Below, one piece after another: positions 1-64,000 of a DNA stretch of 64,000 nt; the stretch's first letter is position 1, and each line of letters begins with the position of its first letter. The DNA is taken from contig NZ_CH672413.1 of assembly GCF_000152705.1 (NCBI RefSeq), forward strand, positions 2,794,139 through 2,858,138. Direction: 5' to 3'. Both the position numbers and the translations under genes were made by a program. The DNA comes from Janibacter sp. HTCC2649. Its GTDB lineage: Bacteria > Actinomycetota > Actinomycetes > Actinomycetales > Dermatophilaceae. The notes beneath the pieces were generated by a model that was given only the letters and a program-made list of their open reading frames with translations, made no database searches and was not told the origin of the DNA.

Positions 1-605
1 TCGACCAGCTCCAGCTTCTCGAGCTTCGCGAGCTCCGGGGTGTCACCGCCGTCGATCCACTCCTTTGCCTGCGCCGGCGAGAACTCCGGGCAGATCAGCA
101 CCCCCGGAACGGTGAATCGCCGCTCGTCCTGCAGGTGCACGACCCCTCGGGTCACGCCCACCGGCACGGGAACCATGTCATCGGCGATGGAGGCCTTGAG
201 CTCGTCGTCGATGTCGTCCGAGTCCGGTCCTGCGAACTTCTCCCACCCCGGGAACCCCATGAGTCCGTCGACCGGCTCGAAGAAGTCGGCATGGGTCGCG
301 CCGTCCTCCTCGGGGAACCCACCGATGAACACGACCGATGCGACCTTGTCGGGCCGGGCGTCGGCGGCGAGCCAGGCAAGGCTGCAGGCGGCCGAATGGC
401 CGACGACGACGGCAGGCTCGGGAGCTGCGTCGACCGCGGCGAGCACCGCTGCCACCTGGTCCTCGAGCGTCGCGCTCGCGTCGCCATCGCCCTGACCGGG
501 CAGTGACACGGGCACCGCGGTGTGGCCCAGCGCGGTGAGTTCCGGCGCGACGGCGTCCCACGCCGATGAGGTGAGCCAGAGTCCGCCGATGAGGACGATG
601 TGCAT
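1..605 (-). CDS. alpha/beta hydrolase, 3' end outside window
   Basis: The reading frame opens at an ATG (complement of 603-605) and stays open to base 1, about 201 residues, so the C-terminus is missing. The N-terminus MHIVLIGGLW gives the first strand and oxyanion segment of an alpha/beta hydrolase fold. The nucleophile elbow GHSAA puts the catalytic Ser at about residue 71. The acid and histidine are expected further on; the His is not visible. The protein looks cytoplasmic, with no signal peptide. The substrate cannot be told. It is transcribed away from a WYL regulator with about 108 bp between them, so that regulator is the likely controller (inference). The family call is good; the reaction is unknown. 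Confidence 0.8.
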   Translation of the reverse strand, partial: MHIVLIGGLWLTSSAWDAVAPELTALGHTAVPVSLPGQGDGDASATLEDQVAAVLAAVDAAPEPAVVVGHSAACSLAWLAADARPDKVASVVFIGGFPEEDGATHADFFEPVDGLMGFPGWEKFAGPDSDDIDDELKASIADDMVPVPVGVTRGVVHLQDERRFTVPGVLICPEFSPAQAKEWIDGGDTPELAKLEKLELV

Positions 606-713
606 GGTCAGGTCTCCTTGGGTCGGGGAAGTGTCGTGCTCGGTCCGACCACCGTAGGTCGCGTTGCGGACGAAACACTTCCGGTATGCCGTCCGGCGTG
701 CCATCGTTTCGTC

Positions 714-1712
714 GTGCCCTTCGATTCCGCCACGTCCGCAGAGTTGAGCCCCACCGCCCGCGCCCTGCTCACCCTCGAGGTGCTGCAGAACCGGCCCGGG
801 GTCACGGCCGGCGAGCTGGCTCGCCGGTTGGGGGTGACCGAACGCGCGACGCGACGACACATCGCGATCCTGCGTGAGGCCGGCATACCCGTCGAGTCGA
901 TGCGCGGACCGCACGGCGGCTACACGTTGGGTCGCGGCGCGGCCCTCGCCCCCGTCGTCTTCACCGAGACCGAAGCGCTCAGCCTCGTCATGGCCGTCAT
1001 CGACAGCCACCCCAGTGCCGCGAGCGCGACCGGCGCCGACGGTGAGGCCGACGCGGTGGGCTCCGCGCTCGACAAAGTCGTCCGGGCCCTGCCCCGGGCC
1101 GCCGGTCGAGAAGCCGCCGCCTTGCGCGAGCACGCCTGCGCCACACCGGATCGCTACCCGAGGCGGCCGGACCCGGCCACGACGAGCGCCCTCGTGGCCG
1201 CGAGCGCCGACCGCCACCAGGTGCGCATCACCTACGGCAGCGAGTCCGGCAAGACCTGGGAGGACGTCACCGATCCGTGGGCGGTCGTCGTCCGGCACAC
1301 CCGCTGGTACCTCCTGTGTCGCTCGCACCGGGCCGACGCCGTGCGCACCTATCGGATCGACCGGATCCGCGAGGTCGTCGACCTCGACGAGAGCTTCACG
1401 CCGCCGGCCGACCTCGACCCCGTCAGCTCCCTCGAGGAGCACCTCGGGATCGGCTGGGAGTTCGAGACGCGGGTCGTGTTCGACGTGTCTCTCACGGAGG
1501 CACAGCGGTGGGTGCACCCGGCCATGGGAGTCCTCGAACGGCATACCGACGGCTGTGTTCTCGTGGGCAGCACGAGCAACCCGACGATGTACGCCAGGGA
1601 GTGGCTGGCCCGCATTCCGCTGCCCCTGCGGGTCGAGGGCGGGCCGGAACTGGTCGACGCCATGAGGTTGGTTGCCGCGCAGTTGCAGGCCGCTGTGGCC
1701 CCCACCACCTGA
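714..1712 (+). CDS. HTH and WYL-domain transcriptional regulator
   Basis: A 332-aa cytoplasmic regulator with an N-terminal DeoR/HTH_11-like winged helix (about residues 15-62, LARRLGVTERATRRHIAIL) followed by a WYL domain containing the signature RWYLLCRS. WYL proteins in actinobacteria are ligand-responsive regulators, often of nucleic-acid stress or of a neighbouring enzyme. The start chosen is the GTG at 714 (VPFDSATSAELSP); the longer frame from 600 would run into the divergent hydrolase gene and begins with non-conserved residues. It is divergent from the hydrolase at 1-605, suggesting local control (inference). A hairpin spans its stop codon. The ligand is unknown. Confidence 0.82.
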   Translation: MPFDSATSAELSPTARALLTLEVLQNRPGVTAGELARRLGVTERATRRHIAILREAGIPVESMRGPHGGYTLGRGAALAPVVFTETEALSLVMAVIDSHPSAASATGADGEADAVGSALDKVVRALPRAAGREAAALREHACATPDRYPRRPDPATTSALVAASADRHQVRITYGSESGKTWEDVTDPWAVVVRHTRWYLLCRSHRADAVRTYRIDRIREVVDLDESFTPPADLDPVSSLEEHLGIGWEFETRVVFDVSLTEAQRWVHPAMGVLERHTDGCVLVGSTSNPTMYAREWLARIPLPLRVEGGPELVDAMRLVAAQLQAAVAPTT

Positions 1713-1722
1713 GCGTGGGGGC
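1698..1722 (+). terminator. hairpin terminator over the stop of the WYL gene
   Basis: An 8-bp GC-only stem, gcccccac (1698-1705) with gtgggggc (1715-1722), closes a 9-nt loop holding the TGA stop. No T-run follows, so this is a candidate intrinsic terminator of the U-tract-less actinobacterial type. Confidence 0.45.
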
Positions 1723-1833
1723 GCGACTTCCTGAATGTGGCACTCAGGTTCGGGGCGTCATACTGGATCAGGCGCCCCCTGCCCAGTGGGTGGTGTGCGC
1801 CCTTGTCCGCATCGTCTGCCCCGAAAGTTCTTC

Positions 1834-4059
1834 ATGAGCAACGCACCCCGCTCGCGCGCCGAGGCCCGCCGTCTCAATGAGGCCTCCCCACGCCGGTCGA
1901 GCAAGGGCGCCCGCAGGGCGTGGCCGCGCCGGATCCTCTACACGCTGATCGGCCTGTTCGTCCTCGGTGTCGCCGGTGTCGGGGTCGCCTACACCCTGAC
2001 CGACGTGCCCAAGCCCAACGATCTCGCGGTGGCGCAGACCAACGTCTTCTACTACGCCGACGGCAAGACCGAGATCGGTCGCATCTCCGACCAGAACCGC
2101 GAGAACGTCGAGCTCAAGCAGATCCCGTTGCCGGTGCAGCACGCGATGATCGCCGCGGAGGACCGCAACTTCTACAAGAACAACGGCATCTCACCGACCG
2201 GCATCGCTCGCGCCGTGTGGGTTGCGGTCAAGGGTGGTGCGGCGACGCAGGGTGGCTCGACGATCACCCAGCAGTACGTCAAGAACTACTTCCTCAGCCA
2301 GGACCGCACGCTGTCGCGCAAGGCCCGCGAGATCCTCATCTCGGTCAAGATCGACGGGCAGCAGTCCAAGGACGAGATCCTCCAGAACTACTTCAACACC
2401 ATCTACTACGGGCGCGGCGCCTACGGCATCCAGACCGCCGCGAAGGCCTACTTCGGCAAGGACGTCTCCAAGCTGACCCCGGCCGAGGGCGCCTTCCTCG
2501 CCGCCGCGATCCGTGGCCCCTCGTTCTACGACCCGCGCCTGGGTGCGGATCAGAAGAAGAACGCCCAGAACCGGTCGGCCTACATCCTCGACGCGATGGT
2601 GACGGAGGGCTGGCTGACGCCGGAGCAGCGTGCCGCCGCGACCTTCCCCACCGACAAGGAGTTCATCCCCTACAAGGCGCCGTCGGCCACCGGCACCAAG
2701 GGCTACGTCATGGAGCTGGTCAAGTCCGAGTTGGCCAAGAAGCTCAAGCTGACCGAGGCGGATCTCTCCCGTGGCGGGCTGCGGGTCGTCACGACGATCG
2801 ACAAGAAGAAGCAGGACGCCGCCGAGGAGGCGGTCAAGGACCGCATCCCCAAGGAGTCCAAGGACCTCCACGTCGGCCTCGCGTCGATCAAGCCCGGCGA
2901 CGGCGCCGTGGAGGCGCTCTACGGTGGCGCGGACTATGCCAAGAACCAGTTCAACACCGCGACCGACGCCACGATGCAGGCCGGGTCGACGTTCAAGGTC
3001 TTCGCCCTCATCGCCGCCCTCCAAAGTGGTGACCTGAGCATCCGCAACTCGTTCAACGGATCCAGCCCGCAGTACTTCGAGAAGTTCTCGAACCCCGGTG
3101 GGGCGACCGACTTCAACCGGCGCGGTGGGGTGAAGAACTTCAACAACACGGACTGGGGTCGGATCACGGTTCCCACGGCCACGGCGAACTCGGTCAACAC
3201 CGTCTACGCCCAGATCAACATCCTCGCCGGCCCCAAGAACACGGCGGCCGCTGCGACCAAGGCTGGCGTCACGGCCAAGCTCGATGTCAACTACGCCAAC
3301 GTGCTCGGCACCGACAACGTCAAGGTCATCGACATGGCCAATGCCTACGCGACGCTCGCGGCCAAGGGCAGGAAGGCGACTCCGTACTACGTGAAGTCCG
3401 TGACGTCCACCGACGGCTCGTTCAACTACAAGGCCAAGCCCGTCACGACCGAGGTCTTCGACCCCAAGCTCGTGTCGGACGTCGTCTACTGCATGCAGCA
3501 GGTCATCGAGCGGGGCAGCGGCGAGTACGCCGGAGGCCGCCTCGACCGTGAGGCAGCGGGCAAGACCGGCACCTCGAGCGACAACTACTCCGCGTGGTTC
3601 GACGGCTTCACGCCGCAGCTCGCGACCGCCGTCGGGATGTACAAGGGTGACGGCAAGCAGGTCGAGGCGAACCAGATGAACGACGTCCCCGGCTATGGCG
3701 CCATCACGGGCGCCACGATCCCGGTGCGCATCTGGACCGACTTCATGACCTCGGCGACCGAGGGCATGGAGAAGCTGAAGTTCCCGGAGCCGTCCTACAT
3801 CAACAAGAACGCCGCCCCCAAGCAGACGCAGAAGCCGTCGAACACGGGCGGCAACACCGGTGGCAACACGGGCAGCACCCCGCGGCCGACGACCCAGGCA
3901 CCGTCGTCGACCACGCCGCCGCCCACGCCCACGCCGACTCCCAGCCCCACGGAAACGACGAAGACTCCGAAGCCGACGAAGTCGCCGAGGCCGACGGTGC
4001 CGTTACCGACCTTGACTCCGCAGACCGCGCCAGCGGGCACCAACGAGCAAACCGGCTGA
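1834..4059 (+). CDS. class A penicillin-binding protein (glycosyltransferase/transpeptidase)
   Basis: A bifunctional peptidoglycan synthase of 741 aa that polymerises lipid II and crosslinks stem peptides outside the membrane. There is a basic cytoplasmic N-terminus, one transmembrane segment near residues 32-53 (ILYTLIGLFVLGVAGVGVAY), then a GT51 domain with EDRNFY and QGGSTITQQYVKN motifs. The transpeptidase domain has all three catalytic motifs: STFK (Ser nucleophile), SVN and KTG (AAGKTGTSS). The last ~75 residues are a Thr/Pro-rich low-complexity tail, common in actinobacterial PBP1 homologues. The start is the ATG at 1834; the 33-residue upstream extension is unlikely. It is followed 3 bp later by the GT87-like gene, so the two are probably co-transcribed. 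Similar to mycobacterial PonA1/PonA2; which one is not decided. Confidence 0.92.
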   Translation: MSNAPRSRAEARRLNEASPRRSSKGARRAWPRRILYTLIGLFVLGVAGVGVAYTLTDVPKPNDLAVAQTNVFYYADGKTEIGRISDQNRENVELKQIPLPVQHAMIAAEDRNFYKNNGISPTGIARAVWVAVKGGAATQGGSTITQQYVKNYFLSQDRTLSRKAREILISVKIDGQQSKDEILQNYFNTIYYGRGAYGIQTAAKAYFGKDVSKLTPAEGAFLAAAIRGPSFYDPRLGADQKKNAQNRSAYILDAMVTEGWLTPEQRAAATFPTDKEFIPYKAPSATGTKGYVMELVKSELAKKLKLTEADLSRGGLRVVTTIDKKKQDAAEEAVKDRIPKESKDLHVGLASIKPGDGAVEALYGGADYAKNQFNTATDATMQAGSTFKVFALIAALQSGDLSIRNSFNGSSPQYFEKFSNPGGATDFNRRGGVKNFNNTDWGRITVPTATANSVNTVYAQINILAGPKNTAAAATKAGVTAKLDVNYANVLGTDNVKVIDMANAYATLAAKGRKATPYYVKSVTSTDGSFNYKAKPVTTEVFDPKLVSDVVYCMQQVIERGSGEYAGGRLDREAAGKTGTSSDNYSAWFDGFTPQLATAVGMYKGDGKQVEANQMNDVPGYGAITGATIPVRIWTDFMTSATEGMEKLKFPEPSYINKNAAPKQTQKPSNTGGNTGGNTGSTPRPTTQAPSSTTPPPTPTPTPSPTETTKTPKPTKSPRPTVPLPTLTPQTAPAGTNEQTG

Positions 4060-4062
4060 CCC

Positions 4063-5322
4063 GTGGCCGTTCCCGCTGCAGTTCGTCAACGGGATCGGCC
4101 TCGCTTGGCCGACGCGAGCCTTGCCCCGGTCGCGCTCCTGGCGATGCTGCCGGTTCTTGCATCCCTGTGGAAGCAGGGGCCGTGCCTCCAACAGGGTTGG
4201 GGTGGAACGGAGCCGTTCTGGCGGTTCTGCTACTCCGACCTGGCCGTCGGGGTCCAGACGGCCGACGCGGAACGCGGGATCACGGCATACCTGTCGGGTG
4301 ACGTCCCTCTCGACCAACCGCCGCTGACGGGTTCGGTCGTCTCGCTCATCGCGGGACTCGGGCCGGGCACCGGTGCTCTCGCGACCCAACGGTGGGTTCT
4401 TGGTGTGTGGGCCGTCCTGGCACTCGTGGCGCTGGTCCTCATGGCGTGGTGGGTCCGGACGACGCCCGACCATCGCGGGGACGCCCTCCAGGTCGCCCTC
4501 GCCCCGGTCGCGGCCCTGACGATCCTGCTGTCACCCGACCTGCTCGGAGTCGTCCTCGCGACCGGCGGGCTGTGGGCGTGGAGCCGGCGACATCCCGCCC
4601 TGGCCGGTGCCCTGCTCGGAGCCGGGCTCATGGCGCGGACCTATCCCGCCTTGCTGCTCCTCGTCGTCGCCGTCCAGGCGTGGCGCACCGGACGAGAGCG
4701 CGAGCTGCCCCGGTTCGGTGGGGCGGCACTCGCGGCCGCCGCCGTCATCGCCCTGCCGTTCCTCATCCTGTCGCCGGGGACGATCACCCGGTCCTGGTCC
4801 GCGTGGTTCGACGCACCTGCCGGTCTGGGGTCGGTCTGGTACCTCCCGACCCTCGCGGGTAGCCCGTGGCCGGCGTCCGTCCTCACCGCCGTGGCGGTGC
4901 TCGGCGTCCTCGTCGCCGTCGTGCTCGCTGCCCTGCTCGTCCTCGGCGCTCCGTGGGCCCCGCGCCTGGGAGCCGTGGCCCTGCTCGCGGTTGCCGTGGT
5001 CCTCATCAGCGGCAAGTCGTTCCCCGTCCAGACCTCCCTGTGGCTCGTGCCGCTCGTGGCGCTCGCCGGGTTGCGCTGGCGCGACCACCTCGTGTGGGCG
5101 CTTGCGGAGGCGGTGCACTTCATGGCGGTCTGGCTCTATCTGAGCGGCCTGCAGAACCCCGACAAGTCCCTTCCACCCGGGTGGTATGCCGTGGCGCTCC
5201 TCCTGCGCGTCGGGGCCGTCGGCTTCCTGGCCGTGCGTGCGTGGCAGACCGCCACCGGGCCCGGCGACGACACCGATGACCTGGAGACGTCCGAGCGGCA
5301 GGCGTTCGACGCGCTGATTTAG
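4063..5322 (+). CDS. GT87/DUF2029-like polytopic membrane protein
   Basis: A 419-aa integral membrane protein with many hydrophobic segments (e.g. VLGVWAVLALVALVLMAWW, AALAAAAVIALPFLIL). The long loop after the first segment (about residues 33-90) and the overall layout resemble polyprenyl-phosphate-mannose-dependent mannosyltransferases (GT87, formerly DUF2029), which add sugars to envelope glycolipids. This gene class commonly sits between a PBP and rpsF in actinobacteria. The GTG start at 4063 lies 3 bp after the PBP stop. The catalytic role is inferred from family layout only; a structural membrane protein of cell division is an alternative. Confidence 0.65.
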   Translation: MAVPAAVRQRDRPRLADASLAPVALLAMLPVLASLWKQGPCLQQGWGGTEPFWRFCYSDLAVGVQTADAERGITAYLSGDVPLDQPPLTGSVVSLIAGLGPGTGALATQRWVLGVWAVLALVALVLMAWWVRTTPDHRGDALQVALAPVAALTILLSPDLLGVVLATGGLWAWSRRHPALAGALLGAGLMARTYPALLLLVVAVQAWRTGRERELPRFGGAALAAAAVIALPFLILSPGTITRSWSAWFDAPAGLGSVWYLPTLAGSPWPASVLTAVAVLGVLVAVVLAALLVLGAPWAPRLGAVALLAVAVVLISGKSFPVQTSLWLVPLVALAGLRWRDHLVWALAEAVHFMAVWLYLSGLQNPDKSLPPGWYAVALLLRVGAVGFLAVRAWQTATGPGDDTDDLETSERQAFDALI

Positions 5323-5366
5323 TTGTATGCCGTCCAGCCCGGTACCCTTGCCCAGTTACCAGTGCC

Positions 5367-5431
5367 CTGTGGACAACTCCACAGCCGTGTCGGTAGCGAT
5401 GCATACCCTCCTGTCACGGAGAGACCGTGAC
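5367..5431 (+). promoter_or_regulatory. rpsF leader with two hairpins
   Basis: The 138-bp gap before rpsF holds two perfect small hairpins: ctgtgga/tccacag (5367-5384) and gtcacgg/ccgtgac (5413-5431). A strong Shine-Dalgarno, gaaggagg, precedes the rpsF ATG. The S6:S18 complex is known to bind rpsF leaders in several bacteria; whether the second hairpin plays that part here is inference. No clear -10/-35 pair is visible. Confidence 0.4.
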
Positions 5432-5460
5432 CGTTCAGACCGAAGGAGGCGGGTTAACGC

Positions 5461-5748
5461 ATGCGTCAGTACGAACTCATGGTCATCCTCGACCCAGAAC
5501 TCGACGACCGCACGGTTCAGCCGTCGCTCGACAAGTTCCTCACCGTCATCACCAAGGACGGTGGCACCGTCGACAACGTCGACATCTGGGGCCGCCGTCG
5601 CCTGGCCTACGAGATCAAGAAGAAGGCCGAGGGCATCTACGCCATCGTCGACTTCACCTCGGAGCCGGCAACCGCCAAGGAGCTGGACCGTCAGCTCGGG
5701 CTCAACGAGTCGATCATGCGGACCAAGCTCCTGCGCCCCGGCGCCTGA
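5461..5748 (+). CDS. rpsF: 30S ribosomal protein S6
   Basis: A 95-aa protein with the typical S6 start [16 protein letters not shown] and a beta-alpha-beta core. The central [10 protein letters not shown] and the C-terminal [12 protein letters not shown] segments are diagnostic. S6 binds S18 and 16S rRNA on the platform of the small subunit. The ATG at 5461 follows a gaaggaggcgg ribosome-binding site. First gene of rpsF-ssb-rpsR-rplI, all on the plus strand. Length is normal. Confidence 0.98.
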
Positions 5749-5867
5749 GCCTCGTCTTCACCGACTCAACAGCGCAACCCAGCGACTCGTCGCTGACCCA
5801 GCTGCACGGCATACCTGAATTGCCCGTACCGCGTCACACTGCACCCAGACCAAAGGGGATCTGATCC

Positions 5868-6485
5868 ATGGCAGGCGAGACCGTCATCACGATTGTCGGG
5901 AACCTCACCGGTGACCCCGAGCTGCGCTTCACTCCGTCCGGCGCTGCCGTCGCGAACTTCACCGTGGCCTCCACGCCGCGCACGTTCGACCGTCAGTCCA
6001 ACGAGTGGAAGGACGGCGAAACGCTGTTCATGCGTTGCTCGGTCTGGCGTGACGCGGCGGAGAACGTCGCCGAGTCCCTTGCCCGGGGCACGCGCGTCAT
6101 CGTCACCGGCCGTCTGAAGTCTCGTTCTTACGACACCAAGGAAGGCGAGAAGCGCACAGTCATCGAACTGGACGTCGACGAAGTCGGCCCCTCGATGAAG
6201 TACGCGACCGCCAAGGTCAACAAGACCACCCGCGGCGGAAGCGGCGGCGGTTTTGGTGGTGGCGACGGCGGCTCAGGTGGCGCTGGCGGTCAGGACCCGT
6301 GGGCCACCGGTGGCACCGCACCTCAGGGTGGGGCTTCGCAGGGTCAGGGTCAGGGCGGTTGGGGTGCACCCGGTGGCGGTCAGCCCGCAGCCGGTCAGCC
6401 CGCACCGCAGGGTCAGCCGGGTCAGCAAGGTGGAGCTCAGGGTGGGTGGGGCAACGCCCCGTCCTACGACGAGCCCCCCTTCTGA
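5868..6485 (+). CDS. ssb: single-stranded DNA-binding protein
   Basis: A 205-aa SSB: an OB-fold domain over about residues 1-112 ([20 protein letters not shown], with [18 protein letters not shown]), then a long Gly/Gln/Pro-rich flexible linker, ending in the acidic tip SYDEPPF that docks replication and repair partners. It coats single-stranded DNA at forks and repair sites as a tetramer. It lies between rpsF and rpsR, the usual place in many bacteria; the 119-bp gap after rpsF carries one GGCATAC heptamer (5808). The RBS is aaagggga ahead of the ATG. Confidence 0.97.
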
Positions 6486-6579
6486 GCCGAAACGCTCTGC
6501 ACCACACTCAGATTCACACCATCCCTGGGAGACCAGGGCTCATCCGCTGAGTCATCTCAGCGAAAAGGAGAGCACCACG

Positions 6580-6816
6580 ATGGCTAAGCCAGTTGTGCGC
6601 AAGCCCAAGAAGAAGGCCAACCCGCTCAAGGCGGCGAAGGTCGAGAACATTGACTACAAGGACACTGCGCTGCTGCGCAAGTTCATCTCCGACCGCGGCA
6701 AGATCCGCGCTCGTCGGGTGACCGGCGTGTCCGTCCAGGAGCAGCGTCTGATCGCCAACGCGGTCAAGAACGCCCGTGAGATGGCGCTCCTTCCCTACTC
6801 CAGCTCGTCCCGCTGA
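6580..6816 (+). CDS. rpsR: 30S ribosomal protein S18
   Basis: A 78-aa S18 with the core [19 protein letters not shown] and [20 protein letters not shown], which binds 16S rRNA and S6. The ATG at 6580 has an aaaaggag RBS; the longer open frame upstream overlaps ssb and is not used. No CXXC zinc motif is seen, so this is the zinc-free (C-minus) form. In actinobacteria with paralogous S18 genes the other copy usually lies elsewhere. Confidence 0.96.
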
Positions 6817-6848
6817 CGCGCGACCCAGCCCAGAAGGAGAGCTGAACA

Positions 6849-7295
6849 ATGAAGGTGATTCTCACGCACGAGGTCTCGAGCCTCGGCACCGCCGGTGACA
6901 TCGTCGAGGTCAAGGACGGCTACGCCCGCAACTTCCTCTTCCGTCGCGGTCTCGCGACGCAGTGGACCAAGGGTGGACAGAAGCAGGTCGACTCGATCGC
7001 CAAGGGCCGCGAGGTCCGCGAGGTCAAGTCGCTCGAGGAGGCCCAGTCGATCAAGGGCAACCTGGAGTCCAAGGCCGTGACCGTCCCCGCGCACGCCGGC
7101 AAGGAGGGACGTCTCTTCGGTGCCGTCTCGTCCGCCGACATCGCCGCCGCGGTCAAGGCAGCCATTGGCACCGACCTCGACAAGCGCAAGATCGAGGTTC
7201 CGACCCCGATCAAGTCCACGGGTACCCACGAGGCCCTCGTGCGTCTGCACCCCGAGGTGCAGGCCAAGGTCTCGCTCAACGTCGTCGCTGGCTGA
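6849..7295 (+). CDS. rplI: 50S ribosomal protein L9
   Basis: A 148-aa L9. The N-terminal rRNA-binding domain ([20 protein letters not shown], with [14 protein letters not shown]) is joined by a long helix to the C-terminal domain ([14 protein letters not shown]). Last gene of the ribosomal cluster, 32 bp after rpsR, with an agaaggagag RBS, and followed directly by a strong terminator. dnaB, often next in other bacteria, is not here. Confidence 0.97.
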
Positions 7296-7320
7296 CACAG
7301 CCCCTGACTGACTGAGCACC

Positions 7321-7358
7321 AGCAGCGCCCGATCCCCGCGAGGGGGTCGGGCGCTGCT
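7321..7358 (+). terminator. terminator of the rpsF-rplI operon
   Basis: A 17-bp stem with one G-U pair, 7321-7337 pairing with 7342-7358, and a GCGA tetraloop. Arms begin agcagcgcccg and end cgggcgctgct. It lies 25 bp after the rplI stop. No T-tract follows. Confidence 0.75.
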
Positions 7359-7374
7359 GCGTGCTCGGGGCACG

Positions 7375-7438
7375 AGTCGGGGCCTGTGTGACGAGTCGCC
7401 ACCTCGCGGCACCCCGACTCGTCACAGAACCCCCGACT
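7375..7438. repeat. nested palindrome (REP-like)
   Basis: Outer arms agtcgggg (7375-7382) and ccccgact (7431-7438) enclose perfect inner arms tgtgacgagtcg (7387-7398) and cgactcgtcaca (7415-7426). It lies between the rplI terminator and the HAD gene. It may be an extragenic palindromic element or a second terminator; no matching copy was seen elsewhere in the window. Confidence 0.6.
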
Positions 7439-7512
7439 GGTCGCGTTGCGCGGCCACCCGGCGGGTGGTCACGATTCACTGCGCATGCCACTGCGCCTCT
7501 ACGCTCTCGGAC

Positions 7513-8223
7513 ATGAACTGGGACGACTACGCGGCTGCGCTCTTTGACCTCGACGGGGTCGTCACTCCGACGGCGGAGGTCCACATGCGGGCCTGGTCGG
7601 CGATGTTCAACGAGTTCCTCACGGCGCGGGGTGTCACCGAGCCCTACACGGACGAGGACTACTTCGCCCACGTCGACGGCAAGCCGCGCTATGAGGGCGT
7701 CGCGGCCTTCCTCGCCTCGCGCGACATCGAGCTGCCGCAGGGTGACCCGTCCGATCCCACCTCGGCCGACACCGTCTGTGGTCTCGGCAACCGCAAGAAC
7801 GACGCCTTCAACGAGGTGCTCGAGTCCGATGGTGTCGAGGCCTACCCCGGCTCGGTGCGCCTGCTCGAGGCGCTCGCCGCCCGCAACTTCCCGATGGCGA
7901 TCGTGTCGTCGTCCAAGAACGCCCCCGCCGTCCTCAAGGCTGCTGGCGTCGACCACTTCTTCCCGTTCGTCATGCACGGTGGCCTCGCAGCCGAGCGCGG
8001 CATCGCCGGGAAGCCGGCTCCTGACACCTTTGTCGCAGCAGCCGAGGCCCTTGGGGTGACGCCCGCACAGTCGGTCGTTCTCGAGGACGCGCTCAGCGGC
8101 GTGCAGGCCGGCGCTGCAGGCGGCTTCGGCCTCGTCATCGGTGTCGACCGAGGCGCGGGCTCCGCGGCCCTCACCGACGCCGGCGCCACGCTCGTCGTCA
8201 CGGACCTCGAGGAGCTGCTGTGA
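7513..8223 (+). CDS. HAD hydrolase, beta-phosphoglucomutase-like
   Basis: A 236-aa HAD-superfamily protein. Motif I is FDLDGVVTPT (nucleophile Asp and acid Asp), motif II IVSSSK, and motifs III/IV are GKPAPDTFVAAAEAL and VLEDALSGVQAGAAGG. The cap fits beta-phosphoglucomutases, which convert beta-glucose 1-phosphate into glucose 6-phosphate. It is translationally coupled to the GH65 gene (stop and start overlap by 4 bp), the same pairing as Rv3400-Rv3401 in mycobacteria. The phosphorylase would release beta-glucose 1-phosphate for this enzyme (inference from the pair). The start at the ATG 7513 is preferred over a longer frame from 7465. Confidence 0.88.
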   Translation: MNWDDYAAALFDLDGVVTPTAEVHMRAWSAMFNEFLTARGVTEPYTDEDYFAHVDGKPRYEGVAAFLASRDIELPQGDPSDPTSADTVCGLGNRKNDAFNEVLESDGVEAYPGSVRLLEALAARNFPMAIVSSSKNAPAVLKAAGVDHFFPFVMHGGLAAERGIAGKPAPDTFVAAAEALGVTPAQSVVLEDALSGVQAGAAGGFGLVIGVDRGAGSAALTDAGATLVVTDLEELL

Positions 8224-10751
8224 ACGCGATGCCGCTCGACATCAATGACGACCCGCTGGACCGCAGCCGGTTCCCGCTCGACGAGTGGGCCCTGACCGAG
8301 ACCCGCTTCAACGCCGACGACCTCGGTGTCACCGAGTCGCTGTTCAGCGTCGGCAACGGCTACCTCGGACTGCGCGGCAACTACGAGGAGAGCCGCGACG
8401 CCCACGTGGACGGTTCCTACATCAACGGTTTCCACGAGACCTGGCCGATCACCCACGCCGAAGAGGCCTACGGCTTCGCCCGGGTCGGTCAGACCATCGT
8501 CAACATTCCCGACGCCAAAGTCATCCGCCTCTACGTCAACGACGAGCCGCTCCAGCTCTCGACCGCGGACCTCCTCGACTACAACCGCACGCTCGACTTC
8601 CGCACCGGCGTCCTGTCTCGCACCCTCCTGTGGCGCACGCCGAGTGGGACGCGGGTCGAGGTCAAGAGCACCCGCATGGTCTCGCTCAGCCAGCGCCACC
8701 TTGCCGTGATGACGTTCGAGGTCACCCTGCTCGACGGCAACGGTCCCGTGCAGATCTCCTCGCAGGTCCTCAACCGTCAGGACCTCCCCAAGGAGGGCCC
8801 CGAAGCCAAGAAGGGTGGCATCGCCGACCCGCGCAAGGCCGAGGCCTTCCGTGGACGCGTCCTCCTGCCCAAGGTCAGCGAGGGCGATCTCGAGACCGGT
8901 CGGCTGTGGTTGGGCTACCAGTGCGCCGACAGCGGCATGACCCTCGGACTCGTCACCGACCACACCCTCGAGACCGCGAACCCCTACCGCGCCACCGTCC
9001 ACACCGACGACGACTCGGTCAAGATGATCTACCGCATCCAGGCGCAGCAGGGCACGCCCATCACGCTGACCAAGCTCGTCTCGGCGCACACGGCCGACAG
9101 CGTCCCGCCGCGTGAGCTCCTCGACCGGTGCGAGCGCACCCTCGACCGGGTCACGGAGGAGGGTCTGCAGCACCAGTACGCCGAGCAGCGCTCCTGGCTC
9201 GACGGCTTCTGGCAGCGCGCCGACATCGAGATCCCGGGCCACCCCGCGATCCAGCAGGCGACGCGCTGGAACCTCCTGGCGCTCGCCCAGGCGTCCGCGC
9301 GCGCCGAGACCTACGGCATCCCCGCGAAGGGAGTGACCGGCTCCGGCTACGGCGGTCACTACTTCTGGGACACCGAGATCTACGTGATGCCGTTCCTCAC
9401 CTACACGATGCCGTATGCCGCCCGCAACGCCATGCGCTTTCGTCTCTCGTTGCTCGACTCGGCTCGGACCCGTGCGGGTGAGCTCTCGCAGAAGGGTGCG
9501 CTCTTCCCGTGGCGCACCATCAACGGCCACGAGGCCTCGGCGTACTACGCAGCCGGCACCGCGCAGTACCACATCGATGCCGACATCGCGTATGCCCTGA
9601 GCCAGTACGTCGGGGCCACCGGGGACACCGAGTTCCTCGACCGTGAGGCCGTCGACATCTTCGTGGAGACCGCGCGCCTGTGGGCCGACCTCGGGTTCTG
9701 GCGCATGCACCCGAACAAGGAGCGGACCTTCCACATCCATGGCGTGACCGGCCCGGATGAGTACACAGCGGTCGTCAACGACAACCTCTACACGAACGTC
9801 CTGGCCCGCTTCAACCTGCGGCGAGCCGTCGAGGCGGTGGAGGCGCTCGCGGAAGGCGACCCTGCGGCATACGCCCAAATGGTCCGAAGGACCGATCTGG
9901 AAGCCGACGAGATCACCGAGTGGAGCGACTGCGCCAAGGGCATGTTCATCCCGTTCGACGAGCACCTGGGCATCCACCCGCAGGACGACCACTTCCTCGA
10001 ACGGGAGATGTGGGACCTCGCGAACACGCCGTCGTCGGTGCGGCCGCTGCTGCTGCACCACCACCCGCTCGTGATCTATCGCTTCCAGGTGCTCAAGCAG
10101 GCCGACGTCGTGCTGGCCCTCTTCCTGCAGGGGGAGGACTTCACGCCGGAGGAGAAGCTCGCGGACTTCGAGTACTACGACCCGATCACCACGGGCGACT
10201 CGACGCTGTCGGCGGTCGTGCAGTCGATCATCGCGGCGGAGGTGGGCTACCAGGACCTGGCCTACCGCTACTTCCTGGCGGCGCTCTTCGTCGACCTCGC
10301 CGACCGTCACTCCAACACCGCCGACGGCGTGCACGTCGCCTCGACCGGTGGCGTGTGGAGCGCGTTGGTGTCGGGCTTCGGTGGGTTCCGTGACCTCGGC
10401 AGCGACGAGCACGAGGGTCAGTTCACGATCGACCCGCGGCTGCCGGTTGGGTGGGAGTCCCTGACCTATCGGTTGTGCCTGCGTGGGACTCGCGTGCGGG
10501 TCACCGTGCGGGCGAACGCGCTCGAGCTCGTCATCGAGGACGGCGACGAACCGCTGACGTTCTCGGTGCGAGGCACGTCGATCACGGTGACGGCGGCTGA
10601 GCCGGTGACGGTGGCGCTGGCCGATCAGGGGCCGCGCATCGCCGGGTCGCCGAAGGCTCCGAGCGAGATCGTCCGCGAGGACGGCACCGTGATCTCGAGC
10701 GTCGTTCCGACCGGAGACACCCGGCGTATGCCGGTTCCCACCGGCCACTGA
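8220..10751 (+). CDS. glycoside hydrolase family 65 (disaccharide phosphorylase-like)
   Basis: An 843-aa GH65 protein: N-terminal beta-sandwich (about 20-290), linker, (alpha/alpha)6 barrel (about 340-740), C-terminal beta domain. The catalytic acid is the Glu in GVTGPDEYTAVVNDN, and HGVTGPDEY is the family signature; WDTEIYVMPFLTY and LLHHHPL are phosphate- and substrate-site segments. Family members phosphorolyse trehalose, maltose, kojibiose or nigerose to beta-glucose 1-phosphate and glucose. The partner HAD gene fits this. Which disaccharide is used cannot be read from the sequence; trehalose or maltose is most likely. GTG start at 8220 overlaps the HAD stop. Confidence 0.9.
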   Translation: MNAMPLDINDDPLDRSRFPLDEWALTETRFNADDLGVTESLFSVGNGYLGLRGNYEESRDAHVDGSYINGFHETWPITHAEEAYGFARVGQTIVNIPDAKVIRLYVNDEPLQLSTADLLDYNRTLDFRTGVLSRTLLWRTPSGTRVEVKSTRMVSLSQRHLAVMTFEVTLLDGNGPVQISSQVLNRQDLPKEGPEAKKGGIADPRKAEAFRGRVLLPKVSEGDLETGRLWLGYQCADSGMTLGLVTDHTLETANPYRATVHTDDDSVKMIYRIQAQQGTPITLTKLVSAHTADSVPPRELLDRCERTLDRVTEEGLQHQYAEQRSWLDGFWQRADIEIPGHPAIQQATRWNLLALAQASARAETYGIPAKGVTGSGYGGHYFWDTEIYVMPFLTYTMPYAARNAMRFRLSLLDSARTRAGELSQKGALFPWRTINGHEASAYYAAGTAQYHIDADIAYALSQYVGATGDTEFLDREAVDIFVETARLWADLGFWRMHPNKERTFHIHGVTGPDEYTAVVNDNLYTNVLARFNLRRAVEAVEALAEGDPAAYAQMVRRTDLEADEITEWSDCAKGMFIPFDEHLGIHPQDDHFLEREMWDLANTPSSVRPLLLHHHPLVIYRFQVLKQADVVLALFLQGEDFTPEEKLADFEYYDPITTGDSTLSAVVQSIIAAEVGYQDLAYRYFLAALFVDLADRHSNTADGVHVASTGGVWSALVSGFGGFRDLGSDEHEGQFTIDPRLPVGWESLTYRLCLRGTRVRVTVRANALELVIEDGDEPLTFSVRGTSITVTAAEPVTVALADQGPRIAGSPKAPSEIVREDGTVISSVVPTGDTRRMPVPTGH

Positions 10752-10763
10752 GTCCTCCCACGA

Positions 10764-10840
10764 TCGACTTCGTGCCCCTGACGGACACGCTGATGGGGCC
10801 TTCGGCCGTGAGACCGCGTCCGTCAGGGGCACGAAGTCGA
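10764..10840. repeat. REP-like palindrome, family A copy 1
   Basis: A perfect 23-bp inverted repeat (10764-10786 with 10818-10840) around a 31-nt spacer whose centre holds the mini-hairpin ggccttcggcc. Arms contain acttcgtgcccctgacgg. Related copies lie at 15292-15366 and 41912-41987. It fills the gap between the GH65 and radA genes and could also end GH65 transcription. Confidence 0.85.
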
Positions 10841-10873
10841 GGTGTGTCAGGGGGGTCGTTTAGGTTGGCGCGC

Positions 10874-12265
10874 ATGGCAGCGAAGACGACCCGCCCGGCA
10901 TACCGGTGCACCGAGTGTGGGTGGACAACGGTCAAGTGGGTCGGTCGTTGCGGTGAGTGCCAGGCCTGGGGCTCCGTGGCAGAGGTCGGTGCCGTCGCGG
11001 CCCGGACGGCGGCGGCGAAGTCGGTCGAGCGACCGGCCGTGCCCATCGGCGAGGTCGACGTCAGTCGGGCCGAAGCCCGGGGGACCGGCGTGCCCGAGTT
11101 CGACCGAGTCCTCGGTGGTGGGCTCGTGCCCGGTGCCGTCGTGCTCGTCGCGGGCGAACCCGGCATTGGCAAGTCGACGTTGCTCCTGGACGTGGCGGGG
11201 CGCGCTGCTCGTGGTGGCGAGCCTGGTCAGGAGCGACGCGTCCTCTACGTCAGTGGCGAGGAGTCGGCCGCCCAGGTGCGCAGCCGGGCCGAACGCATCG
11301 AGGCGATGGCCCGCACCCTCTTCCTCGCGTCCGAGACCGACCTCGCGACCGTGCTCGGCCAGATCGACCAGGTCGAGCCCGAGCTCGTCATCGTCGACTC
11401 CGTCCAGACGATCAGCAGCGCAGAGGTGGAGGGAGCGGCTGGCAACGTCTCGCAGGTGCGGGAGGTGGCCGCGAGTCTCATCGCGGTGGCCAAGGCGCGC
11501 GGCATCGCGGTGCTGCTCGTCGGACACGTCACCAAGGACGGCTCCATCGCGGGACCGCGCGTCCTCGAGCACCTCGTCGACGTCGTCGTGCAGTTCGAGG
11601 GCGACCGGCACAGCCGGCTCCGGCTCGTGCGCGCGGTGAAGAACCGCTACGGCCCCACCGACGAGGTCGGTTGTTTCGACCTGTCCGACATCGGCATCAC
11701 CGGGCTCGCCGACCCCAGTGGGTTGTTCCTGTCCAACCGCACCGCGGCCGTGCCCGGCACCTGCGTCACGGTGACCCTGGAAGGCCGGCGCCCGCTCGTC
11801 ACCGAGGTCCAGGCGCTCGTCGACCAGACCGAGATGCCCAACCCGCGCCGCGCCACCAGTGGGCTCGACTCCTCGCGCGTCGGCATGATCCTCGCCGTGC
11901 TGGGGACCCGGGCCAAGGCGCCCATCGGCCGCAAGGACGTGTTCGTCTCGACCGTGGGTGGCGTGCGCATCACCGAGCCCGCCGCCGACCTCGCCCTGAC
12001 GCTCGCGCTCGCGAGTGCCATCAACGACCAGCCCCTGCCCGTCGGCACGGTGGCGTTTGGCGAGGTGGGTCTCGCGGGTGAACTGCGGCCCGTCACCGGG
12101 GCGCATCGCCGCCTGGCCGAGGCGTCGCGACTGGGCTTCACGACGGCGATCGTGCCGCCCGGGGTCCTGGGCGGTGGGCCCGTGCCCGACGGGCTGCGCG
12201 TCATCGAGGTCTCGACGGTCCTCGAGGCCGTGACCATGACCGTCGTGCCTGTCGTCGCCCGCTGA
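10874..12265 (+). CDS. radA: DNA repair protein RadA
   Basis: A 463-aa RadA/Sms: N-terminal C4 zinc finger (YRCTECGW...GRCGECQAWG, residues ~10-40), RecA-like ATPase with Walker A GEPGIGKSTLL and Walker B LVIVDSVQT, the RadA motif KNRYG (KNRFG in most homologues), and a C-terminal Lon-like domain. It is a helicase that drives branch migration of recombination intermediates. The ATG at 10874 (MAAKTTRPAYRC) is the start; an upstream open frame is the translated palindrome. It lies just before disA, a conserved pairing in which RadA modulates DisA. Confidence 0.96.
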   Translation: MAAKTTRPAYRCTECGWTTVKWVGRCGECQAWGSVAEVGAVAARTAAAKSVERPAVPIGEVDVSRAEARGTGVPEFDRVLGGGLVPGAVVLVAGEPGIGKSTLLLDVAGRAARGGEPGQERRVLYVSGEESAAQVRSRAERIEAMARTLFLASETDLATVLGQIDQVEPELVIVDSVQTISSAEVEGAAGNVSQVREVAASLIAVAKARGIAVLLVGHVTKDGSIAGPRVLEHLVDVVVQFEGDRHSRLRLVRAVKNRYGPTDEVGCFDLSDIGITGLADPSGLFLSNRTAAVPGTCVTVTLEGRRPLVTEVQALVDQTEMPNPRRATSGLDSSRVGMILAVLGTRAKAPIGRKDVFVSTVGGVRITEPAADLALTLALASAINDQPLPVGTVAFGEVGLAGELRPVTGAHRRLAEASRLGFTTAIVPPGVLGGGPVPDGLRVIEVSTVLEAVTMTVVPVVAR

Positions 12266-12420
12266 CCGGCGCCAACCGCTGACCCAGCCACAAGGTGACC
12301 TGGCTGTGATTTGGTCACGCAACCGGACGGCATACCCGCGCCGTTAGACTCGCCCAAAGCACCGGAGCACCTTGCCTGTGCTTCGGGGACGCCAAGTGCA
12401 ACGAGATCGAAGGGACACAC

Positions 12421-13503
12421 GTGGCCACGCCGCTGGTGGATGACGAGCTGATGCGGACGACGCTCGCTGCCGTCGCGCCCGGGACCGAGCTGCGCGACGG
12501 ACTCGAGCGCATCCTGCGTGGCCGCACCGGAGCCCTCATCGTGCTCGGAACCGACAAGGTCATCGACGAGATCGCGACGGGTGGCTTCCCGCTGGACGTC
12601 GAGTTCTCCGCGACCAGGTTGCGCGAGCTGGCCAAGATGGACGGCGCCATCGTGTGCGACCGCGACGTCACCAAGATCCTGCGGGCCGCCACCCAGCTGG
12701 TCCCCGACTCGAGCATCGAGACGAGTGAGTCCGGCACCCGACACCGCACCGCCGAGCGCGTCGCCAAGCAGACCGGCTTCCCCGTCGTCTCGGTGAGCCA
12801 GTCCATGCGCATCGTCGCCCTCTACGTCGGGGGCAACCGCTTCGTCGTCGAGGACTCCAGCGCCATCCTGTCGCGCGGCAACCAGGCCCTGCAGACCCTC
12901 GAGCGCTACAAGCAGCGACTCGACGAGGTCACGGGAACCCTGTCAGCCCTCGAGATCGAGGACCTCGTCACCGTCCGCGACGTGGCCAACGTCCTCCAGC
13001 GCCTCGAGATGGTGCGGCGGATCAAGGACGAGATCGGCGACTACGTCCTGCAACTCGGCACCGACGGTCGCCTCCTCAGCCTTCAGCTCGAAGAGCTGAC
13101 CGGCGGCCTGTCCGACGACCTCGGGCTCGTCATCCGCGACTACCTCCACGAGTCGCGCGGCGAGCACGACCTCGACCAGGCCATCGCCAACCTCACCGGC
13201 ATCGACGCCACCGAGCTGCTCGACCCGGCCGCCGGCGCCAAGGCGTTGGGCTTCACCGTCGTCGGCGACGCGCTCGACTCGTCGGTGAGCCCGCTCGGTT
13301 TCCGCATGCTGAGCAAGGTGCCGCGTCTGCCGGGAGCCATCGTCGACCGTCTCGTCGAGCACTTCGGCAGCCTCCAGAAGCTCCTCGCTGCCGGCGTCGA
13401 CGACCTCATGGGTGTCGAGGGTGTCGGCGAAGGCCGCGCCCGACTCGTGCGCGAAGGCCTGTCGCGTCTTGCCGAGAGCAGCATCCTCGAGCGCTACGTC
13501 TGA
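12421..13503 (+). CDS. disA: DNA integrity scanning diadenylate cyclase
   Basis: A 360-aa DisA that makes c-di-AMP from two ATP and scans DNA for branched structures as an octamer. The DAC domain (~1-150) has both catalytic motifs, DGAIVCD and GTRHRTAERVA. A helical spine follows, and the C-terminal HhH DNA-binding domain holds GVEGVGEGRARLVREGL. GTG start at 12421 after aaggga. It follows radA (155-bp gap, with a GGCATAC heptamer at 12329 and a TAGACT at 12345 that could be a -10 element) and precedes mutY by 17 bp. Confidence 0.96.
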   Translation: MATPLVDDELMRTTLAAVAPGTELRDGLERILRGRTGALIVLGTDKVIDEIATGGFPLDVEFSATRLRELAKMDGAIVCDRDVTKILRAATQLVPDSSIETSESGTRHRTAERVAKQTGFPVVSVSQSMRIVALYVGGNRFVVEDSSAILSRGNQALQTLERYKQRLDEVTGTLSALEIEDLVTVRDVANVLQRLEMVRRIKDEIGDYVLQLGTDGRLLSLQLEELTGGLSDDLGLVIRDYLHESRGEHDLDQAIANLTGIDATELLDPAAGAKALGFTVVGDALDSSVSPLGFRMLSKVPRLPGAIVDRLVEHFGSLQKLLAAGVDDLMGVEGVGEGRARLVREGLSRLAESSILERYV

Positions 13504-13520
13504 CGTAGGCCCTGATCATC

Positions 13521-14435
13521 GTGAGCGTCTCGCTCCCGTCCGCCGTCGACGTGCAGTCCCTGCACGAGGCCGTTTTCGACTGGTATGCCGTGCACTCCCG
13601 TCCGCTTCCGTGGCGCGACCCGTCGTGCTCGCCGTGGGGTGTGCTCCTGTCCGAGGTGATGGCGCAACAGACGCCGCTGGCCCGGGTCGAACCTGCGTGG
13701 CACGAGTGGATGTCGCGTTGGCCGACGCCGGCCGACCTGGCGCGCGAGTCTCCGGGTGAGGTCGTGCGGGCGTGGGGGCGGTTGGGCTACCCGCGACGAG
13801 CCCTGAGGCTGCGCGAGGCAGCGGTCGCGATCGTCGAGCGGCACGGCGGTGCGGTGCCGCGCGACCAGGGCCAGCTGCTGGCCCTGCCCGGCATCGGCGA
13901 CTACACGGCAGCAGCGGTCGCCGCGTTCGCGTTCGGCGACCGGTCGGTCGTCGTCGACACCAACGTGCGTCGGGTGGAGGCCCGCATCGTCTCCGGACTG
14001 GCGCAGGCGGCGCCGTCGCTGACCCGGGCCGAGGTCGACCTGGCCCGCGACCTGCTGCCGGTCGTTGATCAGGACGCAGCAGTGTGGAACGTTGCAGTCA
14101 TGGAGCTCGGTGCCCTCGTCTGCACGGCTCGGGCCCCTCGGTGTGAGGAGTGTCCGGTCCGCTCACGGTGCGCGTGGAACGTGGCTGGGCGGCCGGCGTA
14201 CGACGGTCCGGTCCGTCGAGGGCAGAGGTGGCACGGCACCGATCGGCAGGTTCGCGGCATCATCGTGCAGGCACTGCGTGAGGTCCCAGCTGCGTTGGGG
14301 CGGGGCGATCTTGCCCCCGGTCAGGACGCGCAACAGGTCGACCGCTGCCTCGCGGGGCTGATCGAGGACGGTCTCATCGAGCCCCTCAGCGATGACCGGT
14401 TCGCCCTGCCGGGTCATGCGGAGGTGACGCGATGA
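13521..14435 (+). CDS. mutY: A/G-specific adenine glycosylase
   Basis: A 304-aa MutY that removes adenine opposite 8-oxoguanine. Seen: catalytic Glu region LLSEVMAQQTPLARV, helix-hairpin-helix LPGIGDYTAAAV, catalytic Asp in VVVDTNVRRVEARI, and four iron-sulfur cysteines in the pattern C-x6-C-x2-C-x5-C (CTARAPRCEECPVRSRC). The C-terminal NUDIX-like 8-oxoG recognition domain of E. coli MutY is replaced by a short tail, as in many actinobacteria. GTG start at 13521; its stop overlaps the next start (ATGA). Confidence 0.93.
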   Translation: MSVSLPSAVDVQSLHEAVFDWYAVHSRPLPWRDPSCSPWGVLLSEVMAQQTPLARVEPAWHEWMSRWPTPADLARESPGEVVRAWGRLGYPRRALRLREAAVAIVERHGGAVPRDQGQLLALPGIGDYTAAAVAAFAFGDRSVVVDTNVRRVEARIVSGLAQAAPSLTRAEVDLARDLLPVVDQDAAVWNVAVMELGALVCTARAPRCEECPVRSRCAWNVAGRPAYDGPVRRGQRWHGTDRQVRGIIVQALREVPAALGRGDLAPGQDAQQVDRCLAGLIEDGLIEPLSDDRFALPGHAEVTR

Positions 14436-15982
14436 GTGCTCACGACGAGCCGACCGAGCCGTTGCCCACGGCCGATCCGACCGAGCCCATCCGGCACTCA
14501 CCGGAGGTCGGCGGTGCGAGTCGCCGAACGCCGCCCGACCCCTACGGCGTACGCGCCGGGGCCACGAAGGTGTTCAAGGTGCTCGGCCGCGGAACGGTGG
14601 GTGGCGCCCGGGTCGCGAGTCGAGGAAGTCGTGCCGGCACCCAGAAGGCCCGCTCCTACGTCCAGTCCGCCGGCGCTGGTGAGAGCGGCCTGGCTCGCCT
14701 CGTCGAGCTGCACTTCGTCAACATCTGCGGCGACGCCGCCTTGACCGTCAGCCTCGCGGGCACGATCTTCGCCATCCCCACCGACGAGGCCCGCGCCCAG
14801 GTGGCGCAGTTCCTCCTGCTCACGATGGCGCCCTTCGCGCTGCTGGCGCCCTTCCTCGGACCACTGCTCGATCGCTTCAGTCATGGACGGCGTTGGGCCA
14901 TCGGCACGACCCTGGCCCTGCGCGCCTTCCTCTGCTGGGTGCTCGCCGGTGCCGTGGCGACCGGCTCGGTGTGGCTCTTCCCTGCAGCCCTGGGGTGCCT
15001 CGTCGCCTCCAAGGCTTACGGGGTCACGCGGTCGGCCGCGATCCCACGCCTGCTCCCACCCGGGTTCACGCTCGTCAGCGCCAACTCCCGCATGGCTCTC
15101 GCTGGCGTGGCGGCCATGGCGGTTGGCGGCGGGCTTGCGGGGGCGGTGTCGCGCATCGGTCCCGACTGGTCGTTGCGGTTGGCGTTCGCCGTCTATGTGG
15201 TCGGCACCGTGCTCGCCATCCGACTCCCCAGTCGTGTGGACTCCTCGGTGGGCGAGTTCGACATCGAGGACACCACCCCCGCTCCGGGCTCCGACGTCGT
15301 GGCCCGCACGGACAGCCGCGAGTGGCCTTCGGCGCAGAGCGCGCGTCCGTCCGGGGCACGAAGTCGCCTCGGGATCGGGGCACGACTGCGGGCTCGCATC
15401 CTGGCGTTGCCGGTCGCCGTGCGGGCCACCCTCGTCAGCGCCATGGGCGCGCGACTGCTCACCGGGTTCCTCACCCTCTTCATGGCCTTCCTCATGCGCG
15501 AACACCCCATCCCCGGCTACAGCGGCACGTTGGTCCTCGCCCTGGTGGTCGGCGCCGCAGGTGCCGGCAATGCGCTCGGCACCGTCGTCGGCAATGCAGC
15601 CAGGAAGTTGCGACCCGACCGCCTCGTGGCCACCGCGCTCGTCGTCATCGTGGTCGCGGCCCTCGCGACGGCCTTGGCCTACTCGCTGCTGACCCTGCTC
15701 ATCCTCGGACTGTCGGCGGGACTGTGCGCCCAGGTCATCAAGCTCAGCACCGACGCGATCATCCAGCGCGACGTCGCCGAGAACGTCCGGACCCAGATGT
15801 TCGGGTGGTCCGAGACGGTGCTGCAGATCGCCTGGGTCATCGGCGGTGGGCTCGGCATCGCACTGCCCCTCATCCCGCAGCTCGGCTTCGGGGTCATCAG
15901 CGGCCTGCTCGTCGTGGTGCTGCTGATCTCGATCCAGGTCCGGCGCACCGGGCCACGACCTCGGGACACCTTCGTCCAATAG
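14432..15982 (+). CDS. MFS transporter with a palindrome-encoded loop
   Basis: A 516-aa major facilitator protein with a ~95-residue charged cytoplasmic N-terminus and about 12 membrane segments; the cytoplasmic loop after the first segments contains LDRFSHGRRWAIG, an MFS motif-A-like segment. The large central loop (residues ~270-315) contains RTDSREWPSAQSARPSGARS, which is the in-frame translation of a REP-like palindrome (15292-15366); the same peptide ending PSGARSR is encoded by the intergenic copy at 10764. Start overlaps the mutY stop by 4 bp. The cargo is unknown; drug efflux is a guess only. The 3' end lies inside a bidirectional terminator. Confidence 0.85.
   Translation: MSAHDEPTEPLPTADPTEPIRHSPEVGGASRRTPPDPYGVRAGATKVFKVLGRGTVGGARVASRGSRAGTQKARSYVQSAGAGESGLARLVELHFVNICGDAALTVSLAGTIFAIPTDEARAQVAQFLLLTMAPFALLAPFLGPLLDRFSHGRRWAIGTTLALRAFLCWVLAGAVATGSVWLFPAALGCLVASKAYGVTRSAAIPRLLPPGFTLVSANSRMALAGVAAMAVGGGLAGAVSRIGPDWSLRLAFAVYVVGTVLAIRLPSRVDSSVGEFDIEDTTPAPGSDVVARTDSREWPSAQSARPSGARSRLGIGARLRARILALPVAVRATLVSAMGARLLTGFLTLFMAFLMREHPIPGYSGTLVLALVVGAAGAGNALGTVVGNAARKLRPDRLVATALVVIVVAALATALAYSLLTLLILGLSAGLCAQVIKLSTDAIIQRDVAENVRTQMFGWSETVLQIAWVIGGGLGIALPLIPQLGFGVISGLLVVVLLISIQVRRTGPRPRDTFVQ
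15292..15366. repeat. REP-like palindrome, family A copy 2, inside the MFS gene
   Basis: Arms of 22 bp (15292-15313 and 15345-15366, 19 of 22 paired) with a 31-nt spacer containing ggccttcggc, the same spacer length and core as copy 1. It keeps the MFS reading frame and encodes a cytoplasmic-loop segment. Confidence 0.8.
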
Positions 15983-16030
15983 GACACGAATGGCTGGACG
16001 GACCGGTGACCATTCGCGTCCTATTGGACG
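15973..16030. terminator. bidirectional terminator between MFS gene and argA
   Basis: A 21-bp stem, 20 of 21 paired (15973-15993 with 16010-16030), 16-nt loop; arms carry cgtccaataggac. The MFS stop codon TAG (15980-15982) is inside the left arm and argA ends 8 bp beyond the right arm, so one hairpin serves both convergent genes. Confidence 0.8.
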
Positions 16031-16037
16031 ATTTTGG

Positions 16038-16568
16038 TCAGAGGACGCGGAGCATCCTCGTGTTGCCCAGGGTGTTGGGCTTGACCCGCTCGAGGTCGAG
16101 GAACTCCGCGACACCTTCGTCATAGGACCGCAGCAGCTCGGCGTAGACCTCGGGCTCGACGGCCTGTCCTTCGATCGGCGCGAACCCGTGACGCTCGAAG
16201 AACGCGGTCTCGAAGGTCAGGCAGAACAGCCGGTCCACCCCGAGATCCCGCGCTCGCGAGATGAGCTGCGTGAGGATCTTCGTCCCGACGCCGTGCCCCA
16301 GCGCGGACGACGCCACGGCAAGCGTGCGGATCTCGGCGAGGTCCTCCCAGAGGACGTGCACCGCGCCGCACCCGATGACCTCGCCGTCACGCTCGGCGAC
16401 GACGAAGTCCCCGATGGCCTCGTAGTACGCCACCGACTCCTTCTGCAGGAGGACGCGCTGCGCAGCGAGGGGCGCGACGAGCGCGCGCATCGGGCGCACG
16501 TCGGCGGTGCGGGCAGAACGGATGAGTATGCCGTCGGACTCGGTTAGGCGCTCAGGTGCGGTAGGCAT
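16038..16568 (-). CDS. argA: amino-acid N-acetyltransferase (ArgA-type GNAT)
   Basis: A 176-aa single-domain GNAT acetyltransferase. The acetyl-CoA site is in the LAVASSALGHGVGTKILTQL stretch (G-x-G-x-G/A-like loop), followed by LFCLTFETAFFERHGFAPI, the segment typical of short N-acetylglutamate synthases such as mycobacterial Rv2747. It would acetylate glutamate as the first step of arginine synthesis. Start at ATG 16568 (MPTAPERL); 15 upstream residues are left out. Convergent with the MFS gene and not in an arg cluster. The specific substrate is inferred from similarity. Confidence 0.75.
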   Translation of the reverse strand: MPTAPERLTESDGILIRSARTADVRPMRALVAPLAAQRVLLQKESVAYYEAIGDFVVAERDGEVIGCGAVHVLWEDLAEIRTLAVASSALGHGVGTKILTQLISRARDLGVDRLFCLTFETAFFERHGFAPIEGQAVEPEVYAELLRSYDEGVAEFLDLERVKPNTLGNTRMLRVL

Positions 16569-16596
16569 GGGACCCAGTATCCCGGCATACGCAAGA

Positions 16597-16631
16597 ACCG
16601 GCCGCCCGTGCACGAAGCACGGACGGCCGGT
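16597..16631 (-). terminator. terminator of the LVIVD-repeat gene
   Basis: A 15-bp stem with one mismatch (16597-16611 with 16617-16631), 5-nt loop; arms accggccgcccgtgc and gcacggacggccggt. It lies 37 bp after the stop of the minus-strand gene at 16668-18077. Confidence 0.7.
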
Positions 16632-16667
16632 CCTCTGAGCGTCCCGACTGACGCTCCGGTCCTCGAG

Positions 16668-18077
16668 TCAGCGGGTCTGGTAGACCGGCTGACTCTGCGG
16701 GTTGAGCTCGTTCATCTTCACGTCCGCAGCCTTCTTGAGGCTGGGGTCGGTGATCTTGAGGACGTCGAAGCCCTTGCCGAGGTCGGAGCTGTAGACGTGA
16801 CCGTTGTAGTAGTACGACGACCAGGTGCCGCCGCCACCTCCGCCGGCCCCACCGTTGGGGCCGCGCTCGAAGTAGCCGATCTCGCGCGGGTTCTCGGAGT
16901 CGGTGAAGTCCCAGAAGGACGTCCCACCCATGTACCAGGACTGGACCATGACGTCACGTCCGTTGACGGGGATGAGCGAGCCGTTGTGAGCGACGCAGTT
17001 CTCGCTGTCGAACTGGTGGCGCTGGATCTTGTAGTACGACTTGAAGGTCAGCTGGTTGTCGGACGACAGGTCGAAGATCGCGTTCGCGCCACGGTTGGGG
17101 CCGACCGTCGTGTTGCAGGTCGCCCGACCGCCGCCGCCGAGCTCGTCGGTGAAGACGACCTTGGTGCCCTTGTTGTTGAACGTCGCCGAGTGCCAGAACG
17201 CGAAGTTCGTCGTGTCCTGAACGGTCTCGATCACCTTGGGCGCAACCGGGTTGGAGATGTCGAAGATGACACCGTCACCCATGCAGGCACCGGCCGCGAT
17301 CTTCTTGGACGGGTAGGCCGTGATGTCGTGGCAGCCGGTCGTCGCCGAGTAGCTGTCACCGGACGGCTGCGTGCCGCCGGGGTTGCCACCATCGGGGAAG
17401 AGGTTGGGCTCGGCCACGACCTTGGCGGCGGTGGGGTTGGCCTTGGGGACCTCGATGATGCTGATCGAGTCGTGCGGCGGCTGGCAGTCGGGGTACTCCG
17501 CGCGCGGGGAGTAGGAGGACACGTAGATGTAGTCGGTGTCCTTCCCTCCGGGGACGAGCGTGTTGGTGTGCGATCCGCACGATGTCTCGACCGCCTTGAG
17601 GTACTTCGGGTTCGTCGGGTCGGACACGTCAAAGATCTTGATGCCCTCCCAGGACGCCTTCTCCGTCACCGGCGCCGCCGTCGAGGCGCACGACGTGTCG
17701 CTGCGTGAGGAGTCGGTCGACAGGTAGAGCAGATTGCCCGAGATGGTGATGTCGTTCTGCGAACCGGGGCAGCTCACGGTCGCCAGCTTCGTCGGCGAGG
17801 CGGGCTTGGTGACGTCGTAGATGACGAAGCCGTTGTAGTTGCCGACGAAGGCCTTGTTGCCCGAGAAGGCGATGTCGGAGCCGGTGGCACCAGCCAGTGG
17901 CCCGGCATGGGGGGTGTTGAACAGGTGCTGGACGTTGGCGCTGCGGCCGATCTGGTCGGCGGCCAGCTGCGTGCCGGACAGACCGACACCATCTCCGGCC
18001 TGGGCCACGGCAGCGCCGGTGCCCGTCGCGGCGAGGGCGGCGACGGCCGCCACCCCCAGGGAGCGCAGGATCCTCAT
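16668..18077 (-). CDS. secreted LVIVD-repeat/beta-propeller protein
   Basis: A 469-aa exported protein. Residues ~1-26 form a signal peptide (MRILRSLGVAAVAALAATGT, cut near AQAG). The mature part is a series of blade-like repeats of the LVIVD type: VYNYNGFVIYDVTKPASP-like units recur (e.g. GIKIFDVSDPTNPKYLKAVE, GVIFDISNPVAPKVIETV, GTSFWDFTDSENPREIGYF), each a propeller strand pair. Several Cys suggest disulfides. No catalytic motif is seen; function unknown. Start at ATG 18077 is fixed by a perfect ggaggaggaatc RBS. Divergent from the DUF305 lipoprotein gene, with which it shares a 175-bp promoter region. Confidence 0.78.
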   Translation of the reverse strand: MRILRSLGVAAVAALAATGTGAAVAQAGDGVGLSGTQLAADQIGRSANVQHLFNTPHAGPLAGATGSDIAFSGNKAFVGNYNGFVIYDVTKPASPTKLATVSCPGSQNDITISGNLLYLSTDSSRSDTSCASTAAPVTEKASWEGIKIFDVSDPTNPKYLKAVETSCGSHTNTLVPGGKDTDYIYVSSYSPRAEYPDCQPPHDSISIIEVPKANPTAAKVVAEPNLFPDGGNPGGTQPSGDSYSATTGCHDITAYPSKKIAAGACMGDGVIFDISNPVAPKVIETVQDTTNFAFWHSATFNNKGTKVVFTDELGGGGRATCNTTVGPNRGANAIFDLSSDNQLTFKSYYKIQRHQFDSENCVAHNGSLIPVNGRDVMVQSWYMGGTSFWDFTDSENPREIGYFERGPNGGAGGGGGGTWSSYYYNGHVYSSDLGKGFDVLKITDPSLKKAADVKMNELNPQSQPVYQTR

Positions 18078-18252
18078 GATTCCTCCTCCATGACGCAACC
18101 CCCGCGGCTGCGTCCAAGTGAATGTGCGGTGCCGACAACCCTTGCGCATAAGTTCCGAAGGTGGGGTAAAGGTTTGGTAAGAAGTGCCTACTCACGAGTT
18201 CTGTCCGATGGCAGGACAGCAGCATTCACGAGACGCAACTACAGTGCGGCAC

Positions 18253-18933
18253 ATGGCTTTTCGTCCCCACCCCCGTCATGTCGCCACCGTCGCGGTCGTT
18301 CTCGCGCTCGGGCTGAGCGGGTGCAGCGGGGGCGATGAACCCCTTCCGGCTCAGACCGGGCCCACCGCGAGCGGACCCGTGATCCAGCCCGGCAATCCCG
18401 GTGAACCCAACGCCACCCTGACCGGCACCGCGGCCGCGCCGGTGCGGACGCCGACCACCCGCCCGGGTGACGCGAAGTTCTATCAGGACATGATCGTCCA
18501 CCACGCGCAGGCGATCGTCATGGTCGAGACGGTGTTGCCGCGCCTGTCCGATCCACAGGTGAAGGCGCTGGCCGACCGCATGGCCGCCGAGCAGAAGCCC
18601 GAGATCCTGGCCATGAAGACCTGGCTCGAGACGAACAAGCAAGAGGTCCCGCCCCAGGCCACCAACCCCCGGCTCGGTGACCACGACCATGGCGGTATGC
18701 CGGGCATGGCCTCCCCGGCCCAGCTGACTGCTCTCGGCAAGGCCTCCGGGGTGGAGGCCGACCGGTTGTTCCTCACCCTCATGACCGCGCACCACCAGGG
18801 CGCTCTCACGATGGTCGGTGAGCACGGCAAGGCTGCGTCGGACGAGTTCGTCAGCGAGATGGCCGACGACATCAACGTGAGTCAGTCCAAGCAGATCCAA
18901 CAGATGCAGACGATGCTCGCCCGCCTCAGCTGA
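18253..18933 (+). CDS. DUF305 lipoprotein
   Basis: A 226-aa lipoprotein: signal peptide with lipobox LSGC, a Pro/Thr linker (residues ~30-75), then two DUF305 halves of ferritin-like helices. Each half has a His-rich motif: DMIVHHAQAIVMVE and MTAHHQGALTMVGEH, plus DHDHGGMPGM between. These His/Met-rich motifs suggest metal binding, and DUF305 genes often lie with copper-resistance genes, but the family's function is not settled. The ATG at 18253 is chosen because the signal peptide starts there. Confidence 0.85.
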   Translation: MAFRPHPRHVATVAVVLALGLSGCSGGDEPLPAQTGPTASGPVIQPGNPGEPNATLTGTAAAPVRTPTTRPGDAKFYQDMIVHHAQAIVMVETVLPRLSDPQVKALADRMAAEQKPEILAMKTWLETNKQEVPPQATNPRLGDHDHGGMPGMASPAQLTALGKASGVEADRLFLTLMTAHHQGALTMVGEHGKAASDEFVSEMADDINVSQSKQIQQMQTMLARLS

Positions 18934-18960
18934 CGCGAATACGGCTGCGGGACAACGCAA

Positions 18961-19003
18961 AGGCGGGGTATGCCGGGAACGTGCGTTCCGGCATACCCCG
19001 CCT
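18961..19003. terminator. bidirectional terminator with GGCATAC arms
   Basis: A perfect 16-bp stem (18961-18976 with 18988-19003), 11-nt loop, between the convergent DUF305 and clpC genes. Both arms contain the heptamer: aggcggggtatgccgg and ccggcataccccgcct. Confidence 0.85.
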
Positions 19004-19031
19004 GTGTCGTCTGGCTGGGTGAGACCTGTGG

Positions 19032-21578
19032 CTACTCGCCGGAGGCGGCTGAGGGCTCACTGCCGACGGAACCACTGGTGGCAGCAGCGACGACGGGGAC
19101 GTCGACGATCTCGGCCTTGCGGGCACCCGCGAAGGTGAACGTGTCGTCCTTGCCCTCGCCGGTCGCGTCGACCGCGACGATCTCGCCGGCCTTGAGCTCG
19201 CCGAACAGGATCTTCTCGGACAGCACGTCCTCGATCTCGCGCTGGATGGTGCGACGCAACGGTCGCGCACCGAGCACGGGGTCGTAGCCGCGCTTGGCAA
19301 GCAGCGTCTTGGCCGCGGGCGTGAGCTCCATGCCCATGTCCTTGTCCTTGAGGCGCTTGTCGAGCTTGGCGATCTCGAGGTCGACGATCTGGATGATCTC
19401 GTCCTGCGTGAGCTGCGGGAAGACGATCGTGTCGTCGACGCGGTTGAGGAACTCGGGGCGGAAGTGCTGCTTGAGCTCGTCCACCACCTTGGCCTTCATC
19501 CGGTCGTAGTCCGAGCGCGTCTCCGGGCCGGCCGAGAAGCCGAGGGAGGCCTTGGAGATGTCACGCGTACCGAGGTTGGTCGTCATGATGATGACGGTGT
19601 TCTTGAAGTCGACGACCCGACCCTGGGAGTCGGTGAGGCGACCGTCCTCGAGAACCTGCAACAGGGAGTTGAAGATCTCGGGGTGGGCCTTCTCGACCTC
19701 GTCGAACAGGACGACCGAGAACGGCTTGCGCCGGACCTTCTCGGTGAGCTGGCCACCCTCTTCGTAGCCGACGTAGCCGGGAGGTGAACCGAAAAGCCTT
19801 GAGACAGTGTGCTTTTCGGAGTACTCCGACATGTCGAGCTGGATGAGGCTGTCCTCGTCACCGAAGAGGAAGGCCGCGAGCGTCTTGGCGAGCTCGGTCT
19901 TACCCACACCGGTCGGGCCGGCGAAGATGAACGAGCCACCGGGACGACGCGGGTCCTTCAGGCCGGCGCGCGTGCGACGGATCGCCTGCGAGAGAGCCTT
20001 GATGGCGTCGTCCATGCCGACGACGCGCTTGTGCAGCTCGTCCTCCATGTGGAGCAGTCGGCTCGACTCCTCCTCGGTCAGCTTGAAGACCGGGATGCCG
20101 GTGCTCGCCGCCAGAACCTCGGCGATGAGCTCCTCGTCGACCTCGGCGACGACGTCGAGGTCACCGCTCTTCCACTCCGTCTCGCGCTGGGACTTCTCGT
20201 TGCGCAGGTTCTTCTCGTCGTCGCGCAGACGCGCGGCCTTCTCGAAGTCCTGCCCGTCGATCGCCGACTCCTTCTCGCGCACGACGGCCTGGATCTTCTC
20301 GTCGAACTCGCGCAGGTCCGGCGGTGCGGTCATGCGACGGATGCGCAATCGGGCGCCGGCCTCGTCGATGAGGTCGATGGCCTTGTCCGGCAGGAAGCGG
20401 TCGTTGATGTAGCGGTCGGCCATGTTGGCGGCCGCGACGAGCGCACTGTCGGTGATCGAGACGCGGTGGTGCGCCTCGTAGCGGTCGCGCAGACCCTTGA
20501 GGATCTCGATGGTGTGGGCCAGCGTCGGCTCGGCCACCTGGATCGGCTGGAAGCGGCGCTCGAGGGCGGCGTCCTTCTCGATGTGCTTGCGGTACTCGTC
20601 CAGGGTCGTCGCACCGACGACCTGGAGCTCGCCACGAGCCAGCATCGGCTTGAGGATGGACGCAGCGTCGATCGCGCCTTCGGCCGCACCGGCACCGACG
20701 AGGGTGTGGATCTCGTCGATGAACAGCACGATGTCGCCGCGGGTGCGGATCTCCTTGAGGACCTTCTTGAGGCGCTCCTCGAAGTCACCGCGGTAGCGGC
20801 TGCCGGCCACGAGCGCGCCGAGGTCGAGCGTGTAGAGCTGCTTGTCCTTGAGCGTCTCGGGAACCTCGCCGCGCACGATGTCCTGGGCGAGGCCCTCGAC
20901 GACGGCGGTCTTGCCGACGCCGGGCTCACCGATGAGCACCGGGTTGTTCTTGGTGCGTCGGGACAGCACCTGCATGACCCGCTCGATCTCCTTCTCACGC
21001 CCGATGACCGGGTCGAGCTTGCCCTCGCGGGCAGCCACGGTGAGGTTGCGACCGAACTGGTCGAGCACGAGCGAACCGGCGGGGGTGCCCTCGGCGGGGC
21101 CGCCCTGACCGACTCCGGCCGCGGCGCCCTCCTTGCCACCCTGGTAGCCCGAGATGAGCTGGATGACCTGCTGGCGAACGCGACCGAGGTCGGCGCCGAG
21201 CTTGACGAGGACCTGGGCGGCAACGCCCTCGCCCTCGCGGATGAGGCCGAGCAGGATGTGCTCGGTGCCGATGTAGTTGTGGCCGAGCTGAAGGGCCTCG
21301 CGCAGCGAGAGCTCGAGAACCTTCTTGGCGCGGGGCGTGAACGGGATGTGACCGGTCGGGGCCTGCTGGCCCTGGCCGATGATCTCCTGCACCTGCTCGC
21401 GAACGGCGTCGAGAGAGATCCCCAGGCTCTCGAGGGCCTTGCTGGCAACACCCTCACCCTCGTGGATGAGGCCGAGCAGGATGTGCTCGGTGCCGATGTA
21501 GTTGTGGTTGAGGAGGCGCGCCTCTTCCTGGGCGAGGACGACCACCCGGCGGGCGCGGTCTGTGAACCGTTCGAACAT
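19032..21578 (-). CDS. clpC: Clp protease ATPase ClpC
   Basis: An 848-aa Hsp100 unfoldase. Two Clp_N repeats (residues ~1-145), AAA+ domain 1 with Walker [16 protein letters not shown], a coiled-coil/UVR middle region (~420-480), AAA+ domain 2 with Walker [15 protein letters not shown], and a ClpP-binding loop region. It feeds proteins into ClpP1P2 and is essential in many actinobacteria. The start is [20 protein letters not shown], the invariant ClpC N-terminus. Arginine-phosphate/adaptor sites are not discernible. The 209-bp upstream gap holds a ClgR-type site. Confidence 0.97.
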
Positions 21579-21684
21579 GGTGCTGGCTCCTGACTATTCG
21601 AGTCACCTCGATGCTATCCCCGCTCCCTGTATGCCGTGGTGGCCTGTTCACATGGACCGTCACGAAATGAGGAAGGGCGAGGTG

Positions 21685-21761
21685 TGTCAAGGCGTCCAAC
21701 GCGGCATACGCGCGCGGTGTTCCTTGACGTGAGCGCAGCCGACTCATGTTCGCTCAGGGCG
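21685..21761 (-). promoter_or_regulatory. clpC upstream region: -35 candidate and ClgR-like site
   Basis: CGCTCAGGGCG (21751-21761) fits the actinobacterial ClgR consensus as I recall it (CGC-Y-N-A-N-R-GCG); ClgR activates clpC and clpP genes under protein stress. On the minus strand TTGACA (complement of 21685-21690) lies closer to the gene and could be a -35 box; no convincing -10 was found. The stretch also holds heptamers at 21628 and 21684. Confidence 0.4.
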
Positions 21762-21787
21762 GACTTTTTGCCGGGTATGCCGGGTGC

Positions 21788-22525
21788 TCAGCTGTCGGCG
21801 CCGGTCCGCTCACCCTTGAGGATCCGCAGGGTCTCCTTGCTGTCCTTGGACGCCATCACGGTGACCACGTCGCCCTTGGCCAGGGTGGACACCTTGTTCT
21901 TGAGGCGATCACGGCTGTCGGCACCGATCGTGTAGGTCGCGGTGAAGCCGTCCGTGCTCTTCACGGTGAGCTTGTCGGCGGTCACCTCCGTCACTTCGCC
22001 TCGCTGGAAGAGGATCGCCGTCGTGGCCGTGCCTTCGCCGGGGATCACGGCCTCACCGTGCAGCGAGCCACCGGCCCCGGGGAGCCCCAGGTTGGGGAGG
22101 TCGCCCGCGCCCGGCGGTGCCTGACGTGGTGCCTGGTCGCGCGGGAGCTGCTCGGGCCCCCGCTGGCCGGGTCCCATCTGGTCGGGCATGGGCATCTGAC
22201 GCGAGTCCCCGGCCCAGGGCCCACGGCGCTCGTCGCCGAAGTGGCGGGCGAAGGCGCCGATCACGAGGCCCACCGACAGCACGGCGATCAGGCCCAGGCT
22301 CGCGCCCGCAACGATGACGGCGAGCTTGCCGCCAGTGGTCGACATGGCCTCGCCCCAGAGCGAGCGTCGAGCTGCAGCTGGAACCGCGCCTGCCCACTGC
22401 TGCGTCGGTACGGGTCCCTGGGGAGGGGCCGCCGGAGTGGCTGGCGCTGGCGAGATCGACTGCTCAGGGCTGGGTGGGGTCTGCGGGCTCGCTGGGGTGC
22501 CCGGTTCGTCAGGGGTCTGGCTCAT
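21788..22525 (-). CDS. Pro-rich single-pass membrane protein with C-terminal beta domain
   Basis: A 245-aa protein: a Pro/Gln-rich cytoplasmic N-terminus (~1-65), one membrane segment (GKLAVIVAGASLGLIAVLSVGLVIGAF, ~65-92, quoted in part), a Pro/Gly/Met/Gln-rich linker, and a beta-rich C-terminal domain of ~80 residues (VTEVTADKLTVKSTDGFTATY) like the DUF5666/OB-type domains. Such proteins are common beside actinobacterial housekeeping genes; no function is established. It is divergent from the TetR gene across 222 bp. Confidence 0.7.
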   Translation of the reverse strand: MSQTPDEPGTPASPQTPPSPEQSISPAPATPAAPPQGPVPTQQWAGAVPAAARRSLWGEAMSTTGGKLAVIVAGASLGLIAVLSVGLVIGAFARHFGDERRGPWAGDSRQMPMPDQMGPGQRGPEQLPRDQAPRQAPPGAGDLPNLGLPGAGGSLHGEAVIPGEGTATTAILFQRGEVTEVTADKLTVKSTDGFTATYTIGADSRDRLKNKVSTLAKGDVVTVMASKDSKETLRILKGERTGADS

Positions 22526-22747
22526 GGAAGGTCCTTCCGCTCGGGGTCAGGATGGCCCTGCAACCTGTGACTCCGCCGAAAGTTCCCTCCGAAAGGGATG
22601 CGCGGGACCACGGCTTTGCCATCCCGATGGATGGCTGTCGAGGGGCCAGCACCCGAGTACCCTTGCCGCCAAGAGTGACCGAGGCGCGCGAGGTCATGAC
22701 CCAGTGCCAACACGTCCGGTGGACCACTCTGATGGAGGAATTCGGCG

Positions 22748-23491
22748 ATGGTGAGTGAGCAAGGGTCTGCTCCTGCCGGGGTCGCCAGACGCGAACGACA
22801 GCGACTCAGGGTCCTTGAGGAGATCAAAGCGGCCGCTTTCGGCGAGCTGCGCGAGCGTGGGACCGCAGGCGTCACCATGCGAGCAGTGGCCCGGGCCATC
22901 GAGATCACCCCGTCCGGGCTCTATCGCTACGTCGACGGCCACGACGCCCTGCTCGGACTGCTGGCCTCCGATGCGTTGGGAGATCTCGCGGACCGGATCG
23001 AGTCGGCACAGGCCGGTGTCGCGCAGGACACCCATGCCACGCGGTGGTTCGTCGGTTGCCTTGCCATGCGCCAGTGGTCGCTGGAACACCCGGCCGAGTA
23101 CGGCCTCATCTTCGACACGGAGGCGACTCGGGGACGACCCAGGATTGTTGCCCAGAGCGGCAACCGAGCCTTCCTCGCCTTCCGCAGCGTCTGTGCCGAC
23201 GCGCTCGCGGATCGTGAGATCGAGCCAGACCGGACCTTGCTCGGCGAGCTGGGAACGAGGGTGGGGGACGACCCGGTCAGTGCCGCCGACCTGCTGGCAG
23301 CGACCGGCATCGCCTGCCTCGTGGGCCACTTGTCGATCGAGATCGGTGGTCGGATCGGTTCACCGCTGACCACGCAGGAGCGGTATCCGATCTTCGTGCG
23401 CGCGGTGATGCGACTCCTGGGCTTCACTGCCGAGGAACTCCCGGACGTGAATCCACCCAGGGGTGAATCGCAACACGTTCGTGGCTTATAG
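22748..23491 (+). CDS. TetR-family transcriptional regulator
   Basis: A 247-aa TetR protein. The N-terminal HTH is GTAGVTMRAVARAIEITPSG followed by LYRYVDGHDALLGLLA; the C-terminal ligand domain resembles the WHG type (MRQWSLEHPAEYGLIFD). ATG at 22748 follows gatggagg. It is first in a same-strand run that leads to a GT2 synthase, a small membrane protein and a polysaccharide deacetylase, so it may control them, as TetR-family IcaR controls icaADBC in staphylococci (inference). Ligand unknown. Confidence 0.85.
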   Translation: MVSEQGSAPAGVARRERQRLRVLEEIKAAAFGELRERGTAGVTMRAVARAIEITPSGLYRYVDGHDALLGLLASDALGDLADRIESAQAGVAQDTHATRWFVGCLAMRQWSLEHPAEYGLIFDTEATRGRPRIVAQSGNRAFLAFRSVCADALADREIEPDRTLLGELGTRVGDDPVSAADLLAATGIACLVGHLSIEIGGRIGSPLTTQERYPIFVRAVMRLLGFTAEELPDVNPPRGESQHVRGL

Positions 23492-23583
23492 CCGACCGCT
23501 TTACGCCTGTCTAGATACTCACCAGTAAAAGTTTCTCCATTTTTCAACGATGACGACCGTTCTTGGGTACCGTCGAGAACGAG

Positions 23584-24135
23584 ATGGGGGAACGAACCGT
23601 AGACGCGACCACGCCCGACTCCCGTATGAGGGAGGTCGGCGAGCTTGCTGGTCCCCTCGACGCGGACACGGCCCTGCGCGAGCTGACGCAGGCCGCGCTG
23701 TTCGAGCGCCAGGTCGTGCGGCTCGTCCAGGAGGTGCTCAACACTCTCGACGGCATGCTCGACGCACCGATCGAGGCGCGGCTGACCGTCGTGGCAGACC
23801 GTGCGTCGGAGTGTGTGGGTGCTGCGGCGTCGTCGGTCAGGCGAGTGCGCGATGAGACGCTGCGGCCCTGTGTCGCTGAGGCGGCCGAAGGCTCCGCATT
23901 TCGGGTGACTCTCGCCACAGGCGACCCCGTCGAGCGGGCCGCTCTCCGTGCCACCGGTTTCACCAGCGCTGTGGTGGCCGGCGGCTACGACCCGGACGCA
24001 CGCCAATGGTTGGTCGAACTCTTCGGCGATGAATTCTCTTGCGAGACACCGCTTTTCACGGCAATCCTGTTCGCCCTCACGCAGGCCGCCCTCGGTTTCC
24101 CCCGGGCCGTCGCGCCCGCTCGCTCAATGGCCTGA
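23584..24135 (+). CDS. protein of unknown function
   Basis: A 183-aa soluble protein that I do not recognise. An N-terminal helical stretch (ELTQAALFERQVVRLVQEVL) could be a coiled coil, followed by an alpha/beta region (EARLTVVADRASECVGAAAS ... FRVTLATGDPVERAAL) that might be a GAF-like fold, though no signature is present. No signal peptide or membrane segment. Start at ATG 23584; a TTG 21 bp upstream is possible. It lies between the TetR gene and the GT2 gene on the same strand, so a regulatory or sensing part in that cluster is possible. Confidence 0.5.
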   Translation: MGERTVDATTPDSRMREVGELAGPLDADTALRELTQAALFERQVVRLVQEVLNTLDGMLDAPIEARLTVVADRASECVGAAASSVRRVRDETLRPCVAEAAEGSAFRVTLATGDPVERAALRATGFTSAVVAGGYDPDARQWLVELFGDEFSCETPLFTAILFALTQAALGFPRAVAPARSMA

Positions 24136-24228
24136 GTGCTCCACCGACTGGTCGCGGGGCGAGGTCAACCCACACCTGGTTGATTTATCAACTTGACGCG
24201 CCTTGTCGAATGCGAACACTGTTCTCAT

Positions 24229-25362
24229 ATGAGACACCCCTTAACTGTGGGTGGCGACGCAGCAGGTTCGGGGAATGACATCGTGCGACAGAGGGGTCGC
24301 TCGGACGATGGGCACGTAGTGGTCGCCTTCGTTCCGGCACACAACGAGGCAGACCAGATCCAGAGCACCATCGCCTCCCTCCAGTCCCAGACCAGGCCGC
24401 CCGAGCTCATCGTCGTGGCCGCCGACAACTGCACCGACAGCACGGTGGAGCTTGCGGCCATGCCCGGCGTCGTCGTCTTCGAGACCGTCGACAACGCCGC
24501 CCGCAAGGCCGGCGCCCTCAACCAGGCGTGGCAGAAGTTCGCGATCGGCTCCACCCACATCCTCACGATGGACGCCGACACCTCCCTGACGCCCAGCGCG
24601 ATCGAGAACATGCTGCACGCCTTCGCGTTCCGCACCCGAGTCGCGCGCCGCGGCCGCCCCTTGGGTGCTGCCTGCGCGCGCTACTGGGCCAAGGACGGCT
24701 CCGGCTTGGCCTGGAGGTTGCAGCGACTCGAGTACGCCCGCTACGACGACTCCCGCGAGATGCGCGGCTGGGCCGTCCAGGTCGCCTCGGGTGCCGCCAC
24801 GCTCTACCGGTCCGACGCCCTCGACGACGTCGTGCGCGACAGCGAGCGCGATGTCCCGTGGGACAGCGCCAGCCTCATCGAGGACTACGGACTCACCCTC
24901 GACCTCAAGACCGCCGGGTATGCCGTGAGCGCGGCACCGGGTGCCCAGGTCCTCACGGACACACCGGCCACCTTCGGTGACCTCTGGCAGCAGCGTCTTC
25001 GCTGGGGCCGGGGCGGCATCGACGAGTGCCGCAAGCGCGGGTGGATCCCGGCAACGCGACGGGACATCGCGGCATACGGACTCTTTGGTCTGTCGTCGTT
25101 CATGCGGTTGCTCTGGGTCTTCTATGTCATCGCGCTGTTCAAGCTCGGCATGGGACTCACGTATTCACTCATCGGGATGATACCGCTCGTGCTCATGTGG
25201 CTCGACCGCGTCACCTCGGCCTGGCGGGTGCCCGGACGCACCTGGCAGGACGTCACTCTCAGCGCGACCATGCTCGTCGAGGACTTCTACGGACTGTTCC
25301 TCGAGGCCTGCACGGCGACCGCGTTGGTCCACAGCGTTCGACGCACATCACAGGCTTGGTAG
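24229..25362 (+). CDS. family 2 processive glycosyltransferase (IcaA/PgaC/NodC-like)
   Basis: A 377-aa membrane-bound GT2. The GT-A fold has the nucleotide-binding VAFVPAHNEADQ, the DxD motif MDADTSL, the acceptor-site Asp in IEDYGLTLDL, and the processivity motif QQRLRW, the D,D,D,QxxRW pattern of cellulose, chitin, hyaluronan and poly-GlcNAc synthases. Three C-terminal hydrophobic segments follow (LFGLSSFMRLLWVFYVIALF onward); the N-terminal membrane pair of PgaC is absent. The start is uncertain: ATG 24229, TTG 24193 and GTG 24283 are all in frame. It is followed after 8 bp by a 74-aa membrane protein. The product polymer is unknown. Confidence 0.85.
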   Translation: MRHPLTVGGDAAGSGNDIVRQRGRSDDGHVVVAFVPAHNEADQIQSTIASLQSQTRPPELIVVAADNCTDSTVELAAMPGVVVFETVDNAARKAGALNQAWQKFAIGSTHILTMDADTSLTPSAIENMLHAFAFRTRVARRGRPLGAACARYWAKDGSGLAWRLQRLEYARYDDSREMRGWAVQVASGAATLYRSDALDDVVRDSERDVPWDSASLIEDYGLTLDLKTAGYAVSAAPGAQVLTDTPATFGDLWQQRLRWGRGGIDECRKRGWIPATRRDIAAYGLFGLSSFMRLLWVFYVIALFKLGMGLTYSLIGMIPLVLMWLDRVTSAWRVPGRTWQDVTLSATMLVEDFYGLFLEACTATALVHSVRRTSQAW

Positions 25363-25370
25363 GGGAAAGC

Positions 25371-25595
25371 ATGTACTTCAACAGTTCCGGCAGTCACACG
25401 ATGCAGGCGGCGACGTTGACGTCGGGGACGCTCGCGATGAGCGCCTTCGCTTTCGCGCACGCAGCACTGCTCTTCTTCGCGCTCGCGTTCGCCGGCTTCG
25501 TCGTCTTCCGCCTCGTGCGGCGTTCGCAGGTCGTCGGCACTCGCCGGCTCGCAGCGCGACGCTTGCCCGGTCGAGTTCTCGAGGAGGCCCGATGA
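25371..25595 (+). CDS. 74-aa single-pass membrane protein, IcaD/PgaD-like position
   Basis: A small protein with one membrane span (AFAFAHAALLFFALAFAGFV) and an Arg-rich C-terminal tail (RRSQVVGTRRLAARRLPG), so the tail faces the cytoplasm. It begins 8 bp after the GT2 stop and its stop overlaps the deacetylase start (ATGA), so all three are one translational unit. In ica/pga operons the polymerase also needs a small membrane partner (IcaD, PgaD). No sequence similarity to those is claimed; the match is in size, topology and position. Confidence 0.65.
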   Translation: MYFNSSGSHTMQAATLTSGTLAMSAFAFAHAALLFFALAFAGFVVFRLVRRSQVVGTRRLAARRLPGRVLEEAR

Positions 25596-26470
25596 CCGGC
25601 AAGCGTCTGCTCGGTGCACTCGCGGCCGGAAGCGCCGTCGTCGTGGCGTTCGGCCTCGGCGGCGGCTTCTCGGCGTCCTCGTCGTGGGCCGGTGGCAAGC
25701 ACGACCCCGATGCGGGTGGCCAGACCCAGACCCAGAGCCAGGCTCAGGCACAGGCACAGGCCAAGACTCAGCCCCAGGCCAAGGCGTCCCCGGTCGCCAC
25801 CGTGGCGCCGGGATCGATGGGACTCATCGCCCTGACCTTTGATGACGGTCCTTCGGAGATCACGCCCCAGCTGCTCGAGGTCCTCAAGAAGAAGAACGTC
25901 AAGGCGACGTTCTTCCTCCAGGGCGACCATGTCGCGGCCCATCCCGAACTGGTGCGCCGGATCCACGACGAGGGTCACGTCATCGGCAACCACAGCTGGT
26001 CGCACCGACCGTTCGATGGCCTGAGCGACGCCGAGGCCCTGCGCGAGATCACCCGCACCAACGAGGCGATCCGCAAGATCACCGGAGTCACCCCCGAGCT
26101 CTTCCGCTACCCCCAGGGTGTCGAGAGCGAGTCGGGCAACAGGGCCATCCGCTCGCTCGGCATGTGGGGTGGTGTCCTGTGGCACTGGGAGACCGACGCG
26201 GGCGACTACAGCTGCCCCGGTGCCGACGGCGTGCAGCGCTACCTCAACGACAACGCCACGGACCAGGCGTTGCTGCTCCTCCATGACGGCAACGAGGTCG
26301 TGGACTGTGCGCAGAACCAGCCGAAGTACCTGCCGAGGGCGATCGACTCGTTGCGTGAGCGCGGCTTCGAGTTCGGTGTCGTCGCCAGCGCCGGCGGGCC
26401 GAGCTGGGTCAACCAGTACTCCTGGGTGAGGGTCATCCCCGCCGACGCGACGGTACCAAGCCGCCGCTGA
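25592..26470 (+). CDS. secreted polysaccharide deacetylase (CE4)
   Basis: A 292-aa CE4 enzyme with an N-terminal signal/anchor (LLGALAAGSAVVVAFGLGGG) and a Gln/Ala/Thr-rich linker (residues ~45-68) before the NodB domain. Catalytic motifs: TFDDGP (metal Asp and base Asp), NHSWSH (two metal His), FRYPQG, a Trp-rich strand with DAGDY, and LLLHDG (catalytic His). These remove N-acetyl groups from GlcNAc polymers or peptidoglycan. Coupled to the GT2 and the small membrane protein, it would most simply deacetylate the exported polymer (as IcaB or PgaB do). Peptidoglycan deacetylation is the alternative. Confidence 0.88.
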   Translation: MTGKRLLGALAAGSAVVVAFGLGGGFSASSSWAGGKHDPDAGGQTQTQSQAQAQAQAKTQPQAKASPVATVAPGSMGLIALTFDDGPSEITPQLLEVLKKKNVKATFFLQGDHVAAHPELVRRIHDEGHVIGNHSWSHRPFDGLSDAEALREITRTNEAIRKITGVTPELFRYPQGVESESGNRAIRSLGMWGGVLWHWETDAGDYSCPGADGVQRYLNDNATDQALLLLHDGNEVVDCAQNQPKYLPRAIDSLRERGFEFGVVASAGGPSWVNQYSWVRVIPADATVPSRR

Positions 26471-26486
26471 CACCCTGACACCCTGA

Positions 26487-26528
26487 CGTCCGCGCGGATG
26501 GTCGAGAAGGTGACCATCCGCGCGGACG
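26487..26528. terminator. bidirectional terminator between CE4 and nei genes
   Basis: A perfect 17-bp stem (26487-26503 with 26512-26528), 8-nt loop; arms cgtccgcgcggatggtc and its complement. Both flanking genes converge on it. Confidence 0.85.
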
Positions 26529-26541
26529 CAAAGGCAGGGGC

Positions 26542-27378
26542 TCACCCGCGGCGCTGGCAGTTGCCGCACCAGAAGAGGTTGCGGCCGGCCATGATCTGCG
26601 TCTTGATCTTCGAGCCGCAGACGTGGCACGCCTCACCCTGGCGCTTGTAGACGTAGGAGTCGCGCGTCGTCATCCGTACGTCCTCGCCGGCCTCGAGGGC
26701 CTGCGCGACGGCGTCGACCTGTTCGTGGATCGTGACGATCTTGCTCGTGGCGACACCGATGGGGAGGAGGGTCACGAGGTCCTCCCAGATGGCTCGCCAG
26801 GTCTTGCGCTGCAGCTTGTTGCCGGGCCGAAAAGGGTTGACCCGCAACCGAAACAGCACTTCCGAGCGATAGACGTTGCCCACGCCGGCGAGCACGGCCT
26901 GGTCCATGAGGAGTTCGGCGATCGGCTTGCTCGACCGCTGGATCCGCTTCCATGCCAGGTCGGGGTCAGAGCGAACATCGCTGGGGCGCAACGGATCTGG
27001 CCCGAGTCGCGCCAGGATCTCATCCACCTTCTCCGGCGTCACCACGTCGCACACCATCGGGCCACGCAGGTCGGCGACGTGGTCGGAGGTCGCGAAGCGG
27101 CACCGGACCTGACCGACAACCGGCACCTCACCGGCATACGACGTCGTGTCGATCGTGAAGGTGCCGATGAGACCAAGGTGAACCCACAGGATCCGGTCGC
27201 CGGCGAACTCGACGAACAGGTGCTTGCCCCACGACGTCGCCTCGAGCACCTCGTGCCCGGACAGCAGGGCAGCGCCGCCGCCGAACTTCCCCTGCGGGCT
27301 CGACACCGTCGGGGAGGTGCCGCGGAACGCGATGTCGAGGTCGCGGGCGAGCGCATGGAGAGTGTGGCCTTCGGGCAT
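26542..27378 (-). CDS. Fpg/Nei-family DNA glycosylase (endonuclease VIII-like)
   Basis: A 278-aa base-excision enzyme. It starts MPEGHTLHALA: Pro2 is the Schiff-base nucleophile and Glu3 the acid; MPEGHT is the Nei2-type form rather than MPELPE of Fpg. The H2TH region is LLMDQAVLAGVGNVYRSEVLF, and the C-terminal zinc finger has C-x2-C...C-x2-C (CHVCGSKIK...FWCGNCQRRG). It cuts oxidised pyrimidines and abasic sites. The start is ATG 27378, six codons inside the longest frame, fixed by Pro2. Divergent from a broken PadR gene across a palindrome. Confidence 0.93.
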   Translation of the reverse strand: MPEGHTLHALARDLDIAFRGTSPTVSSPQGKFGGGAALLSGHEVLEATSWGKHLFVEFAGDRILWVHLGLIGTFTIDTTSYAGEVPVVGQVRCRFATSDHVADLRGPMVCDVVTPEKVDEILARLGPDPLRPSDVRSDPDLAWKRIQRSSKPIAELLMDQAVLAGVGNVYRSEVLFRLRVNPFRPGNKLQRKTWRAIWEDLVTLLPIGVATSKIVTIHEQVDAVAQALEAGEDVRMTTRDSYVYKRQGEACHVCGSKIKTQIMAGRNLFWCGNCQRRG

Positions 27379-27401
27379 GGCCCCATCATCGGCCACCCTG
27401 T

Positions 27402-27477
27402 GAGCGTTCGTGTATCGGCCTCGACTGCTGCGCGCCTCACCACGGGCGCCTCCGTCGACTCCGATACGCGAACACTC
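27402..27477. repeat. 76-bp palindrome between nei and the PadR remnant
   Basis: Arms of 23 bp (27402-27424 and 27455-27477, 19 of 23 paired) around a 30-nt spacer. Arms share gtatcgg and its complement ccgatac. The geometry matches family A (22-23 bp arms, ~31-nt spacer) but the sequence differs. It may be an element of a related class or an operator for the divergent genes. Confidence 0.65.
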
Positions 27478-27491
27478 CTAGACTCCGCCAC

Positions 27492-27840
27492 ATGGCAGCC
27501 ACCGAGACCCGACTGCTGCTGCTCGGCACCGTGATGCTCTTCGAGCCGGTGAACGGGTACCAGCTGCGGCGCGAGCTCGTGTCCTGGCAGGTCTAGGACT
27601 GGGCGCACGTGAACCCCGGGTCGATCTATTCGGGCCTGACGACGCTGACCAAGCAGGGCAACCTCGAGCGACACGATCTCGTCGACGGCACGCGCGACGT
27701 CGCGGTCTACACCAGCACGACCCAAGGGCGGGAGGAGTTCGCCCGACTGTGGCGTTCGGCCGTCGAGACTGTCGACGTCCTCTCGCCGCTGCCCTTCCAC
27801 ACGGCGATGGCGCTCATGCCGCTGGTGGGGCGCGAAACCG
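27492..27840 (+). pseudogene. PadR-family regulator, broken
   Basis: The frame from ATG 27492 encodes a PadR winged helix (MAATETRLLLLGTVMLFEPV, then NGYQLRRELVSWQV) but hits TAG at 27594-27596 where homologues continue with E/D-DWAHVNPGS. The same frame then goes on with DWAHVNPGSIYSGLTTLTKQ through the wing and recognition region to about 27835 (TAMALMPLVGRETV), where the C-terminal domain is replaced by unrelated sequence in another frame. One nonsense change plus loss of the C-terminal domain means the gene is dead. PadR genes commonly precede an ABC exporter pair, and a permease remnant follows directly. Confidence 0.85.
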
Positions 27841-27988
27841 TGCGCGGTGGGTCACCGACGCGGTGCGCACCTCCTTCTCGGGGGACTTCGCGCACGATCC
27901 GATGCTCTACGGCACCCTCTGGGCGGCGGTGCTCTTCGTCGCGGCGCTCTGGTGGGGGACGGCCACCTTCCGCAAGGAGAACGCCTGA
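27841..27988 (+). pseudogene. C-terminal remnant of an ABC-2 type permease
   Basis: In the frame two bases off the PadR frame, about 48 residues read RWVTDAVRTSFSGDFAHDPM followed by LYGTLWAAVLFVAALWWGTA and TFRKENA, ending at a stop at 27986-27988. This is a last periplasmic loop plus final membrane span of an ABC-2 exporter permease. The rest of the permease and the ATPase are missing. With the PadR fragment it shows that one deletion, with a junction near 27835-27845, removed the middle of a PadR-ATPase-permease locus. Confidence 0.65.
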
Positions 27989-28012
27989 CCACCCAGCCAC
28001 GTTGGGACGGAG

Positions 28013-28055
28013 AAGAACGCCGGGTATGCCGTCACACGGCATACCCGGCGTTCTT
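28013..28055 (+). terminator. strong hairpin terminator after the permease remnant
   Basis: A perfect 20-bp stem (28013-28032 with 28036-28055) and 3-nt loop; both arms contain the heptamer (gggtatgccgt / acggcataccc). Longest perfect stem in the window. It outlives the operon it once ended. Confidence 0.85.
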
Positions 28056-28077
28056 GCGTTTGGCTCCACCGCGGCAC

Positions 28078-28123
28078 CTACTGCACAGGAAGGTGCGCGA
28101 TCGCCCCGCTCACTGTGCAGTAG
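28078..28123 (-). terminator. palindrome at the 3' end of ku
   Basis: Perfect 11-bp arms ctactgcacag (28078-28088) and ctgtgcagtag (28113-28123), with gcgcgatcg repeated in the loop and just outside. It begins 19 bp past the ku stop and probably ends ku transcription. Confidence 0.55.
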
Positions 28124-28141
28124 CGCGATCGGAAGCTGTGG

Positions 28142-29026
28142 TCAGGAGGCCTTCTTGGCAGCCTTTTTCGCGGTGGTCTTCTTTGCTGCGGCCTTCTTGG
28201 CCGGCTTGGCCTCGGTCTTCTTGGCGGCCGGCTTCGACGGCGCCTCGCCGCGGGAGGCCTTGGCCTTCTCGACCGACTTGGCCAGGGCCGCGAGCAGGTC
28301 GACGACCTCACCGGACTCCTCGGCCTCGGCGGCGGGGGCCTGGACCTCTCCGCCCTCGACCTTGGCCTTGACGAGCGACTGCAGCGCGATGGCGTAGTCG
28401 TCCTCGTAGTCGTCGGCCTCGAAGTCCCCGGCGAGCTGCTCGATGAGGAGCTTGGCCATCGCCATCTCCTTGTCAGTCGCGTCACCGGCCTCGTCGATGC
28501 TGGCGAAGTCGGGCTTGCGGATCTCGTCGGGCCACAACATCGTCTGCATGACGATGACGCCTTCGCGCACCCGCAGCACAGCCATCGTCATCCGGGTGCG
28601 GATCGACACCGTGACGACGGCCATCCGGCCCTCGGACTCGAGTGCCTCGCGCAGCAGGATGTAGGGCTTGGTCGCCGTCTTGTCGGGCTCGAGGTAGTAG
28701 CTCTTGTCGAGGAGCATCGGGTCGATCTGGTCCGAGGGGACGAACTTCTCGACGTTGATCTCCTTGGAGGACTTGCTCGGCAGGTCCTTGAAGTCCTCGT
28801 CGGTGAGGACGACCATGTCGCCGTCCTCGGTCTCGTAGCCCTTGGCGATGTCGTCGAACGCGACCTCTTCGCCGTCGATGCTGCACGTGCGCTTGTACTT
28901 GATCCGGCCGCCGTCCTCACGGTGCACCTGCCGGAACTGCACGTCATGATTCTCGGTCGCCGAGTAGAGCCGCACGGGGACGTTGACCAGCCCGAACGAG
29001 ACCGCACCCTTCCAGATCGCACGCAT
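28142..29026 (-). CDS. ku: non-homologous end-joining protein Ku
   Basis: A 294-aa bacterial Ku that forms a ring on DNA ends and recruits LigD. It starts MRAIWKGAVSFGLVNVPVRL, the invariant Ku N-terminus, with the beta-barrel core through VGYE/ETEDGDMVVLTDEDF and KSYYLEPDK. After residue ~255 comes a Lys/Ala tail (KPAKKAAAKKTTAKKAAKKA) that binds DNA non-specifically, as in Streptomyces and mycobacterial Ku. Start ATG 29026, 21 codons inside the longest frame. The LigD domains are encoded 7 kb away at 35995-37810. Confidence 0.96.
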   Translation of the reverse strand: MRAIWKGAVSFGLVNVPVRLYSATENHDVQFRQVHREDGGRIKYKRTCSIDGEEVAFDDIAKGYETEDGDMVVLTDEDFKDLPSKSSKEINVEKFVPSDQIDPMLLDKSYYLEPDKTATKPYILLREALESEGRMAVVTVSIRTRMTMAVLRVREGVIVMQTMLWPDEIRKPDFASIDEAGDATDKEMAMAKLLIEQLAGDFEADDYEDDYAIALQSLVKAKVEGGEVQAPAAEAEESGEVVDLLAALAKSVEKAKASRGEAPSKPAAKKTEAKPAKKAAAKKTTAKKAAKKAS

Positions 29027-29092
29027 GAATCCATCGTATGCCGCTCGCGGCCCACGCGGTCCGGGTCGGCTGACCCTCCTTGGGGCCAAAAG

Positions 29093-29124
29093 CGAGGGGG
29101 CCCGGCTCTCGCCGGACCCCCTCG
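29093..29124 (-). terminator. terminator of the giant nuclease gene
   Basis: A 14-bp stem, 13 paired (29093-29106 with 29111-29124), TCTC loop; arms cgagggggcccggc and gccggaccccctcg. It lies 18 bp past the stop at 29143. Confidence 0.75.
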
Positions 29125-29142
29125 TCGTACTCAGGCTGACGC

Positions 29143-32100
29143 CTACTTGGGCTTGCCGTTCACCACCGTCACCGAGGTGGTGAAGGTGTCGGATGCGACT
29201 CGTGCGTCACCGGTGTAGGTGAGCAGGATCGACTTGGTGCCGATCGATCCGAACGGTCCCAGGACGATCGTGCCTGTCCCGCTGGCGTTCAGCGTGACCG
29301 TCCTCGTCACACCGTCAACCAGGACGGTGACCGTGCCGGTCGGCGTCACGTTGATGGCCGCCACCGTGATGGTGAGGGTCGTCGTGTCCTTGTTCTTCTG
29401 CAGGGTGGTCTTGCTCGCTGTTGCCGTGACGGTCGAGACCGCCTTGACCACAGTGACACTCACCGTCGTGCTCGACCCCACGTGCGACGCGTCGCCCGAG
29501 TAGTCGACGGTCAGCACGTAGGTGCCGGGCTCGAGAGACTTGGCCGCCAGGGCGACGTTCGCCGTCCCACCCGACACCGGAGCCGAGCCGAGCACGTTCG
29601 CACCGAGAGAGACCATCACGCTTCCGGTGGCATCCGACGGAGTCACATGAGCAACCACCGAACCCGATGCACCGTAGGTGATCTGGGCTGCCGTCGCGCT
29701 CACGCTCGAGGTTCCCTGAATCACCGTGATCGGCACCGAGGTCTGCGTGCCCGTCTGCACGCCGACGATGTCGAGCCGCTTGGCGCCAGGACTCGTGGAG
29801 GCCGGGACGACCACGTCGACCGAGGCCGTTCCGTATTCGTCGAAGATCGCCGTGCCGATGGTGTTGTTCACCGGGAACGTCCCGAGGGGCGCTCCGTTCA
29901 ACGACACCGCGACCTGCGTGTCCTTCAGGTCCGGCGCAGTGGAGAACGCCAGCGACGACAGGTTGAACTGCACGTGCTCACCCGGTGCGTAGGTGCTCGC
30001 CGTCCCGGTGAAGTGCACGCCGACCGAGCGCTGGGTGTAGTCCGGCTGCAGGGGCGGGTCGTCGTCGCCGGCGAACTCCGCCAGGTAGTCGACCATCGCC
30101 TGCAGGTCGGTCACGCCCGTGTCCTGCTTGTTGGTGCCCGAGGAGAAGGCGTTGAAGTTGTCGCCGCCTGCGGCGAGGAACGAGTTCGCGGTCACGGCAT
30201 ACGTCGTGGTCGGAACAATCGCCTGCCCGTTGAGCCACATGTCCTTGATCCGGGAGCCCTGGGCGGCGTCCGGGTCATAGGTGTAGGTGAAGCCCTTGGA
30301 GAGGCCGAGCCGCAGGAACGGCCTGGCCGCGCCACCCGGCTGCCACTGCTGCTCGAGCACTGACTTGACCTGTGCACCGGTGAGGTCCAGGTTCACCAAC
30401 GTGTTGGCGAAGGGCTGCACATCAGCGGCCTGTCGGTAGGACACCACCCGCGGGTAGTCCGTGCCCGTGCCGAGCATGTCGGCCCGCAGTCCACCGGGGT
30501 TCATGAACCCGATCTGTGCGCCACCGACGGTTGCGGGGGTCGCCCAGCGCTGGACCTCGGCGACCAGGTTGCCCAGGGTGGACTCCTGACCGCGGTTCTC
30601 GGTCGTCCCGTTGGCCAGCTTGCCCCGGTTGAACGGAGCAGCGATGTCACCCAGCGGCACCGCACCGAGCGGTCCGGCCTTGGTGACGGCCGCGTCGACG
30701 ATCGCCTTGGTGGCGGCGTCGACCGGGTACAGAGCTGCACCAGCCGCGTCCTCGAGAGGCAGGAGCGTCTGCGTCTTGGCCTGGACCTGACCCGTGCCGT
30801 TGTCCACCGTGAACACCAGCTTGTTGAGGTTCACGCCGTACTGGCCCGCCGAGACGACGGGACGGTCGGTGACCGGTCGACCCGCCCAACCGGCAACCGG
30901 GAAGGAGCAGTTGTAGGCGAGGTGCGTGTGTCCGGAGACGATCGCATCCACCTTGTCGTTGACTCCCGTGATGATCGAACCGAAGTCCGAGGTCGGGTCG
31001 TCGTCCATGGTGTCGCAGGTGGTGGTCGGTGCACCCTCGTGGACGAGGAGCACGATCACGTCGACGCCAGCCGCCTTGAGGGCGTCGGCCTCGGCGTTGG
31101 TCGCGGCGACGACGTCGCTGATCTCCACGCCCTGGATGCCGGCGGGAGAGACCAGCTCGTCAAGGTGCTCGGTGACGGCGCCGATGAAGCCGACCTGGAC
31201 TCCGTTCATGTCCTTGACCCAGCTCGGGTCGAGGAGCTCACTTGCCGGAGCGCCAGCCTTGTGGACGTTGGCACCGAGGTACTTCCAGGCGGCACCACCG
31301 TAGGGGTTGGTCGTCGCGTCGTAGGGCGCCATGACCCGCTTGAGCAGGTCGTCGTAGCCCTGGTCGAACTCGTGGTTGCCCACGGCCGAGACCTCGAGGC
31401 CGGCTTCGTTGAGCGCGTCGATGGTCGGCTTGTCCTTCTGGATGAAGGACTCGAAGGTCGACGCACCGATCAGGTCACCCGCGGCCGCGAACACCGTGTT
31501 GGGGTTCGTCACACGCAGCTGCTTGACGGCGCCCGCGAGGACGGCGGCGCCGGCCTCGTTCGGGAACGGTGCCCCGGTGTTGTTGAGCAGACGACCGTGG
31601 AAGTCGTTCGTCCCCAGGATCTGGACGTCCACCGGACCCGAGGCGGGCGCGGTGTTGATCCCGATGATCTCCGGACTGTGGTCGGAGGACCGGAACTGGT
31701 TGGGGGCGTACAGGTTGGTCGCGTTGGTGTTGAAGCGGGAGTACTCGTAGTAGACCGACTCGTAGCCGTTGATGTCCCAGATGTCGACTGCGTTGACATC
31801 CGCCAGGGCAGGCGCGTTGGCCAGCACGTGGTCGAGGGAGCCGATCTGGCCGTCGAAGTTGTAGGTCTCCTCGCCCGGCTTGCTGCTGGACTCCAGGTTG
31901 GTGTAGCCGGCCGCCTCGAGGACCTGGATCGGGTCCTCCTCGGAGTAGGCGTTGAAGTCACCGGCGAGGAACATGCGGCTGATGCCACGTGTCGTCTTGA
32001 AGTCGTTGGCGAAGGTCACCAGGGCGTTGGCCTGGAGGATCCGCCGGTCATTGGCGTTGCCCTGACCATCGGGGTCCGGGGTGCCGGAGCCCTTGGACTT

Positions 32101-34458
32101 GAAGTGGTTGACGACCACGCCGAAGGCGTTGGCATCCGGCGAACCGACCTTCTTGAACGCCTGCGCGAGCGGCTCGCGAGCATCCGCGAAGGGCTCGGTG
32201 CCCGTTGACTGGTCGGCAAGCACGACCGACTCACCGACGAGCGCGACCTGGGCCGGCTTGTAGATGAAGCCGGTGCGGATGACGTCCTGCTCGGCGAGCG
32301 GCGGAAGGACGCTGGCCGACGGCGCGAACGCCCACGTGCCCGCGCCGGCGTCGGCGTTGAGCGCGGTGACGAGCTCACCGATGGCGAAGTCGCGGTTCTT
32401 GCCGAACTGCACCGAGTTCTCGAGCTCCTCCAGGGAGACGATGTCGGCGCCGGCCGTGTTGATGGCCGCGACGATCTTGGCCCGCTGACGGGTCAGGTTG
32501 GCGTCGTTGGCCGCGCCGCGGGGACCGTTGTTGGTGCAGCTGTTGTTGGTGATGTGGTTGCCATCACGGTCGTTGAAGTAGGTGCAGGTGCCAAGACCCG
32601 AGGTCACGAACTCCTCACCCGTGGTCGGGAAGAAGTTCAGGACGTTGAACGTCGCGAGCTTCACGTCGCCGCCCACGTCCTCCGGGGTCGCCGGCCGGGT
32701 CTGCGCGAAGTCGACCGTGCCGGTGGAGTCCCCGACGATCTGGGACTGCGGCAGGATCCGCCAGGCGTTGAAGCCGAACGTGAAGACGACCGGCTTGGGG
32801 AACGTGATCGCAGCCCCGACGCGCAGCGTGTGTGTTGCGGTGAACCAGGGGAACGGCAAGCCGCTGTTCTGGGTCGTGGAGTAGGTCAGGCTGGAGGCGT
32901 CGTCGAGGATGATCCGGTGCGCGTCGTTGTACTTCTTGCGCTCGGCAACGAGCGCAGTGGCCTGCGCGTCGATGACCTCGGTCGGGGAGACCAGTGCCAT
33001 GTCGGTGTTGGCAGCGACGCCGATCTCGCCGCGGAAGGCGGACGAGTTGGTGCCGTCGCTGTAGTAGGGACCACCGTCGTAGACGTCGGTGGCGGTCCAG
33101 GGAGCCGTCGGCTTGAAGAGCTCGCCCTCGGCGACCTCACGGGCCGTGTCGAGCGCCGCGCCGGAAAGGCAGTCGGTGCCGGGCAGCGCGCAGTCGGTGC
33201 CGGGGACGACGGTCTTCGGGGTCACGGTGCCGAGACCGGCAACGGGGGTCACAGCGGATGCCACGATCTGGGTGGCGCCGGAGAACTCGGCGGCCTGGCC
33301 CGAGACCTCGACCGAGTCACCAACGGCCGGGTAGGTGGCGAAGCCGTTGACTCCGCCGTAGACGAAGATCGCGTCCGAGGCATCGGGGGTGTCCGCGCCA
33401 GGGGTCTGCAGGTAGAAGCCGTTGAGTCCACCGGTGGGGTAGGACGCCGTGACGACGCCCTGGGTCTTGACGTTCTGGCCGGCCAGCGGCGAGGTCGCCC
33501 CGGTGCCCTGGACGTCAGCGATCGTCACCAGGGAGGCGGGTGCGGTGATCGTGTACGTGAACGTCACGTCGTCGGTCGCGGGCGTGCCCGCTGAGTCAGT
33601 GACCGTCGCGGTGACGGGGTAGGTGCCTGCGGTGGTCGGTGTGCCGGAGACGGCGCCGTTCGCGGCGACGGTGACACCGTCGGGCAGCCCGGTGGCCGAC
33701 CAGGAGTACGGCGCGGTGCCGCCCGTGGCGGCCAGCGTGAAGCCGGCGACGGGCGAGTCCACCTGGCCGGCCTTGTCGCCCGGTGCCGTCGCCTCCAGTG
33801 CCACGGGGGCAACGGGGCCGGAGTTCTCCGGCGTCGGGGCGGCGGTGCCGAACTCGGTCGAGTTGTTGTCCGCGTCGGCCGCGATGCGGTTCACCGAGAC
33901 AGCGGCGGTACCGATGACGGTCGTGGCCGCCGTCTCAAAGCTGGTGGCGCCTGTCACGCCGACCATGTCGATGATTCCGGCGATGCCGGCCTGGTTGCCC
34001 GCGGTCGTGATCGCCGTCGAGCTGCTCAGGAGGTAGACCTGCCCGCCGGCCGCGGCCATGGCGAAGGTCCCGGGAGCCGCATCGGGCGTCGGGAGGGCCA
34101 CGCCGTTGGCGCCGGTCGCGCTCATCCGGATCAAGTACTTGCCGTTTGCCGGGATCGAGCCGGTCAGTGCGAACGGCGTCCCACCCGAGCCGCCGGTCCC
34201 CGCGCGGTAGTGGATGTACTTGCCTGCGAGGCTCACAGGGCTGCCCGTGGGGTTGGAGAGCTCGACGAAGTCGGCGTTGTACACCGCTCCGGAGTTCCCG
34301 CCAGCGCCGTACACCTCGGAGATGACGATGTTGGGGCTGACGGCGTTCGCCGCCGGCATGGGGGCGAGTGGAGCGACGAACAGGCCGAGCAGGGCCGCGG
34401 CGATGCCGGTGCGACGTCCACGACCCCCTCTCGACACCAGGGCAGACGGACGGAGCAC
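29143..34458 (-). CDS. secreted ExeM/NucH-type nuclease fused to 5'-nucleotidase
   Basis: A 1771-aa exported protein. Order by rough residue: signal peptide 1-39; lamin-tail domain 40-165 (IVISEVYGAGGNSG, DFVELSNPTG); Ig-like He_PIG domain ~225-305; ExeM OB region ~310-410; endonuclease/exonuclease/phosphatase domain ~595-930 (LATFNVLNFF, AGDFNAYSEEDP, SSDHSPE); metallophosphoesterase ~945-1200 (GTNDFHGRL, GNHEFDQG, SGHTH); 5'-nucleotidase C-domain ~1220-1450 (NPGGLRADM); two Ig-like repeats to the end. It would cut extracellular DNA and strip phosphate from the nucleotides. No LPXTG or C-terminal span, so it is released or held non-covalently. GTG start at 34458 after aaagg. It lies between ku and the LigD genes without evident link. 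Confidence 0.9.
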   Translation of the reverse strand: MLRPSALVSRGGRGRRTGIAAALLGLFVAPLAPMPAANAVSPNIVISEVYGAGGNSGAVYNADFVELSNPTGSPVSLAGKYIHYRAGTGGSGGTPFALTGSIPANGKYLIRMSATGANGVALPTPDAAPGTFAMAAAGGQVYLLSSSTAITTAGNQAGIAGIIDMVGVTGATSFETAATTVIGTAAVSVNRIAADADNNSTEFGTAAPTPENSGPVAPVALEATAPGDKAGQVDSPVAGFTLAATGGTAPYSWSATGLPDGVTVAANGAVSGTPTTAGTYPVTATVTDSAGTPATDDVTFTYTITAPASLVTIADVQGTGATSPLAGQNVKTQGVVTASYPTGGLNGFYLQTPGADTPDASDAIFVYGGVNGFATYPAVGDSVEVSGQAAEFSGATQIVASAVTPVAGLGTVTPKTVVPGTDCALPGTDCLSGAALDTAREVAEGELFKPTAPWTATDVYDGGPYYSDGTNSSAFRGEIGVAANTDMALVSPTEVIDAQATALVAERKKYNDAHRIILDDASSLTYSTTQNSGLPFPWFTATHTLRVGAAITFPKPVVFTFGFNAWRILPQSQIVGDSTGTVDFAQTRPATPEDVGGDVKLATFNVLNFFPTTGEEFVTSGLGTCTYFNDRDGNHITNNSCTNNGPRGAANDANLTRQRAKIVAAINTAGADIVSLEELENSVQFGKNRDFAIGELVTALNADAGAGTWAFAPSASVLPPLAEQDVIRTGFIYKPAQVALVGESVVLADQSTGTEPFADAREPLAQAFKKVGSPDANAFGVVVNHFKSKGSGTPDPDGQGNANDRRILQANALVTFANDFKTTRGISRMFLAGDFNAYSEEDPIQVLEAAGYTNLESSSKPGEETYNFDGQIGSLDHVLANAPALADVNAVDIWDINGYESVYYEYSRFNTNATNLYAPNQFRSSDHSPEIIGINTAPASGPVDVQILGTNDFHGRLLNNTGAPFPNEAGAAVLAGAVKQLRVTNPNTVFAAAGDLIGASTFESFIQKDKPTIDALNEAGLEVSAVGNHEFDQGYDDLLKRVMAPYDATTNPYGGAAWKYLGANVHKAGAPASELLDPSWVKDMNGVQVGFIGAVTEHLDELVSPAGIQGVEISDVVAATNAEADALKAAGVDVIVLLVHEGAPTTTCDTMDDDPTSDFGSIITGVNDKVDAIVSGHTHLAYNCSFPVAGWAGRPVTDRPVVSAGQYGVNLNKLVFTVDNGTGQVQAKTQTLLPLEDAAGAALYPVDAATKAIVDAAVTKAGPLGAVPLGDIAAPFNRGKLANGTTENRGQESTLGNLVAEVQRWATPATVGGAQIGFMNPGGLRADMLGTGTDYPRVVSYRQAADVQPFANTLVNLDLTGAQVKSVLEQQWQPGGAARPFLRLGLSKGFTYTYDPDAAQGSRIKDMWLNGQAIVPTTTYAVTANSFLAAGGDNFNAFSSGTNKQDTGVTDLQAMVDYLAEFAGDDDPPLQPDYTQRSVGVHFTGTASTYAPGEHVQFNLSSLAFSTAPDLKDTQVAVSLNGAPLGTFPVNNTIGTAIFDEYGTASVDVVVPASTSPGAKRLDIVGVQTGTQTSVPITVIQGTSSVSATAAQITYGASGSVVAHVTPSDATGSVMVSLGANVLGSAPVSGGTANVALAAKSLEPGTYVLTVDYSGDASHVGSSTTVSVTVVKAVSTVTATASKTTLQKNKDTTTLTITVAAINVTPTGTVTVLVDGVTRTVTLNASGTGTIVLGPFGSIGTKSILLTYTGDARVASDTFTTSVTVVNGKPK

Positions 34459-34690
34459 AGGGATACCTTTCGACAGGGCGCTGGAACACGAGGCAGGGAC
34501 GTTCCACAGCGATTGCAGGGGTCACCCTAGGGTCTTGCGCCCCCGCGGATGAGCCGGAAAGTCAACGTAGAGGCAAACATCGACGGAACGTAAGGGCGAG
34601 AGTTGCCAAGAGCGGCCGGTGGTACTCCGCGGCTTGGTCGGCGGTTGTCGACGAAGAGGAGCGCACGCCGGTGCCTGCCATACCTGCAGG
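34459..34690. other. 232-bp gap between ltrA and the nuclease gene
   Basis: Upstream region of the nuclease gene and 3' region of ltrA. A short hairpin (agagcgc/gcgctct, near 34692-34708) overlaps the ltrA stop. Otherwise I see no gene, repeat or clear promoter here. Confidence 0.4.
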
Positions 34691-35956
34691 TCAGAGCGCT
34701 GTGCGCTCTTCTCGGATGCGGTCGAGGACGCGCTCGACATGGCCATGGCCGCGTGTCTCGTACCCCACGACAGAGATCCAGGGCACGACCATGAGCACGA
34801 TGACGCACACCCCGAGTGGTGCCCCGGCCAGCGCGAGTCCGACCCCGACCGCGATGACGATCGCACTCGCGAGGAGCAGCACAGTATGGAACCCGTCGCG
34901 ACCGGGCAGCAGCAGGTGGGCGAGCCAGTAGGTGACCCCTGTGCACAGGGCCAGGGGGACGGCGATGGACAAGACGGTGCCGAGCAGGCCGACCGTCGTG
35001 CCGTTCTCGTGCTCGACGAAGTAGGCCGCGACGTGCAGCCCGGCGCCCACCGCCGCGATGGACCCGTAGAGCGCGACGTGGCCGAGCCCGAACCGGATGC
35101 CCCTCTCGGGCTGCAGCGCCAGGGCCTGACCGAACGGGAGGCCGAAGTAGACCCACCACAGTCCGAAGGCGATTGAGATCCCGGCAGCCACGACGAGCAC
35201 CGCGTCCGACGACCACCCTTGGCTCTCGACGAGAGCCTGCACGGCAACCGTGGTGCCGAGCACGATCTCGCCCAGGCTGATGATCACCAGCAGGCCGTAT
35301 CGCTCGGCAATGTGGTGCGGGTGCCACGGGATGGGCTGCCCTCGCTCCGAGAACCAGACGGCACCGATCTCCAACGCGTAGAGGACGAGCAGGACAGGCA
35401 GCAGCACGATCCACGGCAGGTGGGTGAGGCAGACGATCACCCACCCGACCTGCGCGAGCAGGGTGAGCCAGACGTAGCGGCGCAAGGTCACGCGGTGGGT
35501 CGGATCGTCCTTCGACGCGCGCCACCACAACGTGGCCATCGAGACGCGCATCGTGACGTAGCCCGCCACCATGATCTGGTTGTGCAGCTCCCACTTCTCG
35601 AAGCCGTGGAACACCTGGGGCAGGCCGAGTGAGATGACGACGATGCCCACCATCTGCACGAGCGTCCCGAGCCGCATGAGCCAGTCGTCGGTGTCGTAGG
35701 CGGAGGCGAACCACGTGTAGCTGATCCAGGCCCACACGATCGCGAAGCAGGAGAATGCGAACGCCACGACCCCTTGGACCGGGTGGCCGAACGCAACGGC
35801 GTGCGCGAAGAGTCCGCCGGACACCGAGAAAGCCACCACCACGGTGAGGTCGTAGAGCAGCTCGAGCGGTGTGGCGGCCCTCTCCGGTTCGTGGATGTCG
35901 CGACCGGTCATGCGGCGCAGACCGTGGGGGAGCGAGCGGGGTTTCGGCATCGTCAC
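34691..35956 (-). CDS. LtrA-family membrane protein
   Basis: A 421-aa polytopic protein with about 10-12 membrane segments. The family hallmark is the N-terminal ATPLELLYDLTVVVAFS (Arg/Thr-x-x-E-L-x-x-D before span 1), with repeated WAWISYTWFAS and SLGEIVLGTTVAV segments. LtrA (low temperature requirement A) was named from a Listeria cold-growth mutant; the biochemical role is unknown and a transporter is suspected. The start could be ATG 35956 or a codon two residues later. It is divergent from the DNA ligase gene across only 38 bp. Confidence 0.85.
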   Translation of the reverse strand: MTMPKPRSLPHGLRRMTGRDIHEPERAATPLELLYDLTVVVAFSVSGGLFAHAVAFGHPVQGVVAFAFSCFAIVWAWISYTWFASAYDTDDWLMRLGTLVQMVGIVVISLGLPQVFHGFEKWELHNQIMVAGYVTMRVSMATLWWRASKDDPTHRVTLRRYVWLTLLAQVGWVIVCLTHLPWIVLLPVLLVLYALEIGAVWFSERGQPIPWHPHHIAERYGLLVIISLGEIVLGTTVAVQALVESQGWSSDAVLVVAAGISIAFGLWWVYFGLPFGQALALQPERGIRFGLGHVALYGSIAAVGAGLHVAAYFVEHENGTTVGLLGTVLSIAVPLALCTGVTYWLAHLLLPGRDGFHTVLLLASAIVIAVGVGLALAGAPLGVCVIVLMVVPWISVVGYETRGHGHVERVLDRIREERTAL

Positions 35957-35994
35957 GTCGTCAGGCTAGGGCTTGGGTGCGTCAGGATGGGTTC

Positions 35995-36936
35995 ATGCAG
36001 CCCATGCTCGCCGCCGTCGCCGATGGCATCCCGCGCGGCCCCGAGTGGGTGCACGAGGTGAAGTGGGATGGCATGCGTGTGCTCGCCGACGTGCGTGACG
36101 GCCGCCTCGTCCTGTCGAGCCGCACCGGTCGCGACGTCTCGGTGAGCTTCCCGGAGCTGGCGGGTCTCGCGGACACCTACGACGACCTCCTCCTCGACGG
36201 CGAGGTCGTGGCCCTCGACGGTGGGCTGCCGTCGTTCGCGGCGCTCGCGGAACGCATGCACGTCACCTCGGCGCGCAAGGCGGCCCAGCTCGCGATCACG
36301 CGACCAGTCACGTTCATGGCGTTCGACCTGTTGCGGCTCTTCGGTTCCGATCTCTCGAAGCAGCCATGGTCGGCCCGCCGCGAACTGTTGGAACGCCTCG
36401 AGCTGAGCAGCTCCGCCTGGCAGGTGCCGCCCACCTATGACGACGGCGAGGAGCTCTTCGAAGCCACCCGCGACCAAGGTCTCGAAGGTGTGGTGAGCAA
36501 ACGACGAACCTCCCTGTATGCCGCTGGCCGCCGCTCCCCGGACTGGCGCAAGTCCCCGCACCGCGCCACGCTCTCCGTCGTCATCGGAGGGTGGCGTCCC
36601 GAAGTGGGCACCACCAACCGGTTGGGTGCGGTCCTCGTCGGAACGCCTGACGGCGAAGGCGGTTGGGAGTATGCCGGCCGGGTCGGTGCCGGACTTGCCG
36701 GCACCGCGGGTGCCCGGGTCGGAAAACTCCTGGAACCGTTGTCGCGCAACACATCTCCGTTCTCGAACGCCGTCCCCAAAGAGGACGCGGTCGGCGCGAC
36801 GTGGGTCGAGCCGACGGTCGTCGTGGAGGTGCAGTCGCTGGGACGTGGGTCGACAGGGAAACTGCGGCAACCGGCATACCTTGGGGTTCGTTCTGATCTC
36901 AGGCCCGCCGATCTGCATGAGGTGACCGATGCCTGA
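35995..36936 (+). CDS. ATP-dependent DNA ligase (LigD ligase domain/LigC-like)
   Basis: A 313-aa ligase: nucleotidyltransferase domain with the adenylated Lys in EVKWDGMRV (motif I, ~residue 22), motif III LLDGEVVAL, motif IIIa TFMAFDLLRL, motif IV EGVVSKRRTS and motif V WRKSPHR, then an OB domain. It seals nicks and double-strand breaks with ATP in NHEJ. It corresponds to the ligase part of mycobacterial LigD as a free-standing protein. ATG 35995 is chosen because MQPMLAAVADGIP is the conserved start. Its 3' end overlaps the polymerase gene by 8 bp. Confidence 0.92.
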   Translation: MQPMLAAVADGIPRGPEWVHEVKWDGMRVLADVRDGRLVLSSRTGRDVSVSFPELAGLADTYDDLLLDGEVVALDGGLPSFAALAERMHVTSARKAAQLAITRPVTFMAFDLLRLFGSDLSKQPWSARRELLERLELSSSAWQVPPTYDDGEELFEATRDQGLEGVVSKRRTSLYAAGRRSPDWRKSPHRATLSVVIGGWRPEVGTTNRLGAVLVGTPDGEGGWEYAGRVGAGLAGTAGARVGKLLEPLSRNTSPFSNAVPKEDAVGATWVEPTVVVEVQSLGRGSTGKLRQPAYLGVRSDLRPADLHEVTDA

Positions 36937-37810
36937 GAAGTACGTCCCCGAGATCACCAGGGTCGAGGTCGAGGGCCGCACCCTCAAGTTGTCGAGCCTG
37001 GGCAAGATCATGTTCCCGGCGACCGAGACGACCAAGGGTGAGGTGCTCAACTACTTTGCGACGGTCGCGCCAATTCTGTTGCAGCACATCGCTTCTCGTC
37101 CGGTGACGCGGGTGCGCTGGCCACACGGTGTCTCGGACCAGAGCTTCTTCGAGAAGAACCTGCCGAGCGGTGCGCCGACGTGGTTGCCGCGGGTCAAGAT
37201 CGACGACGTGACCTATCCGTTGGTCCGAGATATGGCAGATCTCGCGTACCTCGTGAACCTCAACTCGCTCGAGATCCACGTGCCGCAATGGACCGTGACC
37301 GAGGACGGTGAGCGCACCAACCCCAACCGACTCGTCATCGACCTCGACCCCGGCAGTCCGGCAGGCCTCAAGGAGTGCGCCCAGGTCGGGCTCGTCCTGC
37401 GTGAGCGACTCGAGGCCCTGGGACTGGAGCTGTATCCGGTGACGTCGGGGTCCAAGGGGATGCAGCTCTATGCCTCGCTCGGTGGCGACCTCACGAGCGA
37501 CCAAGTGCGTGACCTCACCCAGCAGCTCGCGCGGGAGATGACGAAGAAGCATCCCGACCTGGTGCTGTGGAAGATGACCAAGTCCTTGCGGCCCGGCAAG
37601 ATCTTCCTCGACTGGAGCCAGAACGTCGCGGCCAAGACGACGATCAGCCCCTACTCCCTGCGCGGCAAGGAGCTGCCCTGTGTCGCAGCGCCCCGCACGT
37701 GGCACGAGGTCGAGCAGGGCGCCGCGGGCAAGCGGTTCGAGCAGGTCATGTTCGACGACATGCTCGAGCGGCTGGAGACCCACGGCGACCTCATCGCGGA
37801 CCTCCTCTAG
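36929..37810 (+). CDS. LigD polymerase (primase-like) domain protein
   Basis: A 293-aa archaeo-eukaryotic-primase-type polymerase that fills in ends and adds ribonucleotides during NHEJ. Motifs: catalytic Asp pair in RLVIDLDPG, TSGSKGMQLY (most homologues have SGSKGxHxY; Gln replaces His here), and FLDWSQN with the third Asp. The N-terminus KLSSLGKIMFPATETTKGEV is typical of LigD-POL. No nuclease (PE) domain is encoded in the window. Overlap with the ligase gene means the two are made together. Confidence 0.92.
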   Translation: MPEKYVPEITRVEVEGRTLKLSSLGKIMFPATETTKGEVLNYFATVAPILLQHIASRPVTRVRWPHGVSDQSFFEKNLPSGAPTWLPRVKIDDVTYPLVRDMADLAYLVNLNSLEIHVPQWTVTEDGERTNPNRLVIDLDPGSPAGLKECAQVGLVLRERLEALGLELYPVTSGSKGMQLYASLGGDLTSDQVRDLTQQLAREMTKKHPDLVLWKMTKSLRPGKIFLDWSQNVAAKTTISPYSLRGKELPCVAAPRTWHEVEQGAAGKRFEQVMFDDMLERLETHGDLIADLL

Positions 37811-37885
37811 CGTCCGATCCGGCTCATCGCGCTCGCACAACGGCCTCACAGCCAGGGCATGGGAGGGGCCAGCAGGGTTCAGGGC

Positions 37886-38143
37886 ATGGAGACGAACCAG
37901 CCCCGCATCCCCGCCCGCGCCCTCCGTATCGTCGGAGCCCTCACCTCTGCCGCCGCCGTCGCGGTCATCGGCACCGGAGCCATGACACCGGCTGCGGCGC
38001 AGGCCGCAGGGGTCGCCACCGGCCATCGAGTCCCGGTGCCTGCTGCGGTACCGCTCGCCAGCCCGTCAGCAATCACCACGACGTCGGCGACCGGTGCGGT
38101 CGTGACCTATCGGGTCCGGGCCGGTCAGCTCGAACGCGTGTGA
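37886..38143 (+). CDS. small secreted protein, unknown
   Basis: An 85-aa protein with a signal peptide (ALRIVGALTSAAAVAVIGTG, cleavage near AAAQA). The mature part is Ala/Val/Pro-rich and ends ATGAVVTYRVRAGQLERV, which looks like the first strand of a LysM repeat (Y-x-V-x-x-G) cut short by a stop. It may be the remnant of a longer LysM protein or a short secreted peptide. Its 3' end overlaps that of the convergent membrane gene by 19 bp. Not recognised as a family. Confidence 0.45.
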   Translation: METNQPRIPARALRIVGALTSAAAVAVIGTGAMTPAAAQAAGVATGHRVPVPAAVPLASPSAITTTSATGAVVTYRVRAGQLERV

Positions 38144-38583
38144 CCTGAAGGGTTCCCAGAAGTGCCGCGGGCCGAATAGCCGATGAGGGCTCCGACCATG
38201 GCCGGACCGAGAACGAGGACCCAGAGGAAGACCGCCGACGAAGCGTCGAGGTCGAGCCGCTCCGCACCGTAGCGCGCCACCAACACCGCCACGATGATCG
38301 CGACCGCGAGCACCGACACGATGACCCAGCGCACCAGGATCTCTCTGAGCCCCACACGAACCGCACGGGAGCCTCGCCGGTCCATCCCGTCGAACAGAGC
38401 CCAGGTGAAACCACCGAGGGCGAGCACGGCAAAGACCGCGAGACCGGCGCCGATGTTGGCGTCGCCCTGCGTCTCACCGAGGGTCAGCAGCAGGTAGGCG
38501 GCCGTGGCCGCGAGCCCGATTCCGAGCGCTCTCACGAAGACTGCCATCACTCCACGGTCCTGCTTCCTGGTCGGCCCAGCCAT
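38125..38583 (-). CDS. four-span membrane protein, unknown
   Basis: A 152-aa protein with four predicted membrane spans (e.g. ALGIGLAATAAYLLLTLGET, VIVSVLAVAIIVAVLVARYG, VFLWVLVLGPAMVGALIGYS) and a short basic N-terminus. An alternative start is the ATG 12 codons in (38547). No family recognised. It lies 12 bp after the FhuF-like gene on the same strand, so the two may share a transcript. Confidence 0.6.
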   Translation of the reverse strand: MAGPTRKQDRGVMAVFVRALGIGLAATAAYLLLTLGETQGDANIGAGLAVFAVLALGGFTWALFDGMDRRGSRAVRVGLREILVRWVIVSVLAVAIIVAVLVARYGAERLDLDASSAVFLWVLVLGPAMVGALIGYSARGTSGNPSGHTRSS

Positions 38584-38595
38584 GAGGACAACTAC

Positions 38596-39198
38596 TCAGT
38601 CCTGCGACGATAGCCGCGGGCAGCCCGCGCACTCGTGGCAACCCGGCAGGGCGTAGATGAAGCAGCAGGACTGCCGCTCGACCGCCGGGCCCACTCCCTG
38701 TCCCAGGGACCCACGTGCTTCCCGCACCGCCAGCGCCCACAGGTCGTCAACCATGCCGAGCCGTTGCTGGCTCGACACCTTCACGCCACCGTCATAGCGG
38801 TCGGCGATCTCCAGCCCCACAATCCGGTATGCCGTCCGCGCGGCGACGAGGCGTTCCTCAAGATCCGGGGCGGCTGAGGTGACCCGAAGGAAGCCGAGGC
38901 GCTGCGGATAAAGCCCCGGGGCGAGATCGCAGGACAGGCCCGAATCGTCGATGGTGCCGAGATCTGCGAGCCATGGGCCGGTGACTGCTGCGAATGCGGA
39001 CACCTGCGCAGGAATGCTCAAGAGGTGCTGAAGGACAAAGGCCGAAGCCACCTGGGGAGGTGAGGGAACGGCATACAGACGGGTGTTCAGTTCTGTGAGT
39101 TTTGTGCGCCACTCTCCCGAGAATGCAAAGGCGCTGGTCAGTGGCCTGCTGAGGTGTCGTCCGCCAACAAATGCGAGATATCCGTGGTGTCGTGACAT
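38596..39198 (-). CDS. FhuF-like (2Fe-2S) ferric-siderophore reductase
   Basis: A 200-aa protein whose C-terminus RQSCCFIYALPGCHECAGCP has the CC-x10-C-x2-C pattern that binds the [2Fe-2S] cluster of FhuF-type ferric-siderophore reductases. The rest is the helical FhuF fold (ERLVAARTAYRIVGLEIADR). It would release iron from imported siderophores in the cytoplasm. No siderophore transporter is near. The predicted ATG lies only 4 nt from the lsr2 terminator stem and has no Shine-Dalgarno, so either the mRNA is leaderless or the true start is further in. Confidence 0.75.
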   Translation of the reverse strand: MSRHHGYLAFVGGRHLSRPLTSAFAFSGEWRTKLTELNTRLYAVPSPPQVASAFVLQHLLSIPAQVSAFAAVTGPWLADLGTIDDSGLSCDLAPGLYPQRLGFLRVTSAAPDLEERLVAARTAYRIVGLEIADRYDGGVKVSSQQRLGMVDDLWALAVREARGSLGQGVGPAVERQSCCFIYALPGCHECAGCPRLSSQD

Positions 39199-39201
39199 GA
39201 G

Positions 39202-39238
39202 TGAGGCGACGGCACCCGCATCGGGTGCCGTCGCCTCA
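39202..39238 (-). terminator. terminator of the lysS-lsr2 operon
   Basis: A perfect 16-bp stem (39202-39217 with 39223-39238), GCATC loop; arms tgaggcgacggcaccc and its complement. It lies 17 bp after the lsr2 stop and ends 4 nt before the next gene's start codon. Confidence 0.85.
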
Positions 39239-39254
39239 GTGAGATCTCTCGAGG

Positions 39255-39578
39255 TCAGTTGTTGGCCTTGTCATAGGCCTCTTGGATCGTCGCTGGAATG
39301 CGACCACGTTCGCTCACGTCGTGGCCGTTCTTGCGAGCCCACTCGCGCACGGCGGAGACGTCCTTGCGACGTGCACCCGCGCTGCGGCCCGTGGCCTTGC
39401 GGCCTCCCGAGCGACGTGCGTGGCCGACCCACGGGGCGAACGCGTCGCGCAACTTGCTCGCGTTGCCTTCGTTGAGGTCGATCTCGTAGGTGACGCCGTC
39501 CAGTGCGAACGTCACGGTCTCATCAGCATCGCTGTTGTCGAGGTCGTCGACGAGCAACACCTGCACACGCTGTGCCAT
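39255..39578 (-). CDS. lsr2: Lsr2 nucleoid-associated silencer
   Basis: A 107-aa Lsr2, the actinobacterial H-NS analogue. The N-terminal dimerisation domain is MAQRVQVLLVDDLD... with FALDGVTYEIDL; the C-terminal DNA-binding domain is VREWARKNGHDVSERGRIPA, whose RGR inserts in the minor groove of AT-rich DNA. It silences horizontally acquired genes. The start (ATG 39578, RBS aaggga) is five codons inside the longest frame. Downstream of lysS and a 56-aa membrane protein, a conserved arrangement. Confidence 0.96.
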   Translation of the reverse strand: MAQRVQVLLVDDLDNSDADETVTFALDGVTYEIDLNEGNASKLRDAFAPWVGHARRSGGRKATGRSAGARRKDVSAVREWARKNGHDVSERGRIPATIQEAYDKANN

Positions 39579-39625
39579 CTGGATTCCCTTCACATGTCGA
39601 ACAAGACTTGCAAAGGTTATCAGTG

Positions 39626-39796
39626 CTAATTGTCGTCAGGGGTTTTGTGTTGTTCTTTTTCCCACTGGGTCTGGGCGAGTCGTTCGCGACGGTCGCCCTC
39701 GAGGATGCTCTTCATGAGGAAATAAAAGAGAATGGCCACGATGATCGTGGGCAGGATGGCTGCAAGATATGGCCAGATCGCGTCCCACATGATCAT
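39626..39796 (-). CDS. 56-aa membrane protein between lysS and lsr2
   Basis: Read directly on the minus strand: MIMWDAIWPYLAAILPTIIV, then AILFYFLMKSILEGDRRERL and AQTQWEKEQHKTPDDN, stop at 39626-39628. One membrane span (~residues 8-27) and a charged cytoplasmic tail. Its ATG overlaps the lysS stop by 4 bp (ATGA at 39793-39796), so it is translationally coupled to lysS. Small proteins of this kind commonly sit between lysS and lsr2 in actinobacteria; function unknown. A second in-frame ATG (39790) is possible. Confidence 0.72.
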   Translation of the reverse strand: MIMWDAIWPYLAAILPTIIVAILFYFLMKSILEGDRRERLAQTQWEKEQHKTPDDN

Positions 39797-41322
39797 GCCT
39801 CCGGCTTGAGGTGGGGGAAGAGAATCGTCTCGCGAATGTTCACGTCCGTGAAGAGCATGACGAGTCGGTCGACGCCAAAGCCGATGCCACCCATGGGTGG
39901 TGCGCCATATTCGAGGGCGCGCAGGAAGTCCTCGTCGAGTTGCATTGCCTCGGGGTCACCGCCGGCGGCCTTGAGGGACTGGTCCTCGAGGACCTTGCGC
40001 TGGATCACCGGGTCGATGAGCTCCGAGAATCCGGTGCCGCGCTCGACGCCGCCGATGATGAGGTCCCACGCCTCGATGAGCCCGGGCTCGCTGCGGTGCG
40101 GACGGGCCAGCGGCTGGGCGATGGCGGGGTAGTCACACAGGAAGGTCGGCTGGAGCAGGCCCGGCTCGACGAGCTCACCGAGGAGCTCGAGGAAGACCTT
40201 GTCCTTGTCCCAGGCCGGGTCGATCGTGACCTCGTGCTTGGCGGCGTGGGCCCGCAGGGTCTCGAGGTCGGTGTCGACGTTGACGGTCTCGCCGACTGCC
40301 TCGCTCACGGCGTCGTAGACCGGCAGCCAGCGCCATTCGCCGTCGAGGTCGATCGTGCCCTTGTCGGTCTCGATCTGACGCGAGCCGATCGCGTCGGCGG
40401 CGGCGAGGTAGACGTCCTTGAGGAGCTGGGCGATCGTGGTCTGGTCACCCCACGCCTGGTAGGCCTCGAGCATCGTGAACTCGGGGGAGTGGGTCGCGTC
40501 GACACCTTCGTTGCGGAAGATGCGGCCCATCTCGTAGACCCGGTCGACGCCACCGACGACGGCCTTCTTGAGGTTGAGCTCGAGCGCGATCCGGAGCGTC
40601 ATCTCCTGGTCGAACGCGTTGAGGTGCGTCTTGAACGGTCGCGCCGCAGCGCCGCCGTGGATGAGCTGGAGGATCGGGGTCTCGACCTCGAGGTAGCCCT
40701 GGCGCTCGAGCTCGTGGCGCATGGCGCTGTAGATCTTGGCCTTGGTGCGGACCATGTCGCGCGCTTCCTGGCGCACGATGAGGTCGGCGTAGCGCTGGCG
40801 CACGCGGCTCTCCTCGGAGAGCTCCTTGTGCAGGACCGGCATGGGGCGCAGCGCCTTGGAGGCCATCGTCCAGCTCGTGGCCATGACGGAGAGCTCACCG
40901 CGCCGGCTGCTGATGACGCGCCCGGTGACGGACACGTGGTCGCCGAGGTCGACGTCGGACTTCCAGGCGGCGAGGGCGTCCTCACCCACCTCCGCGAGGC
41001 TGAGCATGATCTGGAGCCGGATGCCTTCGCCCTCCTGCAGCGTGGCGAAGGCGAGCTTGCCGGTGTTGCGGATGAAGACGACGCGGCCGGCGACGGAGAC
41101 GACGTCGTCGGTCTCCTGCCCGGTCTCGAGGTGTCCCCACTGCGACCGCACCTCGGCGAGGCTGTGGGTCCGGTCGACAACCACGGGGTATGCCGGTCTG
41201 CCGGCTTCCAGGAGCCGCTCGCGCTTCTCGCGGCGGATGCGCTGCTGCTCGGACAGGTCGATCTCGGGGGCTGCAGTCGTCGTGGCAGCCGTGTCGGCAA
41301 TGCCTGCGGGGGTCTCGCTCAC
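39793..41322 (-). CDS. lysS: lysyl-tRNA synthetase, class II
   Basis: A 509-aa enzyme that charges tRNA-Lys. N-terminal OB anticodon-binding domain (~60-190), class II core with motif 2 (IFRNEGVDATHSPEFTMLEAY, quoted in part) and motif 3 (GGIGFGVDRLVMLFTD) near the C-terminus. A ~30-residue unconserved N-terminus precedes EQQRIRREKRERLLEAG. GTG start at 41322. Head of the lysS - small membrane protein - lsr2 operon. Confidence 0.97.
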   Translation of the reverse strand: MSETPAGIADTAATTTAAPEIDLSEQQRIRREKRERLLEAGRPAYPVVVDRTHSLAEVRSQWGHLETGQETDDVVSVAGRVVFIRNTGKLAFATLQEGEGIRLQIMLSLAEVGEDALAAWKSDVDLGDHVSVTGRVISSRRGELSVMATSWTMASKALRPMPVLHKELSEESRVRQRYADLIVRQEARDMVRTKAKIYSAMRHELERQGYLEVETPILQLIHGGAAARPFKTHLNAFDQEMTLRIALELNLKKAVVGGVDRVYEMGRIFRNEGVDATHSPEFTMLEAYQAWGDQTTIAQLLKDVYLAAADAIGSRQIETDKGTIDLDGEWRWLPVYDAVSEAVGETVNVDTDLETLRAHAAKHEVTIDPAWDKDKVFLELLGELVEPGLLQPTFLCDYPAIAQPLARPHRSEPGLIEAWDLIIGGVERGTGFSELIDPVIQRKVLEDQSLKAAGGDPEAMQLDEDFLRALEYGAPPMGGIGFGVDRLVMLFTDVNIRETILFPHLKPEA

Positions 41323-41365
41323 ACGCTCAAGGGTACGAGGGTTGCCTGAGTGCTCTGGACGTGTG

Positions 41366-41887
41366 TCAGCGCGTGGCTCGTCGGATCGTCAGTGTGGGTG
41401 GGGTGGACAGGGTCTGGCCAACGACGCAGTAGCGCTCCGTGGACTTCGCGAGCCGGGCCAGCTCCTCGTCCGTCGCGTCGGTGTCGAGAGTTGCCGTGAT
41501 GGTGATGGGGGTGATGCCGACGGGGGCGTCACGGTCGATGCCGAGGGTGCCGCGGGCGTCGAACTCGGCCTCGGCGTCCAGTTCGGCGCGGCGAATCGTC
41601 AGGCCCATGGACGTGGCGACGGATCGCATCGTCACACCTGCACAGGCAAGGACCGCCTCGAGGAGCATGTCGCCGGAGCACGCGTCGTAGCCATCGCCTC
41701 CCGTCGCGCGGTGCAGTCCGGCCCGAACCCTGCCCGACCAGGCGTCGACGCTCGTGGTGACGCCCGGGTCGCGCCAGTCGGCCCGGGCGGAGACGGAGAC
41801 GACCGCCTCGTCGGGGTCGTCACGGTAGAGCTCCTTGAACGGTGCCTGCAGGGCGTGCAGGGCGGCGGCGTCGATGGGTGCGTGCAT
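41366..41887 (-). CDS. OsmC family protein
   Basis: A 173-aa OsmC/Ohr-fold protein. Conserved features: RADWRDPGVTTSVDAWSGRV, the active-site region DACSGDMLLEAVLACAGVTM with two Cys (C in DACSG and the later LACAG), and a C-terminal Cys in TERYCVVGQTL. OsmC/Ohr proteins reduce organic hydroperoxides with paired Cys. ATG 41887 is the start; the longer open frame is translated repeat DNA. Its promoter side abuts a family A palindrome. Confidence 0.82.
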   Translation of the reverse strand: MHAPIDAAALHALQAPFKELYRDDPDEAVVSVSARADWRDPGVTTSVDAWSGRVRAGLHRATGGDGYDACSGDMLLEAVLACAGVTMRSVATSMGLTIRRAELDAEAEFDARGTLGIDRDAPVGITPITITATLDTDATDEELARLAKSTERYCVVGQTLSTPPTLTIRRATR

Positions 41888-41911
41888 GGGGAGAGTGTCC
41901 CCTCCCGACTT

Positions 41912-41987
41912 CGACTTCGTGCCCTGTACGGACACGATCCATCGGCCGAAGGCCTCTGTCTTCGTGTCCGTACGGGGCACGAAGTCG
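41912..41987. repeat. REP-like palindrome, family A copy 3
   Basis: Arms of 22 bp (41912-41933 and 41966-41987, 21 of 22 paired) around a 32-nt spacer with the core ggccgaaggcc, the family A core in reverse. Its right arm is also the first unit of the 86-bp tandem array. Confidence 0.85.
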
Positions 41988-42127
41988 GTGAGCGGACGGC
42001 ATACGTGGTGGTCAGGCGTCTTCGTGTCCGGGACGGACAGCGAGCCGGGTGGTCCGTGCGGGGCACGAAGTCGGTGGGCGGACGGCATACGTGGTGGTCA
42101 GGCGTCTTTGTGCCCGGGACGGACAGC

Positions 42128-43382
42128 TTGGGCTCAAGTGATCGGTGCAACGTCCTGATTTTCTGGAGGTTGTCTGATGATGGGTCGTCCGCCGCTGCCT
42201 TGGGCAGTGCGTTCAGTGTTTTGGGATGGCATTTCGAGGGGTTGGTCGATCAAGGCTTCGGCTCGTGCTGCGGGGTGTAGCCCGGCGGCTGGGCGGAAGT
42301 GGATGAAGCAGGCTGGTGGTGTGAAGCCGCGTTTGGTCAAACACCGTCCTGGGATGTTGTCGTTCATTGATCGGGTTCGGATCGCGGAACTTGAGGAAGC
42401 TCGGTACAGCGCTGCCGCGATCGGTCGGGTGTTGGGGCGCCCGACGTCGACGATCACGCGTGAGCTGGCGCGTGGGTGTGATCGTCGCGGTGGGTATGAC
42501 CCGGTGCGGGCTCAGGACGCGGTCGATGCGGCGATGAGGCGCCCGAAGGCGCGTAGGTTCGAGCTGAACCAGCGCTTGCACGTGGAGGTTCAGAAGCGTT
42601 TGGACCTTAGGAACAGTCCGGAGCAGATCTCGGGAAGGCTGCGTGTGGATTTTCCTGACGAACCGGAGATGTGGGTGTCACCAGAGACGATCTATCAGGC
42701 CTTGTACGTCCAGGGCCGTGGCGCGCTCAAGCGTGAGGTGGCGGCCACGCTGCGCACGGGGCGTGTGCACCGCAAGCCTCGCACCGCTGCGACCCGTAAG
42801 CCTGGCGCGGTCAAAGACATGATCAACATCAGCGAGCGCCCCGCCGAAGCCCGGGACCGGGCTGTGCCTGGCCATTGGGAAGGGGACCTGATCATGGGCG
42901 CGAACAACGCCTCCGCGGTCGGGACCCTGGTCGAACGGTCCACCGGGTTCGTGATGCTGCTGCACCTGCCCGATGACCACACCGCCGCGACGGTCGCTGC
43001 CGCGATGCAGGCCGCGGTCCCGAAGATCCCCGAAGTCCTGCGCCGCTCCCTGACCTGGGACCAGGGATCCGAGATGGCGTTGCACACCCAGATCACTCAA
43101 GCGACCGGGTTACCGATCTACTTCTGCGACCCGCACTCGCCGTGGCAGCGCGGCAGCAACGAGAACACCAACGGGCTCCTACGGCAGTACCTACCCAAGG
43201 GCAGCGACCTGTCTATCCACGGACCGGGGATCCTCGACAACATTGCCGCCGAACTCAACGCCCGCCCCCGTAAACGCTTCGACTGGGCCACCCCTGCCGA
43301 AGTACTCAACGCGTTCCTCACCAAACAAGGGCGCGTTGCGCCCACCGCTTGACGTTGCACCGACCGCTTGAATCCACCCAGT
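42128..43382 (+). mobile_element. IS30-family insertion sequence in the repeat array
   Basis: By comparison with intact units 1 and 3, 1255 bp are inserted between ggacagc (ending 42127) and gggccggg (starting 43383). Imperfect terminal inverted repeats: 42129-42154 and 43351-43376, 22 of 26 matching; the inner 21 bp match 19 of 21 and share tcggtgcaacgtc. One transposase gene fills it. The exact ends and the 2-3-bp target duplication cannot be set, because 7 bp outside the repeats (42128 and 43377-43382) are ambiguous. It lies in the loop of a REP-like palindrome. Confidence 0.88.
42177..43352 (+). CDS. IS30-family transposase
   Basis: A 391-aa transposase. An N-terminal HTH (WSIKASARAAGCSPAAGRKW) and a second HTH_38 (ELEEARYSAAAIGRVLGRPT then STITRELARG) bind the ends; the DDE integrase core has the first Asp in GHWEGDLIMG, the second in SLTWDQGSEM, and the Glu in WQRGSNENTNGLLRQYLPKG. 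Full length with no stop or frameshift, so probably active. RBS ctggagg before ATG 42177 (a second ATG follows directly). The stop overlaps the right inverted repeat. Confidence 0.95.
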   Translation: MMGRPPLPWAVRSVFWDGISRGWSIKASARAAGCSPAAGRKWMKQAGGVKPRLVKHRPGMLSFIDRVRIAELEEARYSAAAIGRVLGRPTSTITRELARGCDRRGGYDPVRAQDAVDAAMRRPKARRFELNQRLHVEVQKRLDLRNSPEQISGRLRVDFPDEPEMWVSPETIYQALYVQGRGALKREVAATLRTGRVHRKPRTAATRKPGAVKDMINISERPAEARDRAVPGHWEGDLIMGANNASAVGTLVERSTGFVMLLHLPDDHTAATVAAAMQAAVPKIPEVLRRSLTWDQGSEMALHTQITQATGLPIYFCDPHSPWQRGSNENTNGLLRQYLPKGSDLSIHGPGILDNIAAELNARPRKRFDWATPAEVLNAFLTKQGRVAPTA

Positions 43383-43505
43383 GGGCCGGGTGGTCCGTGC
43401 GGGGCACGAAGTCGGTGTGCGGACGGCATACGTGGTGGTCAGGCGTCTTTGTGCCCGGGACGGACAGCGGGCCGGGTGGTCCGTGCGGGGCACGAAGACG
43501 GTCTC

Positions 43506-44246
43506 TCAGCGCTCGTCGACCATGAGGTCGATCGTGTAGTCCTCGGCGCGATAGCTGTGGTCGCCGTACTCGACCGCGGTGCCGGAACCGTCGAAGGCCA
43601 TGCGGGTCATCGTCAGCACGGGCGAGGCCCCGCGAATCCTCAGGTGCTTGCGCTCGGCGGGCGTCGGCATGCGCGCGGCGATCGACTGGTGGGCCACGAC
43701 CGCATGGACACCTCGGGCGCGCAACGCGGCATACAGGCCGGTCGCCTCGAGTTCGTCGCGCGAGATGTCTCCGTATGCCGGGGGCAGCCAGTTGCGCATC
43801 ACCGCGAGGGGGGCGTCCCCGGCCAGTCGCAGGCGCACAATGGCGAGCAGGGGGGTGTCGGCGGGCAGGTCGAGGGCGGTCGCGGCGCTCTGGTCGGTGA
43901 CGGTCTCGTGCTCGAGAAGGATGGTGCGCGGCACTCGACCCTCGCGCTGCAGGTCGTCGAAGAGGCTGCTCAGAGCCACCCGTCGATGCACCTTGCGGTT
44001 GGCGACGGTCGTGCCGAGGCCACGCCGACGGACGAGGAGGCCCTTGTCGACCATCTCCTGGATGGCCCGTCGCACGGTCGGTCGCGAGAGCGAAAGACGC
44101 TGTGCCAGAGCCACTTCGTTCTCGAACGGGTCGCCCGGTTGGAGGCGCCCGTCGTTGATCGCGGCGCACAGCTGCTCGGAGAGCTGGTGATAGAGCGGGA
44201 CCGGTGAGGTCCGGTCGATGCTCACGTTCACGAGCTGTGCGGTCAT
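43506..44246 (-). CDS. GntR-family regulator (HutC/UTRA type), likely inositol repressor
   Basis: A 246-aa regulator: N-terminal GntR winged helix (PLYHQLSEQLCAAINDGRLQ, ENEVALAQRLSLSRPTVRRA) and a C-terminal UTRA ligand domain (residues ~90-240). Divergent from the inositol operon with an 89-bp shared region. That region contains an exact match to the IolR operator consensus known from Corynebacterium, so it probably represses the operon until an inositol intermediate binds (inference). Start ATG 44246; a GTG three codons upstream is possible. It ends beside the repeat array. Confidence 0.85.
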   Translation of the reverse strand: MTAQLVNVSIDRTSPVPLYHQLSEQLCAAINDGRLQPGDPFENEVALAQRLSLSRPTVRRAIQEMVDKGLLVRRRGLGTTVANRKVHRRVALSSLFDDLQREGRVPRTILLEHETVTDQSAATALDLPADTPLLAIVRLRLAGDAPLAVMRNWLPPAYGDISRDELEATGLYAALRARGVHAVVAHQSIAARMPTPAERKHLRIRGASPVLTMTRMAFDGSGTAVEYGDHSYRAEDYTIDLMVDER

Positions 44247-44284
44247 GTCCGGCACAGTAGCGAAAGGACGAGCAAATGACCATA

Positions 44285-44304
44285 TGTCCTAACAAAGGTT
44301 GACA
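44285..44304 (+). promoter_or_regulatory. IolR-like operator and -35 box before the inositol operon
   Basis: TGTCCTAACA (44285-44294) fits the C. glutamicum IolR consensus KGWCHTRACA as I recall it, at all ten positions. TTGACA (44299-44304) follows 4 bp later and could be a -35 box; the -10 (17 bp on, gaacag) is weak. The sequence aggac...gtcct around 44269-44290 forms a spaced inverted repeat, a further GntR-type hint. Confidence 0.5.
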
Positions 44305-44335
44305 CGGGTGGCATCGGAGCGGAACAGTTCTCGTC

Positions 44336-45373
44336 ATGAGGATCGGACTGGCCGGTGTGGGCCGCATCGGCGCCTTCCACGCGAGCACTCTCGCGGGGCT
44401 GGACGCCGTCGAGGAAGTCGTCGTCGCCGACCTCGATGCAGGTCTCGCTGCGCAGGTTGCCGCCGAACAGGGGCTCACCGCGGCCCCGGACATCGAGGCG
44501 CTGCTGGCCTCCGGCATCGATGCGTTCGTCATCACCACCGCCACCACAGCGCATGCCGCGCTGCTCCGCCAAGCCCTTGGGGCCGGCATACCCACGTTCT
44601 GTGAGAAGCCCGTCGCCGCGACGCTCGACGAGACGATCTCGCTCACCGAGCTCGCCGAGAGCAGCGACACTCCCGTGCACATCGGCTTCCAGCGACGCTT
44701 CGATTCGGGCTACCGACGAGCCAAGGCCGCCGTCGAGGCGGGTGAGCTCGGCACGGTCCATGCGATCCGCGCGCTCACCCACGACCAGGAACCGCCGCAC
44801 GCGGCCTACATCCCCACCAGCGGCGGCATCTTCCGCGACTGCTCGGTCCACGACTTCGACATCGTCCGCTTCGTCACCGGCCGTGAGATCGACACCGTCT
44901 ATGCCACGGGCGAGAACAAGGGCGCGGACTTCTTCGCGGCGGCCGGCGACGTCGACACGGGCGCGGCGATCCTCACCCTCGACGACGGCACGCTCGTCAC
45001 AGCGACCTCGACGCGCTACAGCGGCGGCGGCCACGACGTGCGCATGGAGCTCATGGGTTCGGTCGCGAACATCGCCGTGGGCCTCGACGACTCACTCGCC
45101 CTGCGTTCGGCCGAGGAGGGTGTGGCGTTCCCGGCCGGGCCTGCGCACCAGTCCTTCATGCAGCGCTTCATGGCGGCCTATCGCGCCGAGCTCACCGCCT
45201 TCTGCGACGTCGCAGCCGGCCGCATCCCCAGCCCGTGCACGATCCGCGACGCCCTCCAGGCCTTCCGGGTCGCCGAGGCCTGTGAGCTCTCCCGCGCCCA
45301 GCGCCGACTCGTGTCGATGTTCGAGATCCCCGACGCACCCGCACTCACCACCACCACGAAGGCCACCGCATGA
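44336..45373 (+). CDS. iolG: inositol 2-dehydrogenase (Gfo/Idh/MocA family)
   Basis: A 345-aa NAD-dependent dehydrogenase. The Rossmann motif is GLAGVGRIGAFH; the family motif CEKPVA holds the catalytic Lys; SVHDFDIVRFVTG provides the Asp/His pair. It should oxidise myo-inositol (or scyllo-/chiro-inositol) to 2-keto-myo-inositol, the first step. First of eight plus-strand iol genes, each overlapping or touching the next. A second family member is encoded at 51130, so which one takes myo-inositol is open. Confidence 0.85.
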   Translation: MRIGLAGVGRIGAFHASTLAGLDAVEEVVVADLDAGLAAQVAAEQGLTAAPDIEALLASGIDAFVITTATTAHAALLRQALGAGIPTFCEKPVAATLDETISLTELAESSDTPVHIGFQRRFDSGYRRAKAAVEAGELGTVHAIRALTHDQEPPHAAYIPTSGGIFRDCSVHDFDIVRFVTGREIDTVYATGENKGADFFAAAGDVDTGAAILTLDDGTLVTATSTRYSGGGHDVRMELMGSVANIAVGLDDSLALRSAEEGVAFPAGPAHQSFMQRFMAAYRAELTAFCDVAAGRIPSPCTIRDALQAFRVAEACELSRAQRRLVSMFEIPDAPALTTTTKATA

Positions 45374-46284
45374 GCGTGCCCGCCCGCCCACCCCTGACCG
45401 AGCGCATCGCCGGCGCCCCCATCTCGTGGGGGGTGTGCGAAGTCCCTGGCTGGGGCTTCCAGCTCGACGTCGACACCGTGCTGGACCAGATGCGTGAGGT
45501 GGGCATCGTCGCGACCGAGTTCGGGCCCGACGGTTTCCTCCCCGACGCACCCGCGGCCAAGGCGGCGAAGCTGTCCGAGGCCGGCCTGCGCGCCGTGGGC
45601 CAGTTCGTCCCGGCCATGCTCCACGACTCCGAGCACGACCCGCTGCCCGAGGTCGAGGTCGCCATGGCAGGGCTCGTCGCGGCCGGCGCCTCCACCGTCG
45701 TCATCGCAGCCGCCACCGGCGTCGAGGGCTATGACGCCCGGCCCGACCTCAGCGACGCCCAGTGGGCCACGCTCCTCGCCAACCTCGACCGCATCACCGA
45801 CGCCGCCGCGCGACACGGACTCATCGCCACGCTCCACCCCCACGTCGGCACGCTGGTCGAGTCCGGCACCGAGGCCGAGCGTGTCCTCGCCGGATCGCGC
45901 ATCGGACTCTGCCTCGACACCGGCCACCTCCTCATCGGCGGCGGCGACCCGGTCGGGCTCGCTCGGCTCCACCCGGAGCGCATCGCCCACGTGCACCTCA
46001 AGGACGTGCGACTCGACCTCGCCAAGGGAGTCCAGGAGGGCCGCCAGAGCTACACCGGCGCGGTCGCCGACGGCATGTACGTCCCCCTCGGCGAGGGTGA
46101 CGTCGACATCGCCGCGATCGTCGGCTCGCTGGAAGACGCCGGGTATGCCGGGTGGTACGTCCTCGAGCAGGACACCATCCTGACGGGGTCACCTTCCGAA
46201 ACCGGCGTGGACCCGGCAGCCGACGTGCGGGCCTCGATCGCGCACATCACGGCCATCGCGGAGCGCGTCGAGAGCGGCCTGTGA
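45370..46284 (+). CDS. iolE: inosose dehydratase-like sugar-phosphate isomerase/epimerase family
   Basis: A 304-aa TIM barrel of the xylose isomerase-like family. It starts with GAPISWGVCEVPGWG, the IolE signature, and has metal ligands in CLDTGHLLIGGGD, HVHLKDVRLD and WYVLEQD. It would dehydrate 2-keto-myo-inositol to the 3D-trihydroxycyclohexane-1,2-dione. ATG overlaps the iolG stop by 4 bp. Confidence 0.88.
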   Translation: MSVPARPPLTERIAGAPISWGVCEVPGWGFQLDVDTVLDQMREVGIVATEFGPDGFLPDAPAAKAAKLSEAGLRAVGQFVPAMLHDSEHDPLPEVEVAMAGLVAAGASTVVIAAATGVEGYDARPDLSDAQWATLLANLDRITDAAARHGLIATLHPHVGTLVESGTEAERVLAGSRIGLCLDTGHLLIGGGDPVGLARLHPERIAHVHLKDVRLDLAKGVQEGRQSYTGAVADGMYVPLGEGDVDIAAIVGSLEDAGYAGWYVLEQDTILTGSPSETGVDPAADVRASIAHITAIAERVESGL

Positions 46285-47258
46285 TGGGTGAGCGCACGGC
46301 ATACGATCTCGTCGCCATCGGGCGCACGGGAGTCGACATCTACCCCCTCCAGCACGGCGTGGGCCTCGAGGACGTCACGACCTTTGAGAAGTTCCTCGGC
46401 GGCAGTGCCACCAACGTCGCCGTCGCAGCCGCTCGTCATGGTCGTCGGGTCAGCCTCGTGACCAGGGTCGGGGGCGACGCGTTCGGGCGCTACGTCCAGC
46501 GCGAGGCAGAGCGGCTCGGCGTCGACCCGGTCCACATCACCGCGATCGAGGGCGAGCAGGGGAGGGTCCCGCCGACACCCGTCACGTTCTGCGAGGTGCA
46601 TCCGCCGGACGACTTCCCGCTGTCGTTCTACCGCTACCCCATCGCGCCGGACCTCATGGTGGAGCCGACCGACGCGATCCTCGCGGACGTTCGCGCCGCA
46701 CGGGTCCACTGGTCGACGGTCACTGGCCTGTCGCAGGAGCCCTCTCGCGCAACACATTTCGCGCTGTGGGAAGCCCGGGGCAGGGTTGAGCACACGATCC
46801 TCGACCTCGACTACCGCCCGATGTTCTGGGGCGCCCCCGCCGAGGCGAGCGAGCAGGTGGGGCGCGCCCTCGACCACGTGACGATCGCGGTCGGCAACCG
46901 TGAGGAGTGCGAGGTCGCTGTGGGCGAGACCGACCCGCATCGTGCGGCCGATGCGCTGCTCGAGCGCGGTCTCGAGCTTGCCGTCGTCAAGCAGGGTCCG
47001 CGCGGGGTGCTCGCCGCGACCCGGGACGAGCGCGTGGAGGTGGGGCCGTTCCCCGTCGATGTCATCAATGGGCTCGGCGCGGGTGACGCCTTCGGCGGAG
47101 CCCTCGTCCACGGCCTGCTCGCGGGCTGGGACCTCCGCCGCACGATCGAGTTCGCGAACGTCGCCGGCGCGATCGTCGCCGGCCGACTCGAATGCTCCAC
47201 CGCCATGCCGACGACCGCTGACGTCGAGACGGCGCTCGCGGGCGCGGGGAGGAACTGA
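46284..47258 (+). CDS. iolC: 5-dehydro-2-deoxygluconokinase (PfkB family)
   Basis: A 324-aa ribokinase-fold kinase. PfkB signature 1 is in FLGGSATNVAVAAARHG and signature 2 in INGLGAGDAFGGALVHG with the catalytic Asp. It phosphorylates 2-deoxy-5-keto-gluconate. The ATG (46284) shares its A with the iolE stop; a GTG one codon upstream is also possible. The longer open frame from 46152 is inside iolE and rejected. Confidence 0.9.
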   Translation: MGERTAYDLVAIGRTGVDIYPLQHGVGLEDVTTFEKFLGGSATNVAVAAARHGRRVSLVTRVGGDAFGRYVQREAERLGVDPVHITAIEGEQGRVPPTPVTFCEVHPPDDFPLSFYRYPIAPDLMVEPTDAILADVRAARVHWSTVTGLSQEPSRATHFALWEARGRVEHTILDLDYRPMFWGAPAEASEQVGRALDHVTIAVGNREECEVAVGETDPHRAADALLERGLELAVVKQGPRGVLAATRDERVEVGPFPVDVINGLGAGDAFGGALVHGLLAGWDLRRTIEFANVAGAIVAGRLECSTAMPTTADVETALAGAGRN

Positions 47259-48136
47259 TGGAGCTCGACGGCCTCACCCGGATCCGCGTCACCGACCCCG
47301 GTCGCATCGCCACCGCGTGGGCCGCGCGACGTCGTCGCCCCCTCGTCGGCGACGACGGTCGGATGCTGCTCATCGCGGCGGACCACCCCGCTCGCGGCGC
47401 TCTCGGGGTCCGCGGCAACGCGTCGGCGATGGCCAACCGGCGCGACCTGCTCGACCGCCTCGTGACTGCTCTGGCCCGGCCGGGTGTGGACGGGGTGCTC
47501 GGCACGCCCGACGTCCTCGACGACCTCGTCCTGCTGGGTGCCCTCGATGGCAAGGTCGCCATCGGGTCGATGAACCGTGGCGGCCTCCAGGGCGCGGTGT
47601 TCGAACTGGACGACCGCTTCACGGCGTACACGGCCGACGAGATCGCGACGCGGGGACTCGACGGCGGCAAGATGCTCACCCGCATCTGCCTCGGGGACCC
47701 CGGCACCGTCTCGACCCTCGAAGCCAGCGCCCACGCCGTCACCGGTCTCGCGCAGCGCGGGCTCATGGCGATGGTCGAACCCTTCCTCTCCGTCGTCGAG
47801 GACGGCCGCGTCCGCAATCTCCTCGACGCCGACTCGACGATCGCGTCGATCGGCATCGCGAGCGGACTCGGAGCGAGCAGCGCCCACACCTGGCTCAAGC
47901 TCCCCGTCGTCGACGACCTCGCCCGGGTCATGGAGGCGACCATGCTGCCCACCCTCTTGCTCGGCGGAGATCCCCAGGGGGATCCCCACGACACGTATGC
48001 CGCGTGGTCCGATGCGCTCACCCTCCCGTCCGTGACCGGTCTCGTCGTCGGACGCGCCCTGCTCTATCCGCCGGACGGTGACGTGGCCGCAGCCGTCGAC
48101 ATCGCCTCCGGCCTCGTCCACGGTGGTGCCTCATGA
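47258..48136 (+). CDS. Cgl0158-type TIM-barrel aldolase, probably in the IolJ step
   Basis: A 292-aa (beta/alpha)8-barrel protein of the LacD/DeoC-like group found in actinobacterial iol clusters (compare Cgl0158 in Corynebacterium). Features: LIAADHPARGALGV, IGSMNRGGLQGAVFELDDRF, MAMVEPFLSV, and TWLKLPVVDD, whose Lys could form the Schiff base. As no class II IolJ aldolase is present, it may split 2-deoxy-5-keto-gluconate 6-phosphate to DHAP and malonate semialdehyde (inference from context). Start overlaps the iolC stop by 1 bp. Confidence 0.75.
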   Translation: MELDGLTRIRVTDPGRIATAWAARRRRPLVGDDGRMLLIAADHPARGALGVRGNASAMANRRDLLDRLVTALARPGVDGVLGTPDVLDDLVLLGALDGKVAIGSMNRGGLQGAVFELDDRFTAYTADEIATRGLDGGKMLTRICLGDPGTVSTLEASAHAVTGLAQRGLMAMVEPFLSVVEDGRVRNLLDADSTIASIGIASGLGASSAHTWLKLPVVDDLARVMEATMLPTLLLGGDPQGDPHDTYAAWSDALTLPSVTGLVVGRALLYPPDGDVAAAVDIASGLVHGGAS

Positions 48137-49197
48137 CGGGCCCAGACGGCACACCCTCTGCCCAGCCAGTCGAGTGGAGAGAACACGCCGTTGGGGCAGG
48201 TGCACGCGCGGCGCGTTCTCTCCACTCGACCGGTGGGGTGGGAGCGGACAACTCTCGGTGGGTTCGCGCCCTGGGTGAAGCCGCTTCTGGCGACTTCGCT
48301 GTCGCCATCGCCCCGACTCCTCCCGCTGCGTCTGCGGATGCGGCGGTTCCAGCCACTGGATCCGCAGACGTGACGGGGTGGCGGCACTGCTCCTTGCGCG
48401 TCGCCGACCTCGCCCCCGACGCCACCCTCGCCCACGAGACCGGGGATGAGGAGATCGTCGTCGTGCCCCTGGCGGGCTCGGTGACGATCGACATCGTGGG
48501 CGCCGACTCGATCTCCCTCGACGGACGAGCGAGCGTCTTCGAGGGACCCAGCGACACGGCATACCTGCCTCGTCGGTGCACGATCACGGTGCGTGCGAGC
48601 GGAACTGGCGCACGCGTGGCCCTGTGTGGTGCCCGCGCGACGACCGATCGCGAGCCGCGACGGATCGCCGCCGAGGTGGCGCAACCCGAGCTGCGTGGTG
48701 CCGGCAGCGCGAGTCGTGAGGTGAGGGCCTTCGGGCTGCCACCCGTCCTCGATGCCGACGCGATCCTCGTTTGCGAGGTCATCACCCCCGCGGGGAACTG
48801 GAGCTCGTGGCCGCCGCACAAGCACGACCAGGACCACCCGGGCGTCGAGTCCGAGCTGGAGGAGATCTACTACTTCGAGACGCGCTCGACCGACCCACGC
48901 GGCACGGATCCGGTGGGCTACCAACGGGTCTACGGCACCGGCGACCGCCCGATCGACGTCCTCGCCGAGGTCCGAACCGGCGATGTCGTGCTCGTTCCCC
49001 ACGGCTGGCACGGGCCCGCGATGGCCGCGCCGGACGCCGACCTCTACTACCTCAACGTCATGGCTGGCCCGGGCGCCGAGCGCGTCTGGCTCATCGCCGA
49101 CGACCCCGCGCATGCCTGGGTCCGCGAGGGCTGGACGGACACGCCTGTGGACCCGAGACTTCCTTTCAGCAGCGATGGAGGTGCGAGCAATGAGTGA
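48133..49197 (+). CDS. iolB: 5-deoxy-glucuronate isomerase with palindrome-derived N-terminus
   Basis: A 354-aa bicupin IolB that isomerises 5-deoxy-glucuronate to 2-deoxy-5-keto-gluconate. The cupin core is intact: GWRHCSLRV near residue 80, NWSSWPPHKHD (metal His), ELEEIYYFE and LVPHGWHGP. In usual IolB proteins GWRHC lies about 30 residues from the start; here ~50 extra residues precede it, and that DNA holds two inverted repeats (48169-48230, 48329-48370). ATG overlaps the aldolase stop by 4 bp, so the start is secure. The extra segment is Ala/Arg-rich and probably unstructured. Confidence 0.9.
   Translation: MTGPDGTPSAQPVEWREHAVGAGARAARSLHSTGGVGADNSRWVRALGEAASGDFAVAIAPTPPAASADAAVPATGSADVTGWRHCSLRVADLAPDATLAHETGDEEIVVVPLAGSVTIDIVGADSISLDGRASVFEGPSDTAYLPRRCTITVRASGTGARVALCGARATTDREPRRIAAEVAQPELRGAGSASREVRAFGLPPVLDADAILVCEVITPAGNWSSWPPHKHDQDHPGVESELEEIYYFETRSTDPRGTDPVGYQRVYGTGDRPIDVLAEVRTGDVVLVPHGWHGPAMAAPDADLYYLNVMAGPGAERVWLIADDPAHAWVREGWTDTPVDPRLPFSSDGGASNE
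48169..48230. repeat. palindrome inside the iolB coding sequence
   Basis: Arms gtcgagtggagagaacacgc (48169-48188) and gcgcgttctctccactcgac (48211-48230), 19 of 20 paired, 22-nt spacer. In frame within the N-terminal extension of IolB. Confidence 0.85.
48329..48370. repeat. second palindrome inside the iolB N-terminal region
   Basis: Perfect 11-bp arms cgtctgcggat (48329-48339) and atccgcagacg (48360-48370) with a 20-nt spacer, just before the conserved IolB core. Confidence 0.65.
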
Positions 49198-51133
49198 GAC
49201 CGTGCGACTCACGGTGGCCCAGGCGACGATCCGCTTCCTCGGACAACAGTGGTCCGAGCGGGACGGGGATCGCCAGCGGCTCTTCGCCGGTTGCTTCGGC
49301 ATCTTCGGCCACGGCAACGTCGCGGGCATCGGGCAGGCGCTCCTGCAGGAGGAGCTGCGCGCTGCGGATCGCGAAGAGGTCGCCGACCTGCCCTACGTGC
49401 TCGTCCGCAACGAGCAGGCGATGGTGCACACCGCCGTCGGCTACGCCAAGCAGAAGGACCGGCTCCAGACGTGGGTGTGCACCGCCTCGGTCGGACCCGG
49501 CTCCACGAACATGCTCACCGGCGCCGCGCTCGCGACGATCAACCGGATCCCGGTGCTGCTCCTGCCTTCTGGCACCTTCGCGACCCGGGTCTCGTCCCCG
49601 GTGCTCCAGGAACTCGAGACGGCGTATGCCGGTGACGTGACCGTCAATGACGCCTTCCGTCCGCTGTCGCGCTACTTCGACGAGGTCATGCGGCCCGAAC
49701 AGCTGCCGTCGGCGCTCCTGTCGGCGATGCGCGTCCTCACCGACCCCGTCGAGACGGGCGCAGTGACGATCTCGCTGCCCCAGGACGTGCAGGCCGAGGC
49801 CTTCGACTGGCCGGTCGAGCTCTTCGACGAGCGCGTCTGGCACGTGGCCCGGCCAGTGCCCGAGGCGTCACGGATCGCCGCAGCCACCGAACTCATCCGG
49901 ACGGCGAAGAAGCCGCTCATCGTGGCCGGGGGCGGGGTGCACTACTCGGGCGCCGAGGACGCGCTGGCCGCGTTCGCCTCAGTGACCGGCGTCCCCGTGG
50001 CCGAGACCCAGGCCGGCAAGGGGTCCTTGCTGCACGGCCACCCACAGCTGGTCGGGGCGATCGGCTCGACCGGCACGACCGCCGCCAATGCCCTCGCGGC
50101 CGAGGCCGACGTCGTCATCGGCATTGGCACGCGCTGGGGCGACTTCACCACGGCATCGCGAACGGCCTTTGCCCGCAATGGTGTTCGCTTCATCAACCTC
50201 AACATCGCGTCGTTCGACGCGGGCAAGCAAGCCGGCCTGTCCGTTGTCGGCGACGCCCGCGAGTCCCTGTTCGCACTCGCCGAGGCCCTCGAGGGCTGGT
50301 CCGTGTCCGACACGTATCGCAAACGGCAGGGCACCCTGTGGCGCCGATGGGACAAGGCCGTTGCCACGGCATACTCGCCGCCTGTGTCGGTCACCGAGGC
50401 ACTGGCCGACGGACTGCTCACCCAGTCGTCGGTCGTCGGTGCCGTCAACGAGCTGAGCGACCCTCGCGACGTCGTGCTGTGCGCGGCTGGGTCGATGCCC
50501 GGTGACCTCCACAAGCTGTGGCGGGTGCGTGACCGCAAGGGCTATCACGTCGAGTACGGCTACTCCTGCATGGGCTACGAGGTGCCCGCGTCGATCGGGA
50601 TCCGGCTCGCCGACCCCACGCGCGACGTCTTCGCGATGGTCGGCGACGGCGGCTACCTCATGATGCCGACCGAGCTCGTCACCGCGGTGCAGGAGCGGGT
50701 CAAGGTCATCGTCGTGCTCGTGCAGAACCACGGGTTCCACTCCATCGGGTCGCTCTCTGAGGGGCTTGGCTCGCAACGGTTCGGGACGGCCTACCGGAGT
50801 CGGGGAGAGGGTTCGCACCGGCTCGACGGAGACGTCCTGCCCGTTGACCTCGCCGCCAACGCCCGCAGCCTCGGCGCCCACGTCATCGAGGTGCACTCGC
50901 GTGCCGAGCTCACCGACGCCATCGCGGCCGCCAAGGCCTGGCCGAGCGACGGTGGGCCGGTCGTCATCCACGTCGAGACCGACCCGAGGGTCTTCTCGCC
51001 CGACAGCGAGAGCTGGTGGGACGTGCCCGTTGCCCAGGTCAGTGGGCTCGAGACGACCCAGAGCGCCTTCGACTCCTATGTCGTGCACAAGCAGGGCCAG
51101 CGCCCCCTCGTCGGTCCGGCGGAGAAGTCATGA
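49190..51133 (+). CDS. iolD: 3D-trihydroxycyclohexane-1,2-dione acylhydrolase (TPP-dependent)
   Basis: A 647-aa ThDP enzyme with three domains. N-terminal Pyr domain has the catalytic Glu near VLVRNEQAMVHTAVGYAKQK; the PP domain has the ThDP motif VGDGGYLMMPTELVTAVQ...N (GDG to N). It opens the ring of the inositol-derived dione to 5-deoxy-glucuronate. The start is ATG 49190 (MSETVRLTVAQATIRFLGQQ), overlapping iolB by 8 bp; the longer frame is not used. Confidence 0.93.
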   Translation: MSETVRLTVAQATIRFLGQQWSERDGDRQRLFAGCFGIFGHGNVAGIGQALLQEELRAADREEVADLPYVLVRNEQAMVHTAVGYAKQKDRLQTWVCTASVGPGSTNMLTGAALATINRIPVLLLPSGTFATRVSSPVLQELETAYAGDVTVNDAFRPLSRYFDEVMRPEQLPSALLSAMRVLTDPVETGAVTISLPQDVQAEAFDWPVELFDERVWHVARPVPEASRIAAATELIRTAKKPLIVAGGGVHYSGAEDALAAFASVTGVPVAETQAGKGSLLHGHPQLVGAIGSTGTTAANALAAEADVVIGIGTRWGDFTTASRTAFARNGVRFINLNIASFDAGKQAGLSVVGDARESLFALAEALEGWSVSDTYRKRQGTLWRRWDKAVATAYSPPVSVTEALADGLLTQSSVVGAVNELSDPRDVVLCAAGSMPGDLHKLWRVRDRKGYHVEYGYSCMGYEVPASIGIRLADPTRDVFAMVGDGGYLMMPTELVTAVQERVKVIVVLVQNHGFHSIGSLSEGLGSQRFGTAYRSRGEGSHRLDGDVLPVDLAANARSLGAHVIEVHSRAELTDAIAAAKAWPSDGGPVVIHVETDPRVFSPDSESWWDVPVAQVSGLETTQSAFDSYVVHKQGQRPLVGPAEKS

Positions 51134-52197
51134 GCGAGGTCCTGCGCGTTGGCGTCGTGGGTGTCGGGATCATGGGCGCCGACCACGCGGAGCGCCTCGT
51201 CCGACGGACCGCTCACGCGCGTCTCGTTGCGGTCGCCGATCCGGACGAGGCTCGCGCCAAGGAGCTGGCCGGGCAGTTCGCCGGGGTGCGCGCAGTCGGT
51301 GACGCGCTCGAGCTCATCGGTGCCGACGACGTCGACGCCGTGATCCTGGCGTCGCCGGGCTTCGTGCACGAGGAGCAGGTGCTCGCCTGCCTCGCAGCCG
51401 GCAAGCCGGTGCTGTGCGAGAAGCCCTTGACCATGGACTCGGAGTCGTCGCTGCGCCTTGTCCGGGCCGAACGAGACCTCGGGCGCCGGCTCATCCAGGT
51501 CGGGTTCATGCGCCGCTTCGACCCCGAGTACGCCCAGCTCCGATCCGTGCTGGCGGGCGGGAGTCTCGGCCGAACTCTGCTGCTGCACAACGTCCATCGC
51601 AACGCGTCTGTCCCGAACACCGACTTCCGCTCCGAGATGATCGTGCGCGACAGCCTCGTCCACGAGGTCGACGTCGCCCGCTTCCTCTTCGGCGAGGAGG
51701 TTGCGGCCGTCCAGGTGTTGTCGCCCGCGTCGACGTCACACGCGTCGGCCGGTGTCGTCGACCCACAGGTCGCGATCTTCACGATGGCCGGCGGCGGCAT
51801 CGTCACGAACGAGGTCTTCGTGAACAGCCAGGTCGGCTACGAGGTGAGGTGTGAGGCGGTGGCGGAGCGTGGCTCCGTCATCATCGGTCAGCCCTCGACC
51901 GGCCTCTACTCGACCGCACTCGCCGTCGACGGCCTCGGCCGCTGGGGTGGCTCGGTCCCGGCGGACTACCGGACGAGGTTCGCCACGGCATACGACCTCG
52001 AAGTCCAGGCGTGGGTCGACTCGGCCCTCCAAGGCGAGTCCGTCGGACCTTCCGTCTGGGACGGGTATGCCGCCACGGCAGTCTCGACCGCCGGCATGGC
52101 CTCGCTCGCCAGCGGCGAGCGCGTCACCGTCGACCTCGTCGACAGACCCGGACCCACAACCCCTGCCTCCAGAACCCCCACGAAGGAACAATCATGA
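51130..52197 (+). CDS. second inositol-type dehydrogenase (Gfo/Idh/MocA)
   Basis: A 355-aa dehydrogenase with Rossmann motif VGVVGVGIMGADHAERL, catalytic CEKPLTMD, QVGFMRRFDPEY and DSLVHEVDVARFLFGEE. The last region, with MRRFDP, is typical of IolG from actinobacteria and Bacillus, so this may be the true myo-inositol 2-dehydrogenase and the gene at 44336 a scyllo- or D-chiro-inositol enzyme (inference). ATG overlaps the iolD stop by 4 bp. Confidence 0.85.
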   Translation: MSEVLRVGVVGVGIMGADHAERLVRRTAHARLVAVADPDEARAKELAGQFAGVRAVGDALELIGADDVDAVILASPGFVHEEQVLACLAAGKPVLCEKPLTMDSESSLRLVRAERDLGRRLIQVGFMRRFDPEYAQLRSVLAGGSLGRTLLLHNVHRNASVPNTDFRSEMIVRDSLVHEVDVARFLFGEEVAAVQVLSPASTSHASAGVVDPQVAIFTMAGGGIVTNEVFVNSQVGYEVRCEAVAERGSVIIGQPSTGLYSTALAVDGLGRWGGSVPADYRTRFATAYDLEVQAWVDSALQGESVGPSVWDGYAATAVSTAGMASLASGERVTVDLVDRPGPTTPASRTPTKEQS

Positions 52198-53696
52198 GCG
52201 CACCCACCCGCATCACCCACCTCATCGCCGGCCAGTCCTGGGACGGCACTGCGGAGCGGACCAGCGCCGTCTACAACCCCGCCACGGGCGAAGAGACCGG
52301 TGCCCTCGACCTGGCCTCGGCCGAGCTCGTCGGTGAGGCGGTCGCGAAGGCCAAGGAGGCGTGGGCCTCGGAGTGGGGCAGCTCCTCGCTCGCCAAGCGC
52401 ACCCAGGTGCTGTTCCGCTTCCGCGAGCTCCTCAACGAGAAGAAGGAGGACATTGCTGCCCTCATCACCGCCGAACACGGCAAGGTCCTCTCCGACGCTC
52501 TGGGCGAGGTGACTCGAGGTCTCGAGGTTGCCGAATTCGCCTGCGGCATACCGCATCTCCTCAAGGGCGGCTACACCGAGAACGCTTCCACGAAGGTTGA
52601 CGTCTATTCGATCCGCCAGTCGCTCGGCGTCGTCGCCGTCATCTCGCCGTTCAACTTCCCGGCCATGGTGCCGTTGTGGTTCGTGCCCGTCGCGATCGCC
52701 TGTGGCAACGCCGTCGTCCTCAAGCCCAGCGAGAAGGACCCGTCGGCAGTCGTCGCCGTGGCCGAGCTGTGGCGCGAGGCCGGGCTGCCCGACGGGGTCA
52801 TGAACGTCGTCCACGGTGACAAGGAAGCCGTCGACGCCCTGCTCACCCACTTTGATGTGCGCGCCGTTTCCTTCGTCGGGTCGACGCCGATCGCGCGCTA
52901 CGTCTACGAGACGGGCACGGCTCACGGCAAGCGGGTCCAGGCACTCGGCGGGGCCAAGAACCACATGCTCGTTCTCCCCGACGCCGACCTCGACCTCGCG
53001 GCCGATGCTGCCGTCAACGCCGGCTTCGGCTCGGCCGGCGAGCGGTGCATGGCGATCTCGGCCCTCGTCGCGGTCGAGCCGATCGCCGACGAGCTCATCG
53101 AGAAGATCAAGGACCGCGTCGGCAAGCTCGTCACCGGCGACGGCACGCGCGGCACCGACATGGGGCCGCTCGTGACCAAGCAGCACCGCGACAAGGTGGC
53201 GTCCTACCTCGACGCCGGGGTCGAGTCCGGGGCCGAGCTCGTCGTCGACGGGCGCGACGTCGACATCGACGCCGACGGGGAGGGCTTCTTCCTCGCCCCC
53301 ACCCTGTTCGACAAGGTCTCGAGCGACATGTCGATCTACACGGATGAGATCTTCGGGCCGGTGCTCTCCGTCCTGCGGGTCCAGTCCTACGACGAGGGAC
53401 TCGAGCTCATCAACTCCAACCCCTATGGCAACGGCACCGCGATCTTCACCAACGACGGTGGGGCCGCCCGGCGCTTCCAGAACGAGGTCGAGGTCGGCAT
53501 GGTCGGCATCAACGTCCCGATCCCGGTGCCGATGGCCTACTACTCCTTCGGCGGGTGGAAGAACTCCCTCTTCGGCGACAGCCACGCCCACGGCATGGAG
53601 GGCGTCAACTTCTTCACCCGCGGCAAGGTCGTCACGTCCCGCTGGCTCGACCCGTCACACGGTGGCCTCAACCTCGGCTTCCCCCAGAACACCTGA
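52194..53696 (+). CDS. iolA: methylmalonate/malonate-semialdehyde dehydrogenase (CoA-acylating)
   Basis: A 500-aa ALDH-fold enzyme, MmsA type. The catalytic Cys is in SAGERCMAISALVAVE and the N-terminal cofactor site in VISPFNFPAMVPLWFVPVAI; VGSTPIARYVYE gives the NAD/CoA loop. It turns malonate semialdehyde to acetyl-CoA and CO2, the last step of inositol breakdown, and also serves valine catabolism. ATG 52194 overlaps the previous stop by 3 bp, RBS aaggaac. Last gene of the operon. Confidence 0.92.
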   Translation: MSAPTRITHLIAGQSWDGTAERTSAVYNPATGEETGALDLASAELVGEAVAKAKEAWASEWGSSSLAKRTQVLFRFRELLNEKKEDIAALITAEHGKVLSDALGEVTRGLEVAEFACGIPHLLKGGYTENASTKVDVYSIRQSLGVVAVISPFNFPAMVPLWFVPVAIACGNAVVLKPSEKDPSAVVAVAELWREAGLPDGVMNVVHGDKEAVDALLTHFDVRAVSFVGSTPIARYVYETGTAHGKRVQALGGAKNHMLVLPDADLDLAADAAVNAGFGSAGERCMAISALVAVEPIADELIEKIKDRVGKLVTGDGTRGTDMGPLVTKQHRDKVASYLDAGVESGAELVVDGRDVDIDADGEGFFLAPTLFDKVSSDMSIYTDEIFGPVLSVLRVQSYDEGLELINSNPYGNGTAIFTNDGGAARRFQNEVEVGMVGINVPIPVPMAYYSFGGWKNSLFGDSHAHGMEGVNFFTRGKVVTSRWLDPSHGGLNLGFPQNT

Positions 53697-53714
53697 GGTT
53701 CGGCACGTCCTGGC

Positions 53715-54221
53715 TCACCAGAACCGAGAACCCGGCCCACCCTTGAACGGGCCGACGACCCGGCTCGTGATCCATCCGCCATAGAAGCCGCCCTCCTGGG
53801 GGCGGACCACCTCGTCGTCGACGCGGCACTCGTCCATCGCCGCAGGCATGACGGCCACGTGGTCAAAGATGGCCTCGAACCCGGGTGTCGGGTCGGGGTA
53901 GGTCCACGCCGCTCCCGCGGCAGTGACCTCACCACCGGCAACGTCGAAATACTTTGCGGCGCCCTTGAACTCGCACCAACTCGAGCCCGGGGCACGACGA
54001 AGTGCCCCGTCCGCGAAGTCGGCCAACGGCACGTAGTAGGCCGGCGGGTGGCTGGTCTCCAGGACGCGCAGGGTGCGGGTCGAGCTGGCGACCAGCACGC
54101 CACCCAGCTGGATCTGCACCAGCTCGTGCGAGGGCTCGACCCGGGGCGGGCGCGGGTAGTCCCACACCGACTCCTGCCCCGGACCGGGGACCTCGGGAAC
54201 GGGTCGTGAACTCACATCCAC
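53715..54221 (-). CDS. DUF427 family protein
   Basis: A 168-aa small beta-fold protein of DUF427: RVLETSHPPAYYVPLADFAD, FKGAAKYFDV and AWTYPDPTPGFEAIFDHVAV are the conserved blocks. No signal peptide. The function of the family is not known; members occur singly across actinobacteria. It converges with iolA, leaving only 18 bp between stops. Confidence 0.8.
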   Translation of the reverse strand: MDVSSRPVPEVPGPGQESVWDYPRPPRVEPSHELVQIQLGGVLVASSTRTLRVLETSHPPAYYVPLADFADGALRRAPGSSWCEFKGAAKYFDVAGGEVTAAGAAWTYPDPTPGFEAIFDHVAVMPAAMDECRVDDEVVRPQEGGFYGGWITSRVVGPFKGGPGSRFW

Positions 54222-54297
54222 TCCTCGGACACCATCGTCATCGTGCTCTCCTGCCGCTGGGCGTCAATTCGCTCAGGATAGGTGCCCGCCGATCGGC

Positions 54298-55488
54298 TCA
54301 GCCGCGGCTGCCTGCCGCGTCACGCGCCGGCTGGCCCGCGTCGAAGTAGGCGACGACCTCGGCCGGGAGCTCGGGCACCCGCAGCGCCGAACCGTCACCG
54401 CGCAGCGACTGGGTGGCGATGACGCCTGCGGCCACGGCCTCACGCGCTGCCACCGGACTCGTGTCGGTCAGGCCACCCTCGACGGCGAACCGCAGGAACT
54501 CGGCGATGAGCTTGGGGTCGGCACCACCGTGGCCGCCCTCGCCGTCAGCGATCGTGATGACCTGGTCGGGCTCGGCGCGCCCCTCGGAGCGCTTGGTCCA
54601 CACGTGGATCTCCTCGCCGGGGCCGTCGCCGAGGTTCTCGATCCGACCGGCCGTCCCGATGACGGTGTAGTTGCGCCAGTAGTCGGGCGTGAAGTGGCAC
54701 TGCTGGTAGGACGCGAGCACTCCGTTGTCGAGGCGCATCTGCATCATCGAGATGTCCTCGACGTCGACGATCGGGTTGAGCCCCTTCTGTTCCAGCGGCG
54801 GCCAGTTGTCGAGCGAGAACCAGTCGAACATCCGCTGGTCGGAGTTGTCGCGACGGTCGGTCACCTGGCCATAGACGGCGAGATCGCCGATCGCTGACAC
54901 CGTTCGGGTGTAGCCGCCAGCGAGCCAATGAACGACGTCGATGTCGTGAGCACCCTTCTGCAACAGCAGACTTGTTGAGTTGGCGCGCTCGGCGTGCCAG
55001 TCCTTGAAGTAGTAGTCGCCACCGTGTCCGACGAAGTGACGGCACCAGACCGCCTTCACCTCGCCGATGGTGCCGGCCTCGATGACCTCACGCATCTGGC
55101 GGATGACGGGCATGTGCCGCATGTTGTGCCCGACGTAGAGACGCGTTCCGGTCTCGTATGCCGTGGTCAACAGTGCGTCGGTCGCGTCCAGTGTGACGTC
55201 GAGAGGCTTCTCGCAGAACGTGGGTATGCCGGCCCGCAGCGTTGCGATGCCGACGCTCGCGTGCTGGTTGTCCGGGGTGAGGACGAGCACGGCGTCGGGT
55301 CGGCTGGCGATGAGCTCGTCGAGGCTTTCGGTGACGACGGCGTCGGGGAGCCGGGTGGCCGCATCGGCTCGACCCTTCTCGCTCGTGTCGCACACGATGC
55401 TGACCCGGGCACCCGTGGTGTTCTCGACGTGGCGGTAGAGGCCTGCCCGGAGTCCGAAACCGACGATTCCGACGTTGAGCTGTTGCAT
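54298..55488 (-). CDS. Gfo/Idh/MocA dehydrogenase of the LacI regulon
   Basis: A 396-aa oxidoreductase. NAD(P) motif VGIVGFGLRAGLYRHV, catalytic FCEKPLDVT, and KGAHDIDVVHWLAGG. It is longer than iolG and has an HFVGHGGDYYFKDWHAER insert seen in dehydrogenases acting on glycosides or amino sugars. ATG 55488 with RBS aaaggg; a near-palindromic TTAATCGATTCA operator lies 23 bp upstream, so it belongs to the regulon of the adjacent LacI protein. Substrate unknown. Confidence 0.82.
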   Translation of the reverse strand: MQQLNVGIVGFGLRAGLYRHVENTTGARVSIVCDTSEKGRADAATRLPDAVVTESLDELIASRPDAVLVLTPDNQHASVGIATLRAGIPTFCEKPLDVTLDATDALLTTAYETGTRLYVGHNMRHMPVIRQMREVIEAGTIGEVKAVWCRHFVGHGGDYYFKDWHAERANSTSLLLQKGAHDIDVVHWLAGGYTRTVSAIGDLAVYGQVTDRRDNSDQRMFDWFSLDNWPPLEQKGLNPIVDVEDISMMQMRLDNGVLASYQQCHFTPDYWRNYTVIGTAGRIENLGDGPGEEIHVWTKRSEGRAEPDQVITIADGEGGHGGADPKLIAEFLRFAVEGGLTDTSPVAAREAVAAGVIATQSLRGDGSALRVPELPAEVVAYFDAGQPARDAAGSRG

Positions 55489-55510
55489 GGTGTGCCCTTT
55501 CGTGAGCGAG

Positions 55511-55522
55511 TTAATCGATTCA
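55511..55522 (-). promoter_or_regulatory. LacI-type operator before the Gfo/Idh gene
   Basis: TTAATCGATTCA with the palindromic core AATCGATT (CG centre typical of LacI-family sites). An identical 12-mer is at 60452-60463, before the ABC transporter operon. AT-rich against its GC-rich surroundings. Confidence 0.75.
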
Positions 55523-55566
55523 AGTCGTGGGTGTGCTGGTGGGGTTGGAGTCATGCGGGGGAGGGA

Positions 55567-56583
55567 TCAGATCCCCAGGGTCGTCTCGCGGTCGAAGACC
55601 TGCCAGGCGAAGGCGTGCGCCCGCCGCGGCGAGGTGTCCGTGCCTGTCGCGCGGCCGACGATGAGGTCGGCGACTGCCTCGAAGAAGCCCTCCGGACCGA
55701 CGCTGGTGAGGCCCACGCCCCCGGTGCGGTCGTCAAAGGCGTTGCCGACTCCGGCGATGCCGATGTCCACGCCCGGGCGCAGGCCGAGGACCGCGGCCGC
55801 GCCGAGGGCGGCCTGGGCGATGAACTCCGAGGTCGCCATGACGGCTCGCGGCCGGTCGGGGCTCCGGAGCAGGTCGAGTGCAGCCTGGAAGGCCGAGGTC
55901 TCGTCGTCGCCGGTGGGAGGGCACCATTCGGGGCGGACCGAGAGGCCACGCGCCTCGAGCGCGTCCACGTAGGCACTGGCCCGCCGTCCGAGGTTCGTCG
56001 GGTCGAGACCCCGCGGAGCCAGCAGCCCGACCGTCGAGAACTGGTCGAGCAGTCGGTCCGCGAGGAGCTTGCACCCGGCGTACTCCTCACTGCGCACGAC
56101 GTCGAACCCAGCGGGCTCCATCTCGGGGTGCAGCACGATGAGGTTGTGGCCCGCTGCCGCGAGTGACGCGAAGAGGTCCTCCTGCCCCTTGGCGGGAGCA
56201 TCGATGAAGATCGCGTCGGTCTGGACCTTGTGGATGAGGGGTCGCCAGTCGGTGTCGGCGGCAATGAGCGGCGTGAGGCCCGCCCCGGCGCCGGCACGTG
56301 AGACAGCCCGCACGATCGACAGGCTCCACGGGTCCGACAGCATCGTGAGGGACAGCAGGATCGTCCCGGTGCGCCCGGTCCGGACGGCCCGGGCCGATGA
56401 GTTCGGGACATAACCGAGCTCCTCGGCGGCCGACCGGACCCGGACCTCGGTGTCCTCACGGACTCCCGAGGCCTGCGCACCGGGCCGGCCGGAGAGGACG
56501 TAGGACACGGTGGCGGCGGAGACACCGGCACGTTCGGCGACCATGCGGATGGTCGGTCGTCGTGTCGTGGATTCCTGTGCCAC
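55567..56583 (-). CDS. LacI-family transcriptional regulator
   Basis: A 338-aa repressor: N-terminal HTH and hinge (TIRMVAERAGVSAATVSYVL, then LGYVPNSSARAVRTGRTG), and a periplasmic-binding-like sugar domain (residues ~65-330). GTG start at 56583. It lies between the solute-binding protein gene and the dehydrogenase gene, all on one strand, and two identical operators flank the set. It probably represses both until the imported sugar or its derivative binds. Confidence 0.9.
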   Translation of the reverse strand: MAQESTTRRPTIRMVAERAGVSAATVSYVLSGRPGAQASGVREDTEVRVRSAAEELGYVPNSSARAVRTGRTGTILLSLTMLSDPWSLSIVRAVSRAGAGAGLTPLIAADTDWRPLIHKVQTDAIFIDAPAKGQEDLFASLAAAGHNLIVLHPEMEPAGFDVVRSEEYAGCKLLADRLLDQFSTVGLLAPRGLDPTNLGRRASAYVDALEARGLSVRPEWCPPTGDDETSAFQAALDLLRSPDRPRAVMATSEFIAQAALGAAAVLGLRPGVDIGIAGVGNAFDDRTGGVGLTSVGPEGFFEAVADLIVGRATGTDTSPRRAHAFAWQVFDRETTLGI

Positions 56584-56642
56584 TGCGTCCTCCTCGTCGT
56601 TGTGTCCAGTGTCGCGCTTCGGTCATGCTGCCCTGCTCCCGA

Positions 56643-56681
56643 GGTGAGGTGTGCCGAAACGGTGAGTCACGGCATACCCCA
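56643..56681 (-). terminator. hairpin after the solute-binding protein gene
   Basis: gtgaggtgtgccg (56643-56655) with cggcataccccac (56669-56681), 11 of 13 Watson-Crick and the other two G-U; 13-nt loop. The right arm holds a GGCATAC heptamer. It separates the transporter transcript from lacI. Confidence 0.6.
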
Positions 56682-56695
56682 CGTCTTGTGGTTCG

Positions 56696-58354
56696 TCAGA
56701 GTTTGAAGATCTTGACGTCGCTCGGGAGGACGGCCTCGTACTCCTTGCGGATCGTGTCGCCGGCGTCCTTGCGCCAGCGGGCGACTGCCGCATCGAGGTC
56801 CGTGAGTGGTGCGCGCCCGGTGACGATGTCGATGACCTTGTCGTCGAGCGCGGTCCGTGCGGGAGGGCCGAGCTTGGTGTTGGCGTCGGAGTACGTCCCG
56901 GCCGTCGCGTTGCGCCAACCCATCTCGATCAGCTTCTCCTCCTGCTGGTGGACGTACTCGATCGAGTCGGCGTGGCCCGGGAAGAACAGGACGTTCTCCG
57001 GCGAGCTCATGATGTTGAGCGCGCTGCGGACGCCCGGGATGTTCTTGAGTCCGGCCGCGTTGAGGACCGGGCTGCCGTCCGCGTCGGGGGCGAAGTCCTG
57101 GGCCTGGGTGCCGAAGTTCTTCTTGAGGTACTCGGTCGTGCCGAACGGTGCTGACAGCCAGTCCATGAGCGCGAGCAGCTCGCGGATCTTGGCCTCGTTC
57201 GTGGTCTTGAAGGCGGTGAAGCCGACCGTGCCGTAGCCCATGTTGTGGATCGGGGTGATCCCGGACTCGAAGGCGAACGGGATGAGGAGCTCGGTCTCGG
57301 CGTCCGGCTTGGCGTCCCAGAACTTGGAGGCTGCGTGCGGACCGACCTCGACCAGGGCGCCGAGGCTTCCGTTGGCGACGCGCGGCACCGCGTCGGTGAT
57401 GTTGGCATCGGGATAGAACGCGCCCGCCTTGAAGAGCTGCGCGGCGAAGTCGACGGACGCCTTGAACTGCTCGGTCTCGTAGCGGTGGACGAGCTTGCCG
57501 TTTCCGGTGGCCATCCAGTTGCCGAGGACACCGTGCCACTGCGAAATCATGTGGACGACGTTGATGTATGCCGGTTCGAGGGCGTAGCGGTTGCCCTTGG
57601 GGTTGTTGATCTCCTTGACCTTGTCGAGGAACTCGGCGCCCGAGGTGCACTGGAGGCCGTCGACCTGGGCCCACACGGCCTTGTTGCCGAACATGACCTG
57701 ACCAAAGGGCGTCGACGGAATCGGTGCACCCCAGATCTTGCCGTTGACGACCGACGTCTTCCACGACTCCGACTTCAGCGCCGCGAGGTTGGGGTACTCG
57801 AGCACCGCGTCACCGCTGAGGTACTTCGTGAGGTCCTGGAACTTTGCCTCGAGCATCGCGCCGACGTTGGGGATCCCCTGGTTCGGGGGAACCCACATGA
57901 GGTCGGGCAGGTCGTTCGAGGCGAGGACGGTCGCGAACTTGGCGGGGTAGGTGTCGTCGACGACGATCTGCACGTCGAGCTCGCCGCCGAGGGCCTTGTT
58001 GAGGCGGCCCCAGTAGGGGTTGTCCTTCATGCCCGGAGCCACGGCGTCGAAGGTCTGCGACAGCGCTGTGACGCGGCCCTTGAGCGGCGGACCCTTCGTT
58101 GACGCGACGGGGCTGGGCATCTTGCGGAAGCCGGCCTGGAGGCCCTCGGCGTTGCCCGGGAAGTCGGCCTTCGCGCCGGTGAACTCCTTGTAGGTGGGGA
58201 GCTTGAGCGCCGCCGAGTCGGACGCGCCTCCGGCGCTGCCGGGCTTGGGTCCGCGGCTGCAGGAGGCGAGGCTCACGCCGGCGGTGGCCAGTCCCATGGC
58301 GCCGAGGAAGTTCCGGCGGTTGAGGCTGGATGAGGGGGTGGATGAACTCGACAT
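56696..58354 (-). CDS. sugar ABC transporter, solute-binding lipoprotein (family 1)
   Basis: A 552-aa extracellular binding protein. The N-terminus has a twin-arginine motif (NRRNFLGAMGLATAGVSLAS) and ends in a lipobox LASC, so it is exported folded and lipid-anchored. The length and layout fit the LplA/YtcQ type of oligosaccharide-binding proteins that pair with LplB/LplC permeases. Ligand unknown; uronate or plant-type oligosaccharides are common for relatives. ATG 58354 with an RBS in gagagg; the longer frame is rejected because the signal sequence starts here. Confidence 0.87.
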   Translation of the reverse strand: MSSSSTPSSSLNRRNFLGAMGLATAGVSLASCSRGPKPGSAGGASDSAALKLPTYKEFTGAKADFPGNAEGLQAGFRKMPSPVASTKGPPLKGRVTALSQTFDAVAPGMKDNPYWGRLNKALGGELDVQIVVDDTYPAKFATVLASNDLPDLMWVPPNQGIPNVGAMLEAKFQDLTKYLSGDAVLEYPNLAALKSESWKTSVVNGKIWGAPIPSTPFGQVMFGNKAVWAQVDGLQCTSGAEFLDKVKEINNPKGNRYALEPAYINVVHMISQWHGVLGNWMATGNGKLVHRYETEQFKASVDFAAQLFKAGAFYPDANITDAVPRVANGSLGALVEVGPHAASKFWDAKPDAETELLIPFAFESGITPIHNMGYGTVGFTAFKTTNEAKIRELLALMDWLSAPFGTTEYLKKNFGTQAQDFAPDADGSPVLNAAGLKNIPGVRSALNIMSSPENVLFFPGHADSIEYVHQQEEKLIEMGWRNATAGTYSDANTKLGPPARTALDDKVIDIVTGRAPLTDLDAAVARWRKDAGDTIRKEYEAVLPSDVKIFKL

Positions 58355-58418
58355 GGAGAGGACCTCTCGTGTGGATGTGACGCGACGGGATGGGCAGGGC
58401 AGGGGGTGCGAGGGGGCG

Positions 58419-59342
58419 TCAGCCCTTGACTGCTCCGGTGATGACGCCCTTGGTGAAGTGGCGCTGGAGGAACGGATAGAGCAGGCAGATGGGGATGAGA
58501 GCGATGACGACGACGGCCATCTTGAGCGACTGCGGGGGCGCCGTGGATCCGACGCCGAGCTGGTCGGCGGCGACCGATGAGCCCTGGATGACATAGCTGC
58601 GCAGGATGAGCTGGACCGGCCAGAGGTTCTGGTCGTTCACGTAGAGCAGGGCGTTGAAGAAGGAGTTCCAGAAGCCGACGGCATAGAACAGACCGACGAC
58701 GGCGACGACGGCCTTGGACAGCGGCAGCACGATCTTCCAGAGGATCTGCCAGTCGGAGGCGCCGTCCATCTGGGCGCTCTCGATGAGCTCCTTGGGGATG
58801 TTCATGAAGAACGCGCGCATGACGACGAAGTTGAACGCCGCGAACACTCCCGGGAGGATCAGCGACCACACCGTGTCGAGCAGACCGAGCTGACGCACCA
58901 TGAGGAACGACGGGATGAGCCCCGGCGCGAAGAGCAGGGTGAAGAGCACGCCCATGACCACGGGCCGACCGAAGAGCACCTTGCGACTCGTGGCGTAGGC
59001 CATCGTGATCGTGACGAACAGTGCGATGAGAGTGCCGACGACGGTGATGAAGAGACTGACTCCCAACGCCCGGAACATCAGTGGTCCGGTGAGCAGTGCC
59101 TTGTATGCCGCGAGCGTGGGGTGCGTGGGCCACAGGACGTAGCCGCCGGCCTCGACGAGCTCCTTGTCGTCAGCGAGCGAGGTCGAGACGACGACGAGGA
59201 TCGGGATGATGATGGCGACCGCGAAGAGGCCGAGGAAGATGCTCTTGAAGGTCTGAAGGCCCGGCGAGGCCTTCTCCTTCCAGACGGGTCGCCTGCTGTC
59301 ACGGCTGAGCTTGCGTTCGATGGTTGCTGAGGGAACGGTCAT
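58419..59342 (-). CDS. ABC transporter permease (LplC/YtcP-like)
   Basis: A 307-aa inner-membrane permease with six spans. The EAA loop that meets the ATPase is ELIESAQMDGASDWQILWKI. It starts with a basic cytoplasmic stretch and first span IFLGLFAVAIIIPILVVVST. The ATPase gene is not in the window; CUT1 transporters of this type often share a general MsmK/MsiK ATPase encoded elsewhere. It starts 7 bp after the partner permease stop. Confidence 0.9.
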   Translation of the reverse strand: MTVPSATIERKLSRDSRRPVWKEKASPGLQTFKSIFLGLFAVAIIIPILVVVSTSLADDKELVEAGGYVLWPTHPTLAAYKALLTGPLMFRALGVSLFITVVGTLIALFVTITMAYATSRKVLFGRPVVMGVLFTLLFAPGLIPSFLMVRQLGLLDTVWSLILPGVFAAFNFVVMRAFFMNIPKELIESAQMDGASDWQILWKIVLPLSKAVVAVVGLFYAVGFWNSFFNALLYVNDQNLWPVQLILRSYVIQGSSVAADQLGVGSTAPPQSLKMAVVVIALIPICLLYPFLQRHFTKGVITGAVKG

Positions 59343-59349
59343 GGTGGTC

Positions 59350-60396
59350 TCAGCCCTTCTGGTAGATGCCGGCTTCGCCGAACTTGTGGGCGAGCTTGTT
59401 GGCTCCGACGATGAGGATCAGTCCGATGACGCCCTTGAACAGGCCGGCGGCGGCTCCGACGCTCCACCCGCCACCGACGACGCCGGTGAAGTAGGTGAAG
59501 GTGTCGAGGACCTCGGCGGCGTGGGGCCCGACGGCGTCTCGCTGGAGGATGAACTGCTCGAAGCCGACCGACAGGATGTCGCCGATGCGCAGGATGAGCA
59601 GCAGGATGATGACCGGCCGCAGGGCCGGGAGGGTGATGTGCCAGAGGCGACGCCAGCGCCCGGCACCATCGGCCGCAGCCGCCTCGTAGAGCGAGGTGTC
59701 GATGCTCGCCAGGGCCGCGAGGAAGATGATCATGGCCCAGCCGGCGTCCTTCCAGACGAGCTGCGCGACGACGAGCATCGGGAACGTGTCGGGGTTGGTC
59801 ATGAAGGGGATCGCGTCGGCGCCGAGGTCACGCATGGCGTTGTTGACGAGGCCGGCCCCGCCGAGCACCTGCTGGAAGAGCGCGACGACGAGCACCCAGG
59901 ACAGGAAGTGCGGCAGGTAGACGATGCTCTGGAACCAGCGCCGAGCTCGCTGGCTGACGAGCGAGTCGACCGCGACGGCGAGCACGAGTGGCACCGGGAA
60001 GAAGAAGATCAGCTGCCAGCCCGCGAGGTAGAGCGTGTTGGTGAACGCGTTGATGAAGTCGGGGTTGCTGTAGAGCCCGATGAAGTTGTCGAGGCCGACG
60101 AAGTCGGACCAGCTGATACCGAGGTAGGGCTGGTAGTCCTGGAACGCGATGACGTTGCCGAGGATCGGGACGTAGAAGAACAGCAGCAGGAAGAGCACTC
60201 CCGGCACCATCATGAGGAGCATCTGCCGGTCGTTGCGCAGTCGCGTCCGGAAGGACGGGGTGGTGCGAGCGGGCTGGGCGCCCTCCTTGCGCCGACTGCG
60301 ACCGATCCGGCTCTTGCGGTGATCGCTCGGGGCAGGGGTGGGAGTGCTCTCGAGGGACTCGACCGAACCCTGGGTGGGTGGCGTCAACACGGCCAT
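59350..60396 (-). CDS. ABC transporter permease (LplB/YteP-like)
   Basis: A 348-aa permease, with a 55-residue basic cytoplasmic N-terminus and six spans. The EAA loop is EAAAADGAGRWRRLWHITLP. First gene of the transporter operon (permease, permease, binding protein), behind a good promoter at 60468-60496 whose start site is covered by a LacI operator. The long N-terminus is variable in the family; ATG 60396 is used. Confidence 0.9.
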   Translation of the reverse strand: MAVLTPPTQGSVESLESTPTPAPSDHRKSRIGRSRRKEGAQPARTTPSFRTRLRNDRQMLLMMVPGVLFLLLFFYVPILGNVIAFQDYQPYLGISWSDFVGLDNFIGLYSNPDFINAFTNTLYLAGWQLIFFFPVPLVLAVAVDSLVSQRARRWFQSIVYLPHFLSWVLVVALFQQVLGGAGLVNNAMRDLGADAIPFMTNPDTFPMLVVAQLVWKDAGWAMIIFLAALASIDTSLYEAAAADGAGRWRRLWHITLPALRPVIILLLILRIGDILSVGFEQFILQRDAVGPHAAEVLDTFTYFTGVVGGGWSVGAAAGLFKGVIGLILIVGANKLAHKFGEAGIYQKG

Positions 60397-60451
60397 GCGA
60401 TCACTCCTTCGTGATTCCGGTGGATCGGGATACGACCGCTGTGACGGTCAC

Positions 60452-60496
60452 TTAATCGATTCACCGGAGACTAGAGGCGCGTCCGCAAGAGTGCAA
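60452..60496 (-). promoter_or_regulatory. promoter with LacI operator for the sugar ABC operon
   Basis: Read on the minus strand: -35 TTGCAC (complement of 60491-60496), exact 17-bp spacer, -10 TAGTCT (complement of 60468-60473), then TGAATCGATTAA (complement of 60452-60463) 4 bp later, over the likely start site. The operator is identical to the one at 55511. Upstream (to 60540) the DNA is unusually AT-rich. Confidence 0.75.
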
Positions 60497-60601
60497 TAGT
60501 TTGATCACTATCTGTTTGAAATGATCAGATTCAATCACCGGCAAGCTCGTGCTCGGCTCATGCTCAGCCCGTGCTCAGCCGCGCAGCGTCCGGATGCCCA
60601 C

Positions 60602-60642
60602 AAAAAAATCCCGCACCACACGGCATACGCCGGGGTGCGGGA
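60602..60642 (-). terminator. intrinsic terminator of the desaturase gene, with T-tract
   Basis: On the minus strand a 9-bp stem (60609-60617 with 60634-60642, tcccgcacc/ggtgcggga) with a small inner stem is followed by seven T residues (complement of 60602-60608). This is the only terminator in the window with a clear T-run. Confidence 0.88.
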
Positions 60643-60666
60643 CCTTCGTGAAGCGGAACGCGAGGG

Positions 60667-62001
60667 TCAGTAGCGGCGACCCGCGCCACCCTTGCCCTTG
60701 AGTGCCTTCTTGGCCGCCCGCAGGACCGTGGCGCGACGCGTCGTGCCCTCGCGCTTCGGCGGGAGCGACAGCTCGACGACCTTCCAGTAGACGCCGCCGA
60801 CCTGCTTGGCCAGCGAGCCACTGACGTACTTGAGGTCGTTGCGCTGCATGAGGTCGCGGATCTTCGGCGCGATCTCGGAGTAGCGGTTGCTCGGCATGTC
60901 CGGGAAGAGGTGGTGCTCGATCTGGTGGCTCAGGTTGCCCGACATGAGGTGCATGGCCTTCGAGCCGTGGATGTTGCCCGACCCGAGCATCTGGCGGAGG
61001 TACCACTCACCGCGGGTCTCGCCCTCGATCGACGCCTTCTCGAACGTCTCGATGCCGGGCGGGAAGTGGCCGCAGATGATGACCGTGTTGCTCCACACGT
61101 TGCGGACGAGGTTCGCGACGATGTTGGCGGAGAGCGTGTGCGGGGCAGAGCCGGTGAACGTCGCCGCGGCCATCGCCGGGTGGACGACATAGTCCTTGGT
61201 CATCTGCGCCTTGATCTTGGCGATCGTCTGCTTGGCGTTCGCGTGGAACTCGGCCTTCTCCTCCTCGCTCATGCGCTTCTTCTTGGCGAGGTAGCCACCG
61301 AGCTCGAGGTCGTAGGCCGCGATGGAGTACTCGAACAGGAGCGCGTTGGCGACGTGCCAAACCGGCTGGAACAGGTAGAACAGGCTCCACCGCTGGTCCT
61401 GGTCGACGCGCAGGATGCCGTAGCCGAGGTCATTGTCGCGACCGAGCACGTTGGTGAAGGTGTGGTGGATCTGGTTGTGGCTGTGCTTCCACTGCTCGGC
61501 CGGGCTGGCGTGGTCCCATTCCCAGGCGGTCGAGTGGATCTTGGGGTCACGCATCCAGTCCCACTGGCCGTGCATGATGTTGTGCCCGAGCTCCATGTTC
61601 TCGAGGATCTTGGCGACGGAGAGGCCGGCCGTGCCGAGCCACCACATCGGGCGCACGCCCTTGACCTTGACGCCGGAGAAGAGGAGCGCAGCTCGGCTGC
61701 CCATCTCCAGGTAGCGCTGGGCCTTGATGACCTTGCGGATGTATGCCGCGTCGGCAGCTCCGCGTGAATCCATCACTTCCGCACGGATCGCGTCGAGCTC
61801 GCGCCCGATCTCCTCGATCTGCTCGGGGGAGAGGTGCGAGGCGGGGTTCGGGCTGCCCGACTTCTTGAACTCGGGGCGCTGCGGGCGCGGCTCGGCACTC
61901 GTGACGCTGAGGCGCGAATTCATGCTGGGCGCAGGCATGTTGGGGTTCTCGGTGCTGGGTGCAGTCGTGCGGTTCTGGATGCGTTCAGGGGCGAGGGTCA
62001 T
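60667..62001 (-). CDS. membrane fatty-acid desaturase (DesA3-like)
   Basis: A 444-aa acyl-lipid/acyl-CoA desaturase. Three His boxes hold the di-iron centre: GHNIMHGQWDW, HNQIHHTFTN and HQIEHHLFPD. Hydrophobic pairs flank them (ALLFSGVKVKG..., IICGHFPPG). The N-terminal ~75 residues are a polar extension. It should put a delta-9 double bond in stearoyl/palmitoyl chains, using electrons from the reductase encoded 26 bp upstream, the same pair as Rv3229c-Rv3230c. Fluidity control is its likely role. Confidence 0.9.
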   Translation of the reverse strand: MTLAPERIQNRTTAPSTENPNMPAPSMNSRLSVTSAEPRPQRPEFKKSGSPNPASHLSPEQIEEIGRELDAIRAEVMDSRGAADAAYIRKVIKAQRYLEMGSRAALLFSGVKVKGVRPMWWLGTAGLSVAKILENMELGHNIMHGQWDWMRDPKIHSTAWEWDHASPAEQWKHSHNQIHHTFTNVLGRDNDLGYGILRVDQDQRWSLFYLFQPVWHVANALLFEYSIAAYDLELGGYLAKKKRMSEEEKAEFHANAKQTIAKIKAQMTKDYVVHPAMAAATFTGSAPHTLSANIVANLVRNVWSNTVIICGHFPPGIETFEKASIEGETRGEWYLRQMLGSGNIHGSKAMHLMSGNLSHQIEHHLFPDMPSNRYSEIAPKIRDLMQRNDLKYVSGSLAKQVGGVYWKVVELSLPPKREGTTRRATVLRAAKKALKGKGGAGRRY

Positions 62002-62027
62002 GGTGATCTCCTTGGTCTCTCGCGGGG

Positions 62028-63137
62028 TCAGAGTTCGATGTCGCAGCGACCGGCGACGGCGGTGACGCAGGTCTGGATCTTCACGTTCTCGCCGTCTTCG
62101 CCACTCGTGATCTCGCCGTTGCGCAGGTCGCGCACGGACCCTTCACGCATGGTGACGACGCAGCCGAAACAGATGCCCATGCGGCAACCACTCGGCATGA
62201 GGACACCGGCCGCTTCTCCGGCGTCGAGGATCGGGGTGCCACCGTCGGCCTCGAGGGTGACCTTGGTCTTGGTGAAGGTGACGGTGCCACCCTCGCCGGG
62301 CTCGACCACGCTGGGTCGGAAGCGTTCGACGTGCAGCCGGTCGGCGAGTCCCGCTGTCTCCCAATGGGATTCAGCAGCATCGAGCAACCCAGTCGGGCCA
62401 CAGACCCAGACCTCGCGCTCGCGCCAGTCCGGCACGAGCCGGTCCAGGGAGGCGAGGTCGAGGACCCCGGCCACGTCGTCGTGGTTCTCGTGCAGCGCAA
62501 GGCGGCTCGCGGCGGCATACCCGCGAAGTTCGTCACGGAAGATGACGTCCGCCTCGGTGGGGGCGCAGTGGATGTGCGCGACGTCGGCGAGGTCACCCAG
62601 GTGGTTGCGCAACATGCCGATGACGGGCGTGATGCCCGAGCCGGCGGTGATGAACAGCGCCTTGGCGGGCAGCGTCTCGGGGAGGGTGAACTCACCGGTC
62701 GCCTGGTCGAGCATGACGAGGGTGCCGGGGGCGATGGCGCGCACGAGCTGGTTGCTCACCTTGCCGTCGGGGATGGCCTTGGTGGTGAAGCTGATGAGGC
62801 CATCGCCGGTGTCGGCACGGTGGGTGAGGGAGTAGGCACGCCAGAGGCGGACGCCGTCGACGTCGATGCCGACGCGGATGTACTGGCCCGGGCGGTGGCC
62901 GGCCCAACCGCGACCCGGACGGATCGTGATGGTGGCGGCGTCAGCGGTCTCGGGCGTGATGGACACGATGCGACCGCGCAGGTCGGCGCCGGCGCGCATC
63001 GGGTCGATGAGGTCGAGGTAGTCGGAGGGCACGAGCGGGGTGGCCAGTGCGTGGGCGACCTTGCGTGCGCCGTCGAGGAGACCGGCGAGACGAGGCGTAT
63101 GCCGGGTCGCGGGGTTTCGGTTCAGGGTTGCGGTCAC
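62028..63137 (-). CDS. flavin and 2Fe-2S oxidoreductase, electron donor to the desaturase
   Basis: A 369-aa reductase. FAD domain with RPGQYIRVGI (quoted from GHRPGQYIRVG) and RAYSLTHR; NADPH domain with FITAGSGITPVIGML; C-terminal plant-type ferredoxin domain with Cys in SGCRMGICFGC and later QTC (C-x4-C-x2-C...C). Matches mycobacterial Rv3230c, which feeds DesA3. GTG start at 63137 has no Shine-Dalgarno, so the mRNA may be leaderless. Precedes the desaturase gene and is co-transcribed. Confidence 0.9.
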   Translation of the reverse strand: MTATLNRNPATRHTPRLAGLLDGARKVAHALATPLVPSDYLDLIDPMRAGADLRGRIVSITPETADAATITIRPGRGWAGHRPGQYIRVGIDVDGVRLWRAYSLTHRADTGDGLISFTTKAIPDGKVSNQLVRAIAPGTLVMLDQATGEFTLPETLPAKALFITAGSGITPVIGMLRNHLGDLADVAHIHCAPTEADVIFRDELRGYAAASRLALHENHDDVAGVLDLASLDRLVPDWREREVWVCGPTGLLDAAESHWETAGLADRLHVERFRPSVVEPGEGGTVTFTKTKVTLEADGGTPILDAGEAAGVLMPSGCRMGICFGCVVTMREGSVRDLRNGEITSGEDGENVKIQTCVTAVAGRCDIEL

Positions 63138-63140
63138 ATA

Positions 63141-63167
63141 CGGAAGCGTAACCTACGCAAACGTAAC
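63141..63167 (-). promoter_or_regulatory. direct repeats before the reductase-desaturase operon
   Basis: On the minus strand GTTACGTTTGCG and GTTACGCTTCCG, 15 bp apart (complements of 63156-63167 and 63141-63152), sit right against the start codon. The 57-bp gap also has cctacg/cgtagg half sites. It looks like a repressor-binding site for the operon; regulator unknown. Confidence 0.4.
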
Positions 63168-63194
63168 TTACTAGTCCGTAGGTAGCGCCGTGCG

Positions 63195-64000
63195 TCACAT
63201 GGACGGGTCGCCGGCGAGGACCTCGGCGAGACGTGCACCGAACTCGACCGACTTGCCCGGCCACGGACCCTCGGCGCTCGCGAATCCACCGTGGCCACCG
63301 GGGAAGGTCGTCACCGTGATCCCGAGTTCGGCAGCAACACCGCGGGTGGTGCGGCCCGTGATCGCGTCGCCGGTCTCCTCACCGACGCCGAGCACGATGG
63401 GCGGAGTTCCGGTGTTCAGGGCAACGACGTCGGGACGGGTCGACGTGACCGTCGCCGAGCGTTCGGAGAGGAGCGGATCGTCGCGGGACCCGTCGTCCTC
63501 GGTGGGCAGGCCGAACTGCGCCGGGTCGGGCAGGGGCTGCGCGAAGTACTCGTCGGTGAACTCGCCCTGCCAGCTGGTCAGCCCGATGAACGCCGCCATC
63601 CCCGCGCCGAACCCGCGCTCGGCATAGGCAGCAGCAACCTCCGCTGAAGCGCGTGCGACCGCCTCGGCATCGGGCAGGGCCCACATCGCCGGAGGCTCGT
63701 GGGCGACGACCGTGACGAGGTCCTCGGGGTGGGTCGCGGCCCAGGTGAGCGCGGTGACCGCACCCCCGCTGCTGGCGAACAGGTCCACGGGCCCGGCGCC
63801 CAAGTGCTCGACGAGGGCGTGCAGGTCTGCGGCCTGGTCGACGGGGTTCTGGTCAACCCGCCCGTCTCGCCTCGTCGTGCTGCGCCCGAGGCCGCGCGGG
63901 TCATAGGTGACGACGGTCCGGTCCGGGAACTCGGCGGCCAGCGCCGCGAAGCCGTCGGCGCACATCGGCTGCCCGATCATGAGGAGCGGTGGTCGCCCAT
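63195..64000 (-). CDS. alpha/beta hydrolase, 5' end outside window
   Basis: The frame is open to base 64000 and the segment before the first internal Met reads GRPPLLMIGQPMCADGF, the normal strand 3 and oxyanion loop, so the real start lies beyond the window. Features: YDPRGLGRSTT, nucleophile elbow FASSGGAVTAL (Ser in A-S-S-G-G), and C-terminal FPGGHGGFASAEG with the catalytic His. Class: haloperoxidase/epoxide-hydrolase-like; substrate unknown. Confidence 0.82.
   Translation of the reverse strand, partial: GRPPLLMIGQPMCADGFAALAAEFPDRTVVTYDPRGLGRSTTRRDGRVDQNPVDQAADLHALVEHLGAGPVDLFASSGGAVTALTWAATHPEDLVTVVAHEPPAMWALPDAEAVARASAEVAAAYAERGFGAGMAAFIGLTSWQGEFTDEYFAQPLPDPAQFGLPTEDDGSRDDPLLSERSATVTSTRPDVVALNTGTPPIVLGVGEETGDAITGRTTRGVAAELGITVTTFPGGHGGFASAEGPWPGKSVEFGARLAEVLAGDPSM

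Follow-up and report, generated by a model that had tools for sequence, protein, structure and literature searches.

Copies of the DNA uptake sequence (DUS) of Neisseria pair as hairpins, and the USS of Pasteurellaceae occur about once per kb, have weak A/T flanks and are spaced more evenly than random. Other abundant or functional chromosomal words include Chi, which is strongly oriented with replication in E. coli and varies from lineage to lineage, segregation words such as KOPS, which are oriented, and HIP1, a palindromic, abundant motif of cyanobacteria. Passages of PMC3630211 call dependence on uptake sequences unique to Neisseria and Pasteurellaceae, and describe the ComP-dependent DUS of Neisseriaceae as a short asymmetric word, present in thousands of copies, with single-base dialects that track lineages. 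According to passages of PMC2346458, known uptake sequences have a favoured orientation in genes and those of Pasteurellaceae are biased to gene ends (the USS are further treated in parts of PMC7811141 and PMC12616744). Transformation by means of an Flp/Tad pilus is described for M. luteus, where both tad-1 and tad-2 contribute to the competence pilus (PMC4322843); the terms uptake sequence, uptake signal, DUS and USS are absent from the accessible part of that paper. A literature search found no report of an uptake sequence in Actinomycetota and no documentation of natural transformation of Knoellia, the single match for the latter being listed as a study of resistance genes in food.

We analysed a 64,000-nucleotide stretch of the genome of Janibacter sp. 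HTCC2649, a Knoellia-like actinobacterium (hereafter, the window), in which a preliminary description had noted by eye about 59 copies of the heptamer GGCATAC, 29 and 30 on the two strands. An exact recount agrees, giving 59 copies, 29 on the plus and 30 on the minus strand (located by counting, those in hairpin arms also by folding):

684..690, minus strand, motif copy
882..888, plus strand, motif copy
1540..1546, plus strand, motif copy
4284..4290, plus strand, motif copy
5184..5190, minus strand, motif copy
5325..5331, minus strand, motif copy
5808..5814, plus strand, motif copy
9413..9419, minus strand, motif copy
9590..9596, minus strand, motif copy
9866..9872, plus strand, motif copy
10726..10732, minus strand, motif copy
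10897..10903, plus strand, motif copy
12329..12335, plus strand, motif copy
13583..13589, minus strand, motif copy
16526..16532, minus strand, motif copy
16584..16590, plus strand, motif copy
18695..18701, minus strand, motif copy
18968..18974, minus strand, motif copy, left hairpin arm
18990..18996, plus strand, motif copy, right hairpin arm
21629..21635, minus strand, motif copy
21703..21709, plus strand, motif copy
21775..21781, minus strand, motif copy
24918..24924, minus strand, motif copy
25071..25077, plus strand, motif copy
27133..27139, plus strand, motif copy
28024..28030, minus strand, motif copy, left hairpin arm
28038..28044, plus strand, motif copy, right hairpin arm
29036..29042, minus strand, motif copy
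30196..30202, plus strand, motif copy
36516..36522, minus strand, motif copy
36669..36675, minus strand, motif copy
36873..36879, plus strand, motif copy
38827..38833, minus strand, motif copy
39070..39076, plus strand, motif copy
41188..41194, minus strand, motif copy
41998..42004, plus strand, motif copy, 86-bp repeat unit 1
42084..42090, plus strand, motif copy, 86-bp repeat unit 2
43425..43431, plus strand, motif copy
43728..43734, plus strand, motif copy
43773..43779, minus strand, motif copy
44585..44591, plus strand, motif copy
46143..46149, minus strand, motif copy
46298..46304, plus strand, motif copy
47995..48001, minus strand, motif copy
48558..48564, plus strand, motif copy
49624..49630, minus strand, motif copy
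50368..50374, plus strand, motif copy
51987..51993, plus strand, motif copy
52065..52071, minus strand, motif copy
52545..52551, plus strand, motif copy
55156..55162, minus strand, motif copy
55224..55230, minus strand, motif copy
56671..56677, plus strand, motif copy, one arm of an imperfect hairpin
57566..57572, minus strand, motif copy
59103..59109, minus strand, motif copy
60622..60628, plus strand, motif copy
61741..61747, minus strand, motif copy
62514..62520, plus strand, motif copy
63097..63103, minus strand, motif copy

Some of the positions quoted earlier lie 1 to 28 bp away from the motif start (44585 for 44584, 18968 for 18961, 28024 for 28013, 56671 for 56643), and 18961, 28013 and 56643 may be starts of hairpins rather than of motifs. 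The over-representation itself stands, and the core is one base longer than described: 58 of the 59 heptamers match the 8-bp word CGGCATAC, which is non-palindromic (reverse complement GTATGCCG; reversed control word CATACGGC) and is never directly preceded by T on its 5′ side among the window copies. With the GC content of the window at 68.0%, 100 dinucleotide shuffles yielded a mean of 2.08 heptamers (maximum 6), and Markov models of orders 1, 2, 3 and 4 predict 2.1, 3.4, 5.3 and 20.5. The order-5 model suggested as a check predicts 58.2 against the 59 found, but is uninformative as a test of the excess: because GGCATA (64) and GCATAC (60) are almost confined to the motif, the model already contains it and regenerates the count from motif-bearing 6-mers. 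No Rfam match was found in the window.

The excess is also present in the rest of the genome. Over 4.24 Mb there are 2,982 copies of CGGCATAC, about one per 1.4 kb (1,496/1,486 by strand), versus 59 of the reversed word, and 3,031 copies of GGCATAC (1,518/1,513) versus 247. The absence of strand bias noted earlier holds in 16 sampled pieces (144/147, heterogeneity chi-square 4.8), evenness being judged from strand counts over the genome and these pieces. Like uptake sequences, the motif is a short non-palindromic word present in thousands of copies, far above expectation, on both strands and with no orientation with replication.

Copies are spaced more evenly than random (variance/mean 0.73-0.86), and 11 pairs face each other within 40 bp, versus 2.6 expected. 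Two such pairs in the window, 18968/18990 and 28024/28038, each form both arms of one hairpin (folded at -46 and -42 kcal/mol); at 56671 only one arm of an imperfect hairpin carries the motif, the opposite arm being one base off. The statement that every 86-bp repeat unit contains the motif is correct for a repeat of only 1.9 copies, both with the motif. In the flanks, position -11 is A in a fraction of 0.51 of the 74 non-coding copies, and positions +15 to +18 are rich in T. Facing pairs in hairpins recall the DUS of Neisseria, while the density, the core with weak A/T flanks and the even spacing recall the USS of Pasteurellaceae.

By hand classification, 33 of the 53 genera of the family (group f1, whose named loci span Intrasporangiaceae, Ornithinimicrobiaceae, Dermacoccaceae and Dermatophilaceae) carry CGGCATAC or one of the one-letter dialects CGGCATCC, CGGCATTC and CCGCATAC. 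Genome-wide, CGGCATCC reaches 4,480 copies in G082, 3,949 in G033 and 3,816 in G024, CGGCATTC 3,135 in G020 and CCGCATAC 1,204 in G027. Uptake sequences are similarly common to related species with small dialect changes. Genus g2 was scored as motif-less despite a moderate CGGCATCC excess (G009: 1,336 versus 310 reversed), as were g51 and g19, in which CGGCATAC is 2-5 times the control yet under 100 copies per Mb. Outside the family, all 386 genomes of the class stay below 100 copies per Mb, the highest value found being about 51. Two further words, CGGCGTAC (G059, 47 versus 11.7; G030, 29 versus 7.2) and GGTCTAC (G065, 73 versus 17 reversed), show small excesses for which codon pairs could account and are not counted as dialects. 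Ten additional motif-less genera, G118 and G141, examined as pools of 40-120 kb, contained no word whose excess approached that of the motif itself (215 versus 9 in G000); the strongest words in motif-less pools were CCCCTTCG in G123 (49 versus 6.1) and CGTACGCC in G031 (42 versus 7.6).

At gene level, the family possesses the competence machinery (ComEA/ComEC and a competence pilus) expected of a host of uptake sequences. In 180 of the 186 genomes of the family a comEC gene exceeds its Pfam threshold, a comEA match is present in all 48 fetched loci with comEC, and in G000 a comEA-like gene precedes comEC; names of comEA and tad genes are readings of sequence, gene order and BLAST rather than family scans. 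The two tad clusters are laid out like tad-1 and tad-2 of M. luteus, which, going by passages of PMC4322843, also shares comEA, comEC and a similar gene order, but the 29 loci from its family, Micrococcaceae, contain 0 or 1 copy of CGGCATAC each. The tad-B cluster is absent in five genera, all of them motif-less (5/20 motif-less versus 0/33 motif genera; one-sided Fisher p = 0.005, genera treated as independent). The p-value weakens to 0.024 with g26 placed among the genera without tad-B; the g26 genome G033 has tadA, tadB and tadC, with inserted DNA where flp-B was not found, and the 3,949 copies of CGGCATCC given above. Since comEC presence does not separate genomes with the motif from those without, and 15 motif-less genera retain flp-B/tad-B, the competence machinery is at most necessary for the motif, no more. 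Split comEC (two or three pieces in 11 of 180 genomes) was rejected as a marker of motif loss, occurring in 7 genomes with and 4 without the motif. Loss of the tad-B pilin in G118 was likewise rejected after a genome search located flp-B about 30 kb away, and so was a broken comEC in G141, because the short match ends near the edge of its contig (C11, 8,504 bases). In a comparison of tad-B Flp, TadE1, TadE2 and TadF from 24-25 loci, no residue pointed to a sequence-specific receptor for the motif: the CGGCATCC dialect has no alignment column of its own (3 loci, the two TadE proteins swapped in one), and the 5-9 private columns per protein in the CCGCATAC dialect are uninformative because they come from two genomes of one genus.

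Taken together, CGGCATAC is probably a DNA uptake sequence, a self-recognition mark of the DUS/USS type, of one actinobacterial family, a function that the preliminary description did not name. The motif would be bound by a surface protein belonging to the competence (Tad) pilus or to partners of that pilus; DNA of the own kind would be preferentially imported and then pass through ComEA/ComEC, and motif-bearing DNA, imported and recombined more often, would let copies accumulate. Dialects would shift when the specificity of the receptor changes, and the motif would erode once the pilus is lost. For G008, G006 and G033, which combine an interrupted tad-B with thousands of motif copies, this explanation must assume recent loss. 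The system may well be the first of its kind in Gram-positive (monoderm) bacteria, with family-wide one-letter DUS dialects read by a Tad (type IVc) pilus and lost with it, and independent of the two known cases. Unlike in Neisseriaceae, which belong to another phylum with another cell envelope, use an unrelated word and have a type IVa pilus, the genes here are of the Tad type, with no ComP recognised among those described; the Pasteurellaceae USS is also an unrelated word, in Gram-negative hosts with another pilus. If this is true, self-labelled DNA uptake would have evolved repeatedly, with a third case that arose independently in a different phylum and with a different pilus, and its origin, dialect change and loss could be traced over dozens of genera. 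The motif would predict which strains of the family transform and which tag serves, and would be a probe in the hunt for a receptor (compare M. luteus, in the accessible part of PMC12153270).

Alternative explanations have to account for how the motif sits in genes. That it reflects mutation bias or a preference for certain codons or codon pairs could be suspected from a 404-kb sample, in which 165 of 216 in-gene copies occupy two favoured frames, Ala-Tyr (GCA TAC) or Tyr-Ala (TAT GCC); another 45 read Gly-Ile(ATA) or Met-Pro and 6 fall in the other two frames, so that all six frames are used, as claimed earlier, though far from equally. However, this idea is scarcely credible and has already been refuted, being contradicted by synonymous-codon counts. 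The codons involved are otherwise rare (ATA 0.8%, GCA 8%, TAT 18%), yet GCA TAC occurs 83 times versus 20.5 expected, TAT GCC 108 versus 27.2 and GGC ATA 27 versus 1.8; tyrosine is encoded by TAT in 84 of 94 cases in the context G-TA.-GCC-G, compared with 260 of 1,853 elsewhere, and 27 of the 34 ATA codons of the sampled genes lie inside the motif. Furthermore, copy density is higher outside genes (77 of 293 copies versus 47 expected), and the excess is missing from related loci whose GC content is similar. Because rare synonymous codons are chosen where they complete the motif, selection at the DNA level, proposed in the preliminary description, is supported. One-mismatch neighbours mostly show no excess either, with CGGCCTAC as a clear exception; this too disagrees with a codon by-product, but it also counts against an uptake sequence, for which decaying copies might be expected.

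A site bound or methylated by a chromosomal protein with no role in uptake (HIP1-like, or serving an orphan methyltransferase or a nucleoid or segregation protein) is unlikely, although thousands of evenly spaced copies could aid chromosome organisation and HIP1, likewise one 8-mer abundant genome-wide, provides a precedent. Such a site would also fit the lack of a favoured orientation in genes (112 same versus 104 opposite) and of a bias to gene ends (gene halves 50/61 and 51/52) in the sample, in which CGGCATAC differs from the known uptake sequences; these, however, are reported habits rather than defining features. HIP1 is palindromic, whereas CGGCATAC is not and has dialects that change by one letter across genera. 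A plain methylation target, one of the earlier suggestions, would leave unexplained the 40- to 50-fold excess, these dialects and the absence of the motif in lineages without the tad-B pilus; another, a signal for replication or segregation, is made less likely by the equal strands and the even spacing, while KOPS and similar words are oriented. It is also unlikely that CGGCATAC is a Chi-like recombination signal regulating an end-resection nuclease of the AdnAB or RecBCD type, with one-base changes tracking the enzyme. The motif is indeed short, asymmetric, very frequent and selected as DNA, and Chi words also vary between lineages, but the skew of Chi to one replication strand is not seen here, and a Chi-like role predicts neither facing hairpin pairs nor a tie to tad-B loss.

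At the level of individual sites, 37 of 60 comparisons of window sites with five Knoellia loci are conserved, versus 28-35% of background 8-mers, with turnover. Depletion in recently acquired DNA is expected of an uptake sequence. Copies are sparse in some places here: two 20-kb pieces, L132 and L133, chosen for gaps already visible in the copy listing, have 0 and 2. Beyond the tad-B breaks, there is one copy in 9.5 kb in G008, one in 6.9 kb in G006 and none in 5.9 kb in G033, small numbers from inserts of undelimited extent.

The heptamer GGCATAC, which the preliminary description had called over-represented and free of strand bias, occurs 59 times in the window (C1:2794139-2858138, C1 being a contig of the 4,235,068-base host genome G000), with 29 copies on the plus and 30 on the minus strand, against 2.1 in shuffled sequence. 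Of these copies, 58 extend to the 8-bp core CGGCATAC (hereafter, the motif), which genome-wide is found 2,982 times (1,496 forward, 1,486 reverse), or about once per 1.4 kb, compared with 59 occurrences of the reversed word. The observation was correct, if anything understated, and the strand balance also holds over 16 sampled pieces (144/147; heterogeneity chi-square 4.8). CGGCATAC resembles uptake sequences of the DUS/USS type in its copy number, strand balance, DNA-level selection, even spacing, pairing in hairpins, dialects and associated machinery, and on these grounds we consider it a rather probable candidate for a DNA uptake sequence. According to excerpts of PMC3630211, an uptake-sequence requirement is unique to Neisseria and Pasteurellaceae. 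None of the open-licence PMC papers listed on DNA uptake in Actinomycetota or on natural transformation in Knoellia describes an uptake sequence in this phylum; the motif word itself matched a single, apparently unrelated marker paper, and a term search of two M. luteus papers returned no uptake-sequence terms.

Selection was assessed in a 404-kb sample composed of the window and 17 stretches of 20 kb, with three tiny contigs left out. Fourteen of the stretches lie at fixed 200-kb steps along C1, covering 0.4 to 3.2 Mb only, one covers the comEC locus, and the remaining two, L132 and L133, were picked for gaps in the motif listing. With genes called by a home-made gene finder, 216 of the 293 motif copies fall inside genes and 77 outside, where 47 are expected. 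In the sampled genes (L132 and L133 excluded), the motif is completed by GCA TAC 83 times (20.5 expected), by TAT GCC 108 times (27.2) and by GGC ATA 27 times (1.8), and it contains 27 of the 34 ATA codons. Otherwise rare codons are chosen where the motif needs them, which upholds the earlier proposal that selection acts on the DNA itself; the claim of frame independence made along with it needs correction, because the Ala-Tyr and Tyr-Ala frames hold 165 of the 216 in-gene copies. One-base neighbours of CGGCATAC are mostly at or under expectation in the sampled genes, the clear exception being CGGCCTAC (39 versus 15.6), which contains a common codon pair. Therefore, the entire 8-mer appears to be recognised, with no visible cloud of decaying copies. 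In-gene orientation is balanced (112 same, 104 opposite) and neither gene half is favoured (50/61 and 51/52), whereas excerpts of PMC2346458 report biased orientation and position in genes for known uptake sequences; these two habits are not seen for CGGCATAC.

Over the 16 pieces (L132 and L133 excluded) the motif is spaced more evenly than random, with variance/mean ratios of 0.86, 0.73 and 0.78 in 1-, 2- and 4-kb bins. Among 409 sites in 25 stretches (534 kb), copies within 40 bp of each other are arranged face to face in 11 pairs and in the other orders in 2, 1 and 0, with 2.6 expected for each, although the pairs are not all independent, since the sample includes five Knoellia loci with homology to the window. 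Facing copies form the arms of strong hairpins in the window:

18968/18990, strong hairpin with facing motif copies as arms
28024/28038, strong hairpin with facing motif copies as arms

Non-coding copies (n=74) have a preference for A at two positions, −11 (0.51) and −1 (0.46), and for T over +15 to +18 (0.22-0.39), the base level being about 0.16. When the window is aligned to the five Knoellia loci, the motif is retained in 37 of 60 site comparisons (11/15, 7/15, 4/6, 6/9 and 9/15), compared with 28-35% for background 8-mers in the same alignments, and 15 of the 52 motif sites of these loci are non-motif in the window. Retention above background together with non-shared sites indicates that the motif is maintained, with turnover.

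As for the machinery, 180 of the 186 genomes in the family (group f1) have a comEC match that exceeds the Pfam cut-off; in 11 of them, 7 motif-bearing and 4 motif-less, it is split into two or three pieces. A comEA match is present in all 48 fetched comEC-bearing loci regardless of the motif; three fetched stretches placed away from comEC contain neither gene. The host genome has T2SSE-type ATPases at several loci, including two tad pilus clusters (comEA and tad gene names are based on sequence reading and BLAST, not on family scans):

L131 7838-8779 (G000), comEA-like gene, directly before comEC
L131 8776-11157 (G000), comEC, directly after the comEA-like gene
C1 about 2.005-2.009 Mb, tad-A, layout of the M. 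luteus tad-1/tad-2 type
C1 about 1.367-1.372 Mb, near prfB, tad-B, layout of the M. luteus tad-1/tad-2 type
C1 3.866 Mb and 0.153 Mb, further T2SSE-type ATPase loci

In M. luteus, tad-1 and tad-2 act together in the competence pilus, as stated in excerpts of PMC4322843. Gene order and pilin type would suggest a one-to-one match of tad-A and tad-B with these clusters. The motif-free stretch L132 (C1:150001-170000), which by sequence reading encodes an additional tad-like cluster and large membrane proteins, is perhaps a conjugative or integrative element. Within the window, two further genes were noted:

10772-12265, plus, RadA/Sms (502.7 bits)
29143-34458, minus, protein of 1,771 codons, its ExeM/NucH extracellular endonuclease domain (475.7 bits against a cut-off of 300) preceding a 5'-nucleotidase-like part

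RadA/Sms aids integration of transforming DNA in other bacteria; that of the window is 94% identical to RadA of Knoellia sp. Soil729 and clusters with five Knoellia (support 100/100) in the RadA tree. The larger protein is a predicted secreted DNase in what is possibly a DNA-taking organism.

Searching with six aligned tad-B Flp pilins detected flp-B, the pilin gene of tad-B, in 167 of the 186 family genomes. The tad-B ATPase was checked in 17 selected genomes, the majority lacking flp-B. It is absent (paralogues at 31-40% only) from G058, G022, G073, G086, G014, G114, G021, G127 and G128, and G125 retains a decayed remnant; none of these ten genomes carries the motif. By genus, tad-B is missing in 5 of 20 motif-less and in 0 of 33 motif genera (p = 0.005 with genera taken as independent, weakening to 0.024 once g26 counts as tad-B-less). 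Exceptions occur in both directions: 15 motif-less genera keep flp-B, and tad-B is broken in G008, G006 and G033 despite 2,535, 2,444 and (as CGGCATCC) 3,949 copies. Thus, the association is real yet loose, and for a link between pilus and motif to hold, these three losses would have to be recent. Four further genomes in which flp-B was missed carry the motif (G076, G083, G149 and G199), their assemblies being incomplete or fragmented. G118 has 19 motif copies, compared with 3,681 in its congener G119; some 30 kb separate its tadABC from flp-B, and its comEC match lies in two frames. Interrupted or decayed tad-B was seen in 5 of 28 chosen loci:

G008 (L218) and G006 (L229), interruption inside tadA
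G033 (L223), interruption between tadC and tadF
G118 (L185), tadC and flp separated by about 30 kb
G125 (L219), decay to remnants

Disruption of competence genes by mobile elements is known elsewhere, and these loci may be a new case.

Four words were counted in all 186 family genomes, and carriers were classed by hand from the count tables, the threshold being ≥100 copies per Mb for CGGCATAC, CGGCATTC or CCGCATAC and ≥600 per Mb for CGGCATCC, which has a higher background. About 116 genomes, and at least one in 33 of 53 genera, carry one of the words, predominantly CGGCATAC. It is replaced by CGGCATCC in genera g17 (G024, 3,816; G071, 3,838), g26 (G033, 3,949) and g54 (G082, 4,480; G083, 3,619), with both words together in G084 and G085. 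CGGCATTC leads in G020 (3,135, beside 1,025 CGGCATAC) and takes second place in G092 (730), and CCGCATAC is the main word of g20 (511-1,204 copies, four genomes). Named loci, one per organism and up to 21.5 kb long, agree with these counts: CGGCATAC is in excess in Knoellia, Terrabacter, Intrasporangium, Phycicoccus elongatus, Segeticoccus, Serinicoccus, Metallococcus and Arsenicicoccus, CGGCATTC in a Phycicoccus MAG (28 versus 0.8) and CGGCATCC in Humibacillus sp. DSM 29435 (17 versus 1.6), while the Flexivirga locus has CGCCATAC and CGTCATAC alongside CGGCATAC. Two Janibacter, Austwickia, some Phycicoccus and 29 Micrococcaceae loci have only 0 or 1 copies.

Outside the family, none of 386 genomes of the class reaches 100 per Mb (highest about 51), nor does any of 22 genomes of the same order, a partly overlapping set (highest about 62). 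The RadA tree has 81 rows, of which the 34 on its far side (Streptomyces, Cellulomonas, Kineococcus, Micrococcaceae and others) uniformly lack the motif and the remaining 47 are mixed; the whole tree requires 9 changes of the "none" label. We read this pattern as an old gain within the family followed by several losses.

Several minor observations concern individual genomes. G497 (family f45, genus g117) has a small excess outside the family, with 170 CGGCATAC versus 27 reversed words. G065 has 37 copies, though four congeners have 1,251-1,660; GGTCTAC is slightly enriched there (73 versus 17 reversed in 140 kb; L126, L190, L191 and L248-L251), which may reflect a dialect switch or a codon effect. 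The pair CCCCTTCG/CGAAGGGG is in excess in 60 kb of G123 (49 versus 6.1; L130, L276 and L277) and in Janibacter terrae (L028; 17 versus 2.6), perhaps as terminator hairpins with UUCG loops. Finally, a contig binned as Myxococcota (L013) encodes a RadA that matches Segeticoccus RadA exactly, carries 13 copies of CGGCATAC and is probably mis-binned actinobacterial DNA.
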